NCBI GenBank assembly: GCA_001784175.1
Contig: MFPR01000012.1
Coordinates: 18,236-82,235, forward strand
Reading direction: 5' to 3'
Source of the DNA: Candidatus Lindowbacteria bacterium RIFCSPLOWO2_12_FULL_62_27
Lineage (GTDB): Bacteria > Lindowbacteria > 2-12-FULL-62-27
DNA length: 64,000 nucleotides
The notes under the pieces were generated by a model. It was not told where the DNA came from. It searched no databases and saw nothing but the letters and a program-made list of their open reading frames with translations. Positions 1 to 64,000 of the stretch are shown here, piece by piece. Both the position numbers and the translations under genes were made by a program. Positions within the stretch are counted from its first letter, which is position 1; each line of letters begins with the position of its first letter.

Positions 1-2862
1 GCCGCCGGCATAATTTCTAGAGGAATCGTGGCTGAAGACTTTGTAATAGTAGGTCGTGCCGTTAGTCAGATTTTGATTATCGGCGAGCGAAGAACTTGCG
101 CCGGCATACACAACGATCGAGCTTCCGATCGTATTGCCCGCCAGGTAGGACGTTCTATTTATGGGAGCGTCATTGACGGAACTGGTACTGCGTAAAATCA
201 CAACCCCTGAAAAATCGGATCCGGGATTTGTCCAGTTCAGGCTCAGCGTGCCGTCCCCGCCGGATGCAGCAAGACCGGTGACGTCGGCCGGCGGTGTTTG
301 ATCGAACGGCGTGGCCGACTGTGTAACTCCAGAAGAATAATTCCTGGTCGCATCGTAGCTGAACGCTTTATAATAGTAGGTTGTCCCATTCGTCAAACTC
401 GTGTGAGTAGTAGATATACCACTGGAACTGTAAAGGACAGTCCCATCTCCGAGTGGATTTCCTGCGGTATAGGATGTTGTTTGTGTCGGCACACCAGTCG
501 GATAACCCCCAGTGCGTTGCACAATCAACACGCCGGCAAAATCCGAAGCCGACGGATTCGACCACGTTAAATTATTCTGCCCATCTCCGGGGGCGGCGGA
601 AAATGCCGATATGTCTGCGGGCGCCGTGGCATCCACGCCGGCTGGCGTGGCGCTTGTCGAAACGCCTGTCGCATAATTTCTCGCTGAATCATAGCTGTAG
701 ATTCTGTAATAATAGGTGGTGCCGTTCGTTAAATATTGATCGGGAAAACTTGAGTTGCTCGTGCTGAGCGTAACCAAAATCACCTGTGCATTGCCGATGG
801 TATTACCGTACCAGTATGTCTGATTTGGTGTAGGATTGGTATTCGGGGCGCTCCCCGTGCTGCGAAGAATCAGCACCCCCGCGAAATCGGATGCCGGTTC
901 GGTCCAATATAGAGTAACTTGTTGATTGCCCGCCGAGGATGAAACCCCCGTCACAGATGCGGGAGCAGCTACATCCGGGGCGGTAGGCGTGGCACGCGTC
1001 CAAACGCTGCGTGTATAATTGCGCGCGGAGTCGTAACTAAAAGCCCGGTACACATATTCCACGCCAGTTGTGACATCGGCGTCGGTAATAGTCACGCTTC
1101 CGCTGGGGGATAAAGAGGCATTGTTATAAATAATTTTCCCTTCTCCGATAAATGAATTCGCAGTGTACGAACTTCCATTCGCCGGCTCGCTCAGCGTATT
1201 ACTGCTGGACGAGAGAAATCGCAGAATCAACACACCCGTAAAATCCGAGGTGGCCGGGTTTGTCCAACTCACGCGAACTTGATTGTTGAGATTATAGACA
1301 TCGGTCGCAAAACTTGAAACAGCATCCGGCGCCTGATTGTCGACTTTGAACTGCACGCTTTCGACCCACGAAGAGAAGACACCGGCCTCGTCCATCGCCC
1401 TCGCCCTGATCTTAACTGACAAATTGATCCCCGATATGACTTGGATGCTATCCCAAACTTTACTCTCATTTACTGAAGCGGACGGGGCTGGATATACAAA
1501 CCCCAAACTTATCCAGCCAGACCCCAAATTATACTGGAACTCAATCTGGGAAATTTTGACGATATTCTGATAACCGGTCGCTGTTGCGGATACGGTGATG
1601 TTTCCTCTATACCACTGTGTTGTCGAGTTGGGCGCCGTGATAGTCAAATTCGCTTTGACCGTGTTGATAAATTCATCCATGAACCCGGCGGAATAACTTA
1701 TCGCATCTGGCAGCAGGGTTTCTGTTGCCCAGTATTGAGCCAGAGATTTACCATTTGCAACTTTAGGTTTAGCATAATTAGTGATATGATTCTCAAAGTA
1801 GTAGTAACCATAACCATTACCCAAATCACTTTCGCGCCATAACGCGTCGTTCACCAGTGGCTTGTTAAATGATGGCACGGTGAGATCCTGAGGAAGAGGC
1901 GGTGGCGGGACATTTCCATTCGATAATCGGTTGTAGATATGCCAGTAGTTATTCGTAGCATGATCTATAAAATATACGGCAAACTGTTCATTGAGTGATC
2001 CGGATGAAACAACGATCTCGTCCCACTGGGAATTGTCGCTATAATTATTATCGTAGTTCGTGAGTTTACCATAGTAACTATTTGCATTATATCCGGTAGT
2101 TGCCATATTCCTGAGATAATCTTGAATCGAACCTGTCTTATAAACACCAAGACGAGTTGCAGACTTCGCGTAGGTGGCCAAGGCATTGTAATTGTTCGTA
2201 CACCACTGCTCGTAGCCATTCCCCGTGTGAGCCACATTCTCAACGCCGTGTTTATCGTCATGAACATGCGCCGGAACTGACATGTCTTGGATTAAGTGTA
2301 CAACATGCCCCAACGCAAAAAAGGCTTTATTGAAGTTTCTCTCTCTATAATACCGCAATGCATCTTGATAGTCGTATGAATTCGTGCTGTTCGCGGCTAC
2401 TATGCCGGACCATGTCAGTGCATCCACGTGAGTATTGGTTGTAAGAGCGTAGGCACCGCTTAAACGGGCACCATCGGTTGCACGATAAAAGTGATTATAA
2501 AATCGACCATTGTTATAATCATAGCTTCTATCTTCTCCCCATACACCATCAATAATGTCGTTCCCTGCGCCTGGATCATTATTTGATCTAGAACCATTAT
2601 CGAGGTGACTCCAGAGCGATTCATACGTGGAGTAATATTGCGATTGAGATTGGAGAAGCGCCAATGCCTCCCGCGTAATATGTTCATGGACATTCTCGGT
2701 GTATGCATATGATCGACGGACTGGGATCAGAACGAAATAAAGGATCGAAAAAAGAGACAGTGTCAGACAGAGCTTTATAGGTTTACGAATTCTCGGTGAA
2801 AAAGTCGATCCCTCTGGATGTGCGCCGGTGGCCGAATGACCGTTGGACAGGCGGCGGTTCAT
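1..2862 (-). CDS. Secreted zinc phospholipase C-like protein with fibronectin type III repeats (3' end beyond window)
   Basis: The minus strand is open from about 2940 to the window edge, so the C-terminus is missing. I take the ATG at 2862; no good ribosome site is seen, and an ATG at 2910 is also in frame. A basic stretch and a hydrophobic segment (residues 25-52) ending in SYA form a signal peptide. The next ~250 residues resemble the zinc-dependent phospholipase C / S1-P1 nuclease fold: HEHITREAL near residue 59, then LGHVVHLIQDMSVPAHVHDD with the His/Asp spacing of metal ligands. From about base 1340 downward there are at least four ~100-residue fibronectin-type units, recognised by repeated PADVTG, SDFAGVLILR, GTTYYYK and SYDSARNY. 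Likely an extracellular hydrolase with adhesive or spacer domains. The substrate is unknown. The enzymatic assignment rests on motifs only. Confidence 0.75.
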   Translation of the reverse strand, partial: MNRRLSNGHSATGAHPEGSTFSPRIRKPIKLCLTLSLFSILYFVLIPVRRSYAYTENVHEHITREALALLQSQSQYYSTYESLWSHLDNGSRSNNDPGAGNDIIDGVWGEDRSYDYNNGRFYNHFYRATDGARLSGAYALTTNTHVDALTWSGIVAANSTNSYDYQDALRYYRERNFNKAFFALGHVVHLIQDMSVPAHVHDDKHGVENVAHTGNGYEQWCTNNYNALATYAKSATRLGVYKTGSIQDYLRNMATTGYNANSYYGKLTNYDNNYSDNSQWDEIVVSSGSLNEQFAVYFIDHATNNYWHIYNRLSNGNVPPPPLPQDLTVPSFNKPLVNDALWRESDLGNGYGYYYFENHITNYAKPKVANGKSLAQYWATETLLPDAISYSAGFMDEFINTVKANLTITAPNSTTQWYRGNITVSATATGYQNIVKISQIEFQYNLGSGWISLGFVYPAPSASVNESKVWDSIQVISGINLSVKIRARAMDEAGVFSSWVESVQFKVDNQAPDAVSSFATDVYNLNNQVRVSWTNPATSDFTGVLILRFLSSSSNTLSEPANGSSYTANSFIGEGKIIYNNASLSPSGSVTITDADVTTGVEYVYRAFSYDSARNYTRSVWTRATPTAPDVAAPASVTGVSSSAGNQQVTLYWTEPASDFAGVLILRSTGSAPNTNPTPNQTYWYGNTIGNAQVILVTLSTSNSSFPDQYLTNGTTYYYRIYSYDSARNYATGVSTSATPAGVDATAPADISAFSAAPGDGQNNLTWSNPSASDFAGVLIVQRTGGYPTGVPTQTTSYTAGNPLGDGTVLYSSSGISTTHTSLTNGTTYYYKAFSYDATRNYSSGVTQSATPFDQTPPADVTGLAASGGDGTLSLNWTNPGSDFSGVVILRSTSSVNDAPINRTSYLAGNTIGSSIVVYAGASSSLADNQNLTNGTTYYYKVFSHDSSRNYAGG

Positions 2863-3114
2863 GTTGCTGGGAACAGACTGCGACAAACGTCGAATGTCCC
2901 GGCCATCCATAAAGAGGCCGTGCAACGCCGGGTCACCGGCGCGTCACTGGGGGTCACCGGGGTCAGGCGTAGGTTTATAGGTTTATACTCAGATCGACTT
3001 TGACTCAATTGAAGCCCCAAAGCTGACAGCGCCATCGGAGGGACGCCATTCCCGCACTACCCGTCAAGCAGTACGCGGCATCGCGCCGGGTACAACGCAC
3101 GCGGCGCGTGTTCC
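2863..3114. other. Intergenic region upstream of the phospholipase-like gene
   Basis: No gene is supported here. The stretch around 2930-3000 holds short repeats (GGTCACCG-type words and a doubled AGGTTTAT near 2971). It should contain the promoter of the minus-strand secreted-protein gene, but no clear -35/-10 pair was found. Confidence 0.4.
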
Positions 3115-3258
3115 ATGAGTCCCGGCGCGATTTCGGATACTTCGGGCATGAAAGCGAGAGTGAATGATGGTGAGAGGAAAGCGCTGGCTCTCATCCGGAA
3201 AATCCAGGCGATGTCGGACAAGTACGGGGGGCATCCCGATCGATACCGGTTGAGACAC
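3115..3258 (+). pseudogene. Truncated duplicate of the antitoxin-like gene at 3740
   Basis: This stretch repeats the start of the plus-strand small gene 600 bases downstream: both share the bases before the ATG and the peptide LIRKIQAMSDKYGG. Here the similarity stops abruptly after the run of G at about 3225-3231, and the rest is unrelated. It looks like a broken copy left by duplication of a toxin-antitoxin locus. No toxin remnant follows it. Confidence 0.5.
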
Positions 3259-3739
3259 CCCGCCATCCGCCGCACGGCTGTCATTCCGACGCCATGGACG
3301 GCATTATACCCGGAGCGATACGAGTCGTGCCGAATTCCGGAGGGTATGCCGGCATCCGCCATCATTTCATCGGTCGAATCCATCCTTCGCCTCCGCATCC
3401 CAAGAAATATCTCATCATAAAGCCGGATCGAACCGCCGGAGGCCAAGCCGGCGTCGGGGGAGGCTGTTCACATTACTACTTATAGTATAGAGAAAAATTA
3501 TGCTTCTTATAGTATTACCATGTCAAGAACCCGGCCGAAAATAACGTGGGAAAGCACAGTCACATCGTGATACAGCCCGCGGGCATGGTAACAGGCCCCC
3601 CCCCATTTTGACATTGTCCGATACCAGGCTGGAGAGGCGATTCGGGCACGTTTACGGGAAAACGGCGCCATGCATTGAGACCCTGAAACATCACCGCCGG
3701 TTCCTTGACTCGTCCGGCGGGATTTCGGATACTTCGGGC

Positions 3740-3922
3740 ATGAAAACGAAAAGCAAGAACGCCGCGCGCGGCCGAAGAGCCATGGCGCTGATCCGGAAAA
3801 TCCAGGCGATGTCGGACAAGTACGGGGGGCCGACGAAAGGCAAGACGGAGGAGGAAATCCTTCGCGCGATGAAGAAAACCCGCGAAGAACTCTGGGACAA
3901 ATATCTTGCATCTCGTCCTTGA
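3740..3922 (+). CDS. Small VapB-like antitoxin candidate
   Basis: Sixty codons from the ATG at 3740, or 47 from the ATG at 3781. The protein is highly charged, with a helical C-terminal half (KTEEEILRAMKK, TREELWDKYLASRP) typical of small type II antitoxins that wrap around a PIN-domain toxin. Its stop codon overlaps the start of a PIN-domain remnant (TTG at 3906), the usual antitoxin-toxin coupling. A truncated copy lies at 3115-3258. No strong ribosome site is visible. Since its toxin is destroyed, this gene is probably a relic. The family name is not certain. Confidence 0.45.
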   Translation: MKTKSKNAARGRRAMALIRKIQAMSDKYGGPTKGKTEEEILRAMKKTREELWDKYLASRP

Positions 3923-4008
3923 TGCCAACGAGTTTATCTTCGCCTTAGGCAATTTTAGAAAACCTTCCTGTCTGCACGGCGGAGGAGTTTCTCGCGAAAT
4001 ACTCGTAA
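3903..4008 (+). pseudogene. PIN-domain (VapC-like) toxin remnant with internal deletion
   Basis: The reading frame begins LHLVLDANEFIFALGNF, matching the first strand of PIN-domain ribonucleases with the first catalytic Asp. After about 18 residues the frame shifts, and the next frame gives CTAEEFLAKYS and a stop, which resembles the end of a PIN domain. The ~100 residues between, including the other acidic residues, are gone. It overlaps the antitoxin-like gene by 17 bases. Inactive as a toxin. Confidence 0.55.
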
Positions 4009-4162
4009 GTTGCCCGCCGCCGGATCCGGTGTCAGGAGGGCGCCGTATAATATGGAGAGGACGACCAGAATCCGTTTCAGGAGCGGGGAGAGAGACAGCC
4101 AAGAAGGGACGGCGGCGGACCGACAAAGTCAGGGGGGATGACGGGGGGTCTCCATCCGCCGT
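4009..4162. other. Intergenic region downstream of the nitrite operon
   Basis: No gene, clear terminator or named repeat was recognised between the toxin remnant and the end of the P-II gene. Confidence 0.4.
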
Positions 4163-4483
4163 TCACCCCGCGTCCGCGGCCCCCGTTCGGATCGTTTCGC
4201 TTTCCGTCAGCGGCGAGACGAAGATTTTCCCGTCGCCCGGGTTGCCGGTGCGGGCGGCGATTTTGATGGAGTCGATGGCGAGGTCCACGGCGCTGTCCTT
4301 GACGACGGCCAGGATGAGAACCTTGGGGAGTTCCTCGTAGCGGACGGTGCCGGCGACGAGGCCCTTCTGGCGGCCGCGGCCGAAGACGTCGATTTTCGTG
4401 TAGGCGTTCACCCCGCTTTTGGCGAGATGGTCGATCACGTCCTTTTCCTTTTCCCTGCGAACGATTGCTTGAATCATTTTCAT
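4163..4483 (-). CDS. NifI1-like P-II nitrogen regulatory protein (third P-II domain of the operon)
   Basis: 106 residues starting MKMIQAIVRREKE. It has the P-II fold signature: GRGRQKG before the T-loop, YEELPK after it, and the ATP-binding B-loop TGNPGDGKIFVSP. The T-loop resembles the NifI1 group rather than GlnB/GlnK, with no canonical uridylylated Tyr motif. Such proteins sense ATP/ADP and 2-oxoglutarate and bind a target enzyme or transporter. It is the last gene of the nitrite operon and overlaps the nirB stop by 4 bases. Regulation of nitrite reductase or NarK is the likely role; no nif genes are present in this window. Confidence 0.85.
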   Translation of the reverse strand: MKMIQAIVRREKEKDVIDHLAKSGVNAYTKIDVFGRGRQKGLVAGTVRYEELPKVLILAVVKDSAVDLAIDSIKIAARTGNPGDGKIFVSPLTESETIRTGAADAG

Positions 4484-7400
4484 GATGCCTCCACCACCTC
4501 CGGGACCAAGCCCACGCGTTTTTCGGATTTGGGCATTTTGTCGATCAGCCGCTGCTCGATCATTTTTTCGACCGCCGCGAATCCCAGGCGGCCGATGGTG
4601 TCGCGCACGGTTTCGCCCGACGTGCGATTGAGGAGGATCACGTCGAGAAGCGAGTCGAGGGTCGGCACGACCATGTCCTCCGTGACTTTGCGCGCCACCG
4701 GCTGGGCGAGCTCCACTTTCGCGTCGCCCTGCCCCCCCTGGCCGATCCGGCCGCAGGCGACCATCGTATAGGAATAGCGTTTCTCCTCGCCCACGGCCGA
4801 CATGGACCCGACAAGCCCGATGTCCGCGAGCTGCTGTTTGGTGCAACTGTTCGGACATCCCGAGATGCTGATGAGGAGTCCCTCGAGGAGCGCAGCCTTG
4901 GCGGGGTCGATGGGACTGAATTTTTTGATAATGTCGCGTGCGGCGCCCTGGGAATTGGTCACGGCGAGGACGCAGAACTCGGTGCCGACGCAGGCGGTGA
5001 CGCGCAGATTCTTGGATCTGTCTTTGAGCTTGAGCCTCGCGCGTTTCAGGTGCTCGATCAAGAGCGGGAGTTTTGCGGCCCGGACATAGTGAAATTCGAT
5101 GTCCTGGTCCTTCGTGAAACACGCCTCGCCGTTTCCATATCGCCGGCAAATTTCGGCGGCCTCCCGGATCTGCCAGCCCTCGATTTCGCCGAGCGTGACG
5201 TCGAGTTCGACGCGGACGTATCCCGGCTCGGATTGGGGATGGCAACCGGGGGGAAAGGACTGGGACCCCCTCACCCTGACCCTCTCCCCCATTCGGGGGA
5301 GAGGGGAAAAAGCGTACAAGATTCGTTCGAAGAAAGAAGGCAGCGCAGGCTTTTTCGGAGTGATCGCCAGCGGGATCTGAAAAGCGCGGTTTTCGGGCAT
5401 GGCCTTTTTTTCGGCGAAGACTTTTTCGAACTCCGCCGTGAATTTTTCGCGGCCCCAATCCTCGATCAGATGTTTGAGCCTTGATTTTTCCTTTGTGCGG
5501 ATGCCGTGTTTCATGTGGATTTCGAAAATCGTCTGGCAGACAGCGAGAACCTCCGACGGGGTCACAAAGTCGCGGATTTTGAATCCGAGCATTGCGCGCT
5601 TGCCCAGACTGCCGCCGACCCAGGCTTCGAAACCGGGTTCAGCCTCCTTACGCACCGGCACGAACGCGATGTCGTTGATCTGCGCTTCGCCGCCGCAGTC
5701 AGGACCGCCGGCGAAATAGATGTTGAGGCGGTTGGGCATTTTGGAATTGATGTAGTCCGAGCGCTGGACAAAATGGTCGGAGATCGCCTTGGCCCAGGCA
5801 TGCGCGTCGACCTTCGCGCACGGGCAGATGTGCGAATGCGGGCAGGCGGCGACATTGCGCATGGTGTGGCCGCAACTGGACCGGGTCGTGATCCCGACCC
5901 GTTCGAGCCGGTCCCAGATGGCGGGGACTTCGTCGACTTTGACCCAGTGAAGCTCGATGTCCTGCCGCGTGGTCAGGTGTCCCCAGCCGCGACCATGGAG
6001 ATCGGCGACTTCGGCCAGCGCCATGAGCTGCTTGGCGGTGACTTTGCCGCCGGGGATGCGGATCCGCATCATGAAAAAGCCGGCGTGCTTCTGGCTGCAG
6101 ACGCCGTATGTTTTCAGGCGGTAATAATCGTCTTCCGACAGCGCGAACGCGCCCTGTTGGCGGATTTTTTCCCAGTCGAGCGACAGCCCCTCCTGCTTGA
6201 TTTTTTCGACCGGAAGGACCCGCGGATATTCGCGCGGAACGTCAAATCGCTGAGGCGCGGGCGGCGCCGGCCTGCCGCCGAGCGTTTCTTTGATTATCGT
6301 GTCGACAAGCGACGCGCAGGACCCGCATCCTGTCGATGCTTTGGTGCAGCGCGCCACGTCCGCCACCGTCTTGCAGTCCTTCTCGCGGATCGCCTTGACG
6401 ATGGTTCCCTTGGACACGGAATTGCAGTTGCAGACCTGGTCGGTGTCGGCCATCGCCGTCCCGCTGATCACGATGCGATCCTTGGCCGCGACCTGTTCGT
6501 TGACCATCGACTGAATCTCGGCCATGCGGTCGGTGACCTCGCGGCCGGATTTGATGAGATTGAACAATTCCTGTCCGTTCTTCTTGGTGCCCAGGAGGAT
6601 CATGCCGACCAGCCGGCCGCGCTGAAGAACGACTTTTTTATAGACGCCCTTGGTGGAATCGATGAAGACGAGTTTCTCGTATCCCGGGCCGCCCAGAAAT
6701 TGCCCGGCCGACATGAGTTCCACGCCGGCCACTTTCAGCACCGTCGCGCACACCGAGCCTTCATACCGCAGCGCGCCGGGGCCGACCATCGCGTCGGCCG
6801 CGACCCGGACCTGCTCACGGATCGGATCGATGAAGCCGTACACTTTTCCGCGATGCTCGACGACGTCACCGACCGCAAAGATGTCAGGGTGCGAGGTCTG
6901 CAGGCGGTCGTTAACGATCAGACCGCGGTGGGCGGCCAGGCCGGCCGCGCGGGCCAGCTCCAGATTGGGCCGGACACCGGTGCAGACGAGGACGAGATCC
7001 GCCGGCATGTCCTCTCCGGACTTGAGGCGGATGCCTTCGACTTTTCCGTTCCCCAGAATTTCGGTTGCCGTGGTGTTTAGAAGGAATTCGATTCCCATGC
7101 GCTCCATTTCGCGTTTCAGAAGCGCCGCGCCGAGATCGTCGAGCTGCAGTTCCATCAGGCGGTCCATCAGATGGACGACCGTGACCGACAATCCGTGATT
7201 GATCAGGCCACGCGCCGCTTCAAGGCCCAGGAGGCCGCCGCCGATGACCACGGCACGGCGAGATTTTTGTGCCAGATCCAGAATGCGCTCGCAGTCTTCG
7301 AGCGTCCGAAAACACAGGACGCCCGCCTTGTCCGCCCCCTGCATCGGCGGGATGAAGGGACTGCCGCCGACCGCGATGAGGAGCCGGTCGAACGGCGTGA

Positions 7401-7704
7401 CAGCGCCCGACGCGTCCGTGACGGTTTTGCCCTCCGGATCGATCGACGCCACGCGCGCGCCGGCGCGCAGGTCAATCCGGTTTTGTTCGTACCATTCCCT
7501 CGGATTGAGGACGATGTCCTTCGCTGCGCGTTTGCCGGCGACGACGTCGGACAGAAGAATCCGGTTGTAATTGACATGCGGCTCGTCCCCGAAGATCGTC
7601 ACGGCGACGGTGGGATCGAGTTTCAGGACTTCCTCCACGGCGGCCACGCCGGCCATGCCGTTGCCGATCACAACCAGGCGTTTCGGCTTCGGATCAGAAC
7701 TCAT
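4480..7704 (-). CDS. nirB: NAD(P)H-dependent assimilatory nitrite reductase, large fused form
   Basis: 1074 residues from the ATG at 7704, which overlaps narK by 11 bases. Domain order: FAD/NAD(P)-binding oxidoreductase (GNGMAG near residue 14, second dinucleotide motif GGGLLG), BFD-type [2Fe-2S] domain (VCNCN near 424, later CGSC), then two ferredoxin-like sulfite/nitrite reductase halves. The siroheme/4Fe-4S ligands lie in the second half: ACVGTEFC near 901 and SGCPNSC near 948. It reduces nitrite to ammonium in the cytoplasm. Ordinary NirB proteins are about 830-850 residues; this one carries two full reductase halves and has no NirD partner here. Residues about 798-813 come from a palindromic repeat inserted in frame between the halves. 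Confidence 0.92.
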   Translation of the reverse strand: MSSDPKPKRLVVIGNGMAGVAAVEEVLKLDPTVAVTIFGDEPHVNYNRILLSDVVAGKRAAKDIVLNPREWYEQNRIDLRAGARVASIDPEGKTVTDASGAVTPFDRLLIAVGGSPFIPPMQGADKAGVLCFRTLEDCERILDLAQKSRRAVVIGGGLLGLEAARGLINHGLSVTVVHLMDRLMELQLDDLGAALLKREMERMGIEFLLNTTATEILGNGKVEGIRLKSGEDMPADLVLVCTGVRPNLELARAAGLAAHRGLIVNDRLQTSHPDIFAVGDVVEHRGKVYGFIDPIREQVRVAADAMVGPGALRYEGSVCATVLKVAGVELMSAGQFLGGPGYEKLVFIDSTKGVYKKVVLQRGRLVGMILLGTKKNGQELFNLIKSGREVTDRMAEIQSMVNEQVAAKDRIVISGTAMADTDQVCNCNSVSKGTIVKAIREKDCKTVADVARCTKASTGCGSCASLVDTIIKETLGGRPAPPAPQRFDVPREYPRVLPVEKIKQEGLSLDWEKIRQQGAFALSEDDYYRLKTYGVCSQKHAGFFMMRIRIPGGKVTAKQLMALAEVADLHGRGWGHLTTRQDIELHWVKVDEVPAIWDRLERVGITTRSSCGHTMRNVAACPHSHICPCAKVDAHAWAKAISDHFVQRSDYINSKMPNRLNIYFAGGPDCGGEAQINDIAFVPVRKEAEPGFEAWVGGSLGKRAMLGFKIRDFVTPSEVLAVCQTIFEIHMKHGIRTKEKSRLKHLIEDWGREKFTAEFEKVFAEKKAMPENRAFQIPLAITPKKPALPSFFERILYAFSPLPRMGERVRVRGSQSFPPGCHPQSEPGYVRVELDVTLGEIEGWQIREAAEICRRYGNGEACFTKDQDIEFHYVRAAKLPLLIEHLKRARLKLKDRSKNLRVTACVGTEFCVLAVTNSQGAARDIIKKFSPIDPAKAALLEGLLISISGCPNSCTKQQLADIGLVGSMSAVGEEKRYSYTMVACGRIGQGGQGDAKVELAQPVARKVTEDMVVPTLDSLLDVILLNRTSGETVRDTIGRLGFAAVEKMIEQRLIDKMPKSEKRVGLVPEVVEAS
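5265..5310. repeat. Family-1 palindromic repeat inside nirB
   Basis: A CCTCACC-type arm followed by a hairpin with stem CCTCTCCCCC / GGGGGAGAGG. It is translated in frame within NirB as roughly FSPLPRMGERVRVRG. Other copies of the family are at 16471, 32741, 32810, 36585, 39677 and 63951. Confidence 0.8.
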
Positions 7705-8986
7705 GATAGGCCACCTGCATCTGCACCCGGCCGCCAAACGGCCAGAGGTCCGGCGCCACGCGGACCTTCGCCCGCCCGCCGTCGTCGACCCATGTCCGGG
7801 TCCAGTCCGACTGCGCCCGGCGAAACACGTAGAGCGCGATCGTCGCCATCGCCATGAAGGCGATGAAACCCCAAGCGAAGGAATCGCTGTATTGTTTGGA
7901 CAGCCCCATGGCGTTCGGGACGAGCCCGCCGCCCAGGCCCCCGATTTCGCCGATCATGCTGCCGGCCACGGCCGTCGTGACGGGCCAGCGAAGCGGCACG
8001 AGTTGAAAGAGCGCGCCGTTGCCCGCGCCGAAGGCGGCGAAGCAGACCATGAAGAGGGCCGTCGTCGCCACAAGGCCAAGATCGAAACTGGCCGTGAACA
8101 TGCAGGCGATGATGACGCAGAACATCAGCGTCAGCGTGTTGATCCCGCCCCATCGGTCGCTCAGCCACCCGCCGAAAACGCGGATGCAACTGCCCATGAG
8201 CGCGGCCAGCATGGTGAGCTGTCCGGCCTCGACTTTCGACACGCCGAACTGGTCGTGGTAATAGGTCGGAAGAAAATTGGAAAGCCCGATGAATCCCCCG
8301 AAGGTGACGATGTACATCAGATTGAATACCCAGCCGTCCTTTTCCCACAAACACTCGAGGTGCTTCATCAACGACAAATGCTCGGTGTCCGGCGGTTCCT
8401 TGGCGAAGACGATCATGACGACGATGGGAAGCAGCATGAAGAGGGCGCCGAAGCCGTAGACAGCGCTCCAACCGTACTGCGCCGCCAGCGGCGGCGCGCA
8501 GAGGACCGCGAGAACGGTGCCGCTGTTGCCGGCGCCGGCGATGCCCATGGCCAGGCCCTTGTGCCGGGCCGGAAACCAGCCGGAGCCCAGCGACAGCGCC
8601 ACGCCGAAACTCGCGCCGGCGATTCCGAGGAGCACGCCCATCCGGATGACTTCGGAGAACGTGTCGACCATGAAATAGCCGTAGAGCAGCGCGAAGAAAA
8701 TGACGCTCATTTCCAGGAGCGCCGCGTTTTTCCGGCCGATGTACTGGGCCAGAATGCCGAGCGGAAACCGCATGAGCGCGCCGGACAGAATGGGAATGGA
8801 GATCATGAACCCCTTTTGCGCGGGCGACAAATGAAAGGTTTCGCTGATGAAGGGCGCCATCGCGCCGTTCAGGACCCAGATGGCGAAACAGAAATCGAAA
8901 TACAGAAACGACGACCACAACGTCGGCGCATGGCCGGAGTTGAGGAACGCCCGGAAGTTGGTCGCGGACCTCTGAAGGAATCTCAT
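7694..8986 (-). CDS. narK: Nitrate/nitrite transporter, major facilitator superfamily
   Basis: 430 residues from the ATG at 8986, one base after the stop of the upstream P-II gene. The sequence is hydrophobic with about 12 predicted membrane segments. NarK/NasA-type landmarks include an Arg in the early helices (LMRFPLG), repeated Gly-rich helices (GIAGASFGVALSLGSGW, GIAGAGNSGT) and a second nitrate-signature-like segment (GEIGGLGGG). It imports nitrate or exchanges nitrate and nitrite across the inner membrane. It sits between a NifI1-like P-II and nirB. Assimilation rather than respiration is suggested by the company of nirB and P-II, and by the lack of narGHI. Confidence 0.9.
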   Translation of the reverse strand: MRFLQRSATNFRAFLNSGHAPTLWSSFLYFDFCFAIWVLNGAMAPFISETFHLSPAQKGFMISIPILSGALMRFPLGILAQYIGRKNAALLEMSVIFFALLYGYFMVDTFSEVIRMGVLLGIAGASFGVALSLGSGWFPARHKGLAMGIAGAGNSGTVLAVLCAPPLAAQYGWSAVYGFGALFMLLPIVVMIVFAKEPPDTEHLSLMKHLECLWEKDGWVFNLMYIVTFGGFIGLSNFLPTYYHDQFGVSKVEAGQLTMLAALMGSCIRVFGGWLSDRWGGINTLTLMFCVIIACMFTASFDLGLVATTALFMVCFAAFGAGNGALFQLVPLRWPVTTAVAGSMIGEIGGLGGGLVPNAMGLSKQYSDSFAWGFIAFMAMATIALYVFRRAQSDWTRTWVDDGGRAKVRVAPDLWPFGGRVQMQVAYHEF

Positions 8987-8987
8987 C

Positions 8988-9302
8988 TCAGGATTTCCCC
9001 CCGGTCCGGACGGTGTATGCCTCCCGCACGCTCTGGACAAAGACCTTGCCGTCGCCCGGCCGGCCCGTCCGGGCCTCCTCTTCGATCGCGCGCTTCGCGC
9101 GAGGGAAATCCTCGTCGGACACGGCCAGGAACAGCATGAGCTTGGACAGCTCATCGTAGTTGACCGAGCCGACCTGCACGCCGCGCTCCACGCCGTGGCC
9201 GAGCACCGGCAGCTTGGTCATGGCAAAAATTCCCTCCTTTTCGAGGCGGCCGATCACCTCGGCCTCCTTTTCCGGACGGATCACGGCTCTGATCAGTTTC
9301 AT
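8988..9302 (-). CDS. NifI1-like P-II nitrogen regulatory protein
   Basis: 104 residues starting MKLIRAVIRPEKEAEV. It carries GHGVERG and YDELSK flanking the T-loop, and TGRPGDGKVFV as the nucleotide-binding B-loop. It overlaps the end of the molybdopterin-NifI2 fusion gene by 4 bases and is followed one base later by narK. In methanogens and some bacteria NifI1 and NifI2 form a hetero-oligomer that controls nitrogenase by 2-oxoglutarate. Here an equivalent pair sits in a nitrate/nitrite operon, so its target is more likely NarK, NirB or the fused molybdoenzyme. Confidence 0.85.
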   Translation of the reverse strand: MKLIRAVIRPEKEAEVIGRLEKEGIFAMTKLPVLGHGVERGVQVGSVNYDELSKLMLFLAVSDEDFPRAKRAIEEEARTGRPGDGKVFVQSVREAYTVRTGGKS

Positions 9303-10486
9303 ATCGCCACCACGCCCCGTTCGCTTGTGCTGACCCGCACGGCGTCTTCGGCGTCAAGGACAAAAATCTTGCCGTCCCCGTATTCGCCTTTGCCGGTGCG
9401 GTTGGCCTTGATGAGGCTGCGGATCACACGCGGGACCTGGTTTTCCTCGACGAAGATATGAAACAACTGTTTCGGCAAAAACTTGATGGCCGCATCGCCA
9501 TCCTCCGGCGAGGGAAACTTGAGCCCGCGTTGCCGGCCTCGGCCCAGGACGGGGTAGGTGGTGAACTGGTAGACGCCGTTTTCCTCAAGGGCCTTTTCCG
9601 TCTCCATTCGCCGGGTGGACCGGACGATGGCAACGATTTCCCGGAGAACGCCCGTTTGAGTTTTGACCTCCGGATTCTGCGCCCGGACCGGACTGCCTGC
9701 TCGGGCGGTGATGGCGGGAGCCAGCGCGACGGGGACCGACTGCTTCAGCCCGTCCCCGGCCACGCCGACCCGGTCGGCGTCGGAGACGCCGGCACTTGGG
9801 GCGCCGGAGGCGCTGACCCGGCCGTTTCCCGCGTCTTCCGCCGGCGGCGGCGGATCGCCGGCCCGCCCGGGCGGAAGATCAATGTTGTATTTCTGTGTCC
9901 ATGTGGAATTAAGTTTTGCGCTGGGGCTCTGGCCCAAAAGGCGCTTGATGCCGCACGGATCGTATCGAAACGCGCGGACGGACCCGACCCATTTGACGCT
10001 CTTGTACCCTTGGAGAAACGGCACCACGAGCCGGAGGGGACCGCCGTGCTGAATCGGCAGCGGCGCGCCGTTCATGCCGTATGCGAGGAGGACCCGGGGA
10101 TCGCGGGCTTCGCCGCGGGACAGCGTTTCAAAATAGACGCCATCCCGGGAATAGAATGCATAGTAGCCGTCGGGGCTGGTTTCGATTTTGAGAAAGTCGA
10201 GCACGTCCGCCAGCCGGACGCCCTCCCACTCCACCTCCTGGGACCAGTTGAATATCTGGCAGATGAGCGGCAGCTTGAGCTTGACGCGCGGCAGGTCCGC
10301 AACGGTCTTCCAGGAAATGGACCGCGGCTGCTCCTCAAGGCCGCACACGAACAGCCGGAGGTCATTCAGTTCCTGCGGCGCCGGAATCGGATACAGGCAC
10401 AACACCGGCAGCGGATCGGCTTCAAAGTCGATCTTGAAGAACTTGTCCGCAAACTTCGGATATAAAACCCCTTCCCGTACGCTCAT
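9299..10486 (-). CDS. Sulfite oxidase-family molybdopterin domain fused to NifI2-like P-II domain
   Basis: 395 residues. Residues about 25-190 match the molybdopterin-binding domain of sulfite oxidase and eukaryotic nitrate reductase: the cofactor-ligating Cys in PLICQIF (Cys76), then WEGVRLADVL, YGMNGAPLPIQHGGPLRLVV and YKSVKWV. Residues about 277-390 are a P-II domain of NifI2 type, with FLPKQLFHI and TGKGEYGDGKIFV. The linker contains a family-2 repeat (residues about 219-237). No signal peptide is seen, so it acts in the cytoplasm. It is first in an operon that has a nitrate transporter and nitrite reductase but no classical nitrate reductase. I infer it may be the nitrate reductase or a redox partner under direct 2-oxoglutarate/ATP control. 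I know of no well-studied protein with this architecture. Confidence 0.8.
   Translation of the reverse strand: MSVREGVLYPKFADKFFKIDFEADPLPVLCLYPIPAPQELNDLRLFVCGLEEQPRSISWKTVADLPRVKLKLPLICQIFNWSQEVEWEGVRLADVLDFLKIETSPDGYYAFYSRDGVYFETLSRGEARDPRVLLAYGMNGAPLPIQHGGPLRLVVPFLQGYKSVKWVGSVRAFRYDPCGIKRLLGQSPSAKLNSTWTQKYNIDLPPGRAGDPPPPAEDAGNGRVSASGAPSAGVSDADRVGVAGDGLKQSVPVALAPAITARAGSPVRAQNPEVKTQTGVLREIVAIVRSTRRMETEKALEENGVYQFTTYPVLGRGRQRGLKFPSPEDGDAAIKFLPKQLFHIFVEENQVPRVIRSLIKANRTGKGEYGDGKIFVLDAEDAVRVSTSERGVVAI
9774..9828. repeat. Family-2 twin-hairpin repeat inside the molybdopterin-P-II gene
   Basis: About 50 bases with two small hairpins closed by GGA: GGCGTC-GGA-GACGCC and GCGCC-GGA-GGCGC. It is translated in frame as about [17 protein letters not shown]. 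Other copies are at 16311 (carA), 28450 (purQ) and 53110 (primase, opposite orientation). Confidence 0.8.
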
Positions 10487-10554
10487 GCTTCTCCCTCAAC
10501 TCCCGTAGTGTCGCCGGACCGCGCAGGGCGGCCGGGTTTCAAAAAACAGATCAA

Positions 10555-10583
10555 TTTGTATCCAAAATAGAGCCGATTGTCAA
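10555..10583 (-). promoter_or_regulatory. Sigma-70-type promoter of the nitrate/nitrite operon
   Basis: On the minus strand, TTGACA (10583-10578), a 17-base spacer and TACAAA (10560-10555). Transcription would start near 10548, about 60 bases before the first ATG at 10486. It lies at the edge of a very AT-rich stretch. Confidence 0.6.
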
Positions 10584-10756
10584 GCAAAATATTAAAAAAA
10601 TTATTATATGTACAAACGCCATCATATAACTAAACGTTTGTTTAGAAAACTATTAATTTTTTAAATAATTGTTTATTTCCGGTTGGGGATGACGGGGGTG
10701 AATGTAGCAATGTAGAAGAATGACACCTCGTCCTCGTCTCCTGGTCCTGGTCCGCA
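10584..10756. other. AT-rich intergenic region between purA and the nitrate operon
   Basis: The region is much richer in A and T than its surroundings. It contains the perfect inverted repeat CTAAAC-GTTT-GTTTAG at 10630-10645, about 50 bases upstream of the -35 box of the nitrate operon, so it could be an operator. No clear intrinsic terminator for purA was found, and no gene. Confidence 0.45.
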
Positions 10757-12010
10757 CTACCATATCGGCCGGACGGCCAGGGTTTGATCCCGGTGCGCGC
10801 CCACGGACACGGCGGCCAGCGGTGTTCCGGACAGGGCGGCGACCAGGTCCAGGTACCGCCGGGCGGCCGGCGGGAGATTTTCGAATCGCCGGACGCCGGA
10901 AAGGTCTTCCTGCCAGCCTTCCGCCGTCGTGTACGTCACCGTGACCCGCGACAGGGCTTCGTGATCCGCCGGAAATGCCGCAATCCTGGCGCCGTCGATT
11001 CGGTATTCGGTGGCGATGTGGAGCGGATGGATGCCCGTGAGGACGTCGAGTTTGGTGAGGACCAGCCCTGAAAACCCGTTCAGATCGCACGCGTACCGCA
11101 AGGCGACGGCGTCGAGCCACCCGCAGCGCCGGGGGCGGCCGGTCGTCGTGCCGTATTCGTTGCCGGCGGCGCGGACCCGGTCGCCGAGCTCGTTTTGAAG
11201 TTCGGTCGGAAACGGTCCCTGACCCACGCGGGTGGTGTAGGCTTTGCTCACGCCGAAAACGTTGCCGATCAAATTTGGCGGAATCCCCGCGCCGACCGCG
11301 ACGCCGGCCGCGGTCGTGTAGGAGGAAGTGACGTACGGATAGGTTCCGGCGGAAAGATCGAGAAGCACCCCCTGCGCGCCTTCGAAAAGAACTCGCGAGC
11401 CTTCCTTAAGAGCCCCTCGAATCAAACGGCCCGTATCGGCGAGATAAGGCGCGAACCGGGCGCGCCAGGTTTGGAACACGTCCGGAATCGCCGATGCGTC
11501 CCAACCGACGTCGCGCACCTGATCCGGATGGGCGTTCCACAGAGCCGCGATGCGATCGAGGATCGCCGTGTCGCTGCGAAGATCGCCCGCCCTGATTCCG
11601 ATGCGCGCCGAGCGGTCCGCATAGGCCGGGCCGATGCCCCGGGCCGTCGTTCCGATCATTCCACCGCCGGCATCGAGTTTTTTGTGATGCGGAAGCACCA
11701 GATGGGCGCGGTCGCTGATTTTGAGCCGGCCCGTGGGGTCGAGACCCGCCGACCGGAGCGTCTGAATTTCCTCCCAGAGCGTGTCGAGATCGATCACCAT
11801 GCCCTCGGCCAGGACGGAGGTGGCGCCGCGAATGACGCCGCTGGGCATGAGATGCAGTTTGAACGTGCGCGTTCCTGCGACGACGGTGTGGCCGGCGTTG
11901 GCCCCGCCCTGAAACCGCACGACCACGTCGGCATTCTCGCAGAGATAGTCCGTCACCTTGCCTTTCCCTTCGTCCCCCCACTGCGCGCCGATGATCGCGA
12001 TGGACGGCAT
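10757..12010 (-). CDS. purA: Adenylosuccinate synthetase
   Basis: 417 residues from the ATG at 12010. It has GAQWGDEGKGK at the N-terminus (GTP-binding loop with catalytic Asp), GGANAGHT (catalytic His), IGTTARGIGPAY, and the C-terminal base-recognition segment KLDVL. It joins IMP and aspartate using GTP, the first step to AMP. It is the last of the 19-gene nucleotide operon, 2 bases after carB. Length is normal for the family. Confidence 0.95.
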   Translation of the reverse strand: MPSIAIIGAQWGDEGKGKVTDYLCENADVVVRFQGGANAGHTVVAGTRTFKLHLMPSGVIRGATSVLAEGMVIDLDTLWEEIQTLRSAGLDPTGRLKISDRAHLVLPHHKKLDAGGGMIGTTARGIGPAYADRSARIGIRAGDLRSDTAILDRIAALWNAHPDQVRDVGWDASAIPDVFQTWRARFAPYLADTGRLIRGALKEGSRVLFEGAQGVLLDLSAGTYPYVTSSYTTAAGVAVGAGIPPNLIGNVFGVSKAYTTRVGQGPFPTELQNELGDRVRAAGNEYGTTTGRPRRCGWLDAVALRYACDLNGFSGLVLTKLDVLTGIHPLHIATEYRIDGARIAAFPADHEALSRVTVTYTTAEGWQEDLSGVRRFENLPPAARRYLDLVAALSGTPLAAVSVGAHRDQTLAVRPIW

Positions 12011-12012
12011 CG

Positions 12013-15000
12013 TTATATTTTGACGGCATGCGGCCGTGAGATGTCCTGCAAGGCCTCCAGATCGAGCGTGCGGGTCTGGAGAGAGCGGATTCCGTCCACG
12101 GCGCGCCGGGCGGCGGCGACGGTGGTCATGACCGGGATCGAGGCGGCGATGACGGCGCGCCGGATGAGCCGCGAATCCGATTGCGCGGCGGTGGACCGGA
12201 AGGTGTTGAACAGCATTTGAATTTTTCCGGCCCGAATCCATTCGATAATCCCGTCCGGTTTCATGCGTTTCGGCAGGACCCGGAGCGGCACGCCCCGCGC
12301 AGCGAGGTACGCGCCCGTTCCCTCCGTTGCGGCGAGCCTGAATCCCAGCCGGACGAGATCGCGGGCGATCGGTACAAACGCCTCTTTGTCCGGGTCCTTG
12401 ACGCTGATCAGCACAAGGCCACGCGTGGGCAGGGGGAACCCGGACGATTCCTGGGATTTGGCGAATGCCAATCCCGGATCCCGGCTGATGCCCATGACCT
12501 CCCCGGTCGACCGCATCTCCGGCCCCAGGCCGATATCGGTGTTGCTGAACTTGAGAAACGGCAGCACGGCCTCCTTGACGCAACAGCGTGCCGGAAAATA
12601 GAGGCGTCGCGGGTCCAGAAGTTTTCCAAGCCGTTCGCCCATGATCACCCGCGTGGCGATGTCGATCAGCGGAATGCCGGAGGCCTTGGACACGAACGGC
12701 ACCGTGCGGGACGCGCGTGGATTCACTTCCAGGACATACAGCGAGCCGTTCTGCAGGGCGAACTGAACGTTCAAAAGGCCGCGCACGCGGAGCTTGCGGG
12801 CCAACGTGACCGTTGCGCGCTGAATGTTCCGGAGATGTTCGCGGGTCAGGGTGAGGGGCGGATAAAAAGAGGCCGAATCGCCGGAATGCACGCCGGCTTC
12901 TTCGACATGCTCCTCGATCCCGACCACCGCGCAGTCCCGGCCGTCGCTGACGGCATCGACGTCAATTTCGATCGCGTCCCGGAGGTAGCGGTCGATCAGG
13001 ATCGGCCGGCCCTCTGAAGTCTTGAGGGCCTCCGCGAGCGCCCCGTCAAGCCCCTCCGCGTCGAGGACAATCTCCATCGCGCGCCCGCCCAGCACATAGG
13101 AAGGCCGGACGAGAAGCGGGAATCCCATGCGCCGCGCAACCCGCCGGCCCTCCTCGATGGTTTTCACCGACGCGTTTTCCGGCCGGATCAGTCCGGCGGC
13201 GTGGAGGACCGCATCGAATTTCTGCCGGTCTTCCGCGCGATCGATGTCTTCCTGCGCCGTGCCGAGGATCCGGACGCCCGCGCGGGCCAGGTCGTGGCTG
13301 AGGTTGAGCGGTGTCTGGCCGCCGAGCTGAATGATCACGCCGAGGGGGCGCTCGCGGTCCACGATATTGAGCACGTCCTCGGACGTGAGCGGCTCGAAAT
13401 ACAGCCGGTCGGACACGTACGGGTCCGTGCTGACCGTTTCCGGATTGCAATTCACGAGGACCGCGCGGTATCCCATGCGTTTCAGCGTAAGGACTGCGCG
13501 GACACAGCAGTAATCGAATTCGATTCCCTGGCCGATCCGGTTGGGCCCGCCGCCGAGGATCACCACCGTCCTCCGGCCATGCCCCTCCGGGCGAGCCGGG
13601 ACACCCTCATACGTCGAATAATAATATGGAGTGACAGAACGGAATTCGGCCGCGCAGGTGTCGACGAGAGAATAGGCGGGCAGGACCCGATGCCGCTTCC
13701 GCTCCGCCCGGACACTCGCGGGTGTTCGGCCGGTGAGAAACGCGATCTGCGCGTCCGCGTATCCCCAGGACTTCGCCGTCCGGAACAGTTCGGGCGAAAA
13801 CGCGCGGCGTCGGCCGGCGCGCAGACCCGACTCGAATTTCACCATCCGCCGAATATTATCGATAAACCACGGGTCGATGCCGGAGGTGCGCGCGAGATGT
13901 TCCGGCCGGGCGCCCATCATCAGCGCATATTTGATCGCGAACAGGCGGTCGCAGTTGGGCGAAGACACCTTGTAGAGCAAAATCTTGTACAGCCGGCGGA
14001 ACGCCGCCGATGTCCGGCCCGACCGAATGGCCTTCATCACGTCGGGTTCCATCCCGCGGCCGTCGGCGCCCAGTCCCCACCGGCCGATCTCGAGTCCGCG
14101 AATGCCCTTCTGGAGGGACTCGCGGAAATTCCGGCCGATCGCCATCACTTCGCCCACCGATTTCATCTGCGCGTTGAGCGTATCGTCGGCCGAAAGGAAT
14201 TTTTCGAACGCGAACCGCGGGATTTTGGTGACGACATAATCGAGGGTAGGCTCGAAGGACGCGGGCGTAACGCGCGTGACGTCGTTCTGGATTTCGTCGA
14301 GCGTGTATCCGAGCGCGAGTTTGGTCGCGACCTTGGCGATCGGATACCCGGTGGCCTTGGAGGCGAGGGCGCTGGAGCGGGACACGCGCGGGTTCATTTC
14401 AATGACGAGACACCGGTACGTCCGCGGATGCAACGCGAACTGGATGTTGCACCCGCCGGTGTCGACGCCGATTTCGCGGACAATTTTTTTCGCCGCGTCC
14501 CGCATCCGCTGAAAAACCGCGTCCGGCAGCGTCTGGGCCGGCGCGACGCAGACGCTGTCGCCGGTGTGAACGCCCATCGGATCGATGTTCTCGATCGAAC
14601 ACACGACGATGAAGTTGTCGGCGCAGTCCCGGATGACTTCCAGCTCGAACTCCTTCCAGCCCAGCACCGACTCCTCCACCAGGACCTGGTGGACGGGACT
14701 CAGCCCAAGAGCGCGCGAGGCGAGGTCGACGAGTTCCCGAGGATTATGCGCGATGCCGGCGCCGGTGCCGCCGAGGGTGAAGGACGGGCGCAAGATCACG
14801 GGAAACCCGAGGCGGCGCGCGATCGATTGAACATCCCGCACGGACGACGCAACGCCGCTGGCCGGGACCTCGAGCCCGATTCGGATCATCGCCTGCTTGA
14901 ACCGCTGCCGATCCTCCGCCTTTCGGATCGCTTCCACGCTCGCGCCGATGACCCGGACGCGGCGCCGCCGGAAAAATCCGGCGTCGGCCAGTTGCGTCAC

Positions 15001-15294
15001 GAGGTTCAGCGCCGTCTGGCCGCCCATGGTCGGCAAAATTGCGTCGACCCGCTCCCGCGACACGATGTGTTCCACCACCGCCGGATTCATCGGCTCGATG
15101 TACGTCCGGTCGGCGGTCTCGACGTCCGTCATGATGGTGGCGGGGTTGTTGTTGAGCAACACGACCTTCAGCCCTTCCTCACGGAGCGCCCGGCACGCCT
15201 GGGAGCCGGAATAATCGAACTCGCACGCCTGGCCGATGACGATCGGCCCGGAGCCGATCAGGAGCACGGTGTGAATGTCCGGTCGGCGGGGCAT
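12013..15294 (-). CDS. carB: Carbamoyl-phosphate synthase large subunit
   Basis: 1093 residues from the ATG at 15294, one base after the carA stop. It contains two homologous ATP-grasp halves: the first begins [20 protein letters not shown], the second is marked by [17 protein letters not shown] near mid-protein. ATP-grasp catalytic segments [18 protein letters not shown] and [18 protein letters not shown] are both intact. A C-terminal allosteric domain follows. With CarA it makes carbamoyl phosphate from glutamine-derived ammonia, bicarbonate and two ATP, for pyrimidine and arginine synthesis. Confidence 0.95.
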
Positions 15295-15295
15295 G

Positions 15296-16447
15296 TCAGC
15301 GTTTCTTGCACATCGTAAGAAAGCGGTCGAAAAGGTCCAGACTGTCTCTCGGCCCGGGTGACGACTCGGGGTGAAACTGGACGCCAAACGCCGCTTTCCC
15401 GGGAAACTCCAGGCCCTCCACCGTCCCGTCGTACAAACTCTCGTGGGTGATCCGGCATCCGCGCGAGGGCGGTCGGGGCATTCGCACGGAGAATCCGTGA
15501 TTCTGGGTCGTGATGGCCACGCGGCCGTTCCCGGACGCGCGCACAGGATGATTGGCGCCGCGGTGGCCGAATTTGAGCTTGAACGTTTTCAATCCGCCGG
15601 CCAGCCCGAGGAGCTGGTGGCCGAGACAGATGCCGAACATCGGCGTTTTGCCGAGAAGGGCCCGGATATGCCCGATGGGCTGACGCATGGCGGCCGGATC
15701 GCCCGGGCCGTTCGAAAGGAGCACGCCGTCGAGTCTCGCCGACAGGATGTCTACCGCCCGCGTCGACGCGGGAACGCGCCAGACCGAGACGCCGCGCCGG
15801 AGCAGCTCGTTCACGATGCTCTGCTTGACGCCGTAATCGACGAGGGCGATCTTCAGTCCGGATTTTTTCTTCGGCAGATGCCAGCGCGGCCGTTTCAAGG
15901 TGACGCGCGGCGACAGATCCATGCCCGCCATGTCGGGCACGGCGGCCAACAACGCCCGCGCGCGGGCCGGCGGCGTTTCGATCGGCGCGAGGACGCCGTT
16001 TTGCGATCCCCCGTCACGCAGAAGTTCCGTGAGACGCCGCGTATCGACGCCGGTCAGACCCGGCACGCCGGCCGAGCGCAGCGCCGCGTCGAGCGACAGG
16101 CGCGTTTGCGGATTGGAAAAAACGGGAGAGAGTTCCGAAACGATCAGCCCGACCACCTGGATTTTCCCGGACTCCATCCGGCGCCGTTCGAAACCGTAGT
16201 TGCCGATCAGGGGATTCGTCAGTACCAGGATCTGCCCGGCAAAGGATGGGTCCGTCAACGATTCCGTGTATCCGGTCATCGAAGTCGTGAACACCACTTC
16301 TCCTCCGGCCGGCGTCGGAGACGCCGGCACTTGGAGCGCCGGAGGCGCTGACCCGGCCGGCAGCCGGCGGCGGGCGCCAAAGACCACGCCCGGAAAAATC
16401 TCACCGGATTTCAGGACAAGCTTTGCCCGTCTTACGTCGAATTTCAA
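15296..16447 (-). CDS. carA: Carbamoyl-phosphate synthase small (glutaminase) subunit
   Basis: I place the start at TTG 16447 (383 residues) because a GGGAGG ribosome site lies 4 bases upstream and the protein then begins [16 protein letters not shown]. An apparent earlier start falls inside a palindromic repeat. The C-terminal class I glutaminase has the nucleophile in [10 protein letters not shown] and the His-Glu pair in QFHPES. A family-2 repeat adds about 18 residues near position 30-47, between FGARRR and [13 protein letters not shown], which are adjacent in ordinary CarA proteins. It feeds ammonia to CarB. An intact frame and motifs suggest it works despite the insert. Confidence 0.93.
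16311..16362. repeat. Family-2 twin-hairpin repeat inside carA
   Basis: Same core as the copy at 9774, with the first stem extended to nine pairs (GCCGGCGTC-GGA-GACGCCGGC). It is read in a different frame from the copies in purQ and the P-II fusion, yet gives no stop codon. Confidence 0.8.
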
Positions 16448-16470
16448 TTGGCCTCCCACCGGATCTCCCT

Positions 16471-16515
16471 GCCCCCTCACCCCCACCCTCTCCCCCTGCG
16501 GGGGAGAGGGGGCTG
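16471..16515. repeat. Family-1 palindromic repeat between guaA and carA
   Basis: CCCCTCACC arm, then stem CCCTCTCCCCC / GGGGGAGAGGG. It fills the only sizeable gap (73 bases) in this part of the operon and lies just upstream of the carA ribosome site. Confidence 0.75.
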
Positions 16516-16520
16516 AACAG

Positions 16521-18038
16521 CTACTCCCACTCGATGCTGGCGGGAGGTTTGGTTGAGACGTCGTACAATACTCTGTTGACGCCCTTCACGCCGTTCAGAA
16601 TCGCGTTCGAAATCTCCCGGAGAATGCCGTGCGGGAGATCCGCCCAGTCCGCCGTCATGGCGTCCTGGCTGATTACGCACCGGACCGAGAGCGCATACTC
16701 GTACGAACGCTCGTCGCCCTTGATGCCGACCGTCCGGACCGGCAGGAGCACGCACAAGGCCTGCCATATTTTAGAATACCAGCCCCACTGCTTTAAAATC
16801 CGGATGAGAATCACATCGGCCTCACGCAGGATATCCAGTTTCTCCCCCGTCACGCAACCCGGGATGCGGACCGCCAAGCCCGGCCCCGGAAAGGGATGCC
16901 GGCCAAGAATGTCGGGCGGGACGCCCAGGACTTTCCCAAGCTCGCGGACTTCGTCCTTGAACAAGTCGGAGAGCGGCTCGATGATTTTGCCCTCGCGTTT
17001 AAGCTCGAGAATTTTTCCGACGCGGTTGTGGTGCGTTTTGATCCTGGACGCAATCTCCGATCCGCTCGTGCCGCTCTCGATCACGTCCGGGTAGAGTGTG
17101 CCCTGGGCCAGAAGCTCAATGTGGCCGGCGGCCGCATGAAACTCGCGAACGAAGAGGTCGCCGATGATCTCCCGCTTTTGTTCCGGATCGGCCACGCCGT
17201 CGAGCGCGGCCAGAAACCGCGCGCCCGCATCGATTTTCTCCACGCGGAGGCCAAGCGCCTCAAAGTTGCGGACGACCTCGCCGGCCTCGTTTTTCCGCAG
17301 AAGGCCCGTGTCGACGAGGATCGGCCGCATCCGGACGCCGGATTCGCGAAGCAGGACCGCGAGGACCGTCGAATCGACCCCGCCCGAGACGGCGCAGACG
17401 ACCTCGCGGCCCTTCACGACCTCGGGAATCGTCCGGAGGAGTTCGTTTTTGTAGGACGCGATGGAATAATCGGGACTGAGGCGGCACAAGGAGAGAAAAT
17501 TTCGCAGTATTTTTGTTCCTTCCTCCGTGTGGCTGACTTCGGGATGAAACTGAATCCCGTAGAACCGCTCGTTCCACCGGATCGCCACCGGATGCTCGGT
17601 CGAGTTGCGCGCGAGGATGCGGCCATCGGCCGGCCACTCGGTGACGGTGTCGGAGTGGCTCATCCAGACGCGGAGGGTGCGGCCGAGGCCGTTGAAGAGG
17701 GTGTTGTTTTCGTCCACGTGAATCTGGGCCGGCCCGTATTCCCGGACGGCGCCGGCCGTCACCCGACCCCCGAACCGGACGTTCAGCATCTGCATGCCGT
17801 AACAGATGCCGAGCACGGGCGCCTGGAGACTCTTGAGATACTCGAGATCCACGTCCGGCGCGTTCGGCTCGACGACGCTTCTCGGGCCGCCGGACAGAAT
17901 CACGGCCGCCACCGGCCCGAGGCTCCGAATCTCCGAGGGCGGATACAGCCGCGCGAAGAATCCGAGTTCGCGGATCCGGCGGACGATCAGTTGAGAATAC
18001 TGCGAGCCGTAATCGAGAACCGCGACCTGTGTTTTCAT
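16521..18038 (-). CDS. guaA: GMP synthase (glutamine-hydrolysing)
   Basis: 505 residues from the ATG at 18038, which overlaps the guaB stop as ATGA. The N-terminal class I glutaminase has Cys in GICYGMQ and His in FHPEVSHTEEG. The ATP-pyrophosphatase domain has the P-loop SGGVDSTV, and the C-terminal dimerisation domain ends in KPPASIEWE. It converts XMP to GMP. Together with the adjacent guaB it forms the guanylate branch. Confidence 0.96.
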   Translation of the reverse strand: MKTQVAVLDYGSQYSQLIVRRIRELGFFARLYPPSEIRSLGPVAAVILSGGPRSVVEPNAPDVDLEYLKSLQAPVLGICYGMQMLNVRFGGRVTAGAVREYGPAQIHVDENNTLFNGLGRTLRVWMSHSDTVTEWPADGRILARNSTEHPVAIRWNERFYGIQFHPEVSHTEEGTKILRNFLSLCRLSPDYSIASYKNELLRTIPEVVKGREVVCAVSGGVDSTVLAVLLRESGVRMRPILVDTGLLRKNEAGEVVRNFEALGLRVEKIDAGARFLAALDGVADPEQKREIIGDLFVREFHAAAGHIELLAQGTLYPDVIESGTSGSEIASRIKTHHNRVGKILELKREGKIIEPLSDLFKDEVRELGKVLGVPPDILGRHPFPGPGLAVRIPGCVTGEKLDILREADVILIRILKQWGWYSKIWQALCVLLPVRTVGIKGDERSYEYALSVRCVISQDAMTADWADLPHGILREISNAILNGVKGVNRVLYDVSTKPPASIEWE

Positions 18039-19492
18039 TTTTGATTCGCCGTGACCGGCTCTTCGGACACGATGACGTCGTGGGTTTTGCTTTCCTGCAA
18101 GCCGCCCGGCGTGATGCGGACGAACTGCGCCTTCGCGCGAAGCTCCTCGAGATTTTGCGCCCCGATGTATCCCATACCGGAGCGGACGCCGCCGACAAGT
18201 TGAAAGACCGTCATGTCGAGGCCGCCGCGATACGGGACGCGCGCCTCCACTCCCTCGGGCACCAGTTTCCCGGACCCGTTCTGGCCGTAGCGGTCGCTCG
18301 ATCCTTTTCTCATCGCCTTGATCGATCCCATCCCCCAGTATTCCTTGAACGTTTTTCCCTGCCAGATCACCGTCTGGCCGGGGCTTTCCTCGGTGCCCGC
18401 AAACAGGGATCCGATCATGACCGATGACGCGCCGGCCGCGAGCGCCTTGAGGATGTCGCCCGCAAATCGGATGCCGCCATCGGCGATGACCGGGATTTTC
18501 TTTTTCCGGCAAACGCGGACAACGTTCAGAATGGCGGTAAACTGCGGAACGCCGACACCCGAAATCATGCGCGTCGTGCAGATCGATCCGGGCCCGAGCC
18601 CCACCTTGACCGCCGACGCTCCCGCCCGAACCAGCGCTTCGGCGCCTTCCTCCGTGACGACGTTGCCGGCCACGACGGGGAAACCCTTCAGCTTTTTTCG
18701 AAGCTCGCGCAGAAGGCCGATCACACGCGTCGTATGGCCGGTGGCCGTGTCGATGAACAGGCAATCGCAGCCGGCCTTCGCCAGCCGCGCAGCGCGTTCC
18801 ACCGGATCGCCGCTCACGCCGATCGCGGCGCCCACGCGCAGCCGCCCGCTCGAATCCTTGCAGGCGTTCTGGTGCGTCGCGCGCTTTTCGATGTCCTTGC
18901 CGGTCATCAGCCCGCACAGCCGGCCCTGCGTGTCGACAAGGGGCAATTTTTCGATCCGATGTTTGTAAATGATCGATTTGGCCGCGGCGAGGCTTGTGTT
19001 CGGAGCCGCGGTCACCAGTTTCTCCCGCGGCGTCATCACCGTTCGGACCTGCGCGTTTTCGTTTTCGAGAAACCGGATGTCCCGCCGCGTGACCATCCCC
19101 TTCAATACGCCCGCCGCGTCGATCACGGGAAACCCGGATAGATGTTTTTCCTCCATGAGATGCATGAGTTCCGCGACGGTCGCGTCCGGCCGCACGGTGA
19201 AGGGCCGGTCGACGACGATATGTTCGGACCGTTTTACTTTTTCCACGAGTTCACACTGTTTTTCGACCGTGCAATTCCGGTGGATGACGCCCATGCCGCC
19301 TTCGCGGGCCAGCGCGATCGCAAGCTTGTCTTCGGTGACGGTGTCCATGGCCGCGGAGAGGAGGGGAATATTCAGCGTGATGCCGTCGGCGAGGACCGTT
19401 TTCACGTCAATCTCGCCGGGAAGGACGTCGCTCAGGCGCGGGACCAGAAGGACGTCGTCGAAGGTCAGACCGAACGGCAGTTGACCGTTCAT
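18035..19492 (-). CDS. guaB: IMP dehydrogenase
   Basis: 485 residues from the ATG at 19492 (ATGA overlap with pyrE). The N-terminus [10 protein letters not shown] is typical. Two CBS domains occupy about residues 95-210, and the catalytic loop [15 protein letters not shown] holds the active-site Cys. The flap region has YRG..MGS. It oxidises IMP to XMP with NAD, the committed step to GMP. Length is normal. Confidence 0.96.
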
Positions 19493-20076
19493 GCCGCCAC
19501 CTTCTTCGTGCCCGGCCGGACGGGGAAACCGCCGGTGCGGCACATCGGGCACTCCGACTCGTCATACACGGGAAGCTTCATGGAAAGGATCGCCTCGATG
19601 GGACGGCCGTTCCAGTCCGCGCGGCCGGACCGGTTGACGACCGCGAACACACCCGCGATGGCCGCGCCCGCGTCCTCCACCAGCCGGTTCAATTCGTCGA
19701 GCGTGCCGCCTGTGGTGATGACGTCCTCCACCAGCAGAATTCTTTCCGCGGGCCGGATGGAGAAACTGCGCCGGAGGACAAGGCGATCGTCCGGATGGCG
19801 TTCCGCGAAGATGGCGCGGCATCCGAGCGCAAGCGCCACCTGCTGGCCCACCGGCACGCCGCCGATCGCGGCCGACAACACCGTATCGACCCCGGGGCTT
19901 GTTCGAAACGGATGCACGGCGCTTTCGATAAGCCGTGAAAGCAGTCGGGGATGCTGAGTGAGCATCGCGACCTGAAAGTAGTGCCCGCTATGTTTCCCGC
20001 TGGCCAGCGCGAAATGCCCGACTTTGAGCGCCTGGCAGGTCTTGAAGACATCCAGAATTTCATCCGTGGATTGCAT
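19489..20076 (-). CDS. pyrE: Orotate phosphoribosyltransferase
   Basis: 195 residues from the ATG at 20076; its start overlaps the pyrF stop by 17 bases. It has the PRPP-binding motif ILLVEDVITTGGT and the Lys-rich loop segment. Four Cys near the C-terminus (ECPMC plus others) are unusual and suggest the longer archaeal/actinobacterial-like subgroup. It makes OMP from orotate and PRPP. Confidence 0.93.
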   Translation of the reverse strand: MQSTDEILDVFKTCQALKVGHFALASGKHSGHYFQVAMLTQHPRLLSRLIESAVHPFRTSPGVDTVLSAAIGGVPVGQQVALALGCRAIFAERHPDDRLVLRRSFSIRPAERILLVEDVITTGGTLDELNRLVEDAGAAIAGVFAVVNRSGRADWNGRPIEAILSMKLPVYDESECPMCRTGGFPVRPGTKKVAA

Positions 20077-20827
20077 GGTTGATTTTGTCCCTCCAATCGA
20101 TCGCCCGGCCGTGAAACCCGTTGTGGCCGGAGTCATAGAGCACGCCTCTCGAAACATTGACCACCACCGACTCCGGCCGGCGGAGCGCCGAGAGGCGCCG
20201 CGCGTCCCCGTTTTGAGCGCCGAGTCCCGGAATCAAGAGCGGCGCGTCAGGGATGCGCGCCATCCGCTCGTCCGTCAGTTGCGTCAGGCCCAGCACGAAC
20301 CCCAGCGTGGCTGGATAGGATTTGGACTGCTCGGCCATCCGAAGCACATGGTCGAAGACGAATCCGTCTTCTGTCTTTTTCAACTGCAACTCCTCCGCGC
20401 CCGCATTGGACGTGATCGCCAGGACATAGACGCCCTTGTCGCCGTAACTCAAAAACGGCTCGCAGGCATCGAACCCCAGATACGGGTTCACCGTCACGGC
20501 CGCGACGTTCCAGTGCTCGAAGTATGCCTTGGCATAATAGGCCTGTGTTTCCGGTATATCGCCGCGCTTGGCATCCAGAATGACCGGAACCGCCTCCGGG
20601 ATGTAATGCAAAAGATCGTTGAGCATCTTGTATCCGTAGACGCCCATGGCCTCGAAGTACGCGATGTTCGGCTTGAAGGCCGCAGCCGCATCCGACACGG
20701 CGTCGACGACCCGCCGCAGGAAATCGTATACATCACCCTGAATCAGATGCGGCCGGGGGTCGAGACCAACGCAGAGATGCGACCCCGTTTTTTCGATCCG
20801 GGCGCGCAACCGCTCCGTATAAGTCAT
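20060..20827 (-). CDS. pyrF: Orotidine 5'-phosphate decarboxylase, subfamily 2
   Basis: 255 residues from the ATG at 20827, chosen because it overlaps the pyrD stop as ATGA like its neighbours; an ATG six codons earlier is possible. The catalytic Lys-Asp network is in LDAKRGDIPET, and the protein has the subfamily-2 features CVGLDPRP and VNPYLGFDACEPF. It decarboxylates OMP to UMP. Gene order pyrD-pyrF-pyrE follows the pathway. Confidence 0.94.
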   Translation of the reverse strand: MTYTERLRARIEKTGSHLCVGLDPRPHLIQGDVYDFLRRVVDAVSDAAAAFKPNIAYFEAMGVYGYKMLNDLLHYIPEAVPVILDAKRGDIPETQAYYAKAYFEHWNVAAVTVNPYLGFDACEPFLSYGDKGVYVLAITSNAGAEELQLKKTEDGFVFDHVLRMAEQSKSYPATLGFVLGLTQLTDERMARIPDAPLLIPGLGAQNGDARRLSALRRPESVVVNVSRGVLYDSGHNGFHGRAIDWRDKINHAIHG

Positions 20828-21645
20828 TTTTCTAAACTCCGCCATTCATGCAGGATCCGCCGGATGGCGTCCGGATAGACGTACTGGATACTGCCGACTT
20901 GGACGGCCTTTGCGCCCACGCTCAGAAATTCCTGCACGTCGCGGCCCGACCGCACGCCGCCCGAGGCGATCACCGGAATGCGGACACGATCGGATGTATA
21001 AAACACATTGTAGAGCGACATCGGTTTGACCGCTGGGCCTGCCAGTCCCCCCTGGAGTCTCCGGCCGCCGGGCGTGAAGGCGATGGCCGGATAGGTGTTG
21101 CAGACCGTGACCGCGTCGGCGCCGTGTTCCTCGCACACCACCGCCGCCTCGACGCAGGAATACGGCGGGAGTTTCGCGCACATCCATTTCCGGCTCGACC
21201 GACGCGCGGCCCGGACCATGTCCCGCACGAACCGGAGGTCGACCGACGGCATCACCCGGCGCTGCCGGACGTTGGGGCAGGACAGGTTGAGTTCGTATCC
21301 AGAAATTTTCCGGCTCGATTCCATTTTCTCCAGCAGCGCCGTCATCTCCGCCGGCCGCTCGGCGTAAACGCTGGCGATGAACGCCGTCGGAAACCGGACG
21401 CCCCGCACCGATTCCAGAAACCGGTCGACGCCGGGGTTTTCGAGGCCGACAAAGTTGACCGTGCCGGACGGCGTTTCGACGAGGCGCGGCGGCGGATGGC
21501 CGGGCCGCGGCCTGGCCGTGATGGTCTTGCAAATGAACGCGCCCGCGTGACGATATAAAGATTGATGCTTGTCTCCGAGCCCGAACGTCCCGCTGGCGGA
21601 GATCAGCGGATTTTTGAGAACGAGCTTACCGAGTCTGACGGCCAT
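20824..21645 (-). CDS. pyrD: Dihydroorotate dehydrogenase B, catalytic subunit
   Basis: 273 residues from the ATG at 21645, preceded by GGAG at good spacing. A TTG four codons earlier is less likely. It overlaps pyrK by 20 bases. The class 1B signature includes the catalytic Cys region LNLSCPN and the FMN-binding segments CNTYPA and IASGGVRSG. It works with PyrK to pass electrons from dihydroorotate to NAD. Confidence 0.94.
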   Translation of the reverse strand: MAVRLGKLVLKNPLISASGTFGLGDKHQSLYRHAGAFICKTITARPRPGHPPPRLVETPSGTVNFVGLENPGVDRFLESVRGVRFPTAFIASVYAERPAEMTALLEKMESSRKISGYELNLSCPNVRQRRVMPSVDLRFVRDMVRAARRSSRKWMCAKLPPYSCVEAAVVCEEHGADAVTVCNTYPAIAFTPGGRRLQGGLAGPAVKPMSLYNVFYTSDRVRIPVIASGGVRSGRDVQEFLSVGAKAVQVGSIQYVYPDAIRRILHEWRSLEK

Positions 21646-22411
21646 TGGAGTCTCCAAGAGAAATCAGTTCTTCGCGAAACACAGGGCCTTCGTCGCACGC
21701 GCGGAAATATCCGTCGCCATGCCGTTTTTTGACGGGGCACGTGTAACAGATCCCGAATCCGCACCCCATCATCTCCTCCAGGGACACTTCGATCTCCGGA
21801 ATCCGGCCCCGCGCCAGCTCCGCCACCGCCCGGATCATTCCGGTCGGGCCGCACACGAAGCACCGGCGGTAACGTTGCAGCGGAAGATTGGCAACGCGTT
21901 CCGTCACGAGGCCGTCGGTTTCTTCGACGACAATCTGCGCGCCCACGCGGAGATTCCGGAGGAGACCGCCGGCCACATCCCTCGCGGACCGAACGCCGTA
22001 CAAAACCGTCTGCCGGACATTCATTTCCTTCAGGCGGCGAATCAAATAATAGACGCCGCCCAATCCCGTGCCGCCCGCAACCACCAGCACGGAGTCCGCC
22101 GCATCCACATCGAGCGAGAATGTGTTTCCGCACGGGCCGAGGATCGATATCCGTTCGCCGGGACGAAACTGCGCCATCCGCACGGTTCCCGGGCCGATGA
22201 CTTTGTAGAGAATGTCGATCCGGCGCCCGCGGACGTCCATGACGCTGAAGGGCCGGCGAAGAAACGGTTCCGTGTCGTGGCCGTTGTGGCAGAGGACCTG
22301 CAAAAACTGACCGGGCCTGATTTCCGGGAAAACGCCCGCGTCCAGCGTCAGTACGTGATAGGCGCCGGAAACCTTTTTATTCCGAATAACACGGGACAGG
22401 ACGTCTTTCAT
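21626..22411 (-). CDS. pyrK: Dihydroorotate dehydrogenase B, electron-transfer subunit
   Basis: 261 residues from the ATG at 22411. It has a ferredoxin reductase-type FAD domain (RRPFSV), an NAD-binding domain (VAGGTGLGG) and a C-terminal [2Fe-2S] site with four Cys in MGCGFGICYTCPV and ACDEG. Its start overlaps pyrC by 35 bases, the longest overlap in the operon. Confidence 0.94.
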   Translation of the reverse strand: MKDVLSRVIRNKKVSGAYHVLTLDAGVFPEIRPGQFLQVLCHNGHDTEPFLRRPFSVMDVRGRRIDILYKVIGPGTVRMAQFRPGERISILGPCGNTFSLDVDAADSVLVVAGGTGLGGVYYLIRRLKEMNVRQTVLYGVRSARDVAGGLLRNLRVGAQIVVEETDGLVTERVANLPLQRYRRCFVCGPTGMIRAVAELARGRIPEIEVSLEEMMGCGFGICYTCPVKKRHGDGYFRACDEGPVFREELISLGDSNGRQTR

Positions 22412-23696
22412 CTGTCCTCCGATCCAGCGCCAGATCGCCGCCCACGACGACCTTCTCGACCGACCCCCAAAGCTCCCGGCCCAGAAAAGGCGTGTTGCAG
22501 CTTTTGGACTTGATGAAGTTCCGGTCCACGCGGGTCCGGGCCTCCGGATCAAAAACGACGAAGTCGGCCCGGTTGTTCCGGCGGATCGCTGCGTCCTCCA
22601 GCCCCAGAAGCTTTCTGGGCGCGGTCGAGAAGCACCGCGCGATCACATCCCACGTGAGCTTTTCGCTGCGAATGAAATGCGTATGGATCGAGATCAGGGC
22701 CGTATCGAGGCCGATGACGCCGAAGGGCGCGCCGCAGAAGTCCTGGTTTTTCTCAAAACTGTTGTGCGGCGCGTGGTCAGTCGCGAGACAATCGATCGTC
22801 CCGTCTTTGAGGCCCTCGAGGAGGCGCGAGCGGTCTTCGGCCCTGCGCAGCGGCGGATTCATTTTGAAATTGGTGTCGTACTCGGCGATGTCGGATTCGG
22901 AAAAGATCAGGTGCTGCGGCGTGACCTCGCAACTGGCCTGCACCCCGGCCTCCTTGAACCGCCGGACGATTTCAAGTCCGCCGGCGGTCGAGAGATGCTG
23001 GATGTGAATCCGGGCCCGCGTCCACTGGGCGATCCGCAGGTCCCGCTCGATGCAGATTTCCTCGCTGACCGCCGGAATGCCCGGCAGGCCCAGCCGGTAG
23101 GAGATCGCGCCTTCGTTCACGGCGCCGGACTCCGAAAGTTCCCGGACCTCGCAGTGGCTGCCGACGAGCAGGCGGAAATTCCGGGCGTATTCCATCGCGC
23201 GCCGGAGGAGCCGCGGGTCCGACACGGGATCGCCGTCGTCCGTGATCATGACGGCGCCTTTTTCGAACATGTCCCCGATCTCCGCCAGCTCCTTCCCCGC
23301 GCGGCCGCGCGAGATGCAGCCGGCTGTGTAGACCGCCACGCGCGATTTTTCGCGCGCAAGGTTGTACACGAACCGCACCATGCCGCCGCTGTCGATCGCG
23401 GGGTCGGTGTTGGGCATGGCCAAAAGCCCGGTGACGCCGCCGTTCAGGGCCGCGTCGCTGCCGGTCTCGATCGTCTCCTTGTCCTCGCGGCCCGGTTCGC
23501 GCAAATGCACATGCATGTCGAACAGACCCGGCAAAAGCAGCCTGCCCCCGCAGTCGATCACCTGCATCGAATGGTACGGCTCGAGGCGCGGCTCCACCGC
23601 GGCGATCCGGCCGTCCTCCACCAGCACGTCCGCCGGCTGCGGCGTTCGGTCCGAATCGGAAACGACCCGGCCGCCCTGAAAGAGAATTTTTTTCAT
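22377..23696 (-). CDS. pyrC: Dihydroorotase
   Basis: 439 residues from the ATG at 23696. It is an amidohydrolase with zinc ligands in DMHVHLREPG, later His residues (SHCEV, HIQHLS) and the catalytic Asp in ATDHAPH. It belongs to the class I type (about 430 residues), which may pair with PyrB. It closes carbamoyl aspartate to dihydroorotate. Four-base overlap with pyrB. Confidence 0.95.
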   Translation of the reverse strand: MKKILFQGGRVVSDSDRTPQPADVLVEDGRIAAVEPRLEPYHSMQVIDCGGRLLLPGLFDMHVHLREPGREDKETIETGSDAALNGGVTGLLAMPNTDPAIDSGGMVRFVYNLAREKSRVAVYTAGCISRGRAGKELAEIGDMFEKGAVMITDDGDPVSDPRLLRRAMEYARNFRLLVGSHCEVRELSESGAVNEGAISYRLGLPGIPAVSEEICIERDLRIAQWTRARIHIQHLSTAGGLEIVRRFKEAGVQASCEVTPQHLIFSESDIAEYDTNFKMNPPLRRAEDRSRLLEGLKDGTIDCLATDHAPHNSFEKNQDFCGAPFGVIGLDTALISIHTHFIRSEKLTWDVIARCFSTAPRKLLGLEDAAIRRNNRADFVVFDPEARTRVDRNFIKSKSCNTPFLGRELWGSVEKVVVGGDLALDRRTDERRPVPCYSE

Positions 23697-24670
23697 ACGA
23701 GGGCCGGCGCCAGGTCCGGCGCCTTCTCCTGAACCGAAAGATTCAGCAGGTACAGGACCGCCATCCGGACGGCGATTCCGTTTTCGACCTGCTGATTGAT
23801 CAGGCACCGCTCGTAGTCCATGACCTCGTCGATGAGTTCAACGCCGCGGTTGACGGGTCCCGGATGCATGACATAGATGCCGCGGCTCACGATGTCCCGG
23901 TACCGTTCCCGCGTGACGCCGAAGGAGTGATGATACTCCCGCATGCTCGGAAAGAAATTGGCCTTCTGCCGTTCGAGTTGCAGCCGCAGCAGATACACGA
24001 CGTCGGGCTCCCAGCGAAGCGCCTCCTCGAAGCAGGAGAACACCGACAGGTGCGGCGGCAGGGTCGATGGAATGAGGGTGCCGGCGCCGAAGACCGCGAC
24101 GTTCATGCCCAGCCGGTGGAGGCACCGGCTGGTCGACCGGGCGACGCGGGAATGAAGGATGTCGCCGACGATCAGGACCTTTTTCCCGGCGAGGTCCGGG
24201 AAAATTTCCCTCAGCGTGTACGCGTCGAGGAGCGCCTGCGTCGGATGCGCGTGGAATCCGTCCCCGGCGTTGATCACGGAGGCCGTGGTGTTGCGCGCGA
24301 TCAGTTCGGGCACGCCGGCCACCGAATGGCGGATCACGATGAAATCGGATTTCATCGACTGAAGCGTCGCCACCGTGTCCAGGATCGATTCGCCCTTGAC
24401 CACGCTCGACTGCGCCACCGCGAAATTGGCGACGTCGGCCGACAGCCGTTTAGCCGCGATCTCAAAGGACGTCCGGGTGCGCGTGGACGGCTCGTAAAAC
24501 AACTGCAGGACGGTTTTGCCCTTGAGCGGCGGCACCTTTTTGACGGAACGGGTGAAAAGCTCCTTGAAGGGCTTCGCCGTTTCCAGGATCAGATGAATTT
24601 CATCGAGCGAGAGCGTCTCGATGTCGAGGAGATCCTTTCGGGTCATCCTCGTCTTCCGGGGTTTTCTCAT
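23693..24670 (-). CDS. pyrB: Aspartate carbamoyltransferase catalytic chain
   Basis: 325 residues. The carbamoyl phosphate site is FYEPSTRTRTSFE, followed by the HPTQALLD segment and HPGPVNRGVE at the C-terminal aspartate site. No regulatory chain (pyrI) is present, as in PyrR-regulated organisms. Start overlaps the pyrR stop by 4 bases. Confidence 0.95.
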   Translation of the reverse strand: MRKPRKTRMTRKDLLDIETLSLDEIHLILETAKPFKELFTRSVKKVPPLKGKTVLQLFYEPSTRTRTSFEIAAKRLSADVANFAVAQSSVVKGESILDTVATLQSMKSDFIVIRHSVAGVPELIARNTTASVINAGDGFHAHPTQALLDAYTLREIFPDLAGKKVLIVGDILHSRVARSTSRCLHRLGMNVAVFGAGTLIPSTLPPHLSVFSCFEEALRWEPDVVYLLRLQLERQKANFFPSMREYHHSFGVTRERYRDIVSRGIYVMHPGPVNRGVELIDEVMDYERCLINQQVENGIAVRMAVLYLLNLSVQEKAPDLAPALV

Positions 24671-25224
24671 TCCTCCGCCCCCTCTCTCAGAAGATACACG
24701 GCGTCTTCCGAGTCGGTCTCACGGAACCGGACACGGACGCGCTCCCGCGCCTCGGTCCGGACATAACGGCCCGTGTAGTTCGGACAGATCGGCAGCTCGC
24801 GGTTGCCGCGGTCGATCAGGACCGCAAGCTCGATTCGCGCCGGCCGGCCGTAATCGATCAGCTCGTCGATCGCCGCGCGGACGGTGCGGCCGGTATAGAG
24901 AACGTCGTCGAACAGGATGATGAAGGACCCCTGCACGTCAAACGGGATTGCGGAGCTTTTCACAGCCGCCGCCGCGCCCAGGTTGTCCTGGTCGTCGCGG
25001 TAGAGCGTAATGTCGAGCGTGCCTTTGGACAGGCATGAATTTTTTTCGGAGACAACCTGGTAGACACGGTCTGCGAAGACGACGCCGCGGGTATGAATGC
25101 CGACAAAGGCCATCGACCGGTCGCCGTATTTGTCCAGGATCTCGTACGCGATCCGCCGGACCGTGTGTTCCATCTCCTCCGAGTTCAAAACCCGGACCCG
25201 GTCGAGCGACTCGGCTGCACGCAC
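24667..25224 (-). CDS. pyrR: PyrR regulator / uracil phosphoribosyltransferase
   Basis: 185 residues from a GTG start at 25224, two bases after purE. It has a type I PRTase fold with PRPP motif ILFDDVLYTGRTVRAA. PyrR proteins bind pyr mRNA leaders in a UMP-dependent way. Here the gene lies inside a purine-pyrimidine operon directly upstream of pyrB, but no intergenic leader remains for a classical attenuator, so it may mainly be an enzyme or bind within coding RNA. Confidence 0.92.
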   Translation of the reverse strand: MRAAESLDRVRVLNSEEMEHTVRRIAYEILDKYGDRSMAFVGIHTRGVVFADRVYQVVSEKNSCLSKGTLDITLYRDDQDNLGAAAAVKSSAIPFDVQGSFIILFDDVLYTGRTVRAAIDELIDYGRPARIELAVLIDRGNRELPICPNYTGRYVRTEARERVRVRFRETDSEDAVYLLREGAEE

Positions 25225-25226
25225 GG

Positions 25227-25640
25227 TCAGTCCCTCCCCTTCAGCTTCAAAATCCGGTGCGCCAGGATACAGGCGTTGAGCGGCGCCTTCGGATGCAAGC
25301 CCACGCTCGCCACCGGCACGTCGCCCGGCGACTGGACGATCGACAACAGCGCGTCCATCCCGCCGAGCGGGCCGGAAGGAACCGGCACGCCGATGACCGG
25401 AACGTCCAGCCGGACCGCCACGATGCCCGGCAGGGCCGCCGACAGGCCCGCCACGGCGAGAACGACGCCGACCGCAGGATCGGATTTCAGCGAATCGAGA
25501 TACGCGGTCAGTTCGTCGAAGTTCCGGTGCACCGAGAGCACGCGCTCCTCGTAGGCGACGCCGTTTTTGGCCAGATACGCCCGGCCCGGCTCAAGATACG
25601 CCTTGTCGTTTTCGCTGCCATACAGAATGACGATCTTCAT
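25227..25640 (-). CDS. purE: N5-carboxyaminoimidazole ribonucleotide mutase
   Basis: 137 residues, shorter than the usual 160-170. The N-terminal phosphate loop is YGSENDKAY and the catalytic His region is SVHRNFD (usually SAHR). The C-terminal MDALLSIVQ segment is conserved. It converts N5-CAIR to CAIR, or may be the class that carboxylates AIR directly, since no purK is seen in this operon. Confidence 0.85.
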   Translation of the reverse strand: MKIVILYGSENDKAYLEPGRAYLAKNGVAYEERVLSVHRNFDELTAYLDSLKSDPAVGVVLAVAGLSAALPGIVAVRLDVPVIGVPVPSGPLGGMDALLSIVQSPGDVPVASVGLHPKAPLNACILAHRILKLKGRD

Positions 25641-25657
25641 TTGAACTCCTTCCCGCC

Positions 25658-26953
25658 TCAGGCCGCGAACGCGCCGGCCACCGTCGCCTCTTCAAAATGA
25701 AGCCGGCCGATGTCCGAGCGGTAACACATGCCGTCAAACCGGATGCGCCGGACCGCCCGATAGGCCCGCCGAACGGCGCTGTCCCTGTCCCGGCCCGTCG
25801 CGGTCACGGCGATGACCCGGCCGCCGTCCACCGCAAATCCTCCGTCCGGCCGGCGCCGCGTCCCGGAATGATAAACGTTCGCGTTCTTCACTTCCGCCAA
25901 TCCTTCGATCGGTTCGCCTGCACTCGGCCGGTACGGATAAAATCTTGATGCAAGAACAACGCATACGCTGCACAGCGTGTTGAACCCGATCAAATTTTTG
26001 TCAAGCGGTCCGCGCGCCGCGCGGTCCAGATAGGTCGCGATGTCTCCGTACATCAAGGGGAGAATCGCTTCGGCCTCCGGGTCTCCAAACCGGCAGTTGT
26101 ACTCGAGGACCTTCGGGCCATCCGCTGTGAGCATGAGCCCGAAATAGAGAAACCCTCGATAGGACATATCCTCTGTCTGGATCCCGCGCAGGGTCGGCCG
26201 GATGACCGATTGTTCGATCTCGGCCATCGTGTCCTCCGGCACAAGATAGAGGGACGCGATCGCGCCCATCCCGCCGGTGTTGGGTCCCCGATCCTCGTCC
26301 ATGAGCGGCTTGTAGTCCCGGGCCGGAACGAACACCTGATACGCGGCGCCGGACACGGCGCAGATGACCGAGACTTCCTTTCCTTCCAAGCGCTCCTCGA
26401 CCACGATACCCGTGGGCTGCCCATACTGCTTCTGCTGAAACACGCGATCTATAAACTCCTCGACATCGGCTTCCGTTCGGCAGACCGATACGCCCTTTCC
26501 GGCCGCCAAGCCGTCAAATTTCAAAACGACCGGATGGGACCGAACCAGCGCCCGGACCTCCTGGGGCGATCGCGCGAACGAAAACGGCGCCGTGGGAATG
26601 TTGTTCCGCCGCATGAATTCCTTGGCAAACATTTTGCTTGTCTCAAGTCTGGCCGCGTTTCGCGTCGGTCCCCACACTGCGATCCCGACGTCCTTGCAGC
26701 GGTCGGCCAGGCCATCGGCCAGCCAGGATTCGTCACCGATGATGCACAAGTCGATCCCGAGGCGCGTCATCCCGGCCACAAGGTCCGCCGAAGCCCACAC
26801 CGGAAGCGGCGCCGCGATGTCCCGCAGGGCGTCGCTGCCCGGGTAAACGAACAGGTCGGGGCGCGACGGCGACTCGCGCAGCGCCTGAACCAGCGCGTGC
26901 TCCCGGCCGCCTTTGCCCACCACCAGGACTTTTTTTCTTTCAGATCCGGACAT
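25658..26953 (-). CDS. purD: Phosphoribosylamine-glycine ligase
   Basis: 431 residues. It begins VLVVGKGGREHALV, has ATP-grasp landmarks KFDGLAAGKGV and YNCRFGDPEAE, and overlaps the purF stop by 14 bases. It makes GAR from phosphoribosylamine, glycine and ATP, so the product of PurF is passed to its neighbour. Confidence 0.95.
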   Translation of the reverse strand: MSGSERKKVLVVGKGGREHALVQALRESPSRPDLFVYPGSDALRDIAAPLPVWASADLVAGMTRLGIDLCIIGDESWLADGLADRCKDVGIAVWGPTRNAARLETSKMFAKEFMRRNNIPTAPFSFARSPQEVRALVRSHPVVLKFDGLAAGKGVSVCRTEADVEEFIDRVFQQKQYGQPTGIVVEERLEGKEVSVICAVSGAAYQVFVPARDYKPLMDEDRGPNTGGMGAIASLYLVPEDTMAEIEQSVIRPTLRGIQTEDMSYRGFLYFGLMLTADGPKVLEYNCRFGDPEAEAILPLMYGDIATYLDRAARGPLDKNLIGFNTLCSVCVVLASRFYPYRPSAGEPIEGLAEVKNANVYHSGTRRRPDGGFAVDGGRVIAVTATGRDRDSAVRRAYRAVRRIRFDGMCYRSDIGRLHFEEATVAGAFAA

Positions 26954-28346
26954 AGAGATGTTCCTCCCTCGATTTTGTGATGCAATTGAGATCGTTTGTC
27001 ACGTCCACCGGATAATTTCCGGTAAAACAGGCCCGACAGGTTCTCTCTCCCACCACTTCACGGAGGGATTCAGGTGAAAGGAATTTGATCGAGTCGACGC
27101 CCAGATGCCGGGCCAGTTGGTCCGCCGGAAATTTATTCGCCAGAAAGTCGTTCCGGTCCGGCATGTCGATCCCGAAATAGCAGGGAAAGCGGACCATCGG
27201 AGACGCGATCCGCAGATGAATTTCCGACGCGCCGCGCTCGCGCAGGAGATGCACTATTTTTTTCGACGTCGTGCCGCGAACCACCGAATCGTCCACCACG
27301 ACAACGCGTTTACCCCGGACCGTGTCCGGAATCGTGTTGAACTTTTTCCTGACCGAGAGGTCGCGGTCGGCCTGGTAGGGCGCGATGAAACTTCGGCCGG
27401 TATAATGGCTTCGAATGAGGACGATGTCGTACGGGATGCCGGAAGCCATCGCGTATCCGAGCGCGGCCGAATTCGAGGAATCGGGGATGCCGGTGACGAT
27501 GTCGGCGTCGACGGGATGCTCTTCATGAAGCCGCCGGCCCAGTTGAATGCGGTATGAATGAATCGACCTGCCCTTGAAGAGGCTGTCCGGCCGCGAAAAG
27601 TAGATCATTTCGAACGAACAGATTTTTTCGTCCGGGGGCATCAGGAGCCGGAACGGCTCGACGCCTTTTTCGGAAACGTAAAAGCCGTCCCCCGGCGCGA
27701 TCTCCGACACGTGGTCGGCGCCGAGGATGTCGAAGGCGCAGGTTTCCGACGCAAAATAGATCGCGGCGCCTTTCTTGCCGAGATACAGCGGCCGAAATCC
27801 CATCGGGTCCCGGACGGCGGCGATGCCGTCATTGAAGAGAAAGACGAGCGAATAGGCGCCTTCGACGCCGAGAAGTCCCTTTTGAATTTTTTTGACCGGG
27901 GCCACATCGCCGGCGCGGACGATCCGATGAAGGATGACCTCGGTGTCGCTCGTGGTCCGGAACACGGATCCTTTGAGTTCAAGATCCTCCTTGAGTCTCC
28001 GCGCATTGATGATGTTGCCGTTGTGCGCCACGGCGATGATCCGGTCCCGATGCACGACTTCGAGCGGCTGGATGTCCTTCTCCGCCTCGCTGCCCGCCGT
28101 CGAGTACCGCACGTGCCCGATGCCGAACGCGCCGGGGAGCCGGTTCAGAGTGTCCTCGGAAAACGCCTGCGTCACCAGGCCCAGGCTCCGGTGCAAACCA
28201 TACCGGCCGCCGCCCGAACTCACCACCATACCCGCGCTTTCCTGTCCCCGGTGCTGCTGGGCATAGAGACCCAAGTACAGATCACGGGCCGCCGTCGGAC
28301 TGCCGAACACGCCGAATACGCCACACTTCTCACGAAGGCCCATCAT
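26940..28346 (-). CDS. purF: Amidophosphoribosyltransferase
   Basis: 468 residues from the ATG at 28346, which overlaps the purQ stop (ATGATG). A short propeptide precedes the N-terminal nucleophile Cys8 in KCGVFGVFG. The PRPP loop is VVVVDDSVVRGTT. Cys residues in KICSFEM, FPCYFG and CRACFTG match the [4Fe-4S] ligands of the Bacillus-type enzyme, which suggests an oxygen-sensitive, cluster-containing form. It makes phosphoribosylamine, the first step of purine synthesis. Confidence 0.96.
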   Translation of the reverse strand: MMGLREKCGVFGVFGSPTAARDLYLGLYAQQHRGQESAGMVVSSGGGRYGLHRSLGLVTQAFSEDTLNRLPGAFGIGHVRYSTAGSEAEKDIQPLEVVHRDRIIAVAHNGNIINARRLKEDLELKGSVFRTTSDTEVILHRIVRAGDVAPVKKIQKGLLGVEGAYSLVFLFNDGIAAVRDPMGFRPLYLGKKGAAIYFASETCAFDILGADHVSEIAPGDGFYVSEKGVEPFRLLMPPDEKICSFEMIYFSRPDSLFKGRSIHSYRIQLGRRLHEEHPVDADIVTGIPDSSNSAALGYAMASGIPYDIVLIRSHYTGRSFIAPYQADRDLSVRKKFNTIPDTVRGKRVVVVDDSVVRGTTSKKIVHLLRERGASEIHLRIASPMVRFPCYFGIDMPDRNDFLANKFPADQLARHLGVDSIKFLSPESLREVVGERTCRACFTGNYPVDVTNDLNCITKSREEHLYVRI

Positions 28347-29158
28347 CGCGGATCGCCCGCCCCGACAGATACATCGCGTCGCACCAGATGGTTGTATATG
28401 GATTTGAAAAAATAGTATCCCCATCCCCAGCGGGACTGCGCCGACGGCGGGCTGGCGTCGGAGACGCCGGCACTTGGGGCGCCGGAGGCGCTGACCCGGC
28501 CGGAACCCCAGTCCGGATCGTAGTGATCTTCGCTGTACAGGAATCGCTCCGGATGCGGCATGAGGCCGAACACGCGACCCGAATCGTCCTGCAAACCCGC
28601 GATCGCGCAGGCCGAGCCGTTCACGTTGTCTTCATACACGAGCGGCGCCAGTCCCGAAGCGATGTAGGATTCCGCCAGCCCCGGCCGGGCGACAAACCGG
28701 CCCTCCCGATGGGCGATCGGCAGCTCGAAGACGTCCGGGAGGGCTGAGAGATAGGGATTGTCCGGGCACAGCGTCCGAAGCCGGACCCATCGGCAGAGGA
28801 AGGCATGGCTTGCGTTTTCGATCAGCCGGCCTTCCGGCAGAAGGCCGAGCTGAACGAGAATCTGAAACCCGTTGCAGATGCCCAGGATCAATCCGCCGGC
28901 CGACCGGTAGGCCAGGAGCGCATCGCCCAGTTTCCGCTGGATCTCCAGCCGCGCAAGCCGGCCCGCGCCGATGTAATCGCCGTAACTGAATCCGCCCGGA
29001 AGAACCAGGAGGTCCGAGCCGCAAATGAGTTCGCGGGTCGCATCCGAAAAGGGCACGATGTCGGCGGCAAATCCTGCCAGCCGCAGCGCCCGCGCCGTTT
29101 CCCCGTCACAGTTCGTGCCGGGAAATTTCAGAAGTGTCGCTTGAGGCCGTTTTTCCAT
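28343..29158 (-). CDS. purQ: Phosphoribosylformylglycinamidine synthase, glutaminase subunit
   Basis: 271 residues, longer than the usual ~230. The start overlaps purL by 31 bases. The sequence KFPGTNCDGET is diagnostic, the nucleophile is in GICNGFQIL and the catalytic His-Glu is in PHPERF. After PHPERFLYSEDHYDPDW a family-2 repeat supplies about 18 residues before the last helix (FFKSIYNHLV), explaining the extra length. It supplies ammonia to PurL. Confidence 0.94.
   Translation of the reverse strand: MEKRPQATLLKFPGTNCDGETARALRLAGFAADIVPFSDATRELICGSDLLVLPGGFSYGDYIGAGRLARLEIQRKLGDALLAYRSAGGLILGICNGFQILVQLGLLPEGRLIENASHAFLCRWVRLRTLCPDNPYLSALPDVFELPIAHREGRFVARPGLAESYIASGLAPLVYEDNVNGSACAIAGLQDDSGRVFGLMPHPERFLYSEDHYDPDWGSGRVSASGAPSAGVSDASPPSAQSRWGWGYYFFKSIYNHLVRRDVSVGAGDPR
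28450..28502. repeat. Family-2 twin-hairpin repeat inside purQ
   Basis: Same core and same reading frame as the copy at 9774, so both proteins carry the identical insert [16 protein letters not shown]. It lies between the catalytic His-Glu and the final helix. Confidence 0.8.
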
Positions 29159-31572
29159 ATCTCTTTCAATTCCGTGATCGGTTCGGTCAGCCAGGGGTCG
29201 CGCGCAGCGTCCATGCGGATGATCAGGTTCCGATGCACGGGCGTGGCCTGGCCGAGGATGGAGAACGGCGTTCCGGCAAACCGTTCGTAGACGTCGCCCA
29301 GATGCGCCTTGTCCACCTCGAACAGGATCCGGCCGTTCGACTCGGAAAACAAAAGATCCGCCGGACCGAGGCCGCGTTCGCGGTCCATTCGAACGAGGTC
29401 GATCTCCACGCCGGCCCGCGTCGAAAACGCCAGCTCGCACAGAGCCACCGCGAGGCCCCCCTCCGAAACGTCATGCGCCGACAGGATCAATCCCGACTGC
29501 ACGCATTCATGAAACCGCCGGTACGTCTCAAATACCCGGTCCGCTTCCAGCCCCGGCGCCGCGCCATCCTCCACGCCCAGCATCCGATGAAACGCGCTGC
29601 CTCCCAGTTCCCCTTTCGTTTGGCCGGCCAGGCAGATCATGGTGTCCGACCGGCGCAGCGTTGCGCCCGTTACGTGGTCTTTGCGATCCACGACGCCGAG
29701 CGCGGTCACAAGAAGCGTGACGGGGATCGAGCGGGCCGTTCCGCCGGAAACGAAATAATTATGAAAGGAATCTTTTCCGGAAATGAACGGCGCGCCGTAC
29801 GTTTCCGCCGCGTGCGACATCCCTTTGACGCATTCGACCAGCCGGCCCAGCTCGTCGGGACGATCCGGATCGCCCATGCAAAAATTGTCGAGAAGTGCGA
29901 TCTTGTCGGGATGCGCGCCGGCCACGACCACCTGCCGCACCGCCTCATCCACGGCCGACTGGCCCATCCGGTACGGATCGAGAATCCCGTACTGCGGCAA
30001 AAGTGACACGCCGATGGCGATGCACTTGGCGGTTCCTTCCGCCCGAACGACGACGCCGTCCTGGGCATTGTCGCCGCCGGCGCCGGCCAGAGGCTTGAGG
30101 ACCGTGTTGCCCTGAACCTCAAAATCATATTCGCGGATGACGGGCTCCCGCGAGGCGATGTTCATATCCCCGAGCAGGGACCGGACCCACTGGCGCATAT
30201 CCCGCCGCGCGGTGGCCGTCCGGTCGAGGGCGGGCGTGGCGGGCGCCACCCCAAGAGACCGGGACGCCGGAGAATATTCGGACCGCAGAGATTTCTGCGG
30301 CGCCGAGTGGAGGAATTCCACATCAAGGCGGCACTGCCGCTGTCCGGCCGCGAAGACTTCGAGGGCGGGCGTGCCCGTGATCTCGCCGATTTCGACGCAT
30401 TCGGTTTCATGCCGCACCGCCAGCCGGTCCAGCGCATCCAGGTCGGCCGGACGGACCGCCATCACCATGCGCTCCTGGCTTTCGGAAAGAAAAATTTCCC
30501 ACGGTTCGAGATTCTCTTCTTTGAGCGGGACGCGGTCCAGATCGACCCGCGCGCCGGCCGCCCGCGCCATCTCGCCGATGGCGCTTGAGAGGCCGCCGGC
30601 GCCGCAATCGGTGATCGCCTCGATGAGCCCCGCCTCGCGCGCTTCCAATATGAAGTCCGTCAGTTTTTTTTCCTCAATCGGGTTTCCGATCTGAACCGCC
30701 TGCCGGTCCGACTCGTGACTCTCGCCGGTCAGGGACGCTGACGAAAAGGTCGCGCCGTGCAGTCCGTCCCGGCCCGTCCGCGCGCCGGCCACGACAATTT
30801 TCAAGCCGGGATACACTGCCTTTGGAATGGCACGAGTCGGAATCAGGCCGGCGGCGCCGCAGAAAACCAGCGGGTTGCAGGTGAACCGATCGTCAAAATG
30901 AATCGCGCCTGCGACCGTCGGAATGCCCATCCGGTTGCCGTAGTCGCGCACGCCCCTCACCACGCCGCGGAAAACGCCCAGCGGATGGATCACGCCGCCG
31001 GGCAGGGCATCCGGATCGGCGTCCGGCCGGCCGAAACAGAAAACGTCCAGGCTCGCAACCGGTTTGGCGGCCTGGCCCGCGCCCAGAATGTCCCGGATGA
31101 CGCCGCCCAGGCCGGTGTTCGCGCCGGCGTAAGGCTCGATCGCGGACGGATGATTATGGGTTTCGACTTTCAGGCACGCGGCCGTCGTGTCATCCAGCCG
31201 GATGAAGCCGGCGTTGTCGTCGAATGCGCCGAGGACAAATCCGGGCTTTTGCCGCCGGATCCGGTCGGTGACGCCTTGAATGAAGGTCGCGAAAATGCCG
31301 TCCACAATTTCGGTCTTCCGGCCGTTCCGGTGAATGATCCGAGCGTTGAATACGCGGTGCTTGCAGTGCTCGCTCCACGTCTGCGCCAGGACCTCGATCT
31401 CGAGCAGGGTCGGCCGGCGGCTCAGGCTCCGGAAATAATCCTGGATCGCAATGAGGTCGGGGACCGACAGCGGCAGTTTTCGTTGAGCGCTGAATGCCGC
31501 CATCTCGTCGATGGTCTCCACGTCGAGCTGCGGCGCGGCTTCAGGCGATTCCAGAAGCGTCGAATCAAGCAT
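29128..31572 (-). CDS. purL: Phosphoribosylformylglycinamidine synthase, synthetase subunit
   Basis: 814 residues. It belongs to the small PurL type that works with PurS and PurQ. It has EVLAQTWSEHCKH near the N-terminus, the catalytic KVETHNHPSAIEP and the two repeated AIRS-like halves (GDMNIASRE.., CAIAGL region downstream in PurQ not included). It overlaps purS by 8 bases and purQ by 31. Confidence 0.95.
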   Translation of the reverse strand: MLDSTLLESPEAAPQLDVETIDEMAAFSAQRKLPLSVPDLIAIQDYFRSLSRRPTLLEIEVLAQTWSEHCKHRVFNARIIHRNGRKTEIVDGIFATFIQGVTDRIRRQKPGFVLGAFDDNAGFIRLDDTTAACLKVETHNHPSAIEPYAGANTGLGGVIRDILGAGQAAKPVASLDVFCFGRPDADPDALPGGVIHPLGVFRGVVRGVRDYGNRMGIPTVAGAIHFDDRFTCNPLVFCGAAGLIPTRAIPKAVYPGLKIVVAGARTGRDGLHGATFSSASLTGESHESDRQAVQIGNPIEEKKLTDFILEAREAGLIEAITDCGAGGLSSAIGEMARAAGARVDLDRVPLKEENLEPWEIFLSESQERMVMAVRPADLDALDRLAVRHETECVEIGEITGTPALEVFAAGQRQCRLDVEFLHSAPQKSLRSEYSPASRSLGVAPATPALDRTATARRDMRQWVRSLLGDMNIASREPVIREYDFEVQGNTVLKPLAGAGGDNAQDGVVVRAEGTAKCIAIGVSLLPQYGILDPYRMGQSAVDEAVRQVVVAGAHPDKIALLDNFCMGDPDRPDELGRLVECVKGMSHAAETYGAPFISGKDSFHNYFVSGGTARSIPVTLLVTALGVVDRKDHVTGATLRRSDTMICLAGQTKGELGGSAFHRMLGVEDGAAPGLEADRVFETYRRFHECVQSGLILSAHDVSEGGLAVALCELAFSTRAGVEIDLVRMDRERGLGPADLLFSESNGRILFEVDKAHLGDVYERFAGTPFSILGQATPVHRNLIIRMDAARDPWLTEPITELKEIWKNGLKRHF

Positions 31573-32014
31573 GGCTCACACACCACTCGTGAATAACCGG
31601 ATTGGCCGCGTCCCGGCGGAACCGCTCCAAAAATTCAGCGGCTGCGGGCACGGCCCGCACATAAAACCGGCGGGCGATCCGCAGATCGTTCAGCCGGAAT
31701 TTTTCCGGGGCGGCGGCGCGGTAATAATTGAGGATCGATTCACGCTCAAGATCGAGCATATTCGGTTTCAACCGGATGTCGACCCTGGCGTCTCCCTCGA
31801 AGTACGGCCGGTCGGAAAAATGCGCGATTTCGCCGACCCCGTCGACCAACGCGTCCAGGAGAAACGCCCGCAGCGACCGTTCATCCCCGGAGAAATCCAG
31901 CGTGTAGACCCGCGTCTCCCGGAACGTCGCGCCCGCCGGCGCCGGCGTGTGCGTCATCTCGCCCGCGGCCCGGCTTTCCAGGAAGCGGGACACGACCTCA
32001 AGCGTGGACCGCAC
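31565..32014 (-). CDS. purS: PurS-like subunit of FGAM synthase, N-terminally extended
   Basis: 149 residues from a GTG at 32014, or 130 from the ATG at 31957; neither has a strong ribosome site. The segment VDIRLKPNMLDLE, and later LRIARRFYV, match PurS, the ~80-residue bridging subunit between PurL and PurQ. The ~60 residues before it (ETRVYTLDFSGDE..) and the C-terminal tail (NPVIHEWCV) are extra, and the tail resembles the linker of long one-chain PurL enzymes. Position between purC and purL supports the call. Confidence 0.8.
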   Translation of the reverse strand: MRSTLEVVSRFLESRAAGEMTHTPAPAGATFRETRVYTLDFSGDERSLRAFLLDALVDGVGEIAHFSDRPYFEGDARVDIRLKPNMLDLERESILNYYRAAAPEKFRLNDLRIARRFYVRAVPAAAEFLERFRRDAANPVIHEWCVSHA

Positions 32015-32714
32015 CGGCCACCCGACCCAGAACTTCGCTGTAACTGCCCATCACGTCGCCCATGTCACGCCGGAACCGGTCCTTGTCCAGGATTTTCCCT
32101 GTCTCCGTGTCCCACAGTCGGCACGTGTCCGGCGTGATCTCATCCGCGAGGATGATATCCTTTTTCTGAGGGCACAGGCGGCCAAACTCGAGTTTAAAAT
32201 CGACCAGCCGGATGCCGATCTTTTTGAAAAATCCGGTGAGGAGATCGTTGACCTGCGAAGCCAGAAACCGCACCGTGTTCAGTTCCCGGACGGTCGCCAG
32301 CCGCATCTCGCGGATGTGCTCCTGCGTGATCATCGGATCGCCCAGCTCGTCGCTTTTGTAATAGTACTCAAAAATCGGCGAGGAGAGCAGGCGGCCCTCC
32401 TCCCAGCCGGTCCGTTTGGCCAGGCTTCCCGCCACCGTGTTGCGCACGACGACTTCGACGGGAATGATCTCGACCCGGCGCACGATCAAGTGCGTGTCGT
32501 CCACGTCGCGCACCAGGTGCGTGGGGATGCCGTCCTGTTCGAGCAGGTTCAGGAAATAATAGGTGAGCCGCTTGTTGATCCGGCCCTTGTCCTTGAACTG
32601 CGTCTTCTTTAGCCCGTTGAAGGCCGTCGCATCGTCCTTGAACTCCATCAGAAGCTCGTCCGGCCGGTCGGTCAGATACAGCCGTTTGGCTTTTCCTTCG
32701 TATAGAAGTTGCAT
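31998..32714 (-). CDS. purC: SAICAR synthetase
   Basis: 238 residues beginning MQLLYEGKAKRLY, with DDATAFNG, the substrate loop VVRNTVAGSLAKR and FKLEFGR. It adds aspartate to CAIR. First gene of the nucleotide operon. Its start lies 260 bases downstream of a guanine-class riboswitch, and the ribosome site region overlaps the edge of two family-1 repeats. Confidence 0.95.
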   Translation of the reverse strand: MQLLYEGKAKRLYLTDRPDELLMEFKDDATAFNGLKKTQFKDKGRINKRLTYYFLNLLEQDGIPTHLVRDVDDTHLIVRRVEIIPVEVVVRNTVAGSLAKRTGWEEGRLLSSPIFEYYYKSDELGDPMITQEHIREMRLATVRELNTVRFLASQVNDLLTGFFKKIGIRLVDFKLEFGRLCPQKKDIILADEITPDTCRLWDTETGKILDKDRFRRDMGDVMGSYSEVLGRVAGAVHA

Positions 32715-32740
32715 GGTCCTTACCCCCTGTTTCCGCGTAT

Positions 32741-32856
32741 CCTCCCTCTCCCGCCTGTGGCGGGAGAGGGTCGGGGTGAGGGTGGCAGGTTTCGGTCGTC
32801 GCCATCTGCCCCCCTCACCTCAATCCTCTCCCCCCTGCGGGGGGAGAGGAGGTGAG
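32741..32856. repeat. Pair of facing family-1 palindromic repeats in the purC leader
   Basis: Copy one at about 32741-32793 (stem CCCTCTCCCG / CGGGAGAGGG) and copy two at about 32810-32856 (stem CCTCTCCCCCC / GGGGGGAGAGG), in opposite orientation. They lie in the 5' leader of the nucleotide operon, between the riboswitch and purC, so each would fold in the mRNA. Confidence 0.75.
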
Positions 32857-32972
32857 TAGTTACGTTCGTTCTTTGTTCCGGGTAACGGGGGACAGGGCAT
32901 CTGCCTTTAAGTGAGTGATCTCGCCAGGGCGGGCGGCCAGTGGCCGCGGGCGCGCAAACGGCGGGCTCAGTC

Positions 32973-33039
32973 ACTCGTAGTCAGGAGGTTCCGGCCTCCT
33001 GGTAGATACTCCCGGTCCCATTACCAGGATTATACGAGT
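32973..33039 (-). promoter_or_regulatory. Guanine-class purine riboswitch of the purC operon
   Basis: Read on the minus strand, P1 is ACTCGTA...TACGAGT; J1/2 has TATAATCC; P2 pairs CCTGG with CCGGG around an AATGGG loop; J2/3 is GGAGTATCTACC; P3 is CAGGAGG-CCGGAA-CCTCCTG; and J3/1 is GACTAC. GG in loop 2 and CC in loop 3 allow the kissing contact. The discriminator base (C74 equivalent) is C, which predicts guanine/hypoxanthine. Just downstream, GAGTGA of the P1 strand can pair with TCACTC, a possible expression platform. Confidence 0.85.
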
Positions 33040-33083
33040 TCGTGATCCAACGTCTGAAATTCCGTGATCCTCTCCTAACTTGG

Positions 33084-33105
33084 GCTCGAAATCAAATTTT
33101 CGAGC
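33084..33105 (-). terminator. Hairpin just downstream of nrdJ
   Basis: A perfect 8-base stem, GCTCGAAA / TTTCGAGC, starts 5 bases after the nrdJ stop. No U-tract follows, so it may be an mRNA-stabilising hairpin or weak terminator rather than a classical intrinsic terminator. Confidence 0.4.
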
Positions 33106-33109
33106 GAGT

Positions 33110-36100
33110 TTATGAGCAACCCAATGTGTTGCCGCAGTTTGTACATTTGTAGCAGGTACCGCTCCGCACCGTGACGTGGCCGCAGGCGTTGCAGAACGGG
33201 GCGTCCGACATCAGCGACGAATGGAATTCGTTCACCACCGCCGTCACGCCCGATTTGCCGTTGCCGCCGTTCGATTTCTCATCAATGTCCTTATCGTCCG
33301 GCGGTTTCACCTGCGCGACGTCCGTGCGTTTGAGGTAATCGACCGCCAGGATTCGAAATATCATATCGATGACCGAGGTGGAGTACTTCACGTACGGATG
33401 GCCTTCGACTGGACCATAGGGCTGAAACCGGCTGAACGTGAAAGAATCGACATATTCCTCCATCGGGACGCCATATTGTAATCCGAGGGATACGGCAATC
33501 GCGAAACAGTTCATCAGGCTCCGAAAGGCCGCGCCCTCCTTGTGCATGTCGATGAACAATTCCCCGAGCGTCCGGTCCTCGTATTCGCCCGTGCGCAGAT
33601 ACACCTTGTGACCGCCCACCCGCAGCTCATAGGTGATGCCGCCGCGTTTGCGGGGCAACCGACGGCGGCGCGGACCGGCCTCCTCCCGGGCCGGCGCGGC
33701 GCCGTCCTTCTCCTCATCCACCGGGCGGATCGACACGAGGGCCTGCACGGCTTTGGAGCCGTCCCGATAGATGGAAATGCATTTGCATCCAAGTTTCCAC
33801 GCCATCCGGTAAGCCTCTTTCACGTCCTCCACGGTCGCGTCGGCGGGCATGTTGATGGTCTTGGAAATGGACCCGGAAATAAACGGCTGGGCCGCGGCGA
33901 TCATCCGAATGTGCGACGGCCAGCCCAGCGCGCGCCGGCCATGGATGCCACAGCGGTTGGCGCAATCAAAAATCGGGAGATGGTCCTCTTTGAGGTGCGG
34001 CGCAAATTCGATGGTCTGCCAGCCGCAAATGTACTTGTTCGCCGTCTCGATGTCTTCCTTTGAGTAACCCAGATGATCCAGCAGATTGAAATCGAACCGG
34101 GTGAGATCATCCTCCGGCACGCCCAGCCGCAGGAGGGCGGCGCGATCGAACGAGGCGGCAGAAAATACCTGCGTCAGGTGCAGGGCGTTCGGCAGCATTT
34201 CTTCGATTCTTTTAACGCGGCCGGGGTCAAGACCCTTGCCGATCAGAGACTCCGCATGGATGGCCGGCGCGCCCTGAAACGTCCCTCGCCCGAGCACATG
34301 GTGCGTCACGTCGGCGATCTGGTCGTCCGCGTAGCCGAGCCGCCGGAGCGCCTCCGGAACCGCCTGGTTCACGATCTTGAAGTACCCGCCGCCGGCCAGT
34401 TTCTTGAATTTCACCAGCGAATAATCGGGCTCGATTCCGGTCGTGTCGCAATCCATCAGAAGGCCGATCGTGCCGGTCGGCGCCAGGACCGACGTCTGGG
34501 CGTTCCGGAATCCGAATTTCCGTCCCAGGGCCAGCGCATGGTCCCAGGATGCACAGGCCTCTTCGTAGAGATAATACGTGAGCAGGTCCTTGTCGATCCC
34601 ATGGGCGGCGTCCCGATGCATTTCGATGACGTCCAGCATGGCCTCGCGGTTTTTCGAATATCCCGCAAACGGTCCGTTGACTTCCGCCAGCCGCGCGGAC
34701 TGCGCGTAGGCGGCGCCGCACATGAGCGCCGTCACGGCCGAGCAGACGGCGCGGCCGCGGTCGGAATCATAGGGGATGCCCATGAGCATGAGCAGCGTCC
34801 CGAGGTTCGCGTAGCCAAGTCCGAGCGGCCGGTAGTCATGAGAATTTTTGGCGATCTCGGCGGTCGGATAGGACGCGAAATCCACGATGATCTCCTGGGC
34901 CGTCGTCAGGAGTTCCACCGTATGCCGGAATGCGGCCACGTCGAAGGCGCCGTCGGGTTTCAAGAATTTGGCCAGATTGATCGACGCGAGATTGCAGGCG
35001 CTGTCGTCAAGAAACATGTACTCCGAGCAGGGATTGCTCGCGTTGATCCGGCCGGTCTTCTTGCACGTGTGCCACCGGTTGATCGTCGTGTCAAACTGCA
35101 GGCCGGGGTCGGCGCACTCCCAGGCGGCGTGGCAAATCCTGTCGAACAGGTCCGGCGCGCGGTATTCCTTCGCGACCTTGCCCGACGTCACAAACCGCGT
35201 CTGCCAGGCGCCGCCCTCCTCGACCGCCCGCATGAATTCGTCCGGAACGCGCACGCTGTTGTTCGAGTTCTGGCCGCTCACGGTCTTGTAGGCCTCTCCG
35301 TCCATCTCGCCGGAAAATCCGGCGGCGATGATCGCGCGCGCCTTCGCCTCCTCCCGCGCCTTCCAGGACACGAAGGCCTCGATGTCCGGGTGGTCGGCGT
35401 TCAGGATCACCATCTTCGCCGCGCGGCGGGTCGTCCCGCCCGATTTGATGGCGCCGCCGACCTTGTCGTAAATCTCCAGAAACGACATGAGTCCGGAGGA
35501 ATTCCCGCCGTTCGAGAGCGGCTCGCCCGCGCCCCGCACGGTCGAGTAGTTGCTGCCCGCGCCGGAGCCGAACTTGAAAATCTTCATCTCGCGTTTCACG
35601 TGCTCCGCCAGGTCCATGAGATCGTCCTTGATCGATACGATGAAACACGCGGAAAGCTGCGGCCGCGAATACGCGTCCTCGGCTTCGCGGGCGGCGTTCA
35701 ACCTTTCGTCGTAGCAGAAATTCCCGATGGGACTGCCCTTGATTCCATATTCATGTAAAAGCCCGCAGTTGAACCAGACGGGCGAATTGAACGCGGAGAT
35801 CTGGTGGATCAGGAGGTGGGTCAGTTCCATTTCGAAAATGTCCGCGTCCTCTTCCGTGCAGAAAATCCGCTGCCGCTCGCCCTCCTGCCGGAGCGTCCGG
35901 GCCAGCCGCGTCACCACCTGGCGCGCGCCGGTTTCCATGTCGGTCCCGGGCACGCCGGCCTTCCGAATGTATTTGGACGCCAGTATGTCGGTCGCAAGCT
36001 GTGACCAGAACTCGGGCACCTCGATGTCCTTGAGTTCAAAGACCACCGTGCCGTCCGGATTCAGGATGCGGGATGTCCGCTTCGTCCAGGTGATCTCATC

Positions 36101-36223
36101 GAACGGATGAATTCCTTTTTTAGTGAACACGCGCGTAAATCGCAGGCCTCTCGGCAAATCCCGCCTCTGCAGGGCCGGACGAACCCTCCGGCCGGCCACC
36201 GGCGTCTGAAGTTTCATGGTCAT
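33110..36223 (-). CDS. nrdJ: Vitamin B12-dependent (class II) ribonucleotide reductase
   Basis: 1037 residues from the ATG at 36223; an in-frame ATG at 36277 is possible. Typical features include [10 protein letters not shown], the substrate Cys region [18 protein letters not shown], the active-site segment NPCSEYMF with the thiyl Cys, and [24 protein letters not shown]-type domain follows and the protein ends in a zinc ribbon ([13 protein letters not shown]). It reduces ribonucleotides using adenosylcobalamin and works with or without oxygen. Preceded by a promoter and a purine aptamer. No class I or III reductase is present in the window. Confidence 0.95.
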
Positions 36224-36367
36224 ATCAAGTCTTTTCGCCCCACCTTCCCCGTTTCTCGACTCTTCACTCATTCGCATCCTGATTGGGACCTTCAAAGGAG
36301 GGACCACAAGTGAAAGACCTCGCGCGCCATGCATACACCGGCGAACCGCACGCCCGCGAACTCTTGT

Positions 36368-36436
36368 CACCCGTAGTAGGGAGGTTCCGGCCCCCCTGTA
36401 GAAACTCCCGGACCCATTACCAGGATTATACGAGTG
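36368..36436 (-). promoter_or_regulatory. Purine-class aptamer in the nrdJ leader, possible 2'-deoxyguanosine sensor
   Basis: Minus strand: P1 CACTCGTA...TACGGGTG; TATAATCC; P2 CCTGG/CCGGG with AATGGG loop; J2/3 GGAGTTTCTACA; P3 closed by an A-T pair in place of the usual C-G, then GGGGGG-CCGGAA-CCTCCC; J3/1 TACTAC with C at the discriminator position. The fold matches the purC aptamer at 32973. Its place ahead of a ribonucleotide reductase recalls the 2'-deoxyguanosine riboswitch of Mesoplasma. It lies about 145 bases before the ATG. Confidence 0.8.
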
Positions 36437-36464
36437 AATCTATTTCACATCGCAAACAGTCGGG

Positions 36465-36493
36465 CTTATACTTGGCTCAAATGCGAATGTCAA
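36465..36493 (-). promoter_or_regulatory. Promoter of nrdJ
   Basis: Minus-strand TTGACA (36493-36488), 17-base spacer, TATAAG (36470-36465). The start would fall near 36458, giving a leader of about 235 bases with the purine aptamer at its 5' end. Confidence 0.75.
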
Positions 36494-36584
36494 GTCAAAA
36501 AAGAAACAATTCCGTATCCGGTCAGAAAATTTTTGTTCCAACAGTCAGCCGGCGCACGTAATGTGGCATCAGAGAGTATCTATT

Positions 36585-36631
36585 CACCTCCTCTCCCCCC
36601 GAAGGGGGGAGAGGATTGAGGTGAGGGGGGC
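36585..36631. repeat. Family-1 palindromic repeat
   Basis: CACCTCCTCTCCCCCC / GGGGGGAGAGG hairpin followed by the ATTGAGGTGAGG arm. It lies between the nrdJ promoter and the putative immunity gene. The rest of the 36494-36754 gap holds nothing I recognise. Confidence 0.75.
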
Positions 36632-36754
36632 CGATGACGGCCGGGTCCATGGCGCCGCAACGAATGGTTGTGTTTAGCCTCCTCGACAAATGCCAACCCG
36701 ATCGCAAGCGCGCTGGCGGTGGGAAAGAATTTTACACAGTTGTTCCCAAAGGAG

Positions 36755-37843
36755 TTATCGTCCATTCTCTTTACCTCGGTCCCGTCGCATGGTCTTGAAT
36801 AACATATCATCATGCTGATAACGGCTTTCGTTTTTATTTCGATTTTGCTCGTGGATTTCCTTCGAATACGTTGATTTCCGATTATTCTTTCCAGCAGAAA
36901 GATAGGAATAAAAAATGGATTCATCAAGAATGGGGAACAGCCCCATCAATCCCTCATCGAAGAAGGTGATGCCTATATGATTACGATGGAGTTTTACCAA
37001 CCACTTTTTCGTCTCTGGCTTCAGAAGGAGATCCCGATGAGAAAGATATTGGCTCGGTTGGACGACCGACCCTGTTACTGAGACCGATCCGCTGTTTTTT
37101 TCAGAAAATAATAACTGGGGGATGATGTCTTCTCCATACCTTCCGAATAATTCCAGTTTTGATTTCACAATGTCTTCGAATTCTGTTGCCTTTTCGTCTT
37201 CGGCAATGATCACCCTCTTGTAAAAGTACATGAAGTGGTCATAGTCCGTATCGTTGTTTTGTTTCTCATCGATGTCACGATTATGAAAATATGCAATCAT
37301 GGCGCTTTCGATGGAATCGGCTTCAGTTGGAAGGGAGTCCAAAAATTTTTTATATTTGGTATGTCCTGGTGGTGGAGGCCAAATCCCGTGGGTAGTTAGG
37401 ATATGGCGTGCTGTTTCAGATGGTGTTCCGTATCCATGCCGTGCCGTCTCGATCAGAAAGTCAATCACAGAAGGAACCCTTCTGGCGGCATTCATCCCCC
37501 AGAAATCGTACAAGTCCGGGTATCGCCGTTCCATATCTTCAAACGATCTGGATGCCAGAAGCGCATTTTGTGCTTGTTTGAATAAAGCATGCCCTTCACT
37601 TAATTTGGCCCGTTTGGCATCTCTTGTTCCATCGGGACGATATTTCCACATGATGAGTTCTGACAAATGCAGTGTGTCATCTGCCGGCGTATTCGAATGG
37701 GGGTTTGCGGCTATAGAGAATTCATGCGTAGGGGGGATCCATTCCTCATTCATCAGTAATCCTTTTCTAAAGAGGAACATAAACAAAATAAATAGGACGA
37801 TTATCATGACTAAACAGAAGCTGAGCAATCGCAGTCTGAACAC
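36755..37843 (-). CDS. Membrane-anchored protein, candidate immunity protein for the RHS-M15 tip
   Basis: 362 residues from a GTG at 37843 that overlaps the RHS stop by one base (TAGTG), so the two are translationally coupled. Residues 8-26 form one strongly hydrophobic segment; the rest is soluble, and the N-in signal-anchor pattern puts it in the periplasm. I do not recognise a family. Lower GC than the housekeeping genes and the position directly after a toxin tip fit an immunity protein. The RHS tip carries a putative peptidoglycan peptidase, so periplasmic protection would make sense. This role is inferred. Confidence 0.6.
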   Translation of the reverse strand: MFRLRLLSFCLVMIIVLFILFMFLFRKGLLMNEEWIPPTHEFSIAANPHSNTPADDTLHLSELIMWKYRPDGTRDAKRAKLSEGHALFKQAQNALLASRSFEDMERRYPDLYDFWGMNAARRVPSVIDFLIETARHGYGTPSETARHILTTHGIWPPPPGHTKYKKFLDSLPTEADSIESAMIAYFHNRDIDEKQNNDTDYDHFMYFYKRVIIAEDEKATEFEDIVKSKLELFGRYGEDIIPQLLFSEKNSGSVSVTGSVVQPSQYLSHRDLLLKPETKKWLVKLHRNHIGITFFDEGLMGLFPILDESIFYSYLSAGKNNRKSTYSKEIHEQNRNKNESRYQHDDMLFKTMRRDRGKENGR

Positions 37844-40089
37844 TACGGGAATAAAGGCGGGAGTGGGTAGGTGGCTGGAAAATAGTTATATGTCTTACCG
37901 ATGGCATCAATGCTAAAGCGTGGATACATCCATGACGCCAATGGACCAAGCCCCACATGAATGTGCGGTTTCGGACCGCCGGGAATCTCAAATCCTACTT
38001 GATCAAATAATCCACTTGCCGACGCCAGCCGCGCCACACCCAATGGGTTTATGTCTTTGCCCTCGAACTTGTTTATTGCTCGAAAATCTGCGGCTCGACC
38101 TAAAACATGTAGATTTAACGGTAATTTTATGTCCAAAATGGATTGTTCTGCGGGAGTTTTACTGTAATAGCCGCTAATAATCTTTTGTTCTTCAAGTGTT
38201 CTATCACCACCTGTAACAATGAGATCAATCCCATGCTTGAAAGAAAAAAATCTTAGGCGGGCTAGTAGTAATTTGCTACTTATTTTGACTCCTTTGGAGA
38301 ATTGTAGCGGCATAGACAATTTAGGGAATCCAACTGACCCGAATCCGAGAATATCGATTCCCGCCAATGCCCCTCCTAACGTCCCTGAACTTCCCAATGT
38401 GCTTGCCATGCCCGCCAGCAAATGCCAATTTGTTTCGAAATCAAAGGCATCCCATGCCGAGCCGTCTTCGGAACCGGCGTCGCCATCCAATAGACAATGC
38501 GCATATGCCCTGTATCTTGGATTTCCCCTTAATCTTCTACTCTCCTCTTTCCTGAGATTCTCATCCCTGTAACTTCTCCAGCCCAACATCTCTTTCCAAA
38601 ATACATCGCATGTTACAATATCCTCCATTCGCTCGTCATTTCTGATCTCATGGCGCAGACCCATCGCGTCGGTGTTGGACACCGGGTTGTTCCCGAACGC
38701 CGCGTAGAGATTGATGCGCGACGGATCGGTCGCCTGCTTGGGTGTTGGGTCCTTTGACACGAACCTCCTTGCCTGCGCGTCATAAAAACGGTGTCGGAAG
38801 TAATACCAGCCAGTGACGGGGTCCTGCATCTTGCCTTGAAATCGCGTGTGATCGACGGAGTCGGCGGTCTGCATGGCGCCGTAGGGATCGATGGTTTCCA
38901 GGCTTTCGAGAAGGTTGCCGAATTCATCGCGGACAACTTTCGTAGGGAGATTCGCGGCAAAGTCCGAATAGATAGCCGTTTTCCGCGCGGCGAGATTTTC
39001 CTTCACGATCACATCGTCCTGCATCCGCGTGGGCGTGTATCGCGCCAGCACGTTGCCGCCGGCATCCATCTCCGCCAGAATATTCTCGCTCGTTACGTCC
39101 CACACGAACCTTCGGTCGTCATTGACCAGACCCGCGTCTTTCTCGATACGCCGAACCAATCGGCCCTGCGGATCGTACGTGTAATCGACGCTGACGCGGC
39201 CCTTCACGGATTTGATCAGACGGTCGTTCCCATCCCACGTGAAAGTGATCTCCATGCCCTTGACCGACTTGCCGTTCTTTTTCACCTGTCGCATGGCAAC
39301 GGCCCGGCCGTTGGCGTCATGCACGTATTCGAAGATTTTGCGCTTGCCATGTTTGCCCTTGACGATTTCATCATCGTCCTCGCCATCGTCATCCGCGTCC
39401 GGCTTTGCGCCGTGTTTCCCCTTGCCCTTCCCTAGATTGTCCTCGTCGTCGTGGTCTTCGTTGTTGCCATGTCCCTTGTTTTTTCGTTTCTTGAACGTCA
39501 CAACCTCGCGCCGCGCCAGACGGTCGGCCGCGTCAAAGGTCTGGGTGATTTCCTCGTCGTTGTCTGTGATTTTCGTAAGATTGCCGCGCGAGTCGTACGT
39601 GTATTGAAAATCGATCCCGTCAGGGCGCGTTGCGCGGATCAGCCTGTCGGAGTTGTCGTACGCGTAGGTGAATCGTCCCTCACCCCTGCCCTCTCCCCCA
39701 AGGGGAGAGGGGGATTCTACGTAGCCGATGGCTCGGCCGCGCGGATCGTATTCCCACGTCCGAATGAATATCTGCGCGCCGAGGCGGTGCGTCTGCTTTA
39801 AGATCCAGCCGGCTGCGTTGTATTCCTTCTCTACAACCTCGCCGTTGGGAAGCGTCCTCTTTTTTTCGCGATCCTTGGAGTCGTATTCGATCGCGGTGAC
39901 GCGGCCCGCTCCATCGACCACCTTAGTCACGTGCCCATGAGGGTCGTACTCGTATCGGACGGAAATCCCGGCAAGACCGCTTAGTCCCGTAATCCGGTCT
40001 TTGGCATCCGACGTGTAGGCAAGCCCGCCAGCCACTGTACCGGAAAACAATACCACCCGACGCGATTTCGAGGGCCGACTCGTCCGCAA
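37843..40089 (-). CDS. RHS/YD-repeat protein with C-terminal M15-type peptidase tip
   Basis: 748 residues without a signal peptide or normal RHS N-terminus. YD repeats start near residue 30 (YTSDAKDRITG, YEYDPHGHVTKV). A very charged Lys/Asp-rich stretch (about residues 205-260) interrupts them. The RHS core end (GWYYFRHRFYDAQARRFVSKDP) is followed by NLYAAFGNNPVSNTD and a tip. The last ~130 residues contain TGGDRTLEEQ, LNLHVLGRAADF and PHIHVGLG, matching zinc ligands and catalytic pattern of M15 D-Ala-D-Ala carboxypeptidases. A family-1 repeat is translated in frame near residue 125-138. The frame appears broken from its leader at about 40045, so it may be an inactive or displaced tip. Confidence 0.75.
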   Translation of the reverse strand: MRTSRPSKSRRVVLFSGTVAGGLAYTSDAKDRITGLSGLAGISVRYEYDPHGHVTKVVDGAGRVTAIEYDSKDREKKRTLPNGEVVEKEYNAAGWILKQTHRLGAQIFIRTWEYDPRGRAIGYVESPSPLGGEGRGEGRFTYAYDNSDRLIRATRPDGIDFQYTYDSRGNLTKITDNDEEITQTFDAADRLARREVVTFKKRKNKGHGNNEDHDDEDNLGKGKGKHGAKPDADDDGEDDDEIVKGKHGKRKIFEYVHDANGRAVAMRQVKKNGKSVKGMEITFTWDGNDRLIKSVKGRVSVDYTYDPQGRLVRRIEKDAGLVNDDRRFVWDVTSENILAEMDAGGNVLARYTPTRMQDDVIVKENLAARKTAIYSDFAANLPTKVVRDEFGNLLESLETIDPYGAMQTADSVDHTRFQGKMQDPVTGWYYFRHRFYDAQARRFVSKDPTPKQATDPSRINLYAAFGNNPVSNTDAMGLRHEIRNDERMEDIVTCDVFWKEMLGWRSYRDENLRKEESRRLRGNPRYRAYAHCLLDGDAGSEDGSAWDAFDFETNWHLLAGMASTLGSSGTLGGALAGIDILGFGSVGFPKLSMPLQFSKGVKISSKLLLARLRFFSFKHGIDLIVTGGDRTLEEQKIISGYYSKTPAEQSILDIKLPLNLHVLGRAADFRAINKFEGKDINPLGVARLASASGLFDQVGFEIPGGPKPHIHVGLGPLASWMYPRFSIDAIGKTYNYFPATYPLPPLFP
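39677..39716. repeat. Family-1 palindromic repeat inside the RHS-M15 gene
   Basis: CCCTCACCCCTGCCCTCTCCCC / GGGGAGAGGG hairpin, translated in frame as about ESPSPLGGEGRGEGRF between two YD repeats. Confidence 0.75.
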
Positions 40090-40366
40090 CCTCTTGTGAA
40101 ATCGCGGCTAAAGGGGGAAGGGATGATTCATAAGTGCCTGAAAAAAATTCCGAAATTTTGGGCGACCCCCCTAAGCGAGTTTTGAAAATGCGGAGAACAT
40201 TTTCGGCGTGGAGATCGGACAAGAGATGATCGGCGAGGAAATTCAAGCGTGGGTCCGTCGTGTGGGTGGGTTCGTCTAACACTTCCGCCGTGGCGATCAT
40301 CGAGGGAAGTCTATCGCATGGCGGTGGGAAAATCAATCGGCGCGTTATGCGGCGCGTCATGCCCAC
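40045..40366 (-). pseudogene. Leader segment of the RHS-M15 gene, out of frame with it
   Basis: The frame starting at 40366 encodes a ~100-residue soluble segment containing SPKISEFFSGTYESS and PLAAISQEVADES. The same motif (SRKISDIFSTAYEDT, SPLAE) lies in frame at the start of the other tip gene at 48234-49523. At about 40045, near a run of four T on the coding strand, reading must shift to enter the RHS frame (SGTVAGGLAYTSD). Either a recent frameshift, a cassette-joining scar or programmed frameshifting. Confidence 0.5.
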
Positions 40367-40404
40367 GCGTTATGCGGCGACTTGGCGTTTTCCTTACAAA
40401 TGAT

Positions 40405-40617
40405 TCAGGCGGCCTTCGAGAAATGGCGGCGGGCGTATTCCGTGATCTTGTGCATGTCGTCCAGCGAGTAGACCTGTTCTCCGCAGTCGCCGCACTCCCA
40501 ATAGGTCGCGCGTGGAACGCGAATCTCCCGACGACGATGGTAATGCGTCAGCGCACCGGTCTTCCGACGGAAATTTTTTGAATCGCAGGTAGGACAGGTT
40601 TTAATTTTTAGTTCCAT
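40405..40617 (-). CDS. YgiT-type zinc-finger antitoxin (MqsA-like N-domain)
   Basis: 70 residues with two CxxC pairs (CPTCDS near the start, CGDCGEQ) separated by a basic, His-rich stretch, then a helix (YSLDDMHKITEYARRH). This is the zinc-binding, toxin-neutralising part of MqsA-type antitoxins, without the HTH domain. It overlaps the end of the preceding toxin-like gene by 17 bases, toxin first as in mqsRA. Confidence 0.75.
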   Translation of the reverse strand: MELKIKTCPTCDSKNFRRKTGALTHYHRRREIRVPRATYWECGDCGEQVYSLDDMHKITEYARRHFSKAA

Positions 40618-40945
40618 GCCGTTCTCCTTCCCAGTTTTCTCTCGATAGTTTCGCCGAAATCAGAAAGTAGAAAATTTCCTCGCCGGCTTTTTTCCGTATG
40701 GTGCCTTTGGAATATATCTCGATTCCCGAGTTTGTCGGGGCTACAATGATGTAAACCCGCTCGCGCGGATGTCGGCGGTGTTTGCTTCTCGACCGCTTGG
40801 CGCGAACTTCCGTGGCGTTGAGAATGGATTCCACCCCGTCGTCCTCCGTCAGATCGTCCAACGCCAACTCGATGCGGGCTTTTTTAGAGAACACCACTTT
40901 CCCCGTTGTTACCAATTCTTTGATCCGGGTCAGCACGTCATCCAC
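40601..40945 (-). CDS. DUF4258/MqsR-like toxin
   Basis: 114 residues from GTG 40945 (GTG 40936 also possible). The segment SKKARIELALDDLTEDD followed by ERVYIIV, IYSKGTIRKK and YFLISAK matches the DUF4258/MqsR-like RNase-fold toxins found beside YgiT zinc-finger proteins. It starts 33 bases after the integrase stop. Likely cleaves mRNA and stabilises the mobile module. Confidence 0.7.
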   Translation of the reverse strand: MDDVLTRIKELVTTGKVVFSKKARIELALDDLTEDDGVESILNATEVRAKRSRSKHRRHPRERVYIIVAPTNSGIEIYSKGTIRKKAGEEIFYFLISAKLSRENWEGERHGTKN

Positions 40946-40977
40946 TATCGAGAGATTACCCCGATCCTCCGTCGAAA

Positions 40978-41961
40978 TCAATCGGGCGGTCTGGAGATCG
41001 CCGAGTCCGCCGGTCCGGCGGGTTTCATCTGCGCGGCGGGGTGCGTGGCGGCGTGGATTTTTTTGAGCTGATCGATGACGACGTGGGTATAGCGTTCGGT
41101 GGTGGCGAGTCCCTTGTGCCCGAGCATGGCCTGAATGAAACGGATGTCGGCGCCGTTTTGGTGCATGTGAGTGGCGAAGGTGTGGCGGAAGATGTGGGAG
41201 GCGCCGCGTTTTTGGATGTCGGACTTGCGAAGGTATCCGCGGATCCATCCGTTGAGCCGGTTGCGCGGGATTTGTTTGCCGGTGTTGGATACGAATAACC
41301 AGCGCTCGTCCGGAGCGGCGACGAGCTTGTGGCGCGCGTCCTGGGTGTAGGCCGCGATCCACTGCAAGGCGCGCTCGCCGATGGGCACCACGCGATCCTT
41401 GCGGCCTTTGCCTTTTCGCACGATCACCACGCCCTGCTCGCGGACGGCGTCGTCGATCTTGAGGTTGCAAATCTCCATCCGCCTAATTCCCGTCGAGTAG
41501 AACGTCTCCATGATCGCGCGATCGCGCAGGCCCTGGGCGGTGGCGAGATTGGGCTGCGTCAAGACGCGCTCGATTTCTTCGCGCGACAAAAAGTCCGTCG
41601 GCAGCGTGTTGTCCCGGCGCGGGATGTCGATGTCGGCGGCCGGATTATAGAGGACGAGATTTTGGCGGATGAGCCAGCGGAAAAACGATCGGATGTGGAC
41701 GAGGATGGTTTGCTGATAGGCGAGACTGAGGGGGCGGTCGGTTCGCGGGTTGATCGTGTGGAACAGGTGGCGCTGATAGCGTTCGAGGATCGGGCGGGTG
41801 ATGTCGGTCGGCCGGAAGATGCCGCGTTCTTCGCACCAGGCGAAAAATTTCCGCATGCTGTATTGCGAGCGGTTGATCGTGTCCTCGGAGTGGCCTTTGA
41901 TGCGCGACGCCTCGGCGAACTGCTCGAAGCGCGCTTCGAATCCGGCCGGATCGCGGGGCAT
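40978..41961 (-). CDS. Tyrosine recombinase, XerC/D-like (module B)
   Basis: 327 residues. The SAM-like N-terminal DNA-binding domain spans about residues 8-110. The catalytic domain has Arg in STGIRRMEI, Lys in GKGRKDR, HxxR in HIFRHTF, His in MLGH and the nucleophile Tyr in TERYTHV. It has a short C-terminal tail. It lies 26 bases after the primase gene. Closely related in sequence and position to the recombinase at 50265-51266. It probably integrates or resolves the module. Confidence 0.92.
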   Translation of the reverse strand: MPRDPAGFEARFEQFAEASRIKGHSEDTINRSQYSMRKFFAWCEERGIFRPTDITRPILERYQRHLFHTINPRTDRPLSLAYQQTILVHIRSFFRWLIRQNLVLYNPAADIDIPRRDNTLPTDFLSREEIERVLTQPNLATAQGLRDRAIMETFYSTGIRRMEICNLKIDDAVREQGVVIVRKGKGRKDRVVPIGERALQWIAAYTQDARHKLVAAPDERWLFVSNTGKQIPRNRLNGWIRGYLRKSDIQKRGASHIFRHTFATHMHQNGADIRFIQAMLGHKGLATTERYTHVVIDQLKKIHAATHPAAQMKPAGPADSAISRPPD

Positions 41962-41987
41962 TCGCCGCTAAGGGAAGGGAAATTTTA

Positions 41988-44900
41988 CTACGACGACACC
42001 GTACTACGACGGCGGCCGTTTCCCAATATATGCGTTTTGGCCCAATTTTGCATCAGCGCGCGGGAAGCTTTCGAGGCTGTGAGGATTGCGCCGAAATTTG
42101 GCTTCCGCGAACCCGCCGCGAACCCACCGTTTTGAGGCCGTTTTGATACCGCGAGGTTGGGCTTTTCAGCCGCGAGGTGGCTGTTTTCCACCGCGAGGTT
42201 GGCGTCGTAGTTGAATGGCTCCGGCGTTTTCAGGGTCGTAACATCAATCAAACCCGGACAAAACTTGCGGCCGTCCTTGCCCTGGCCGTCGTAGAGCAGT
42301 TCATACTCGAACGAGATCCCGCGCGCGCCGCGATGGATCAGGACGTACTCCAGGTCATCCAGTTTTTTCATGTGGTCTTTCACCTGCGTGGGACTCATGC
42401 CCGCGTAGTCGCGCACGTCGCGGCGGGTGAATCGGACGTTTTCACGCGGGACGTTTTGTTCGGCGGCGCGGCGGGTCACGAGGTCGTCGAGGATCAAGAG
42501 AAGCCGACGCGTGGGCGCCGGCATTTCGTCCAGGGACCGGCCGAGGATTTCATCGGCCAGTTTATTCGCCGCCGCGATGTCCTCCGGCGTCGATTCGATC
42601 ACTTGGACGGTCTTGCCGCCGATTTTGACGGGTCGAAGCGGGCGTTGATACTGGTTGAGAAGCGTGATCGACAAAATGAGCGTGAGATATTTGGGATGGT
42701 CGCGGCGGGTTCGGATGCACGTGTCGTTAAACGTCAACTGGTCGGCGTAGGGGTTGATGACTGGCAACGGCCGCAAGAGGCGCTGGGCGTTTCGATGCCG
42801 GCGCAGGATCGCTTCGCGCTCCGCCAGCCGCACAAGTCCGGCGAGGGTGTGGCTCTGGCGCTGCATGTCGTGGATTCGTTTCGTCTGGTCCCGATCCTCG
42901 TTGACCGTTTCGATCAGCATCCGGTTCATGAGTTCTTCCGCGATGTCCAGCTTCGTCGTCGTCATAAACACGCTGGCGGGGCCGGGCCTTTCCTTCCGGC
43001 GCGCGATGAGGTTGCCGGTTTGCGGGTCTTTGATGGTCGCGGCGATGACGAGTTTGCCGTCGCTCATGAAAAGTTTGATGGAGTAGCCGGCCTTGGCGGC
43101 GCCTTCTTCCTCCGCGATCGCCAGAATTTTGTGCCGGAGATCCACGTCGTCGAGATAAAAGAGGGCCTGACCCGTCATCGCGCTGAAGTCAACGACGTCC
43201 TCCGGCGGCATGAGGGACAGGATCGCGTTCATGACTGCCGTTTTGCCGGCGGCGGTCATGGATTGGACCAGCAGGTGGAGCGGCGCATCGAGTTTTCTGG
43301 ACGTGGCGGCGATGTATCCGGCCAGGAGGTTCGTCGTCTCGCCCACCATGCCGATGGATTCGAAATCGCGCGCGATTTGGGCGAGCAGGTCGGGCGATTT
43401 CAAGAACGCCAGCGCCTCATCGCGGTCCGCGTCGGTCATCGGCGGCGGCGCGTCTTTGGGCGCGAGTTTCTTTTGAATGAGCGCGTCCCGCATCACTTCG
43501 AGTTTGAGCAAGAGTTTCCGAAGGTCATCCTTGAGTACATTCTCCGGAAGGCTCATCTCCACGGCGGCGGCTTTGAGAAAGGCCGCGCGCAGATTGGCGT
43601 TGGCCAGGTCAAAGGTGTGCATATGGTAGCGATTGCCGCAGCTGACGCTGACGTTCAATTTCAAAACGCTGTAGCTCGTGTTTTTCTCCAAGTCCCGGAT
43701 CCGCCACGCGCGGCCGTCAAACGCCTCGTCCAGCAGATGGTCGTTGCCGGCCGGGATCGCCGCCGCCTCCGGCTCCGCAAGGGCCTCCGGCGGCCCACAC
43801 GGGTGCATGTCCGACGCGGCCGGATCGGGCGGCGCCGGCGTCAGGGCTTCGATGGGCGCCGCCGCTTCGGGCGCGGCTAAAGGAATGGATTCATCTTTTT
43901 CCTTAGTTGCCGGCGCCGGCAGGACCGAAGGCGCAGAATCGGCGCGGGCCTGCGCCGGCGGCGCCGTCGCGCAATTTTTGCAGAGCCACGCCGCGCCGCG
44001 AAGGAGCGCCCCCAGCGCGTCGGCCGGATCGGAGACGGCGCGCGCGAAGTCGTTCGCGTCCTGGCCGTGCGGAAACTCGACGCGGAAACACTCAAAGCCC
44101 CGCGCGCACAAGATCGGCGCGAGCTTCGCCGCAGCGCGCTCGCCGGCGTCGTCGCGGTCGTAGGCGATCAACACTTTTTTGATTCCGTATTTTTTGAACG
44201 CGGCCAGATGATCCTGTGTGAATCCCTCGATCCCGTAGCTGGCCGTGACGTTGCGGTATCCCGCGCACCAGAACGTCAGCGCGTCGATCAACGCCTCGCA
44301 CAAAATCACTTCGGTGGATGCGGCCAGGGCCGACACGTTCCAGACGCCTTTGTGCGGCCCGGGCAAATACAAATGTTCCGGGGCGTCCCGGCTGGTCTTT
44401 TGGATTCGACGGCCGTAGATTTCGGTCACGGCGCCGCTTTCGTCGAACACCGGAAACTCGACGCAGCCGCAAAAATGTTCCCGGAACGTTTCCCGATAAA
44501 TGCCCAGACGCCGCAGCCGGTCCCGAAGGTCGCGGCCTTCCTTCACCGCCGAAAACGGCAGGCGATAGCCGAGCGTGCGGTTGGCGTAGCCGAGTTTGAA
44601 ATGGTCAAGGGCGCCGGCGTGGCCGATCCGCCGGCGTTCGAGGTAAGCCAGCGCGTCCGGCGAGTCTTTCAGGGTCTCGTGATAGAACTCGACGACCTGG
44701 CGCAGCGCCGTTTGATCGTCGGCGGTTCGTTCGATGGGCGGCGGAAGTTTTTTGACGGAGAGGGCGACCGGCGGGCGTTTGGGGTTGATCTGCGACAGCG
44801 CCACATCATGGCGGCGCAGAAGTTCGACGGCGTGCGTGAAGGACACGCCCTCCGCTTTCATCACCCACGCGATCACGTCGCCTCCGGCCTGGCACGCGCC

Positions 44901-45095
44901 GAGACAGTGCCAGAGATTTTTTTCCGGCGTAATCACGAGAGATGGTGAGTGATCCGAGTGGAAGGGACACAGGCCAATCAGGTCCTTTCCGTGGGGTTTC
45001 AATTCGACGCCGCGGCGTTGTGCCAGGTCCGCGACGCTCACGTCGCGTTTGATTCGGTCGAGTTCTTCTTGCGGGATTCGCCGGCGTGCTCCCAT
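41988..45095 (-). CDS. CHC2 zinc-finger / TOPRIM primase with ATPase domain (module B)
   Basis: 1035 residues from the ATG at 45095. Domains: CHC2 zinc finger (CPFHSDHSPSL, HCLGAC; residues about 38-75), TOPRIM fold (VILCEALIDALTF, LIAYDRDDAGERAA; about 255-340), a low-complexity Ala/Pro linker, then a P-loop ATPase (SMTAAGKTAVMN, acidic Walker B HKILAIAEEEG), an Arg-finger-like NRMLIETVNEDRDQT, and a C-terminal winged-helix region. The tail (about 990-1010) has short repeats around NLAVEN/HLAAEK. Primase plus helicase-like ATPase suggests autonomous replication of an excised form. A clear paralogue lies at 51294-54392. Confidence 0.88.
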   Translation of the reverse strand: MGARRRIPQEELDRIKRDVSVADLAQRRGVELKPHGKDLIGLCPFHSDHSPSLVITPEKNLWHCLGACQAGGDVIAWVMKAEGVSFTHAVELLRRHDVALSQINPKRPPVALSVKKLPPPIERTADDQTALRQVVEFYHETLKDSPDALAYLERRRIGHAGALDHFKLGYANRTLGYRLPFSAVKEGRDLRDRLRRLGIYRETFREHFCGCVEFPVFDESGAVTEIYGRRIQKTSRDAPEHLYLPGPHKGVWNVSALAASTEVILCEALIDALTFWCAGYRNVTASYGIEGFTQDHLAAFKKYGIKKVLIAYDRDDAGERAAAKLAPILCARGFECFRVEFPHGQDANDFARAVSDPADALGALLRGAAWLCKNCATAPPAQARADSAPSVLPAPATKEKDESIPLAAPEAAAPIEALTPAPPDPAASDMHPCGPPEALAEPEAAAIPAGNDHLLDEAFDGRAWRIRDLEKNTSYSVLKLNVSVSCGNRYHMHTFDLANANLRAAFLKAAAVEMSLPENVLKDDLRKLLLKLEVMRDALIQKKLAPKDAPPPMTDADRDEALAFLKSPDLLAQIARDFESIGMVGETTNLLAGYIAATSRKLDAPLHLLVQSMTAAGKTAVMNAILSLMPPEDVVDFSAMTGQALFYLDDVDLRHKILAIAEEEGAAKAGYSIKLFMSDGKLVIAATIKDPQTGNLIARRKERPGPASVFMTTTKLDIAEELMNRMLIETVNEDRDQTKRIHDMQRQSHTLAGLVRLAEREAILRRHRNAQRLLRPLPVINPYADQLTFNDTCIRTRRDHPKYLTLILSITLLNQYQRPLRPVKIGGKTVQVIESTPEDIAAANKLADEILGRSLDEMPAPTRRLLLILDDLVTRRAAEQNVPRENVRFTRRDVRDYAGMSPTQVKDHMKKLDDLEYVLIHRGARGISFEYELLYDGQGKDGRKFCPGLIDVTTLKTPEPFNYDANLAVENSHLAAEKPNLAVSKRPQNGGFAAGSRKPNFGAILTASKASRALMQNWAKTHILGNGRRRSTVSS

Positions 45096-45198
45096 ATTTC
45101 CCTTAGCTGCCTCTCTGCCCGAAATCGGGCGGTTTTGGAAAACGTGTCAAGGGGGTCGCTTCAAAAATTCGCTCTTTTTACGACCATCTAAAAACGAC

Positions 45199-45232
45199 TT
45201 GACTTATAGACCATTTGGTCTATACTGTCAAG
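45199..45232. promoter_or_regulatory. Overlapping divergent promoters with a shared palindromic operator
   Basis: Plus strand: TTGACT (45199-45204), 16 bases, TATACT (45221-45226), for the XRE gene. Minus strand: TTGACA (45232-45227), 17 bases, TATAAG, for the primase operon. The spacer is the palindrome TATAGACCA-TT-TGGTCTATA (45205-45224), an obvious operator for the XRE repressor controlling both directions. A second hairpin, GCCCGATTTCGGGC, lies in the primase leader at about 45119-45132 and is conserved in module A. Confidence 0.8.
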
Positions 45233-45277
45233 CGTTATTTTGGAGAGGGTCTATCTGCAACTAAAAGGAGGAATACA

Positions 45278-45694
45278 ATGGACGTGGAAAAAAATTGTGA
45301 AGGAGTGATGTCTATGCCACGTCCACCGTCCAAGGCGTCGCGGAGGGATGCGAAATATAATCAAGAATTGGCCGAACGAATCAAAGCAGTCCGTAAGTCC
45401 CGAGGTTTAACGCAGGCAGAACTGGCGGAGAGAATCGGAGAAACGCAAAGGGCTCTTAGCCACTACGAAATGGCTCAGCGCAGGCTACCGGCGGAGACTC
45501 TCTTGAAAATTGCACAGACATTACGAGTTCCAATGACAGAGTTGACCAATGGAAAGTATGTATCACCGCCCAAAAATGGCCGAAAGCTTCGCGCGATCGT
45601 GGAAAAAATAGAAACGCTACCACCCAAAAAGCAACAGCAAGTTGTCGATTACATCGCGTTCATTTCCCAGAATGGCCAGCGCGTAGCAGCCTAA
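45278..45694 (+). CDS. XRE-family transcriptional regulator (module B)
   Basis: 138 residues from the ATG at 45278, chosen for its AAGGAGG site 7 bases upstream; a second ATG at 45314 also has AAGGAG upstream. The HTH is RGLTQAELAERIGETQRALSHYE, followed by a helical C-terminal region. It is transcribed away from the primase and probably represses both directions through the operator at 45205-45224. A paralogue is at 54635. Confidence 0.88.
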   Translation: MDVEKNCEGVMSMPRPPSKASRRDAKYNQELAERIKAVRKSRGLTQAELAERIGETQRALSHYEMAQRRLPAETLLKIAQTLRVPMTELTNGKYVSPPKNGRKLRAIVEKIETLPPKKQQQVVDYIAFISQNGQRVAA

Positions 45695-45752
45695 CCCGAA
45701 AAAGAAAAACCCCGAAGTCGTCGAGCCGCATCACGCGAATGTGATTGAAGTC

Positions 45753-45782
45753 GCGTCGCCTATGACCGGTCATAGGCGACGC
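45753..45782. repeat. 30-base perfect palindrome, type A
   Basis: A perfect inverted repeat centred on ACCGGT, half-site GCGTCGCCTATGACC. A second 30-base perfect palindrome with 12 of 15 half-site bases identical lies at 47518-47547. Where they differ, both arms change together. Confidence 0.85.
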
Positions 45783-45813
45783 TCGCCGGCGACTCCCGCC
45801 GCGCGTGGCATGG

Positions 45814-45874
45814 CTCGCGGGCGCGGGAGCGCTTGCGCTCCCGGCGCGGCGCATTCGCGCCGCTCACCCGCGAG
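45814..45874. repeat. Three-way-junction hairpin element
   Basis: An outer stem CTCGCGGG / CCCGCGAG encloses two hairpins: GGGAGCGC-TT-GCGCTCCC (45825-45842) and GCGGCGC-ATTC-GCGCCGC (45846-45863). It could form in RNA or single-stranded DNA. It lies 120 bases downstream of the XRE gene. Confidence 0.7.
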
Positions 45875-45922
45875 AAAACCAGCCCCGCCCGGAGCAGACT
45901 TCCCAAGTACGAGCACCCGCCG

Positions 45923-46581
45923 CCCCAAAGCAAAACCAAACAGAGCAGAGCATATTTAAAGTCGCCGCCCCTCGTACGAGATTCGGGCACGGTCCCGCTG
46001 ACATGGAGATAAACAGCTTGCGGTAGGGGCGTCGTCCTTCCACGCCGTGGCCGGACACTTCACCGGCCACGTCGCACGGCCGACGCCCCGGTATTGATGG
46101 GCCGGATCGGGCGTGACGTCCCTCCCCCATGCCTTGGTTTCCCCCCGTGCAGCCCCCCTTCCGAGGCACCCCCTCCAAGTAATCGGAACCCGCACGGGGG
46201 GAACCCCATCGGGGGAGGATGACGCGGCCCACGGAACCGGGCCGCCCGGCTACCTTGCGGCGAAAATCGCTTCGCGGATTCTCTTCGCCGCAGCCGGGTC
46301 ACGCCCGAACCATCCGGCCCAAATGAGATTGAGGCGGGACCGAAAAGAAAAAGCTGACGGGGCGGCGACAACACCGCCGGCGGTGACCCCTCCGTGGGGC
46401 GTCGTCGCTGACACCGGAGGCGACGACGTTGGCCGGCGGACATCGTGTCCGCCGGAAAGAAAACGGCGGCTGAAGGAAAAAAGCCGGCCCCGTGTTCGTC
46501 CACGCCGGAAGCGTTGCCGGTTCCTTCTTTCAGCTGCGGGTTTCCGGGTTCTGGATCCGCGCGGGACACGATGTCCCGCGC
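45923..46581. repeat. Hairpin array and direct repeats at the module A/B junction
   Basis: It starts with a 26-base sequence (CCCCAAAGCAAAACC...GAGCAG, 45923-45948) found exactly again at 55391-55416. Then follow nested hairpins: GGGGCGTCG...CGACGCCCC around GTGGCCGG/CCGGCCAC near 46030-46095, long stems CCCGGCT/AGCCGGG and GCGGCGAA/TTCGCCGC near 46250-46300, CCGGCGGACATCGTGTCCGCCGG (46433-46455) and GCGCGGGACACGATGTCCCGCGC (46559-46581). Bases 46433-46581 closely match 55886-56032. No protein gene is supported here. Could be a recombination site, a replication origin or a structured RNA. Confidence 0.7.
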
Positions 46582-46658
46582 CCAAGTTTGTGCCAAGGCC
46601 GGCCAGTTGCGCAGGGGATCCGGAAGCGTGGATTTATCTTTCAGCTACCTGCTTTTGA

Positions 46659-47216
46659 TTACTGCGCCGCGTTGTTTCTAAAAAATCGAGGGATGTTGAA
46701 TAACCAAAACAGTATTCTCCACAGGATAAAGGGAATCCATTTAAACTTTTCGGCCCGTTCAGCCGATACACTCTTGCGAAAGTGATAATGAAATCTCTGG
46801 AGTAACCACCGACCAACATTTGGATTTTCGATATAGAGTCCAAACGCGGTCTGATTTTTCATTTCCGGTTCGTAGGAACTCCCAAAAGCGACTATAAATT
46901 TGGAGCCCTCGTCTACTGATATATACCGTGCCGTTCCAAAGGGTTTATAGCGAATCAATGCACCAATTTTTTCAGCATGCGCCTTTGCCGTGTCCGTACC
47001 GACTTGTTTGAAAAACTCGATGTCCGTAATAATAAACCGAATTTTCAACTCATGGTTGTTTATAGCTCTTGTCGAAATGGCCTTGGCAAAGGGCTCGTTT
47101 TTCAGCCACGACATATCCTGGCCAATGGCGTTTATTTGGTCTTTAGCGGAGGTCACAAGCTGTAACGCCTTCGTCAAGACTTCTTCTTTACTATTCAAAC
47201 AGCTGAAATTGTCCAT
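46659..47216 (-). CDS. Protein of unknown function with a phospholipase D-like fold hint
   Basis: 185 residues from the ATG at 47216 (GGAG about 10 bases upstream). Segments such as DQINAIGQDMSWL followed by helix and KIRFIITD, and later ARYISVDEGSKFIVAF, resemble the fold of PLD-like sensor/effector domains, but no HKD motif is present. The C-terminus is basic and hydrophobic. It is flanked on both sides by copies of the same hairpin repeat (46559 and 47316), like a cassette. AT-richer than its surroundings. Function unknown. Confidence 0.5.
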   Translation of the reverse strand: MDNFSCLNSKEEVLTKALQLVTSAKDQINAIGQDMSWLKNEPFAKAISTRAINNHELKIRFIITDIEFFKQVGTDTAKAHAEKIGALIRYKPFGTARYISVDEGSKFIVAFGSSYEPEMKNQTAFGLYIENPNVGRWLLQRFHYHFRKSVSAERAEKFKWIPFILWRILFWLFNIPRFFRNNAAQ

Positions 47217-47243
47217 CTCGTTTCGTCTCCGATGTAATTGTAT

Positions 47244-47547
47244 GCGGACATTTTGTGTCCGCCTGGAAAAAGTGCGGCCGGATCAGGCGCGCGGTTCGGA
47301 TTCCGTAATTTCGCCGCGCGGGACACGATGTCCCGCGCCCAGGATTGTGCCAGGGAGGGCCGTTCAATACATGCGGCCACCTCGTGGCCGCATCCGACAG
47401 CGGGCTATCGGCTGAGGCCGGGCTGGATCAGGTCTCCGACTCAATTCCCGGCCGCCGGGAACGCTGGCGTTCCCGCAGCCGACTACATACAAAAAGCGTT
47501 GCGAGAGGCGCAGATCAGCGGCGCATATCACCGGTGATATGCGCCGC
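47244..47547. repeat. Second hairpin array, right of the PLD-like gene
   Basis: In order: GCGGACA-TTT-TGTCCGC-type hairpin (47244-47262), GCGCGGGACACGATGTCCCGCGC (47316-47338), GCGGCCAC-CTC-GTGGCCGC (47373-47391), CGGGAACGC/GCGTTCCCG (47456-47475), an AAAAGCGTTGCGAGAGGCGCAG word also found at about 56160-56181, and the second 30-base perfect palindrome (47518-47547, centre ACCGGT). The remaining 47548-47676 shows no gene. Confidence 0.7.
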
Positions 47548-47676
47548 GGTGGAAACTTCGATCACGGCCGGCGGCTCGTCGGGCTTCTGATTTCAAACAG
47601 CGGTCAGTCGGCGAATGTTACAATGTTAAAGAATGACCCCTTTTTCCTCGGAATGACCCCTTTTTTCCTATGACTA

Positions 47677-48213
47677 CTATCCCGTAGGAATGATCCTTTC
47701 CCATCGCTTTCCATAAAATTCTCGAAGTCCTTTAAATATTCTAAAAATCACCCAAGAACTAAACAATCCAAATCCGATAAAAATATAGGGCTTCCATGTT
47801 ATATCTCTAACAAGACAACTATCACCCGGCCTTTGTGGATCATAGTAAACGGTGACCGAACTATGTTTAGGGAATTTCTTGACGATTGATTCCATGTTCT
47901 CCTTTGTACCTTCGGCAGAGCCGTCTATTGTATAATAATGACCAATGTAATACTCGCTGTTCACTACGTACTCGTACGACATATTAATTCTAAATTCTTT
48001 TATGGGATATTCTGGATTTGCTATTTCTTTATAACCAATGTCTAATATCCTTCCATCCGCTACTTTCCAGTTGCCTATGTCATATTTAACACGAATGTCC
48101 CTAAAGCCAAAATATAGACCACCGATGGCTAAAAAGCCAAAAACTAGTACTAACATCACAACGCCCATCCAAAAGATTGAACTCGTCAAAATTACACGCG
48201 GATCTACTTTCAC
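47677..48213 (-). CDS. DUF3592-like membrane protein, candidate immunity protein
   Basis: 178 residues from a GTG 20 bases after the RHS-tip stop. A membrane segment near each end (residues 9-33 and about 146-164) encloses an extracytoplasmic domain with DUF3592 features: WKVADGRILDIGY at the start, paired Tyr strands, and VTVYYDPQRPGDSCL. Low GC. Its place directly after the tip gene suggests immunity; DUF3592 proteins are often found in such settings, but function is not established here. Confidence 0.65.
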   Translation of the reverse strand: MKVDPRVILTSSIFWMGVVMLVLVFGFLAIGGLYFGFRDIRVKYDIGNWKVADGRILDIGYKEIANPEYPIKEFRINMSYEYVVNSEYYIGHYYTIDGSAEGTKENMESIVKKFPKHSSVTVYYDPQRPGDSCLVRDITWKPYIFIGFGLFSSWVIFRIFKGLREFYGKRWERIIPTG

Positions 48214-48233
48214 GATAAAAATCTACAGCCTCA

Positions 48234-49523
48234 TCAGTTGAACATGGCCTCGACCATTCCTTGTATCAACCTCATCCCGCCGTCCAATCCCTTTGTAAGA
48301 AATACAGCGCCAAGGCCGTCAGTGATCCGAGCCTTAAATGCAACATCAGCGGCAGCCACACCCCTAATACCGGCAAATACAGATTGAGCGAGAGCCTGTT
48401 TAAAAGTATCGAATATGAGATTGCGTGTTTCTTCAGATGACGCCGGGATGCCGTTGGCCTCAAGGGTGTTTACAACATACTGCGTTGCATTTTGGGAAAA
48501 ACTCACCAAGCCCTGTGAAAATACACTGCCTCCAGCCGCCACCAATGTACCAAGAGTATAACCAACGCCCCCACCTACAAAGCCTATTAAAAATCCCGAT
48601 TTAAGCGCCGGCACAGTACCAATTTTTTTTCTCCATATCATGGCATTCGCCAACGAACCGACTAGGCCAGATATGGTACTCGCCGTCATGAATTCACCCA
48701 ACGAAAATTCGCCCGACGGATCAATTGCGTTTATCGGGTTGCCACTAGTATAAAGATAAAGGCTATTTTCATTACGAATAATTGCTTTATCGATACGAGG
48801 GTCTTCCGAGAGAAACCGGCCTGTTTCAGGAGAATAATATCGACTTCGGAAGAACACCAAATCTATTTCCCTGTCAAACTCTCTTCCGGTATAGCTATAG
48901 CACTGTTCGAGGGCCTTGCCCGACGAGCGGACGATTTTTCCGAAGCTGTTGTAGGCCAGTTCTCCGGTGATCGTGCCATCCTTCCCGATCAACTCTGTAA
49001 TGCTGTGGAGTCCGTCCCGCAAGTAGTAGTCGGTAGAAATTTCCTTGGTGGTTGGATTTTCTGTGTGAACAATAAACGGTTCATCATCTATATTACCAAA
49101 ATCGATGTTTCCATCTGCCGGCCCATGGGTGAAATCCGTTGCGCCCCATGCGATCCAGAAGCCCGTCAACTCTCCAAGCCCTTGTGCGGTTTCGGCTAAA
49201 GGGGATGCGGTGTCTTCATAAGCCGTTGAAAAAATATCTGAAATTTTGCGCGACCCCCTGATGCGACTTTCCACCCCCTCACTCATGTCCGTTGCCGATC
49301 GAGCAATCGCATCAGAGGGGTTTGGGACTTCCTGTTTCTTCGGTGATTCCGTGGGCGTCCATGCGCCGGGGAACGGAATCACATCTATCTTCACACGCCG
49401 ATTTGTCGGACGTGATTGAGTGGGTCGAGACGCTACGCGCGCCGGATCGAGGGCCAGAGCGCCGAACGTCGGACACACAGCCGACCTCGAAGGACGCGCG
49501 GGAAAAGCGATGACCTTGCTCAC
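48234..49523 (-). CDS. Leader-RHS tip protein with Gly-rich hydrophobic C-terminus
   Basis: 429 residues from a GTG at 49523 that overlaps the preceding small gene as GTGA. Residues 1-120 are a soluble leader (SRKISDIFSTAYEDT, PLAE) shared with 40045-40366. RHS features begin at FTHGPADG (residue ~135), with DGLHSITELIGKDG and the core end YSYTGREFD...FFRSRYYSPETGRFLSEDP. The last ~165 residues are the variable tip: Gly- and Ala-rich hydrophobic helices (GFLIGFVGGGVGYTLGTLVAAGG), suggesting membrane insertion. No signal peptide. Likely a displaced toxin tip carried with module A. Confidence 0.75.
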   Translation of the reverse strand: MSKVIAFPARPSRSAVCPTFGALALDPARVASRPTQSRPTNRRVKIDVIPFPGAWTPTESPKKQEVPNPSDAIARSATDMSEGVESRIRGSRKISDIFSTAYEDTASPLAETAQGLGELTGFWIAWGATDFTHGPADGNIDFGNIDDEPFIVHTENPTTKEISTDYYLRDGLHSITELIGKDGTITGELAYNSFGKIVRSSGKALEQCYSYTGREFDREIDLVFFRSRYYSPETGRFLSEDPRIDKAIIRNENSLYLYTSGNPINAIDPSGEFSLGEFMTASTISGLVGSLANAMIWRKKIGTVPALKSGFLIGFVGGGVGYTLGTLVAAGGSVFSQGLVSFSQNATQYVVNTLEANGIPASSEETRNLIFDTFKQALAQSVFAGIRGVAAADVAFKARITDGLGAVFLTKGLDGGMRLIQGMVEAMFN

Positions 49524-49780
49524 ATCGGCACCAGGCCGCTAAAGACGGTCACGCGTTCCGGCAAGACCGGCCACGGTCTGCCGGGCGGTCCAACAATCTC
49601 TCGCGGCTTGCCGAACCGCGCCCGCGCGAGTTGATGACCGACGCGCCGCTCTTTAAGTTTTCGAATTTGTTTTTGTAAACGGAAACGCTCTGTCCCCACC
49701 GTCGAGAGCATCCGGACGGTGAGGCGTTGAATCTTCTGCTCTGTCCGATCCAAATAGGCGTTACCCGTTGGAAGATTCAT
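49520..49780 (-). CDS. Small basic protein coupled to the RHS-tip gene
   Basis: 86 residues from the ATG at 49780. The first half is a Lys/Arg-rich coiled-coil-like helix (DRTEQKIQRLTVRMLS, FRLQKQIRKLKERR). No ribosome site is obvious, but its stop overlaps the GTG of the next gene in the arrangement GTGA, which supports it being translated. Not recognised. Confidence 0.4.
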   Translation of the reverse strand: MNLPTGNAYLDRTEQKIQRLTVRMLSTVGTERFRLQKQIRKLKERRVGHQLARARFGKPREIVGPPGRPWPVLPERVTVFSGLVPM

Positions 49781-49829
49781 CAAGGGAAATATAGCACAAT
49801 CCCAGGAGAGCAACAACAAAATTGTTCCG

Positions 49830-50090
49830 TCAAATTCCTCTGTAAACCTCGCGCCGATGGCGTACATAGTAGACGATCACCAGCCGCGCGGCCGTGTCCA
49901 CTTCGTAGACGATCCTGTAATCTCCCACGCGAATCCGCCAGAGCCGTTCCGCATTCGACAGTTTGACGCATTGATTGGGAAAGGGGTTGGAAGCCAGGGA
50001 GTCAATCCATCGCCGGATCCGGGCCACCATCCCGGCGGGTAAACGACGCAGGTCTTTCCAAACGGACGGCTTTACTTCAACGCGATACAT
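49830..50090 (-). CDS. RelE/ParE-type toxin
   Basis: 86 residues: YRVEVKPSVWKDLRRLP at the start, then RLWRIRVGDYRIVYEVD and a C-terminal VYYVRHRREVY, the standard RelE/ParE superfamily layout. It overlaps the antitoxin by 14 bases. Probably a ribosome-dependent mRNase or gyrase inhibitor that stabilises module A. Confidence 0.85.
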   Translation of the reverse strand: MYRVEVKPSVWKDLRRLPAGMVARIRRWIDSLASNPFPNQCVKLSNAERLWRIRVGDYRIVYEVDTAARLVIVYYVRHRREVYRGI

Positions 50091-50268
50091 TCCGTTTGAG
50101 CCGCCGCTTCATGTCCTCCCAGCTGATCGTTTTTTCCCGCCGCCGTTCGGCCACCACCGCCAGATCGTGCAGGTCTTCGACCATCTGCTCGTAGCGTTCA
50201 ATCGGCAGAATCGCCGCCGTCCTTTTGCCTTTGGGGTCAACCACAAACTGCGCTTGGGCTTTGTTCAT
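50077..50268 (-). CDS. Phd/RelB-type antitoxin
   Basis: 63 residues. The N-terminal strand-helix part (QFVVDPKGKRTAAILPIERYEQMVEDLHDL) is of the Phd/YefM type; the C-terminal helix (SWEDMKRRLKR) would bind the RelE-like toxin next to it. Start overlaps the recombinase stop as ATGA. Confidence 0.82.
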   Translation of the reverse strand: MNKAQAQFVVDPKGKRTAAILPIERYEQMVEDLHDLAVVAERRREKTISWEDMKRRLKRNVSR

Positions 50269-51266
50269 AATGGAAGCATACCAACGTCGCCGTCCTCTGG
50301 CAATTTTTGTTCATCCGGTTTGAGTTTTGCGGCGGGGTGCGTGGCGGTGTGAATCTCCTTGAGCTTTTTGATGGCGACGTGCGTGTAGATTTCGGTCGTC
50401 TGTAGGACCGCGTGGCCAAGCATCGCCTGAATGTAGCGGATGTCCGCGCCGCCTTCGAGCATGTGGGTGGCGCAGGTGTGGCGGAACAGGTGGGACGCGC
50501 CGCGATGGGTTACGCCGCATTTGCTCAAATGCGAGATCACGCACGCGGTCAGACGGCCGCGGGGCATGCGGCGGCCGGCTGGCGTGAGAAAGAGCGCGCC
50601 CGGGTCCGGCGGTGTGACCAGATGCGGGCGTCCGTCATGGAGAAACGCGCGGATCCAGCGGCAGGCGCGCTCACCGATGGGGACGACGCGGTCTTTGCGG
50701 CCCTTGCCCTGGCGGACGAAAACGATGCCGGTCTCAATGTCCACGTCGTCGACGTTCAGGTTGCAGACCTCCATCCGGCGGATCGCCGTTGAGTAGAGCG
50801 TTTCGAGGATGGCGCGGTCCCGCAGGCCCAGGGGCGTGCGAAGGTCGGGCGCGTTCATGACGCGGCCGAGTTCCTCCTGGTTGAGGATTTTTTTCGGCAG
50901 GCGTTTGTCACGGCGTGGAATATCAATGTCGGCGACGGGATTGTAGAGGACAAGATTTTGTTTGGCGAGCCAGCGGAAAAAGGACCGGAGGTTGGTGAGG
51001 ACGGTGTTTTGATAGGCGAGACTGATGGGCCGGTCGGTGCGGGGGTTGATCGAGTGAAAGAGAAACCGCTGGAAGCGTTCGACGATGGGGCGCGTGACTT
51101 CGGTGGGACGTAACACGCCGCGCTCCTCGCACCAGATCGTAAATTTTCGAAAGGAATAGATGGCGCGGTTGAGCGTGTCGGGTGTGTGGCCTTTGACTTG
51201 CATCGCCTCCGTGTACTGCTCGATCCGCGCGGCGAATCCGGCCAGATCGCGCTGGGTGTCGCTCAT
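50265..51266 (-). CDS. Tyrosine recombinase, XerC/D-like (module A)
   Basis: 333 residues, paralogous to 40978-41961 throughout. Catalytic residues: Arg in STAIRRMEV, Lys in GKGRKDR, HLFRHTC, His in MLGH, and Tyr in TEIYTHV. It lies 27 bases after the primase and overlaps the antitoxin by 4 bases, so recombination and addiction genes are co-transcribed with replication genes. Confidence 0.92.
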   Translation of the reverse strand: MSDTQRDLAGFAARIEQYTEAMQVKGHTPDTLNRAIYSFRKFTIWCEERGVLRPTEVTRPIVERFQRFLFHSINPRTDRPISLAYQNTVLTNLRSFFRWLAKQNLVLYNPVADIDIPRRDKRLPKKILNQEELGRVMNAPDLRTPLGLRDRAILETLYSTAIRRMEVCNLNVDDVDIETGIVFVRQGKGRKDRVVPIGERACRWIRAFLHDGRPHLVTPPDPGALFLTPAGRRMPRGRLTACVISHLSKCGVTHRGASHLFRHTCATHMLEGGADIRYIQAMLGHAVLQTTEIYTHVAIKKLKEIHTATHPAAKLKPDEQKLPEDGDVGMLPL

Positions 51267-51293
51267 CTTTAGCAGCTAAGGAAAAAAATATTG

Positions 51294-54200
51294 CTACGAC
51301 GCCGTTTTGGGGCGCTTGGCGTCTTTCTCTTTTATATGCGTTTTCGCCCGATTTTTGAGAAGTGCGTTTGAAGCGGTCGGCGTTGTTGGAGTTGCGGAAG
51401 AATCCACACCCGGACCACCCCCGGACCGGGGGCGGACCGCGCCCGGACCGGACCCGGACCGCGATCCCTCCGACCCGGACCGGTCGGCATTTTGCCAGGA
51501 CCGGTCGCCGTCGTAAGGCTGTTCGAGTGTGGCCGGATCGATCAGGCCCATGCAAAACGGCGCGCCGTCCTTGCCTTGGCCGTCGTAGATCAACTCGTAG
51601 ACGAAGGACTGACCGCGCCCGCGGTGGAGGATGAGAAACTCCATTTCGACCAGGCGCGCCATGTGGATTTTGAGCGGCGTGTCGCTCCATCCCGTGAACT
51701 CGCGTACGTCGCGGCGGCCGAACCGGAAAGCGGCGCGGGTTATTTTGCCGCCGTTTGTTTTCGCCGTCACCATGTCGTCAAGAAGAGTGAGCAGGCGGCG
51801 TGTCTGCGGCTGGAGTTCATCGAGGGACCGGCCGAGGACGACGTTGGCGATGCGGTTGGCGCCCTCGATGTCTTTCGGCATGACCTCGATGTAGGAAATC
51901 ACGCGCGGGCCGTCCTGCGTTTGTTTGACGGGGCGCTGGTACTGATGCAAAAGCGCAATGGACCGGATCAGCGTCAGATATTTCGGATGGTCGCGCCGCG
52001 TCCGCAGTTGGGTGCTCAAGAATTTGAGTTGTTTGGCGTAGCGGTTCACGACGCGGATCGGGCGCAAAAGGCGCTGGGCGTTTTGGTGGCGGCGCAGGAT
52101 GTCGTCGCGCCGTTCCTGACGCAGGACGCCCTCAAGCGTCTCGCGTTCGCGCTGTAGCTCGTGGATCCGCTCCGTCTGCTCGCGGTCCTCGTTGATCGTG
52201 ATGACCAGGACGCGGTTTAGGAGTTCCTCGTCAATCTCGTAATTGGTCGTCGTGATGATGATGACGACCGGCCCCTCGACTCTCGACTCAAACGCGACGT
52301 GCTTGCCGGTCGTCGGGTCTTTGCCGGTGGACGCAATCACCAGCTTGCCCTCGCTCTGTAGAAGTTTGATCGCGTAGGTGGCGTTCTCCGCGCCCTTTTC
52401 CTCGACGATGGCGAGGATTTTGTGTTTGAGATTTTTTTCGCCCATGTAAAAGAGTGCCTGGCCGGTGACGGCGCTGAATTGTTCGCGCTCCTCTTTCGGC
52501 ATGAGCGACAAAATGGCGTCCATGAGCGTGGTCTTGCCGGCGGCGCTGGCCGACTGGATGATGATCGCCAGCGGGTCTTTGAACTTGCGCGACACGCACG
52601 CGAGGTATCCGGTGAGGGCGTTGACTTCCTCTCCGACAATGCCGATGGACTCGAAGTCCTTGACGATCTGGTCCAGCAGATCGGGCGCGCGAAGAAACGC
52701 CAGCGCTTCCTCTTTCTCCGCCTCGGTTAACGTCACGGTTGCATCTGGCGGGTTGATCGCCTTTTGGATGAGGTTGTCCTGGAGTTCTTCGAGTTTCAGA
52801 AGCAACCGGCGCAGGTCGTCTTTCAACATATCTTCGGACAGGCTGGTCTCGGTCGAAGCGGCTTTGAGAAACGCCGCGCGGTGCCTGGCGTTTGCCAGGT
52901 CCACGGTGTCGAGGTGGAAGCGGTCGCCGATCGACACGCGCACGCTCACGCGCAGGACGCCGTAGGTCGTGTTCTTTTCAATGCCGCGAATCCGCCACGC
53001 GCGGCCGTCAAAGACTTCATCGAGTTGGTGGCCGTTACCGGACGGGATCGCCGCCGCCTCCGGCCTCGCGTGGGCCTCCAGCGGCGCGCACTCGTGCAGA
53101 TCCGCCGCGGCCGGATCAGCGCCTCCGGCGCCACAAGTGCCGATGTCTCCGACATCGGCCGGATCGGGCGCCGCCGGCGTCAGGGATTTCTCGCCTGGTG
53201 ATTCTTCGGCGGCTGAAGGTGGAGAAATTTTTTCTTTAGCTGCTACCGGCATGTCTACGATTGACGATTTGCCTCTGCCGATCCACGCCGCGCCGCGAAG
53301 GAGAACTCCCAACGCGTCGGCCGGATCGGAGACGGAACACGCGAACGAGTTCGCGTCCTCACCGTCGGGAAAGTTTACGCGCGACACTTCGAAGCCGTAT
53401 CCCATCAGGATCGCCGCCAGTTTCGTCGCGGCGCGGTCGCCTGCCTCGTCCCGATCATAGGCGATCAACACTTTTTCGACTTCGGACATCCTGAGCGCAT
53501 GGAGATGATCCGCCGTGAATCCCTCGACACCGTAGCTGGCCGTGACGTTGCGAAAGCCCGCGCACCAGAACGTCAGCGCGTCAATGAGGGCTTCGCACAG
53601 GATCGCTTCTTTACTCGCCGCTAAAGAAGAAACATTCCAGACGCCCTTGTGCGGCCCGGGCAGATAGAGGTGATAGGCCGTCCCGTCGCGCAGGTCGTCC
53701 CGAATCTTGCGGCCGTACATTTCGGTGATGCTTCCGTTTTCGTCCATCACGGGAATGACGATACTGCCGTTGAATCGTTCATGACCTTTGACGCTGTAGA
53801 CGCCGAGTCGTTGAAGCTGGCCGCGAATCTTCGCGCCCTCGTCGCGGTTTGAGTCGGCGAGATAGTAGCCGAACGTTCGGTTGGAATAGCCGAGTTTGAA
53901 ATGGTCGATGGCGCCGGCGTGGCCGATCCTGCGGCGTTCGAGGTAGGCTAGGGCCTCCGGCGAATCTTTGAGCGTCTCGACGTAGAAATCGACGGCGCAG
54001 CGCAGCGCCGTCTGATCGGACGCGCCGATCGGAATGGGACAGGGAAGTTTTTTGACGGTGCCGACTTTGACGACGGGCCGGGCAGTCGCCGGCGTGAGCG
54101 CGACGTCATGCCGGCGCAGAAGTTCGACGGCCTGACGGAAGGACACGCCCTCCGCTTTCCGAACCCAATCGATCACGCTGCCGCCCTTCGGGTCCTGGCA

Positions 54201-54392
54201 CGCGCCGAAACAGTGCCAGAGGTTTTTGTCAGGCGTGATGACAAGAGACGGGTTGTGATCGTTGTGGAAGGGGCACAGGCCGATCAAGTCCTTGCCATGC
54301 GGCGCGAGTTCGACGCCGCGCCGCCGCGCGAGGTTGGCGACGGCAACGGCTCGTTTGATTCGTTCAAGCTCTTCGTCAGGAATCCGTCCCAT
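51294..54392 (-). CDS. CHC2 zinc-finger / TOPRIM primase with ATPase domain (module A)
   Basis: 1032 residues from the ATG at 54392, matched to the module B start (MGRIPDEELERIKR); an upstream in-frame ATG at 54446 is less likely. Zinc finger CPFHNDHNPSL / HCFGAC, TOPRIM LIAYDRDEAGDRAA, Walker A SASAAGKTTLMD, Walker B-like HKILAIVEEKG, Arg-finger region NRVLVITINEDREQT. A family-2 repeat is read in frame in the linker (DIGTCGAGGADPA, about residue 410-428). The C-terminal tail is low-complexity Arg/Ser/Gly/Pro, from tandem CCGGACC-like words. Same order of neighbours as module B. Confidence 0.88.
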   Translation of the reverse strand: MGRIPDEELERIKRAVAVANLARRRGVELAPHGKDLIGLCPFHNDHNPSLVITPDKNLWHCFGACQDPKGGSVIDWVRKAEGVSFRQAVELLRRHDVALTPATARPVVKVGTVKKLPCPIPIGASDQTALRCAVDFYVETLKDSPEALAYLERRRIGHAGAIDHFKLGYSNRTFGYYLADSNRDEGAKIRGQLQRLGVYSVKGHERFNGSIVIPVMDENGSITEMYGRKIRDDLRDGTAYHLYLPGPHKGVWNVSSLAASKEAILCEALIDALTFWCAGFRNVTASYGVEGFTADHLHALRMSEVEKVLIAYDRDEAGDRAATKLAAILMGYGFEVSRVNFPDGEDANSFACSVSDPADALGVLLRGAAWIGRGKSSIVDMPVAAKEKISPPSAAEESPGEKSLTPAAPDPADVGDIGTCGAGGADPAAADLHECAPLEAHARPEAAAIPSGNGHQLDEVFDGRAWRIRGIEKNTTYGVLRVSVRVSIGDRFHLDTVDLANARHRAAFLKAASTETSLSEDMLKDDLRRLLLKLEELQDNLIQKAINPPDATVTLTEAEKEEALAFLRAPDLLDQIVKDFESIGIVGEEVNALTGYLACVSRKFKDPLAIIIQSASAAGKTTLMDAILSLMPKEEREQFSAVTGQALFYMGEKNLKHKILAIVEEKGAENATYAIKLLQSEGKLVIASTGKDPTTGKHVAFESRVEGPVVIIITTTNYEIDEELLNRVLVITINEDREQTERIHELQRERETLEGVLRQERRDDILRRHQNAQRLLRPIRVVNRYAKQLKFLSTQLRTRRDHPKYLTLIRSIALLHQYQRPVKQTQDGPRVISYIEVMPKDIEGANRIANVVLGRSLDELQPQTRRLLTLLDDMVTAKTNGGKITRAAFRFGRRDVREFTGWSDTPLKIHMARLVEMEFLILHRGRGQSFVYELIYDGQGKDGAPFCMGLIDPATLEQPYDGDRSWQNADRSGSEGSRSGSGPGAVRPRSGGGPGVDSSATPTTPTASNALLKNRAKTHIKEKDAKRPKTAS
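53110..53164. repeat. Family-2 twin-hairpin repeat inside the module A primase
   Basis: Lies in reverse orientation relative to the copies in carA, purQ and the P-II fusion, with several substitutions (for example GATGTC-GGA-GACATC, stems still paired). Compensating changes in the stem support selection for, or origin by, pairing. Confidence 0.75.
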
Positions 54393-54492
54393 ATTTCCCG
54401 TATCCACCGATCCGCCCGAAACGGGCGTTTTTTGAAAATGTGTCAATGCCGGGTGGGATAATTTTCGAGACGATTTAACCCACCCGAAAACC

Positions 54493-54531
54493 TTGACAAA
54501 CAGACGCCAATTATTTACATTTTATGCAAAT
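54493..54531 (+). promoter_or_regulatory. Promoter and operator of the module A XRE gene
   Basis: TTGACA (54493-54498), 17 bases, TACATT (54516-54521). Near-palindrome ATTTACAT-TTT-ATGCAAAT (54513-54531) covers the -10 box. A second inverted repeat, CGGGTGGG...CCCACCCG, brackets 54450-54487 on the primase side. Replaces the differently sequenced operator of module B, so the two XRE proteins probably do not cross-regulate. Confidence 0.55.
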
Positions 54532-54605
54532 AGAAGTCAAGACGTTTTTTGGATATTTTCCAACCAAGAAACGGTGCGGGCCAGAGCGGAGATAAACTGG
54601 AGGTG

Positions 54606-54635
54606 ATGAAGGTTTGCTTTCTGGAGATAGTATAA
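54606..54635 (+). other. Possible nine-codon leader peptide coupled to the XRE gene
   Basis: ATG at 54606, directly after GGAGGTG, encodes MKVCFLEIV and stops at a TAA that overlaps the XRE ATG (TAATG). Spacing of the ribosome site is short, so this may be chance. Confidence 0.25.
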
Positions 54636-55015
54636 TGAAACTACAGAAACCGAAGCCGGAGACTTTCGGATTCCGTCTACAGCAGTTTCGGCTGCAACGG
54701 GGTCTGACTCAGGCCGAGATTGGGAAGAAGATCGGGCTGTCGCTGCGGATGCTGAGCTACTACGAGGGCAACCACGGCCGCCTTCCGCCTGTCGATGTCG
54801 TGATGAAATTGGCGAAGGTGATTCGTGTGCCTGTTGACGATTTGCTTGGCGCCGACGCCTCCGACTTCGGGCCGCCGCCGCGTTCCGTCAGGCTGCTAAA
54901 GAGATTGCGCCGGATCGAGCAGCTGCCGCGCCATCACCAGCGAGCGATCATGGAACATTTGGACGCGCTCCTGGCAAAACGCGCCAACGGCAATGGCCGG
55001 CGCGTGACTGCCTAA
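54635..55015 (+). CDS. XRE-family transcriptional regulator (module A)
   Basis: 126 residues from the ATG at 54635 (GGAG 10 bases upstream). HTH: RGLTQAEIGKKIGLSLRMLSYYE, then a helical tail with RRIEQLPRHHQRAIMEHLDAL, similar in layout to the module B regulator. Divergent from the primase, so a likely switch of the replication-recombination operon. Confidence 0.88.
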   Translation: MKLQKPKPETFGFRLQQFRLQRGLTQAEIGKKIGLSLRMLSYYEGNHGRLPPVDVVMKLAKVIRVPVDDLLGADASDFGPPPRSVRLLKRLRRIEQLPRHHQRAIMEHLDALLAKRANGNGRRVTA

Positions 55016-55375
55016 ATGGGCGGCGACGATTCCGAGCAAACCATTCGACTGCTGACGGAAATCAGGGACCAACTCAAGCGGATCAGCGCGAAGCTTTCAA
55101 ATCTGGACGATGTCCGTGTCGGTATCAACGAGCTTGTCCGATATTTTTATGACAGCAAGCCTCGATCGCCGTTGGATGATACAGGAAAAAAATACAGCCC
55201 CCAAAAAATTCGAGAAGAACATCCCCAAGCATATCAGCCGTGGACGTCCCAGGAAATCGAACGAGTGGAAAGGGGTCATTCGGAAGGCAAAAGCATAAGG
55301 GAGTTGGCCGCCGACCTCGGACGACAACCGGGTGCGATTCGGTCCAGATTGAGTAAATCCGGCCTGCTAAAATAG
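55016..55375 (+). CDS. Small coiled-coil protein with C-terminal helix-turn-helix
   Basis: 119 residues; its ATG follows the XRE stop with no gap. An N-terminal amphipathic helix (IRLLTEIRDQLKRISAKLSNLD) precedes a linker, and the C-terminus (PWTSQEIERVERGH, SIRELAADLGRQPGAIRSRL) is a Myb/GcrA-like HTH of the kind seen in phage and plasmid proteins. Module B has no equivalent. DNA binding is likely; its role is unknown. Confidence 0.65.
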   Translation: MGGDDSEQTIRLLTEIRDQLKRISAKLSNLDDVRVGINELVRYFYDSKPRSPLDDTGKKYSPQKIREEHPQAYQPWTSQEIERVERGHSEGKSIRELAADLGRQPGAIRSRLSKSGLLK

Positions 55376-55390
55376 AAATTCACACATCAC

Positions 55391-56144
55391 CCCCAAAGCA
55401 AAACCAAACAGAGCAGGGCGTATTAAAGTCGCCCCGCCTGGGCAGAAGTGTGGGCACGGCCCGCTCGAATTGTGGGCGATGACCACTTACACGTAGAACG
55501 CGCCGGCCTCTCGCGCCGCGAAAAACGCGCGGCGCACGGCCGGCGCTCCGACGACGAGCGGGGCGGACCGCGCCCCCCGCCGCAGGTTCTCCTCCCCTCA
55601 ACCTCTCCTCTCCTTGGCATCCCTGTAATAAGGAAGCATCAATGAGGGGAGGAGACCCAGCTCTTGGGGGGCGCTACGCCGGCGGCCTCCGTCCCTCCGC
55701 CGAACATGTGGCGCAACGTCCTGTTGCGCCACCGGCTCCGGAACTCCGGCCTTGTCGTTCCGCCCCGAACTTCCCGCACACGCGGGCCTCACTGACACCT
55801 GAGCTTGTACGGCGGGGCGAGAATCCGCTGTAGGAGACCCATCCATGGGGCGGCGTCACTGACAATCTGGGGTGACGCCGACTGGCCGGCGGACATCGTG
55901 TCCGCCGGAAAGAAAACGGCGGCTAAGAAAAAAGCCGGGCACAAGCGCGGCCGCGCCGGAAGCGTTGCCGGTTCCTTCTTTCAGCTGCGGGTTTCCGGTT
56001 TCAGGATTCGCGCGGGACACGATGTCCCGCGCACAGCTTCAAGCCATGGACGGCCGTGCGGGCACTTCGTGACCGCACCCGAAAGACGGGGTGTCGGCGT
56101 GAGCGGCCACGAATGTGGCCGCGCCGGGAAATCAGGATTTCCCG
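55391..56144. repeat. Third hairpin array at the right end of module A
   Basis: It starts with the same exact 26-base word as 45923 (55391-55416). Further hairpins: GCGCCGGCC...GGCCGGCGC enclosing GCGCCGCG/CGCGGCGC (55500-55546), TGGCGCAACG/TGTTGCGCCA near 55706-55729, CCGGCGGACATCGTGTCCGCCGG (55886-55908), GCGCGGGACACGATGTCCCGCGC (56010-56032), GCGGCCAC-GAAT-GTGGCCGC (56103-56122) and CGGGAAATC/GATTTCCCG (56125-56144). Each has a counterpart, often with different stem bases, in the arrays at 45.9-47.5 kb. No gene is supported. Confidence 0.7.
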
Positions 56145-56199
56145 CACGCCGAATGATGCAAAAGCGTTGCGAGAGGCGCAGACCCAAAGACGGCGACAG

Positions 56200-56406
56200 G
56201 GCGCTGAACGTATCCGGCGTAAACGTCACCCCGGTGAGCCGGTCCAGCGCGTCGTAGCCGTACTGCCGCGTTCCGTGCCGGTCCGTCATGGCAGTGCGGT
56301 TGTCGTTTGAGTTGTACTGATACCGGAAAAAACTCGTGAGCGCGCCGGCGTGCAGGTGTTCGATATCGGTCACCCTGTTTTTCGAATCGTATTTCCATTC
56401 CGACAC
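56200..56406 (-). pseudogene. RHS core fragment
   Basis: About 68 codons of YD-repeat sequence (WKYDSKNRVTDIEHL, YQYNSNDNRTAMTD, YGYDALDRLTGVTF) with no RHS start or tip. Downstream it runs straight into the hairpin array at the word GCGTTGCGAGAGGCGCAG. It is a leftover core piece upstream of which another tip cassette ends, marking an old recombination point. Confidence 0.65.
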
Positions 56407-56870
56407 CAGCTTGCCCCCTTTTCTTTCCTACTTTTGCTAGGGCAGAAAATAAGAAGTATAGTCAAAATAATTGCGAAAGCCACAACAAAAATATGCACGC
56501 ACGTCAAAAACAAAACAAAATTAATGGTACCCATAGTACCCAAATAATTGTCTAGTACATAATTATATTTTGATAAGATATTATTTACAAAAATAGGAAA
56601 ATCGCTATTATTAGAATACATGAAATAATGCACGAAAATGAAAAACGATATCGACCAGCAAAACAAGATGATATAATTAATCAGAATATTCGAATTCCGC
56701 TTTCTTATAAGAAAATAAATTAAATGCGCAACGATTAAGAAAAGGTTACCCGCTGCCAAGATCACCCTATCGTCGATAGATTTAATAAATATACCTATAA
56801 CAAAAACAGATATATACACCGACACTATGAAGCGGGGAAATTCACGCAACGAAGAATAATCAAACTTCAC
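56370..56870 (-). CDS. Multi-pass membrane protein, candidate immunity protein
   Basis: 166 residues from a GTG 3 bases after the tip-gene stop. Four membrane segments are evident (FIVSVYISVFVIGIF, LFLIVAHLIYFLI, IILFCWSISFFIFVHYF, FVLFLTCVHIFVVAFAIIL). Very AT-rich compared with the region. The last ~15 codons overlap the RHS fragment in another frame, so the natural C-terminus was probably replaced at a junction near 56410. Immunity to the 56873 tip is inferred from position. Confidence 0.6.
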   Translation of the reverse strand: MKFDYSSLREFPRFIVSVYISVFVIGIFIKSIDDRVILAAGNLFLIVAHLIYFLIRKRNSNILINYIILFCWSISFFIFVHYFMYSNNSDFPIFVNNILSKYNYVLDNYLGTMGTINFVLFLTCVHIFVVAFAIILTILLIFCPSKSRKEKGASWCRNGNTIRKTG

Positions 56871-56872
56871 TT

Positions 56873-57748
56873 TTATAAATCTGCTTGTAAATCTTGTGGA
56901 ACTGAAGATTTGATTAACTCATAGGCTTCATCATTTGTACTAAAGTTCTGCCTCAACCATGTCCAATCCTTGTCCTTACCTTCTTCGATAATTTTCTGCA
57001 GATTAGTTCTAAATGTTGTTACACTAGTCTCTAATCCTTCCAACGTCGTTTTCTTTGATGCGGATATATTACCGGTTAGTGCACTATTAATGTTTCTCAG
57101 CATTTGAGAGGCCTTCGCATTTAATAAGTCTAGTTTGGATTTATATATTGCTTTCAATAATAATTTAAAGCCATATGCGGCCACACTAACTACTATCGCA
57201 CTAACAACCAGTTTCTCGATTAGTGTAAGCTGCCCGAACGGATCCACAGAATTAATAGGGTTTCCTTCTGTATATGTATACTTGTGATGGGTTTTAGGTT
57301 GATCAAGAGATTTAAATACGTTTTCGGACTGTAAGAAATTCCCGCCAATAGGATCATAATATCTAGCGCGGTAAAAAATGAGGCCAATTTCATCATCGTG
57401 TTCCCTGCTGGTATATCCATAGATGTCGGACGGTGGCGTTTCGGTAGGATCGTGACCGGATGGAAGCAGGATTCGCTTTCCGTAGGCTTTATAATCGTAT
57501 GTTTTTACGGTTTCGCCTGTCGGGGTCAAAACTTCACGGACAGAATTTTGGGCGTCGTGCAAAAAGAAAAATTTTGCCGGCGGCGCTCTTGTGCCCGATG
57601 TTCCTTGTGTATATGCAATCAGCGGTTCATCGATGCCCGGCCCATGGGTGAAAAAGTGATACCTGTCAGGTGCCCGTTGCCGTCGCGCTGATAGCCGACG
57701 GATCCTTCGGGATTGGTCATCCGGGTCAGAACCTCTCCTCCGGCCCAC
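56873..57748 (-). CDS. RHS tip segment of the main RHS gene, displaced by a frameshift
   Basis: RHS similarity begins at about 57664 (YHFFTHGPGIDEPLIAY); codons before that are an out-of-frame reading of the main RHS gene. It contains FLHDAQNSVREVL and the core end YGYTSREHDDEIGLIFYRARYYDPIGGNFL, then the tip: a hydrophobic helix (LVVSAIVVSVAAYGFKLLL) and a mostly helical, AT-rich C-terminus ending PQDLQADL. The tip is not recognised; membrane attack is possible. Confidence 0.7.
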   Translation of the reverse strand: MGRRRGSDPDDQSRRIRRLSARRQRAPDRYHFFTHGPGIDEPLIAYTQGTSGTRAPPAKFFFLHDAQNSVREVLTPTGETVKTYDYKAYGKRILLPSGHDPTETPPSDIYGYTSREHDDEIGLIFYRARYYDPIGGNFLQSENVFKSLDQPKTHHKYTYTEGNPINSVDPFGQLTLIEKLVVSAIVVSVAAYGFKLLLKAIYKSKLDLLNAKASQMLRNINSALTGNISASKKTTLEGLETSVTTFRTNLQKIIEEGKDKDWTWLRQNFSTNDEAYELIKSSVPQDLQADL

Positions 57749-60700
57749 TCCCGCGTCTCCGTCCGAACCGCGCCCGACGGCGAGCGGGTGGTCTGCTCCA
57801 CCAGGTTGCCAGACCCGTGATATTTGTTGGTGATGATCGTGCCGTCGGGATCGGCCTGCTCGATGAGCCTGCCTTGACTATCGTATTTGTAGCGGGTGGT
57901 TTGTCCTTGCGCGTCCGTCATGGAGATGCGGTTTCCGAATCCGTCGTAGGAGTACGTGTTCACAAGGGCGCTGTCGGCAAAGACGGACGTGAGGTTGCCG
58001 TATGCGTCGCGGCCGTACGTCCAGACATGACCCTCCGCGTCGGTCATTCCCACGCGCCACCGGCTGCTCCAGCGGTAGGTCGTGATGTCGGCGTTGTTGC
58101 GACGCATGACAACAGGATTTCCGTGCTCGTCATATTCGATCTCGGTGACGACGTCCTGAGGCCCCGATCCGCCGCCCAGCGTTACGCCTGTCGTCCGCGT
58201 TTTTGTGAGATCGCCATGCTCATTGTATGAAAATTCCCGGACACTGCCATCGGGGTCGACCGTCCGGGTAACGCGACCCTGAGGATCATATGAAAAATTC
58301 GTGGTGTGGCCATCGATCGTCTCGGAAAGAATCCAGCCCTCCTCGTTGACGACGCGGCTTGTGCGGCTTCCTAGGCTGTCCCTGCGTTCGACGATGTGTC
58401 CGGCTTTATCGTAGGAAAAATTCTCGACAAGGTCGCCCCTCTTCTTCTCTAAGAGCCACCCTTGCGTGTTGTAGCGCCGCTCAACCGGCGGTAGGCCGCC
58501 CACCACGCCCAGCCTAGTCAGGTTGTTGTTGGCGTCATACTCGGCCTCCATCTCCATCGCGATGCTCTCGCGGCGGATGCGGTTTACCCGCCCGGCAAGA
58601 TCGTATGAAAAATGCGTGGCATGATCTCCCGTTTGAACATCCGAAAGACGGCCGGTCCCGGCTTCATAGACAAAATCCGACGTGTAGGCGTGCGGCCCGC
58701 TCTGCGCAAGAATGCGGGTAAGACGGTTTAATCCGTCATAGGTCGCGGACAACGCGACGGTGGGATCGGCGGAAGTTGAGCCTTGAGACGTAAGGCCGGT
58801 GATCAATCCACGTCTGTTGTACGAAAGATTCGTCGTCAGAGGCGAAAGTCCGGGCGAGGCGCGGACATGCCGGGTCAGGCGGCTTTCAGGATCGTAGGTC
58901 ATCGCCTCCGCTTCGGCCCCGTCCGAAAATTGCGTGAGATTTCCCAGCGCGTCATAATTCATGGACGTTGCGCGCGGGTTTGCCGATCCACGGATCATGG
59001 AGGTCGGGCGATTGAGCTGATCGTACCCATAGGAAATCCTGAGGCCGTCCGGCCGGCGCTCCTCAATCATCAGGCCACGCTCGTCAAAGGAGTAGTCTGT
59101 TCGGACGGCGCCGACGCCGCTTACGTTTCTCTGAACGGAGGCCAGTCGGTCAGAGGCTGCGTACTCGAAGGCGATCGTTTGCCCGTTGGGGCTGGAAATT
59201 TCCGTCACATTTCCCCAGCCGTCGTACGCCACAGCCGTGACGAGGTCGGATTCATCCCCGCCAAGCGCGACGCCTACCGTCCGGAGGGTCGCGGGCCGGC
59301 CCGCGTCGTCATACGAAAAAAGTGTCGTGCCGCCGGGGCCTTCCTCTTTGTCGGGCAGGCCCATGGATTCTTTTGTTCCATAGGTCAAGGTTGTTGTAGA
59401 TGCAGGCGTCGTCACGCGGCTTACATTGCCATTCGCGTATTCCAGCGCGGTCGTGCCCCGTGCCGGGTCCGTCATGACGGAAACTGTTCCGTCGGCGTTT
59501 CTTCCCACGGAAAACGCAATATCCCCGCTTTCGGATTTCAGAAAATTTCCGGCGGAGTTGTAGGCGAAATTCACAGGAGAGGATGAAATGCCCTCCAGTC
59601 GACCCGGGTGGTTTCGTTTCGGATCGAAATCATCAAGGTTGTCTGGGTAAGTCCACGTGACAGGATCGGAGCCGGTCCATCGGGCCAGGTTCTTCATGCG
59701 GTCGTATTCGAGAGAGATCGCGTGTCCGTTCGCCTCCACGATTTGGGACGGTCTGCCCAGCGTGTTCCACTGAAGGGTTGTGGCCGCGTTATGTGGGTCT
59801 GTGACTGCATCGATCCGGCCCCCACCGATGGGCTGTCCGGCGAGGTCGAAATTTCGCCACGGGTCGTACATGACGGCCGTGAACGCGCCCGCCGCGTCGA
59901 TCAGGCTGGTTTTGTTTGTCACGATCCCGCTTGACGGCTCGTACGCGAGGCTCAAGCGCCCGTCCGGCGGGGCGATGGAGATCGCGCGGTTGAAGGGGTC
60001 GTATGCGACTGAAACCTGATGGGGGCCTTGGCGAACTTCCGTCATAAAGCCGGCAGGAGCGTAGGTGTATTCTATCGGGTCCCCGGCCGGCCGCGCCACA
60101 CCCGCCAGCTTGGCCGTTTCGTCGGGACGGCCATCCACATATAAATACAAATATTGAAGCAGGCGTCCCATTGCGTCGGTGATTTTCGTGATGAGCTGTG
60201 ATCCGGGGAGATATTCAAAAAGCAGCGTCCGGGACGTGCTGGCGGAAACGACCTGCGTGAGACGCGCCTCATCGTCGTAGTCGAGGTCGACGGCGTTGCC
60301 GTTCGGGTCCTCGATCCGAGTAAGCTGGGCGATCCGCGTCCGTCCTTGGAGAATATCGAAGGTATACCGCGTGCCGTCCTTGCGGGTCATCTCCAGACGT
60401 TTTTCGGAAGTCTTGCGCAGGCGCATCGGTTCCGCGCCCGTTCCGGTGACCTGTCGATACTCGATCAGTTCACGTCCGTCGACGATCGTTTTCTCGATCG
60501 GCCACGGCCGGATGAACGTGTGACGCGTGCCGTCCTCGTCGATCAGGATCACCGCCGTGTCCAGCACATGGGTCATCAGACTCATATCCCAGTATGCCGC
60601 GTCGTCACCCACGATCAGGAGATTGTAGTTGTGCGTCCAGCCGCGCCCGAAAGGGAGCGGGACCGGCTCGGCATCCGGTGCGTCCTTTCGCAGGACGTTC

Positions 60701-62400
60701 AGATCCTGCGTCATGTCCATGCCGTTGAAGGTCCGTACGAGTCCGAGAAACGGGCCCACATTCACGTTCTCGACGTCCAGAGACTGGACGATCAGATTGC
60801 CGTTGGACACGTTCACCCCCGCGTCCTCCGTCGGCGAGGCGAAGGCCTGATCCGCCTCGATGCCGAGCATCGCCGGCAGTTCCAGGATGGCGGGTCGATA
60901 GTCCGTGACGGTGGTGCGCACCGGCCGGCCGACGGCCGCGCCGTCAATCCTGAGGCGAAGCTCATACGTCCCGGCTGGAAGTCCCGGCCGCGCAAAATGG
61001 CCGTCAGGATCGACAGGAATCGTCAGGTGCGGCGATTGCTTGTCCACGAGCGAAAACGGGTATTGCAAGTCGTCAAGGGCGAAGTAAAATCCGCGCCCAT
61101 CCTGCAGATGGCGCGCCTCGATTTCGATATTGGCCGGCATCTGTCCGTAGGGTGAAACAACCCTTCCAAAAACCACGTATTTGAATGTGCCCCACTGCGC
61201 CACGCCATCTTCGATCCACGACAACAGCACAAACCGATCGGCTGTTTGCAGGACTTCCAGCAGTGCGTCCGTATCCGCGCTCAGTCCGCTCAACACGAGG
61301 ATTCGATTGGGATCGGTGACAGGGGGCTGGAAAAACCGGCCATCCAAGTCTACCCGGCTCAGACCGAGATTGGCAGGCATCAAACGCTGTCCGAATCTGG
61401 GTTGATTCTTGCCAGTCCAGACAATCGCCGCGCCGGTCGGCCCGCCGCGCGCGACGTAAAAAACGCCCACAGCTTCCTGCGTGGTCCCGCCAAAGAACAG
61501 TTCCTCGCCCGTTTCGGGATCCACAAAAAACATGTCATCCGGATGGACGCCCAAGATGTCAGGCGGAACGGGATCATAACGATTCGTCGAGCGCGTGAAT
61601 ACGAAGGTTTGCGCTGGAGGATGCGGCTCCCGGGCACCCAGATCGGTTGAGAATTCAAACGTGAAATCCGCGTTCAGATGATACGCGCTCGTGAAGCAGT
61701 CCCGTTCCTCGCCGAGGGGTTGCGTTTGAAGAACGTCGGGCACGTATAGCCGCGCTGTAAGGACGGCGGGCGACAGGCCGTGATTGCCCTCTGAGACCGT
61801 ACCCAAATCACAGGTCGTCGGGCCGGGATCGTTCTGAATCGGGCCGTTGCCGATGAAATTGCCGTCGTGAATTTCACCTATCCCAATGCGGCCATAGACG
61901 TCCTGAAATTGGAAAAAATGCGCGTGATCCAAAAACGGATACACCAGACCGTTGCCCGCAAATATCCCCGATACATTGATCGTGACCACGTCCCCTCCCA
62001 GACGTGGTCCCACGTTGCTGAGATGCGCCGCAATGCGCGCGTCCAAATCAGGCGCATGCAGAATCTGAATCGGCAGATCAGGAAGGCCACCCGATGGCCC
62101 GGTACGGCGGAACTCATGAGCGGGAACGGATACCGGAAACAACATCGAAGTCAAGACTGGCGGATCGCCCACAGTATATTCGAGCGTGGCCGTCGACGAC
62201 GCCGGATTGGTGACCAGATACAGAATGTTGCCTTCCGTCATTCCTTCGAGGAACGGTCCCGTTACGAATTCGTTGACTCCGACCTGCGGCGCCGGCATTC
62301 TTGTCTGCACAAGTTCCGGAATGAGATCGCCGGCAAAGGCGCCCGTGGGAACCAGCGGAACCATCAAGACCACGAGAACATGGACAACAAATCCGGCCAT
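57619..62400 (-). CDS. Large exported RHS/YD-repeat protein
   Basis: 1593 residues from the ATG at 62400, which overlaps the upstream stop (TGATG). A signal peptide (MAGFVVHVLVVLMVPLVPTGAFAG) is followed by ~450 residues of unassigned ectodomain, a carboxypeptidase-regulatory-like beta domain (PDGHFARPGLPAGTYELRL), the RHS entry domain (RTFNGMDM, PFGRGWTHNYNLL), and then some 30 YD repeats to the end. The frame ends at 57619 soon after NGHLTGITF, and the expected tip continues in another frame (56873-57664). It likely forms the beta-barrel cocoon that carries a toxin tip. Export by Sec fits non-T6SS RHS proteins. Confidence 0.88.
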   Translation of the reverse strand: MAGFVVHVLVVLMVPLVPTGAFAGDLIPELVQTRMPAPQVGVNEFVTGPFLEGMTEGNILYLVTNPASSTATLEYTVGDPPVLTSMLFPVSVPAHEFRRTGPSGGLPDLPIQILHAPDLDARIAAHLSNVGPRLGGDVVTINVSGIFAGNGLVYPFLDHAHFFQFQDVYGRIGIGEIHDGNFIGNGPIQNDPGPTTCDLGTVSEGNHGLSPAVLTARLYVPDVLQTQPLGEERDCFTSAYHLNADFTFEFSTDLGAREPHPPAQTFVFTRSTNRYDPVPPDILGVHPDDMFFVDPETGEELFFGGTTQEAVGVFYVARGGPTGAAIVWTGKNQPRFGQRLMPANLGLSRVDLDGRFFQPPVTDPNRILVLSGLSADTDALLEVLQTADRFVLLSWIEDGVAQWGTFKYVVFGRVVSPYGQMPANIEIEARHLQDGRGFYFALDDLQYPFSLVDKQSPHLTIPVDPDGHFARPGLPAGTYELRLRIDGAAVGRPVRTTVTDYRPAILELPAMLGIEADQAFASPTEDAGVNVSNGNLIVQSLDVENVNVGPFLGLVRTFNGMDMTQDLNVLRKDAPDAEPVPLPFGRGWTHNYNLLIVGDDAAYWDMSLMTHVLDTAVILIDEDGTRHTFIRPWPIEKTIVDGRELIEYRQVTGTGAEPMRLRKTSEKRLEMTRKDGTRYTFDILQGRTRIAQLTRIEDPNGNAVDLDYDDEARLTQVVSASTSRTLLFEYLPGSQLITKITDAMGRLLQYLYLYVDGRPDETAKLAGVARPAGDPIEYTYAPAGFMTEVRQGPHQVSVAYDPFNRAISIAPPDGRLSLAYEPSSGIVTNKTSLIDAAGAFTAVMYDPWRNFDLAGQPIGGGRIDAVTDPHNAATTLQWNTLGRPSQIVEANGHAISLEYDRMKNLARWTGSDPVTWTYPDNLDDFDPKRNHPGRLEGISSSPVNFAYNSAGNFLKSESGDIAFSVGRNADGTVSVMTDPARGTTALEYANGNVSRVTTPASTTTLTYGTKESMGLPDKEEGPGGTTLFSYDDAGRPATLRTVGVALGGDESDLVTAVAYDGWGNVTEISSPNGQTIAFEYAASDRLASVQRNVSGVGAVRTDYSFDERGLMIEERRPDGLRISYGYDQLNRPTSMIRGSANPRATSMNYDALGNLTQFSDGAEAEAMTYDPESRLTRHVRASPGLSPLTTNLSYNRRGLITGLTSQGSTSADPTVALSATYDGLNRLTRILAQSGPHAYTSDFVYEAGTGRLSDVQTGDHATHFSYDLAGRVNRIRRESIAMEMEAEYDANNNLTRLGVVGGLPPVERRYNTQGWLLEKKRGDLVENFSYDKAGHIVERRDSLGSRTSRVVNEEGWILSETIDGHTTNFSYDPQGRVTRTVDPDGSVREFSYNEHGDLTKTRTTGVTLGGGSGPQDVVTEIEYDEHGNPVVMRRNNADITTYRWSSRWRVGMTDAEGHVWTYGRDAYGNLTSVFADSALVNTYSYDGFGNRISMTDAQGQTTRYKYDSQGRLIEQADPDGTIITNKYHGSGNLVEQTTRSPSGAVRTETREWAGGEVLTRMTNPEGSVGYQRDGNGHLTGITFSPMGRASMNR

Positions 62401-62876
62401 CAGCGCGCCTGTCGTGGACCCGGGGCCATATAAATCTTTGGAATCAGACCTCGTTCCCGCGCCATGTCGGCGTACCGCTCCGACTCGGCACGCCGGCCCA
62501 TCCTTTGATGGATCGCGGCGAGCGAGAAAATTACCGAGTTGGTCACGGTCCACGCGCGCCGCCGGTCCGGCGGCGCTTCGGCGGGCAATTTCGGGGGCAT
62601 CCAGAGCGCGCGCTTTTTCAGCGCGTCCTCACAGGCCTGAAACGCCGCCAGCGCATCCGCCAGGCGGCTGTTGCGCCAGAGGTCCAGCCCACGTTTGTGT
62701 TCCTGATCGATCAGAGAACAGACCTGGGAATCGGACGCACCTGCGGGGATTTCAATCCCGGCGGACGCAGGGGATGTAGAGAGGGTGCAGAGAAGAATAA
62801 ACAAAGACAATACACAATGATTTGCTGGCGGCGACCGTCGCCTGTTTGCACCCACAGACCTCTGTTCCAGATCCAA
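62400..62876 (-). CDS. Secreted TPR-like protein upstream of the RHS gene
   Basis: 158 residues, coupled to the RHS gene. The start is uncertain: a TTG at 62876 follows a GGGGAGG stretch closely; a GTG at 62855 is another option. The hydrophobic segment CVLSLFILLCTLSTSPASA is a signal peptide. The mature part has a helix-pair pattern (DLWRNSRLADALAAFQACEDAL, IFSLAAIHQRMGRRAESERYADMA) typical of tetratricopeptide repeats. It may help export or assemble the RHS protein. Confidence 0.6.
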   Translation of the reverse strand: MDLEQRSVGANRRRSPPANHCVLSLFILLCTLSTSPASAGIEIPAGASDSQVCSLIDQEHKRGLDLWRNSRLADALAAFQACEDALKKRALWMPPKLPAEAPPDRRRAWTVTNSVIFSLAAIHQRMGRRAESERYADMARERGLIPKIYMAPGPRQAR

Positions 62877-62959
62877 CCACCTCCCCTCAAACCGGCGCAG
62901 GGTAGCTAAAAAAGATGGAATGTCAAGTAGAATTTCTACATATTACGACACAACTTAAA
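62877..62959. promoter_or_regulatory. Intergenic region with weak promoter and small palindrome
   Basis: Minus-strand TTGACA (62927-62922) with a poor -10 (TACCCT) 16 bases on, and the 13-base palindrome GTAGAATTTCTAC at 62928-62940 directly upstream of the -35. This would drive the TPR-RHS operon. Confidence 0.35.
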
Positions 62960-63508
62960 TTAAGGTCCCCCTCCCACCTCCGCGTCCTGAAAAATCCGGC
63001 TGCCGATGGTGCCGCGCTGGTGCTGGTATTTGCCGCGGTAGGGGCGCATGCACGGGGAGGAGAGGCGGGCCAGGACGAGCTGGCAGATGCGCCGGCCCGC
63101 CGAGAATTTCAACGGCAGGCGGTTGGCGTTGTAGAGTTCCAGCGTCAGGGTGCCCTCGAAGCCCGGGTCGACCCAGCCGGCGTTTTGGATGAAGAGGCCC
63201 ATCCGGCCCACGGAGCTTCGGCCCTCCACGAAGGCCGTCAGGTCGTCCGGGAGGCGGATGGATTCCATCGTGGTGGCGAGCAGGAACGAGTGCGGCGGGA
63301 TGACGATTTCGTCCGCATGGATGTCGACATACCGGGGATCGGTTTCCATCGTGATCGATTCCATCGCGTTCTCGTCGATTTTCAAATAGTGCGAGCCCAG
63401 CCGCAGGTCCACCGACGCCGGCTGGATCTGGCCGTCCGACAGCGGCTCGATCGACAGTTTTCCTGACGCCAGCCACTCTGAAATATCCCGATCGCTGAGG
63501 ATGGACAT
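62960..63508 (-). CDS. dcd: dCTP deaminase
   Basis: 182 residues. The sequence begins [11 protein letters not shown], with [10 protein letters not shown], the catalytic segment [13 protein letters not shown] and [12 protein letters not shown], as in Dcd. It deaminates dCTP to dUTP, which the adjacent dut gene product hydrolyses to dUMP for thymidylate synthesis. It follows dut by one base. Confidence 0.94.
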
Positions 63509-63509
63509 G

Positions 63510-63944
63510 CTATCGTCCGGACGAGCCGAATCCCCGCGCGCCGCGCGTGGTTTCGGCCAGGTCTTCGGATTCGACGGGGTCGAGCCGCTCGATTTTCTGG
63601 ATCAATAGTTGCGCGATGCGGTCGCCTTTTTGGATCGCATATTCCGTGGAGCCGTGATTCACGAGAACCACCCGGATCTCGCCCCGGTAGTCCGCGTCGA
63701 TAACGCCGGCCAGAGTGCCGATCCCGTGGCGCATCGACAGGCCGCTGCGCGGCCACACGAGGCCGACGCACCCGGCCGGGATCTCGATCGAAATCGCAGT
63801 CGGCACGGTTTCGACCGCGCCGGCCTTCAGGAGCCGTTCTTCCGACGCGCACAGATCAAGTCCTGCCGCGTCCGGTGTGCCGCGCGAAGGCAGCGTCGCA
63901 TCCCCGGACAGCCGTTTGACCCGAAGGACGGATTCATTTTCCAT
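63510..63944 (-). CDS. dut: dUTP pyrophosphatase
   Basis: 144 residues from the ATG at 63944. All five dUTPase motifs are present, including [30 protein letters not shown] and the C-terminal [10 protein letters not shown]. It prevents uracil incorporation and supplies dUMP. Just upstream is a family-1 repeat. Confidence 0.95.
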
Positions 63945-63950
63945 TTGTCT

Positions 63951-63999
63951 ACTCACCTCCTCTCCCCCCACAGGGGGGGGAGGACTGAGGTGAGGGGGG
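63951..63999. repeat. Family-1 palindromic repeat upstream of dut
   Basis: CTCACCTCCTCTCCCCCC / GGGGGGGGAGGA hairpin with the ACTGAGGTGAGG arm. It starts 7 bases before the dut ATG (minus strand), so it covers the ribosome-site region. Confidence 0.75.
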
Positions 64000-64000
64000 C

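Follow-up and report, generated by a model that had tools for sequence, protein, structure and literature searches.

A sulfite oxidase-fold molybdenum domain fused to a NifI2-type P-II domain in a nitrate/nitrite operon of Candidatus Lindowbacteria: a candidate self-regulated nitrate reductase

All known prokaryotic nitrate reductases belong, to our knowledge, to the DMSO-reductase family. NasA/NarB-type enzymes working with NirB(D) occupy the same pathway position, beside NarK and NirB, as the protein described here, whereas their molybdenum fold is unrelated to it and the present cassette contains no gene of the DMSO-reductase family. Eukaryotic nitrate reductase (2bii/2bih) shares with it the sulfite oxidase (SUOX) fold, the cysteine ligand of molybdenum and the proposed assimilatory nitrate pathway. 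In diazotrophs, the NifI1/NifI2 switch shuts nitrogenase as 2-oxoglutarate falls. Group 3 of Kappler, which we take to consist of YuiH-like proteins, has in common with the present family a PF00174 domain of about 200 aa and the lack of a heme or flavin domain. This group comprises the uncharacterized single-subunit cytoplasmic proteins of the sulfite oxidase family (PMC7759655). A search of open papers returned no description of a fusion of a molybdenum cofactor (Moco) domain to P-II or of the cassette that contains it.

The window, i.e., the whole analyzed stretch of 64,000 nucleotides, belongs to a genome of 4.39 Mb in 44 contigs. The fusion gene (9299..10486, minus strand, as are the other genes of its operon) starts with ATG at 10486, stops at 9299–9301 and encodes 395 aa; it is the first gene of its operon and is supported by the reading frame, the Pfam domains and homologous fusions elsewhere. 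The Oxidored_molyb domain (PF00174) spans residues 37–172 (9971..10378; E 2e-27, 96 bits against a cut-off of 24), and the P-II domain (PF00543) spans residues 282–389 (9320..9643; E 2.6e-17, 63 bits against a cut-off of 25). Pfam detected only these two domains on the fusion, with no cytochrome b5, FAD/NADH or dimerization domain. In the AlphaFold2 model, a folded domain lies on either side of a disordered Pro/Ala/Gly-rich linker (residues about 205–279, 9650..9874; pLDDT below 50 at 207–277). The Moco part resembles sulfite oxidases (Foldseek 3.9e-10; VIA Z 13.7 over 183–185 residues), and the P-II part resembles GlnK/PII (VIA Z 15). The sequence-only reading, according to which a Moco domain with its ligand cysteine is joined to a P-II domain, is borne out by the two Pfam domains, the two folded domains and Cys76 (see below). 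An assembly artifact or a chance fusion is ruled out, since the same fusion recurs in many genomes across phyla.

The linker contains a dispersed GC-rich repeat of about 55 bp (9770..9824), which is in frame and of which the genome contains at least 39 more copies. It is also found at 16305–16359, 28454–28502 and 53108–53153; at least 40 copies are present genome-wide, at least two of them inside open reading frames. The linker sequence is not conserved, being different in G001, a genome of another genus of the same family, and unrelated in the fusions of other genomes; therefore, the repeat as the maker of the fusion is ruled out. Part of a different dispersed repeat, which also matches 16472–16496 and L140, forms an insert relative to homologues in the NirB-like frame (window about 5265–5290).

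The putative molybdenum ligand, Cys76 (10259–10261), is located in the motif LICQIFNW. This residue is invariant in 19 aligned members of the subfamily and aligns with the cysteine of plant sulfite oxidase. The loop has the form C-x4-W in the subfamily versus C-x3-W (CVTxW and similar) in 23 comparison proteins. CQIFNW replaces the CAGNRR motif of sulfite oxidases and nitrate reductases, and the arginines are missing; nitrate specificity is therefore unreadable from the residues. The window protein differs from the eukaryotic nitrate reductase in the absence not only of CAGNRR, but also of the cytochrome b5, FAD and C-terminal dimer domains. Similarity to this enzyme is distant (2bii, E 2.7e-7) compared with plant sulfite oxidase (2e-15) and MsrP (8.7e-12). 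Eukaryotic nitrate reductase is absent among the structure-search matches listed, which neither shows nor excludes kinship. The argument that the shared fold of the eukaryotic enzyme points to nitrate reduction is thus weak, and assignment to the eukaryotic type is ruled out by the active-site motif.

MsrP/YedY and SorA/SorT/SoxC share with the window protein the SUOX fold and the Mo-binding region HGGPLR...KSVKW; the window protein differs from them in having no evident signal peptide, and its operon has no partner cytochrome gene. Scores far below the NCBIfam cut-offs (MsrP 46/207, SorA 34/600, SorT 41/570 and SoxC 32/420 bits) rule out assignment to MsrP or Sor. Like MsrP, the enzyme could nevertheless act on another oxo-substrate (sulfite, an S-oxide or an N-oxide) and thereby assist siroheme nitrite reduction, with NarK importing nitrite that comes from NapA or from outside. 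The missing active-site arginine fits this explanation, as does the fact that characterized bacterial members of the family oxidize sulfite or reduce sulfoxides (PMC7759655). The evidence from genome content, which bears on the same question, is considered below.

In the Moco-domain tree (n = 76), all 31 members of the subfamily form a single clade (100/100) that excludes the 45 other SUOX proteins. Unlike the group 3 proteins, this clade is characterized by its separate position, the C-x4-W loop, the nitrate/nitrite operon and frequent fusion to P-II. Two divergent members, L159 and L160, have no nitrogen context. Ordinary SUOX relatives in other phyla have no NirB or P-II neighbors, except for a partial NirB-like match near L134 (G025), and this lack of context, which extends to almost all of the 45 proteins outside the clade, helped to delimit it. 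One genome contains a tandem pair of SUOX-type Moco proteins (L095, G177:C8:72312-73615).

The operon comprises the fusion, a NifI1-type P-II protein, NarK, NirB and a second NifI1-type P-II protein, the frames of which overlap or nearly touch; the fusion is preceded by an AT-rich gap longer than 100 bp. The start of the first NifI1-type protein (104 aa, 8988..9302; PF00543 E 1.2e-19; top PDB match 9p1x_H, E 9.4e-29) overlaps the stop of the fusion (ATGA). The NarK-family nitrate/nitrite MFS transporter (about 7694..8986, the start being placed by homologues) scores 242 bits (E 1.1e-71) with TIGR00886, under the cut-off of 312, this being the best model by far. The NirB-type NADH nitrite reductase (about 4480..7704, the start again placed by homologues) contains FAD/NAD, BFD [2Fe-2S] and two NIR_SIR halves (Pfam) and reaches 574.2 bits (E 5e-172) against a TIGR02374 cut-off of 578.35; the protein carries the repeat-derived insert mentioned above. 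The second NifI1-type protein (106 aa, 4163..4483; PF00543 E 2.5e-24) starts by overlapping the stop of NirB. The family models and the P-II tree, which places both proteins in the NifI1 clade, agree with the partners proposed earlier (NarK, NirB and NifI1-like P-II), and the P-II modules of the operon are three (fused, after the fusion and after NirB), not two.

The P-II tree was built with reference NifI pairs, three of the four taken beside nifH. The fused P-II domains cluster in a single clade (98/91) and group together with the separate NifI2-like proteins of the cassettes and the reference nif-linked NifI2 (86/88). All 24 sampled partner P-II proteins fall with reference NifI1 (100/99). 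The top PDB match of the fused domain is chain G of 9p1x (E 6.6e-36), a nitrogenase–PII complex that contains the nitrogenase alpha chain and has chains G and H in 6 and 12 copies. The tree and this match assign the fused P-II to the NifI2 type and not to GlnB/K or NifI1. As in the NifI1/NifI2–nitrogenase system, both classes are encoded together; the fused P-II is nearest to the longer P-II chain of 9p1x and the neighboring P-II to the shorter one. In contrast to that system, the pair is tied here to nitrate/nitrite reductases, NifI2 is covalently attached to the enzyme and the ATP loop is longer by two residues.

The Gln of GRGRQRG and the Lys of FLPK are invariant in the P-II alignment; presumably, these are the 2-oxoglutarate contacts of PII proteins. 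The ATP (B) loop of the fused domain keeps GDGKIF, preceded by the two extra residues (TGKGEYGDG versus TGxxGDG), and the C-loop has RVST instead of RxRT, the second Arg being replaced by Ser. The loop described in the sequence-only reading as intact is thus present, but the word is generous. By analogy with nitrogenase, which is controlled by P-II proteins of the NifI2 type, gating of the fusion by 2-oxoglutarate and ATP is plausible. The switch could, however, act on both NirB and the Moco enzyme, or on NirB alone. In the fused P-II domain of G001 (L048 3709-4533), the T-loop is extended by about 18 residues (KAMDGQVPNVTGMSNVRP), an insert that looks repeat-derived.

The compared set includes three genomes of the phylum of the window. 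G001 has the same genes, with the fusion split across two contigs: P-II, NarK and NirB follow the fusion on one contig, and the end of NirB with a P-II gene is on a third. The nearest named relative is L149 (Candidatus Lindowbacteria MAG, JAHFCY010000258), which corresponds to the stretch in G001. Across named genomes, a scan gave 20 loci. The fusion occurs in Lindowbacteria, Nitrospirota (Troglogloeales, Manganitrophaceae) and one Acidobacteria MAG. Unfused Moco genes (205–240 aa) occur in other Nitrospirota, in Elusimicrobia and in bins assigned to Thaumarchaeota and Dehalococcoidia; the subfamily as such is present in 16 of the 395 sampled Nitrospirota genomes. L150, L154 and L160, which carry cassette or related Moco genes, come from bins assigned to Thaumarchaeota, Dehalococcoidia and Pacearchaeota, for which transfer or contamination is possible. 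In Ca. Manganitrophus GAC4 (L155 9001-13975), the fusion and NirB frames are both interrupted, which is probably due to assembly or sequencing indels, because the frames of relatives are intact.

Given enough flank, the subfamily adjoins NirB or NirA, P-II and/or NarK, except in the two divergent members, while the order of these flanking genes (NirB or NirA, both P-II types and NarK) varies. It is fusion–PII–NarK–NirB–PII–MoaA in G423, Moco–NirB–NifI2–NifI1–NarK in L151, and NifI2–Moco (separate genes)–NarK–NirA–NifI1–moaA in Elusimicrobia. In Elusimicrobia, in L150 and in two genomes of Nitrospirota (L156 13424-14431, L157 11131-12108, L158 3897-4904, L150 10952-11977, L249 and L250), the cassette has the Moco biosynthesis gene moaA beside it or nearby. 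G206 has a stretch (L135 10125-12167, 13549-13863) encoding a NifI2-like P-II, a NirA-like reductase and a NifI1-like P-II, with no Moco gene.

Alternatively, NirB could be the main target of the P-II module. The fusion would then serve only to anchor the Moco subunit, whether this is a nitrate reductase or some other oxidoreductase, to a NifI1/NifI2 complex acting as a clamp on nitrite reductase. The G206 stretch is consistent with this, and so are L151–L153, where the P-II pair directly follows NirB and Moco is a separate gene. Nevertheless, NifI2 is repeatedly linked to the Moco gene, being fused to it in many genomes and adjacent in Elusimicrobia, and this explanation is regarded as a serious but unlikely one. 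Under the preferred reading, in which the Moco enzyme itself is a regulated nitrate reductase, the NifI switch may additionally, or even primarily, act on nitrite reductase, because the G206 cluster without a Moco gene exists.

Other nitrate reductases in the cassette genomes were inventoried by a PF00384 search with NCBIfam typing. The NasC model NF047855 was dropped as a presence/absence test for Nitrospirota, as it also matches formate dehydrogenases and NuoG. The genome of the window encodes NapA (979 bits against an equivalog cut-off of 904), which is periplasmic rather than NasA-type. Thus, the earlier statement that an ordinary nitrate reductase is absent is correct for the operon but not for the genome, and the idea of a genome devoid of nitrate reductase is ruled out here. 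Beside NapA, this genome (L002, L003; G000:C4) has an arsenite-oxidase-like AioA (428 bits, over the cut-off), the gene of which is preceded by a small frame with a Tat signal.

In G423 (one contig, 2,559,538 bp) and G470, the PF00384 proteins are NuoG only, with no NasA/Nap/Nar candidate. G391, G393, G395, G396 and G397 have only NuoG-type proteins, as judged from their N termini and, in the sampled cases, from the level of the NF047855 score. The chromosome of Ca. Manganitrophus GAC4 contains NuoG-type and QrcB-like proteins only, again with no NasA/Nap/Nar candidate, and the Elusimicrobia genomes G400 and G402 have zero PF00384 matches and a single PF00174 match each. Those without another candidate include two single-contig chromosomes (G423 and GAC4). 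MAGs, which could be incomplete, make up most of the genomes. NasA/Fdh-like enzymes are present in G388, G389 and G770, and Fdh/NasC-like ones in G486 and G587; with these enzymes or NapA, some genomes thus have a candidate other than the Moco protein.

The presence of NapA in the window genome could support the action of the Moco enzyme on another oxo-substrate, with NapA as the source of nitrite. Against this, a NapA-type enzyme was not detected in several cassette genomes, and moaA in some cassettes together with the nitrate/nitrite context fits nitrate better. Manganitrophus cultures were maintained with 1 mM nitrate as the nitrogen source (PMC9040806), this being a statement on mixed cultures of the genus rather than on GAC4 itself; if the substrate were different, the GAC4 chromosome would offer no obvious reductase for this nitrate-fed lineage. 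Action on another substrate seems quite doubtful. The reading as a nitrate reductase retains the support of the multi-phylum context and of the cassette genomes lacking a NasA/Nap/Nar candidate, while the comparison with the eukaryotic enzyme adds little and the host has NapA. The sole-candidate status of the Moco protein in some genomes points to a bacterial nitrate reductase of a self-regulated kind not described before.

Judging by sequence, the operon probably serves to reduce nitrate to ammonium in the cytosol for assimilation, with a SUOX-fold reductase tied to a NifI1/NifI2-type 2-oxoglutarate/ATP switch; the probability of this reading is estimated at roughly 0.6. In the scheme that we infer, including nitrate as the substrate, the electron donor, the gating and its direction, NarK would import nitrate (or nitrite), the SUOX-fold Moco domain would reduce nitrate to nitrite, and NirB would convert nitrite to ammonium. 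An external electron donor is needed, because the Moco domain has no heme or flavin of its own; electrons could be supplied by the FAD/[2Fe-2S] module of NirB or by ferredoxin. The fused NifI2 and the NifI1-type proteins of the operon could form a hetero-oligomer like that on nitrogenase. At low 2-oxoglutarate (nitrogen-replete cells), this complex would clamp the reductases, and at high 2-oxoglutarate with ATP it would release them.

The small size of the domain and its lack of electron carriers could also suggest a nitrate or redox sensor without turnover, which relays its state to the fused P-II switch. This is very improbable: free unfused versions persist beside NirB, the Cys ligand and the pocket residues are strictly conserved, and the catalytic subunits of SorT and MsrP likewise have only the Mo center, yet they catalyze. 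For the catalytic reading in its broader form, the chances are about even that the family represents an unrecognized class of bacterial assimilatory nitrate reductase, cytosolic and SUOX-fold, independent of NasA/NarB/Nap/Nar and distinct from the eukaryotic enzyme, which carries the NifI2 half of a nitrogenase-style switch in the same chain, this switch governing nitrite reductase too.

If this is true, a SUOX-fold nitrate reductase would fill the apparently missing nitrate step in genomes with NarK and NirB, including those of nitrate-fed manganese-oxidizing autotrophs. It would also assign a function to part of the sulfite oxidase subgroup listed as uncharacterized. A NifI-type P-II on the enzyme would mean that nitrate assimilation has taken over the off-switch of nitrogenase, in this case via direct gene fusion.

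What the first reader, a model, noticed from the sequence alone, without database searches (positions are those of the whole stretch)
36755..62400. RHS toxin locus with two paralogous primase-recombinase modules separating tip/immunity cassettes
A full-length exported RHS gene is followed on the same strand by three tip segments, each with a membrane-protein gene right after it. Two modules with the same order (XRE, CHC2/TOPRIM primase-ATPase, tyrosine recombinase, toxin-antitoxin pair, leader-RHS tip) lie between them. Polymorphic-toxin loci often hold orphan tips, but tips attached to self-replicating, self-integrating modules are not something I know as a described system. I infer that the modules move toxin-immunity cargo and provide new tips for the RHS gene.
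Basis: partly seen in the sequence, partly recalled or inferred. Interest (0 to 1): 0.85.

Follow-up and report, generated by a model that had tools for sequence, protein, structure and literature searches.

The report
Mobile elements that swap toxin tips
This locus carries small self-copying DNA elements that insert at one fixed short sequence inside a bacterial weapon gene, bringing a new toxin end and its antidote and pushing the old end aside, which would explain how bacteria exchange the toxic tips of these weapons.

Summary
A large RHS gene is followed by three tip/immunity pairs, and two paralogous modules (XRE, CHC2-TOPRIM-ATPase primase, XerC-like recombinase, toxin-antitoxin pair, leader joined to an RHS tip) lie between them. 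A 17-bp sequence occurs exactly twice in the 4.39-Mb genome: inside the RHS gene where its tip begins, and at module A's leader-tip junction, 8,519 bp apart.

Full-length relatives (40-50% identity) lie at RHS and CdiA/FHA loci in Proteobacteria and in other phyla. In E. coli, strain KW21 carries a 7,789-bp unit exactly where JNE151685 has none. The unit sits at GACCCGATAGGG, which encodes DPIG. CDI loci use GTTGAGAATAAC, which encodes VENN, the known CdiA-CT boundary. At these sites codons are frozen, while a neighbouring DPLG motif varies freely. One 8.8-kb unit also exists as a circular record closed exactly at the core.

I conclude that these are replicating, site-specifically integrating elements whose cargo is a toxin tip plus immunity gene, and whose attachment site lies inside the toxin gene, so integration swaps the tip. 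Jackson 2009 and Poole 2011 postulated circular or VENN recombination but had no enzyme. Activity itself is inferred, not measured.

The parts
57619..62553 (-). main RHS gene, exported, N-terminal delivery part up to the junction
   Evidence: Pfam RHS_repeat E 1e-63, DUF6531
57637..57653 (-). core site copy 1 (TTTCACCCATGGGCCGG, FTHGP in the tip frame), proposed attachment site in the RHS gene
   Evidence: exact 17-mer shared with the leader-A/tip-A junction; only two copies in the genome
56873..57748 (-). tip 1, RHS-associated core plus variable C-terminus, in another frame than the main ORF in this assembly
   Evidence: TIGR03696 E 1e-13; frames
56370..56870 (-). tip-1 immunity candidate, multi-TM membrane protein
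   Evidence: sequence and position
55981..56406 (-). RHS-core fragment left behind the first immunity gene
   Evidence: RHS_repeat match, translation
54614..55015 (+). module A XRE-type regulator, divergent from the primase
   Evidence: translation; same position in relatives
51294..54446 (-). module A primase: CHC2 zinc finger, TOPRIM, P-loop ATPase
   Evidence: Pfam; ATPase half 54-60% identical across relatives
50265..51266 (-). module A tyrosine recombinase
   Evidence: Phage_integrase E 2e-39; NCBIfam NF002331 over cut-off
50077..50268 (-). module A PHD/YefM-like antitoxin
   Evidence: translation and position
49830..50090 (-). module A RelE-like toxin
   Evidence: translation and position
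48234..49523 (-). leader A joined in frame to RHS tip A
   Evidence: TIGR03696 E 2e-18 over residues 191-271
49118..49134 (-). core site copy 2, at the leader-A/tip-A junction; unit A runs from core to core (8,519 bp)
47677..48213 (-). tip-A immunity candidate, DUF3592 membrane protein
   Evidence: Pfam E 9e-12
45215..45694 (+). module B XRE-type regulator
   Evidence: translation
41988..45095 (-). module B primase
   Evidence: Pfam; 60% identical to A
40978..41961 (-). module B tyrosine recombinase
   Evidence: Pfam E 2e-43; 62% identical to A
40601..40945 (-). module B toxin candidate (DUF4258-like)
   Evidence: translation
40405..40617 (-). module B MqsA/YgiT-type antitoxin
   Evidence: TIGR03831 over cut-off
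39923..40366 (-). leader B ORF, resembles leader A
40035..40047 (-). leader-B/tip-B junction (TTTTCCGGTACAG); no second full copy found in the window
37843..40089 (-). RHS tip B
   Evidence: RHS_repeat and TIGR03696
36755..37843 (-). tip-B immunity candidate, one N-terminal TM segment
   Evidence: position and sequence

Best explanation
Each module is a replicating, site-specifically integrating element whose cargo is the C-terminal tip of a polymorphic toxin plus its immunity gene. One unit reads core-tip-immunity-XRE-primase-tyrosine recombinase-toxin/antitoxin-leader, and the next core follows. Excised, the unit is a circle in which leader, core and its own tip are joined. The recombinase inserts the circle at the same short core inside the coding sequence of a resident toxin gene, just upstream of the variable tip (FTHGP in this RHS gene, DPIG in enteric RHS, VENN in CdiA). 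The resident N-terminal delivery part is thereby joined to the incoming tip, and the old tip with its immunity gene is pushed behind the leader as an orphan. Repeated events build tandem arrays and loss of the enzyme genes leaves bare orphan arrays. The primase probably copies the circle and the toxin-antitoxin pair probably keeps it. Shown by sequence: unit structure, cores, filled and empty sites, tandem units, circular records, codon constraint at the core. Inferred: that the recombinase acts on the core, that the primase replicates the circle, that the tips are toxic and the membrane proteins protect.
For: Window: the 17-bp core occurs at exactly two places in 4.39 Mb, in the RHS gene and at the leader-A/tip junction. 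E. coli: JNE151685 has no unit. KW21 has 7,789 bp between two GACCCGATAGGG copies; the right flank matches over 12,938 bp at 99.7% starting exactly at the core, and R12 against SCU-111 differ by one further unit. Seven orphan junctions start at the same base. Enterobacter: exact 7,685-bp tandem units in cdiA with core TGTTGAGAATAAC. The E. coli C11 cdi orphan array has the same module at its base and VENN cores throughout. Circular records: the Shigella flexneri 8,758-bp plasmid equals one E. coli array unit closed exactly at the core, and Lonsdalea has 11,289 bp with two units. Codon constraint: DPIG is CCG 18/18, ATA 17/18, GGG 18/18, while DPLG 22 codons downstream varies freely; VENN is GTT 20/20, GAG 18/20, AAT 19/20. 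Association: 16 of 22 genomes with an RHS core within 10 kb, 0.7 expected.
Against: No recombination was measured. In the window the main RHS frame and tip 1 do not match, and module B's core has no second full copy, so this locus may be partly decayed or carry an assembly error. The two circular records could in principle be assembly products of tandem arrays. Leptospira plasmids carry the same primase-recombinase pair with ParA/ParB and no recognised RHS or CDI tip. A more distant relative (G144) showed no tip on its short contigs.
Confidence: 0.87

Rival explanations
1. Tip exchange is by RecA-dependent homologous recombination between conserved core sequences, as Jackson 2009 proposed, and the primase-recombinase genes are passengers caught between tips.
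For: Many orphan tips have no recombinase next to them; RHS cores are long and similar; some orphans keep longer core stretches (E. coli D6 has a 484-bp core fragment).
Against: The shared stretch at the junctions is only 11-17 bp and the leader side has no toxin homology. The breakpoint is the same base in seven E. coli and Shigella junctions, with frozen codons at that motif only.
Confidence: 0.07
2. The modules are ordinary integrative plasmids or satellites that use a conserved toxin motif as attB, and the tips are chance cargo or remnants of the target gene, with no tip-swapping role.
For: Leptospira plasmids have the pair without a recognised tip; targeting a conserved gene motif is common for tyrosine recombinases.
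Against: Units carry their own tip and immunity gene, differing from the displaced tip, with the core placed so that the tip is joined to the host gene. Association with toxin tips holds across unrelated groups.
Confidence: 0.05
3. The window's modules are dead relics and the shared 17-mer is ordinary RHS homology.
For: Frame offsets at two junctions; core B unpaired; FTHGP is a conserved RHS motif.
Against: Full-length primase and recombinase ORFs for both modules; the 17-mer begins exactly where leader and RHS N-part stop being alike, and occurs nowhere else.
Confidence: 0.2

Closest known systems
Rhs C-terminal displacement (Jackson 2009, PMC2935791)
   Same: Tips displaced downstream by incoming ones through circular intermediates; arrays of dissociated tips
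   Different: [quoted passage not shown] here an integrase, a primase and a fixed core are present
Orphan cdiA-CT/cdiI modules bounded by VENN (Poole 2011, PMC3150448)
   Same: Modules run from one VENN to the next; exchange at VENN suspected
   Different: No recombinase or element was named; here VENN DNA is the junction core of a primase-recombinase element
rAID immunity arrays of Bacteroidales (described in PMC12247911)
   Same: Tyrosine recombinase linked to arrays of orphan immunity genes
   Different: No toxin tips, no primase, no insertion into a toxin gene
Integron gene cassettes
   Same: Tyrosine recombinase builds arrays of exchangeable modules at a fixed site
   Different: Each unit carries its own recombinase and primase; the recombinase fails the integron-integrase cut-off (109 against 265 bits)
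Shufflon (pilV tip switching, from own knowledge)
   Same: A tyrosine recombinase switches the C-terminal end of a surface protein
   Different: Works by inversion of resident segments, not by integration of replicating circles
CDI mobile element of Burkholderia thailandensis (PMC6350997)
   Same: CDI genes on a mobile element
   Different: Moves a whole CDI locus as a transposon, not tips at a motif

Membership tests
Polymorphic-toxin orphan tip arrays (Rhs/CDI) | Full-length toxin gene followed by orphan tip/immunity pairs | tested here: met
Site-specific integrative element with tyrosine recombinase | Direct repeats of a short core at both ends | tested here: met
   17 bp in the window; 11-13 bp in relatives
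Site-specific integrative element with tyrosine recombinase | Empty site in a close relative | tested here: met
   E. coli JNE151685 against KW21; no close relative of the window organism is held
Site-specific integrative element with tyrosine recombinase | Excised circle with joined ends | tested here: met
   S. flexneri 8,758-bp record closed at the core; not testable for the window itself
Site-specific integrative element with tyrosine recombinase | Recombinase activity on the core | not testable with these tools
   bench assay needed
Integron | Integron-type integrase | tested here: not met
   TIGR02249 109 bits, cut-off 265
Integron | Cassettes without their own recombinase, moved by one shared integrase | tested here: not met
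   each unit has its own recombinase and primase
ICE or mobilizable element | Relaxase or conjugation genes in the unit | tested here: not met
   no such gene recognised in unit A or annotated in the circular records
rAID | Recombinase plus immunity genes only, without toxin parts | tested here: not met
   toxin tips present in the window and in most relatives with enough flank
Composite transposon | Flanking insertion sequences | tested here: not met
   no IS at the unit ends; ends are the toxin core
Phage satellite | Packaging or helper-phage genes | not tested
   PHROGs library not run; no full-length match in the phage collection

The most novel reading that the evidence does not exclude
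Primase-recombinase tip elements are a general engine of polymorphism in RHS and CDI toxins across bacterial phyla. VENN in CdiA and DPxG in RHS are conserved at the DNA level because they are recombination sites, and core-closed circles form a replicating episomal reservoir of toxin tips.
Probability: 0.6. Interest if true: 0.95.

Novelty: categorically new. Interest (0 to 1): 0.9.

Why it matters
How CDI and Rhs systems acquire new toxic tips together with the right immunity gene, and why exchange happens at VENN or DPxG, has been open since 2009-2011. The authors then postulated circles and recombination at these motifs but knew of no enzyme (PMC2935791, PMC3150448). The element described here supplies the integrase, the replication gene, the site and the circle, and makes the question directly testable in laboratory E. 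coli. It also removes the objection raised in 2011 that switching would lose the old immunity gene: insertion keeps it. And it suggests that a conserved protein motif can be a recombination site in disguise.

Tried and rejected
Genome-contig scan with the primase alignment found only one weak relative, and the viral scan gave only matches in the primase half at 23-48% identity, DnaG-like as far as seen. The full-length primase query in 60 relatives hit mainly housekeeping DnaG, so the ATPase half was used instead. The first empty-site attempts with tips of JNE120442 and SCU-111 found those tips only in a handful of genomes; the third tip gave the empty site. An exact shared core was not found in Janthinobacterium or Providencia, whose orphan tips do not match the neighbouring main gene. 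An inverted-arm structure like that of G757 was not evident at the window's core by eye. Defence (PADLOC) matches of the primase only reflect the shared primase domain. A defence island, an integron and a transposon were considered and rejected.

Full report
What is in the window. On the minus strand, a 1644-aa RHS protein with nine RHS repeats is followed by tip 1 and a small multi-TM protein, then by two modules of the same gene order, each ending in a leader joined to a further RHS tip with a membrane-associated protein behind it. The primases are 60% and the recombinases 62% identical. The genome has no further copies and no RHS genes elsewhere. Its phylum is represented by three held genomes and the other two lack the element, so local evolution had to be read from distant relatives.

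The junction. The leader of module A and the RHS N-part have nothing in common except that both end in TTTCACCCATGGGCCGG, after which an RHS tip begins. This 17-mer is present exactly twice in the 4.39-Mb genome even when two mismatches are allowed, with a chance expectation of about 0.001. The two copies delimit an 8,519-bp unit: tip 1, immunity 1, an RHS fragment, XRE, primase, recombinase, toxin-antitoxin pair, leader. Leader B aligns with leader A, but its junction has no second full copy in the window.

Relatives carry the same arrangement on different toxins. Full-length primase relatives at 40-50% identity are on plasmids of Janthinobacterium, Caballeronia, Paraburkholderia, Pseudomonas, Enterobacter, Salmonella, Providencia, Lonsdalea and Leptospira. 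In most the order is large toxin gene, immunity gene, divergent XRE, primase, XerC, toxin-antitoxin pair, orphan tip, immunity gene, and often a second unit. The large toxins are RHS, CdiA, FHA or TpsA types.

The core is the known boundary motif. In Enterobacter pJBIWA003_2, cdiA is followed by two identical 7,685-bp units, and the sequence shared by cdiA, leader-tip junction 2 and leader-tip junction 3 is TGTTGAGAATAAC. GTTGAGAATAAC encodes VENN, which is known to separate CdiA from its variable toxin (PMC3150448). In E. coli, Shigella and Lonsdalea RHS loci the core is GAYCCGATAGGG, encoding DPIG. G757 uses GTCCCAAGGGG at five sites, the four element junctions having arms TCCCCT and AGGGG(A/G) around a 6-bp spacer. 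That is the expected geometry of a tyrosine-recombinase site, although the arms at the DPIG and VENN sites are only approximate by eye.

Filled and empty sites. E. coli JNE151685 has the rhs gene with tip 3 and no element. KW21 has a 7,789-bp unit between two cores, and from the second core on its flank equals JNE151685 for 12,938 bp at 99.7% identity. R12 has one unit where SCU-111 has two. Flanks were compared, not joined.

Circles. The 8,758-bp circular plasmid record of Shigella flexneri SWHIN_104 equals the E. coli D6 unit between two cores: unit base 1 maps to circle base 4126 and the unit's last base to 4125. Lonsdalea populi has an 11,289-bp circle with two units and no other replication gene annotated. 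Assembly error from tandem arrays cannot be ruled out without reads.

Codon freezing. Across 18 distinct DPIG sites, proline is CCG 18/18, isoleucine ATA 17/18 (the exception is K-12 rhsE, which has no element) and glycine GGG 18/18. The equally conserved DPLG motif 22 codons further on, in the same genes, uses many synonymous codons. Across 20 VENN sites, GTT 20, GAG 18, AAT 19. This points to constraint on the DNA, not only on the protein. The sites are not independent samples, because the core itself travels with the tips.

Breadth. In 386 genomes sampled across the domain, six others have a match at E <= 1e-40. The five strong ones all sit next to RHS tips or an RHS-type toxin. In 396 genomes of one large phylum, 18 have it. 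In most loci with enough flank a tip follows or precedes the module; non-RHS tips include a Tle1-like phospholipase domain and an ADP-ribosyltransferase fold. Three loci on short contigs could not be judged. Of 22 genomes, 16 have the primase within 10 kb of an RHS core, 0.7 expected. RHS genes are common in that phylum (221 of 396), so mere co-occurrence in a genome would mean little; the proximity is the evidence.

Mechanism. I infer that the circle's leader-core-tip junction recombines with the core inside a resident toxin gene. The host's delivery part gains the new tip, and the old tip with its immunity gene stays behind the leader. The E. coli C11 cdi array, with one such module at its base and twelve further VENN cores after cdiA, suggests that classical orphan arrays are products of these elements after loss of the enzyme genes. 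The primase (CHC2, TOPRIM, P-loop ATPase) most simply replicates the circle, and the toxin-antitoxin pair or SymE-like gene maintains it.

Known work. [quoted passage not shown] Poole 2011 (PMC3150448) showed modules running from VENN to VENN and proposed recombination there. Zhang 2012 (PMC3482391) noted XerC/D beside some polyimmunity loci only. Nine searches of an open-access library found no description of these elements; subscription journals and preprints are largely not held, so prior publication is possible.

Limits. No activity was measured. The main RHS ORF and tip 1 are out of frame in this assembly. Leptospira pairs lack a recognised tip. Immunity and toxicity of the window's tips are inferred from position.

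Noticed in passing
36354-36453 (-): Purine riboswitch aptamer (67.8 bits, gathering 37) directly upstream of a class II ribonucleotide reductase gene at 33110-36370.
   Followed up: no
46430-46604, 47314-47361, 55883-56055: Palindromic GC-rich dispersed repeats (GGGACACGATGTCCC type) in the intergenic parts of both modules, REP-like.
   Followed up: no
L063, L064 (Leptospira plasmids): The same primase-recombinase pair occurs with ParA/ParB and HicA and no recognised tip; perhaps the element family became a plasmid replicon there.
   Followed up: partly
L088, L089, L090, L092, L112: In several other lineages the module has two tandem tyrosine recombinases instead of one.
   Followed up: no
L093, L094 (G144): A more distant primase relative lies with RadC-like and tyrosine recombinase genes on short contigs without RHS.
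   Followed up: no
L068, L070-L075 (E. coli, Shigella): Enteric units carry a SymE-family gene where other units have a RelE-type pair, and ISAs1 (H-repeat) elements sit inside some units.
   Followed up: no
46659-47216 (-): 185-aa protein between immunity A and module B with a C-terminal membrane segment and no family match; role unknown.
   Followed up: no
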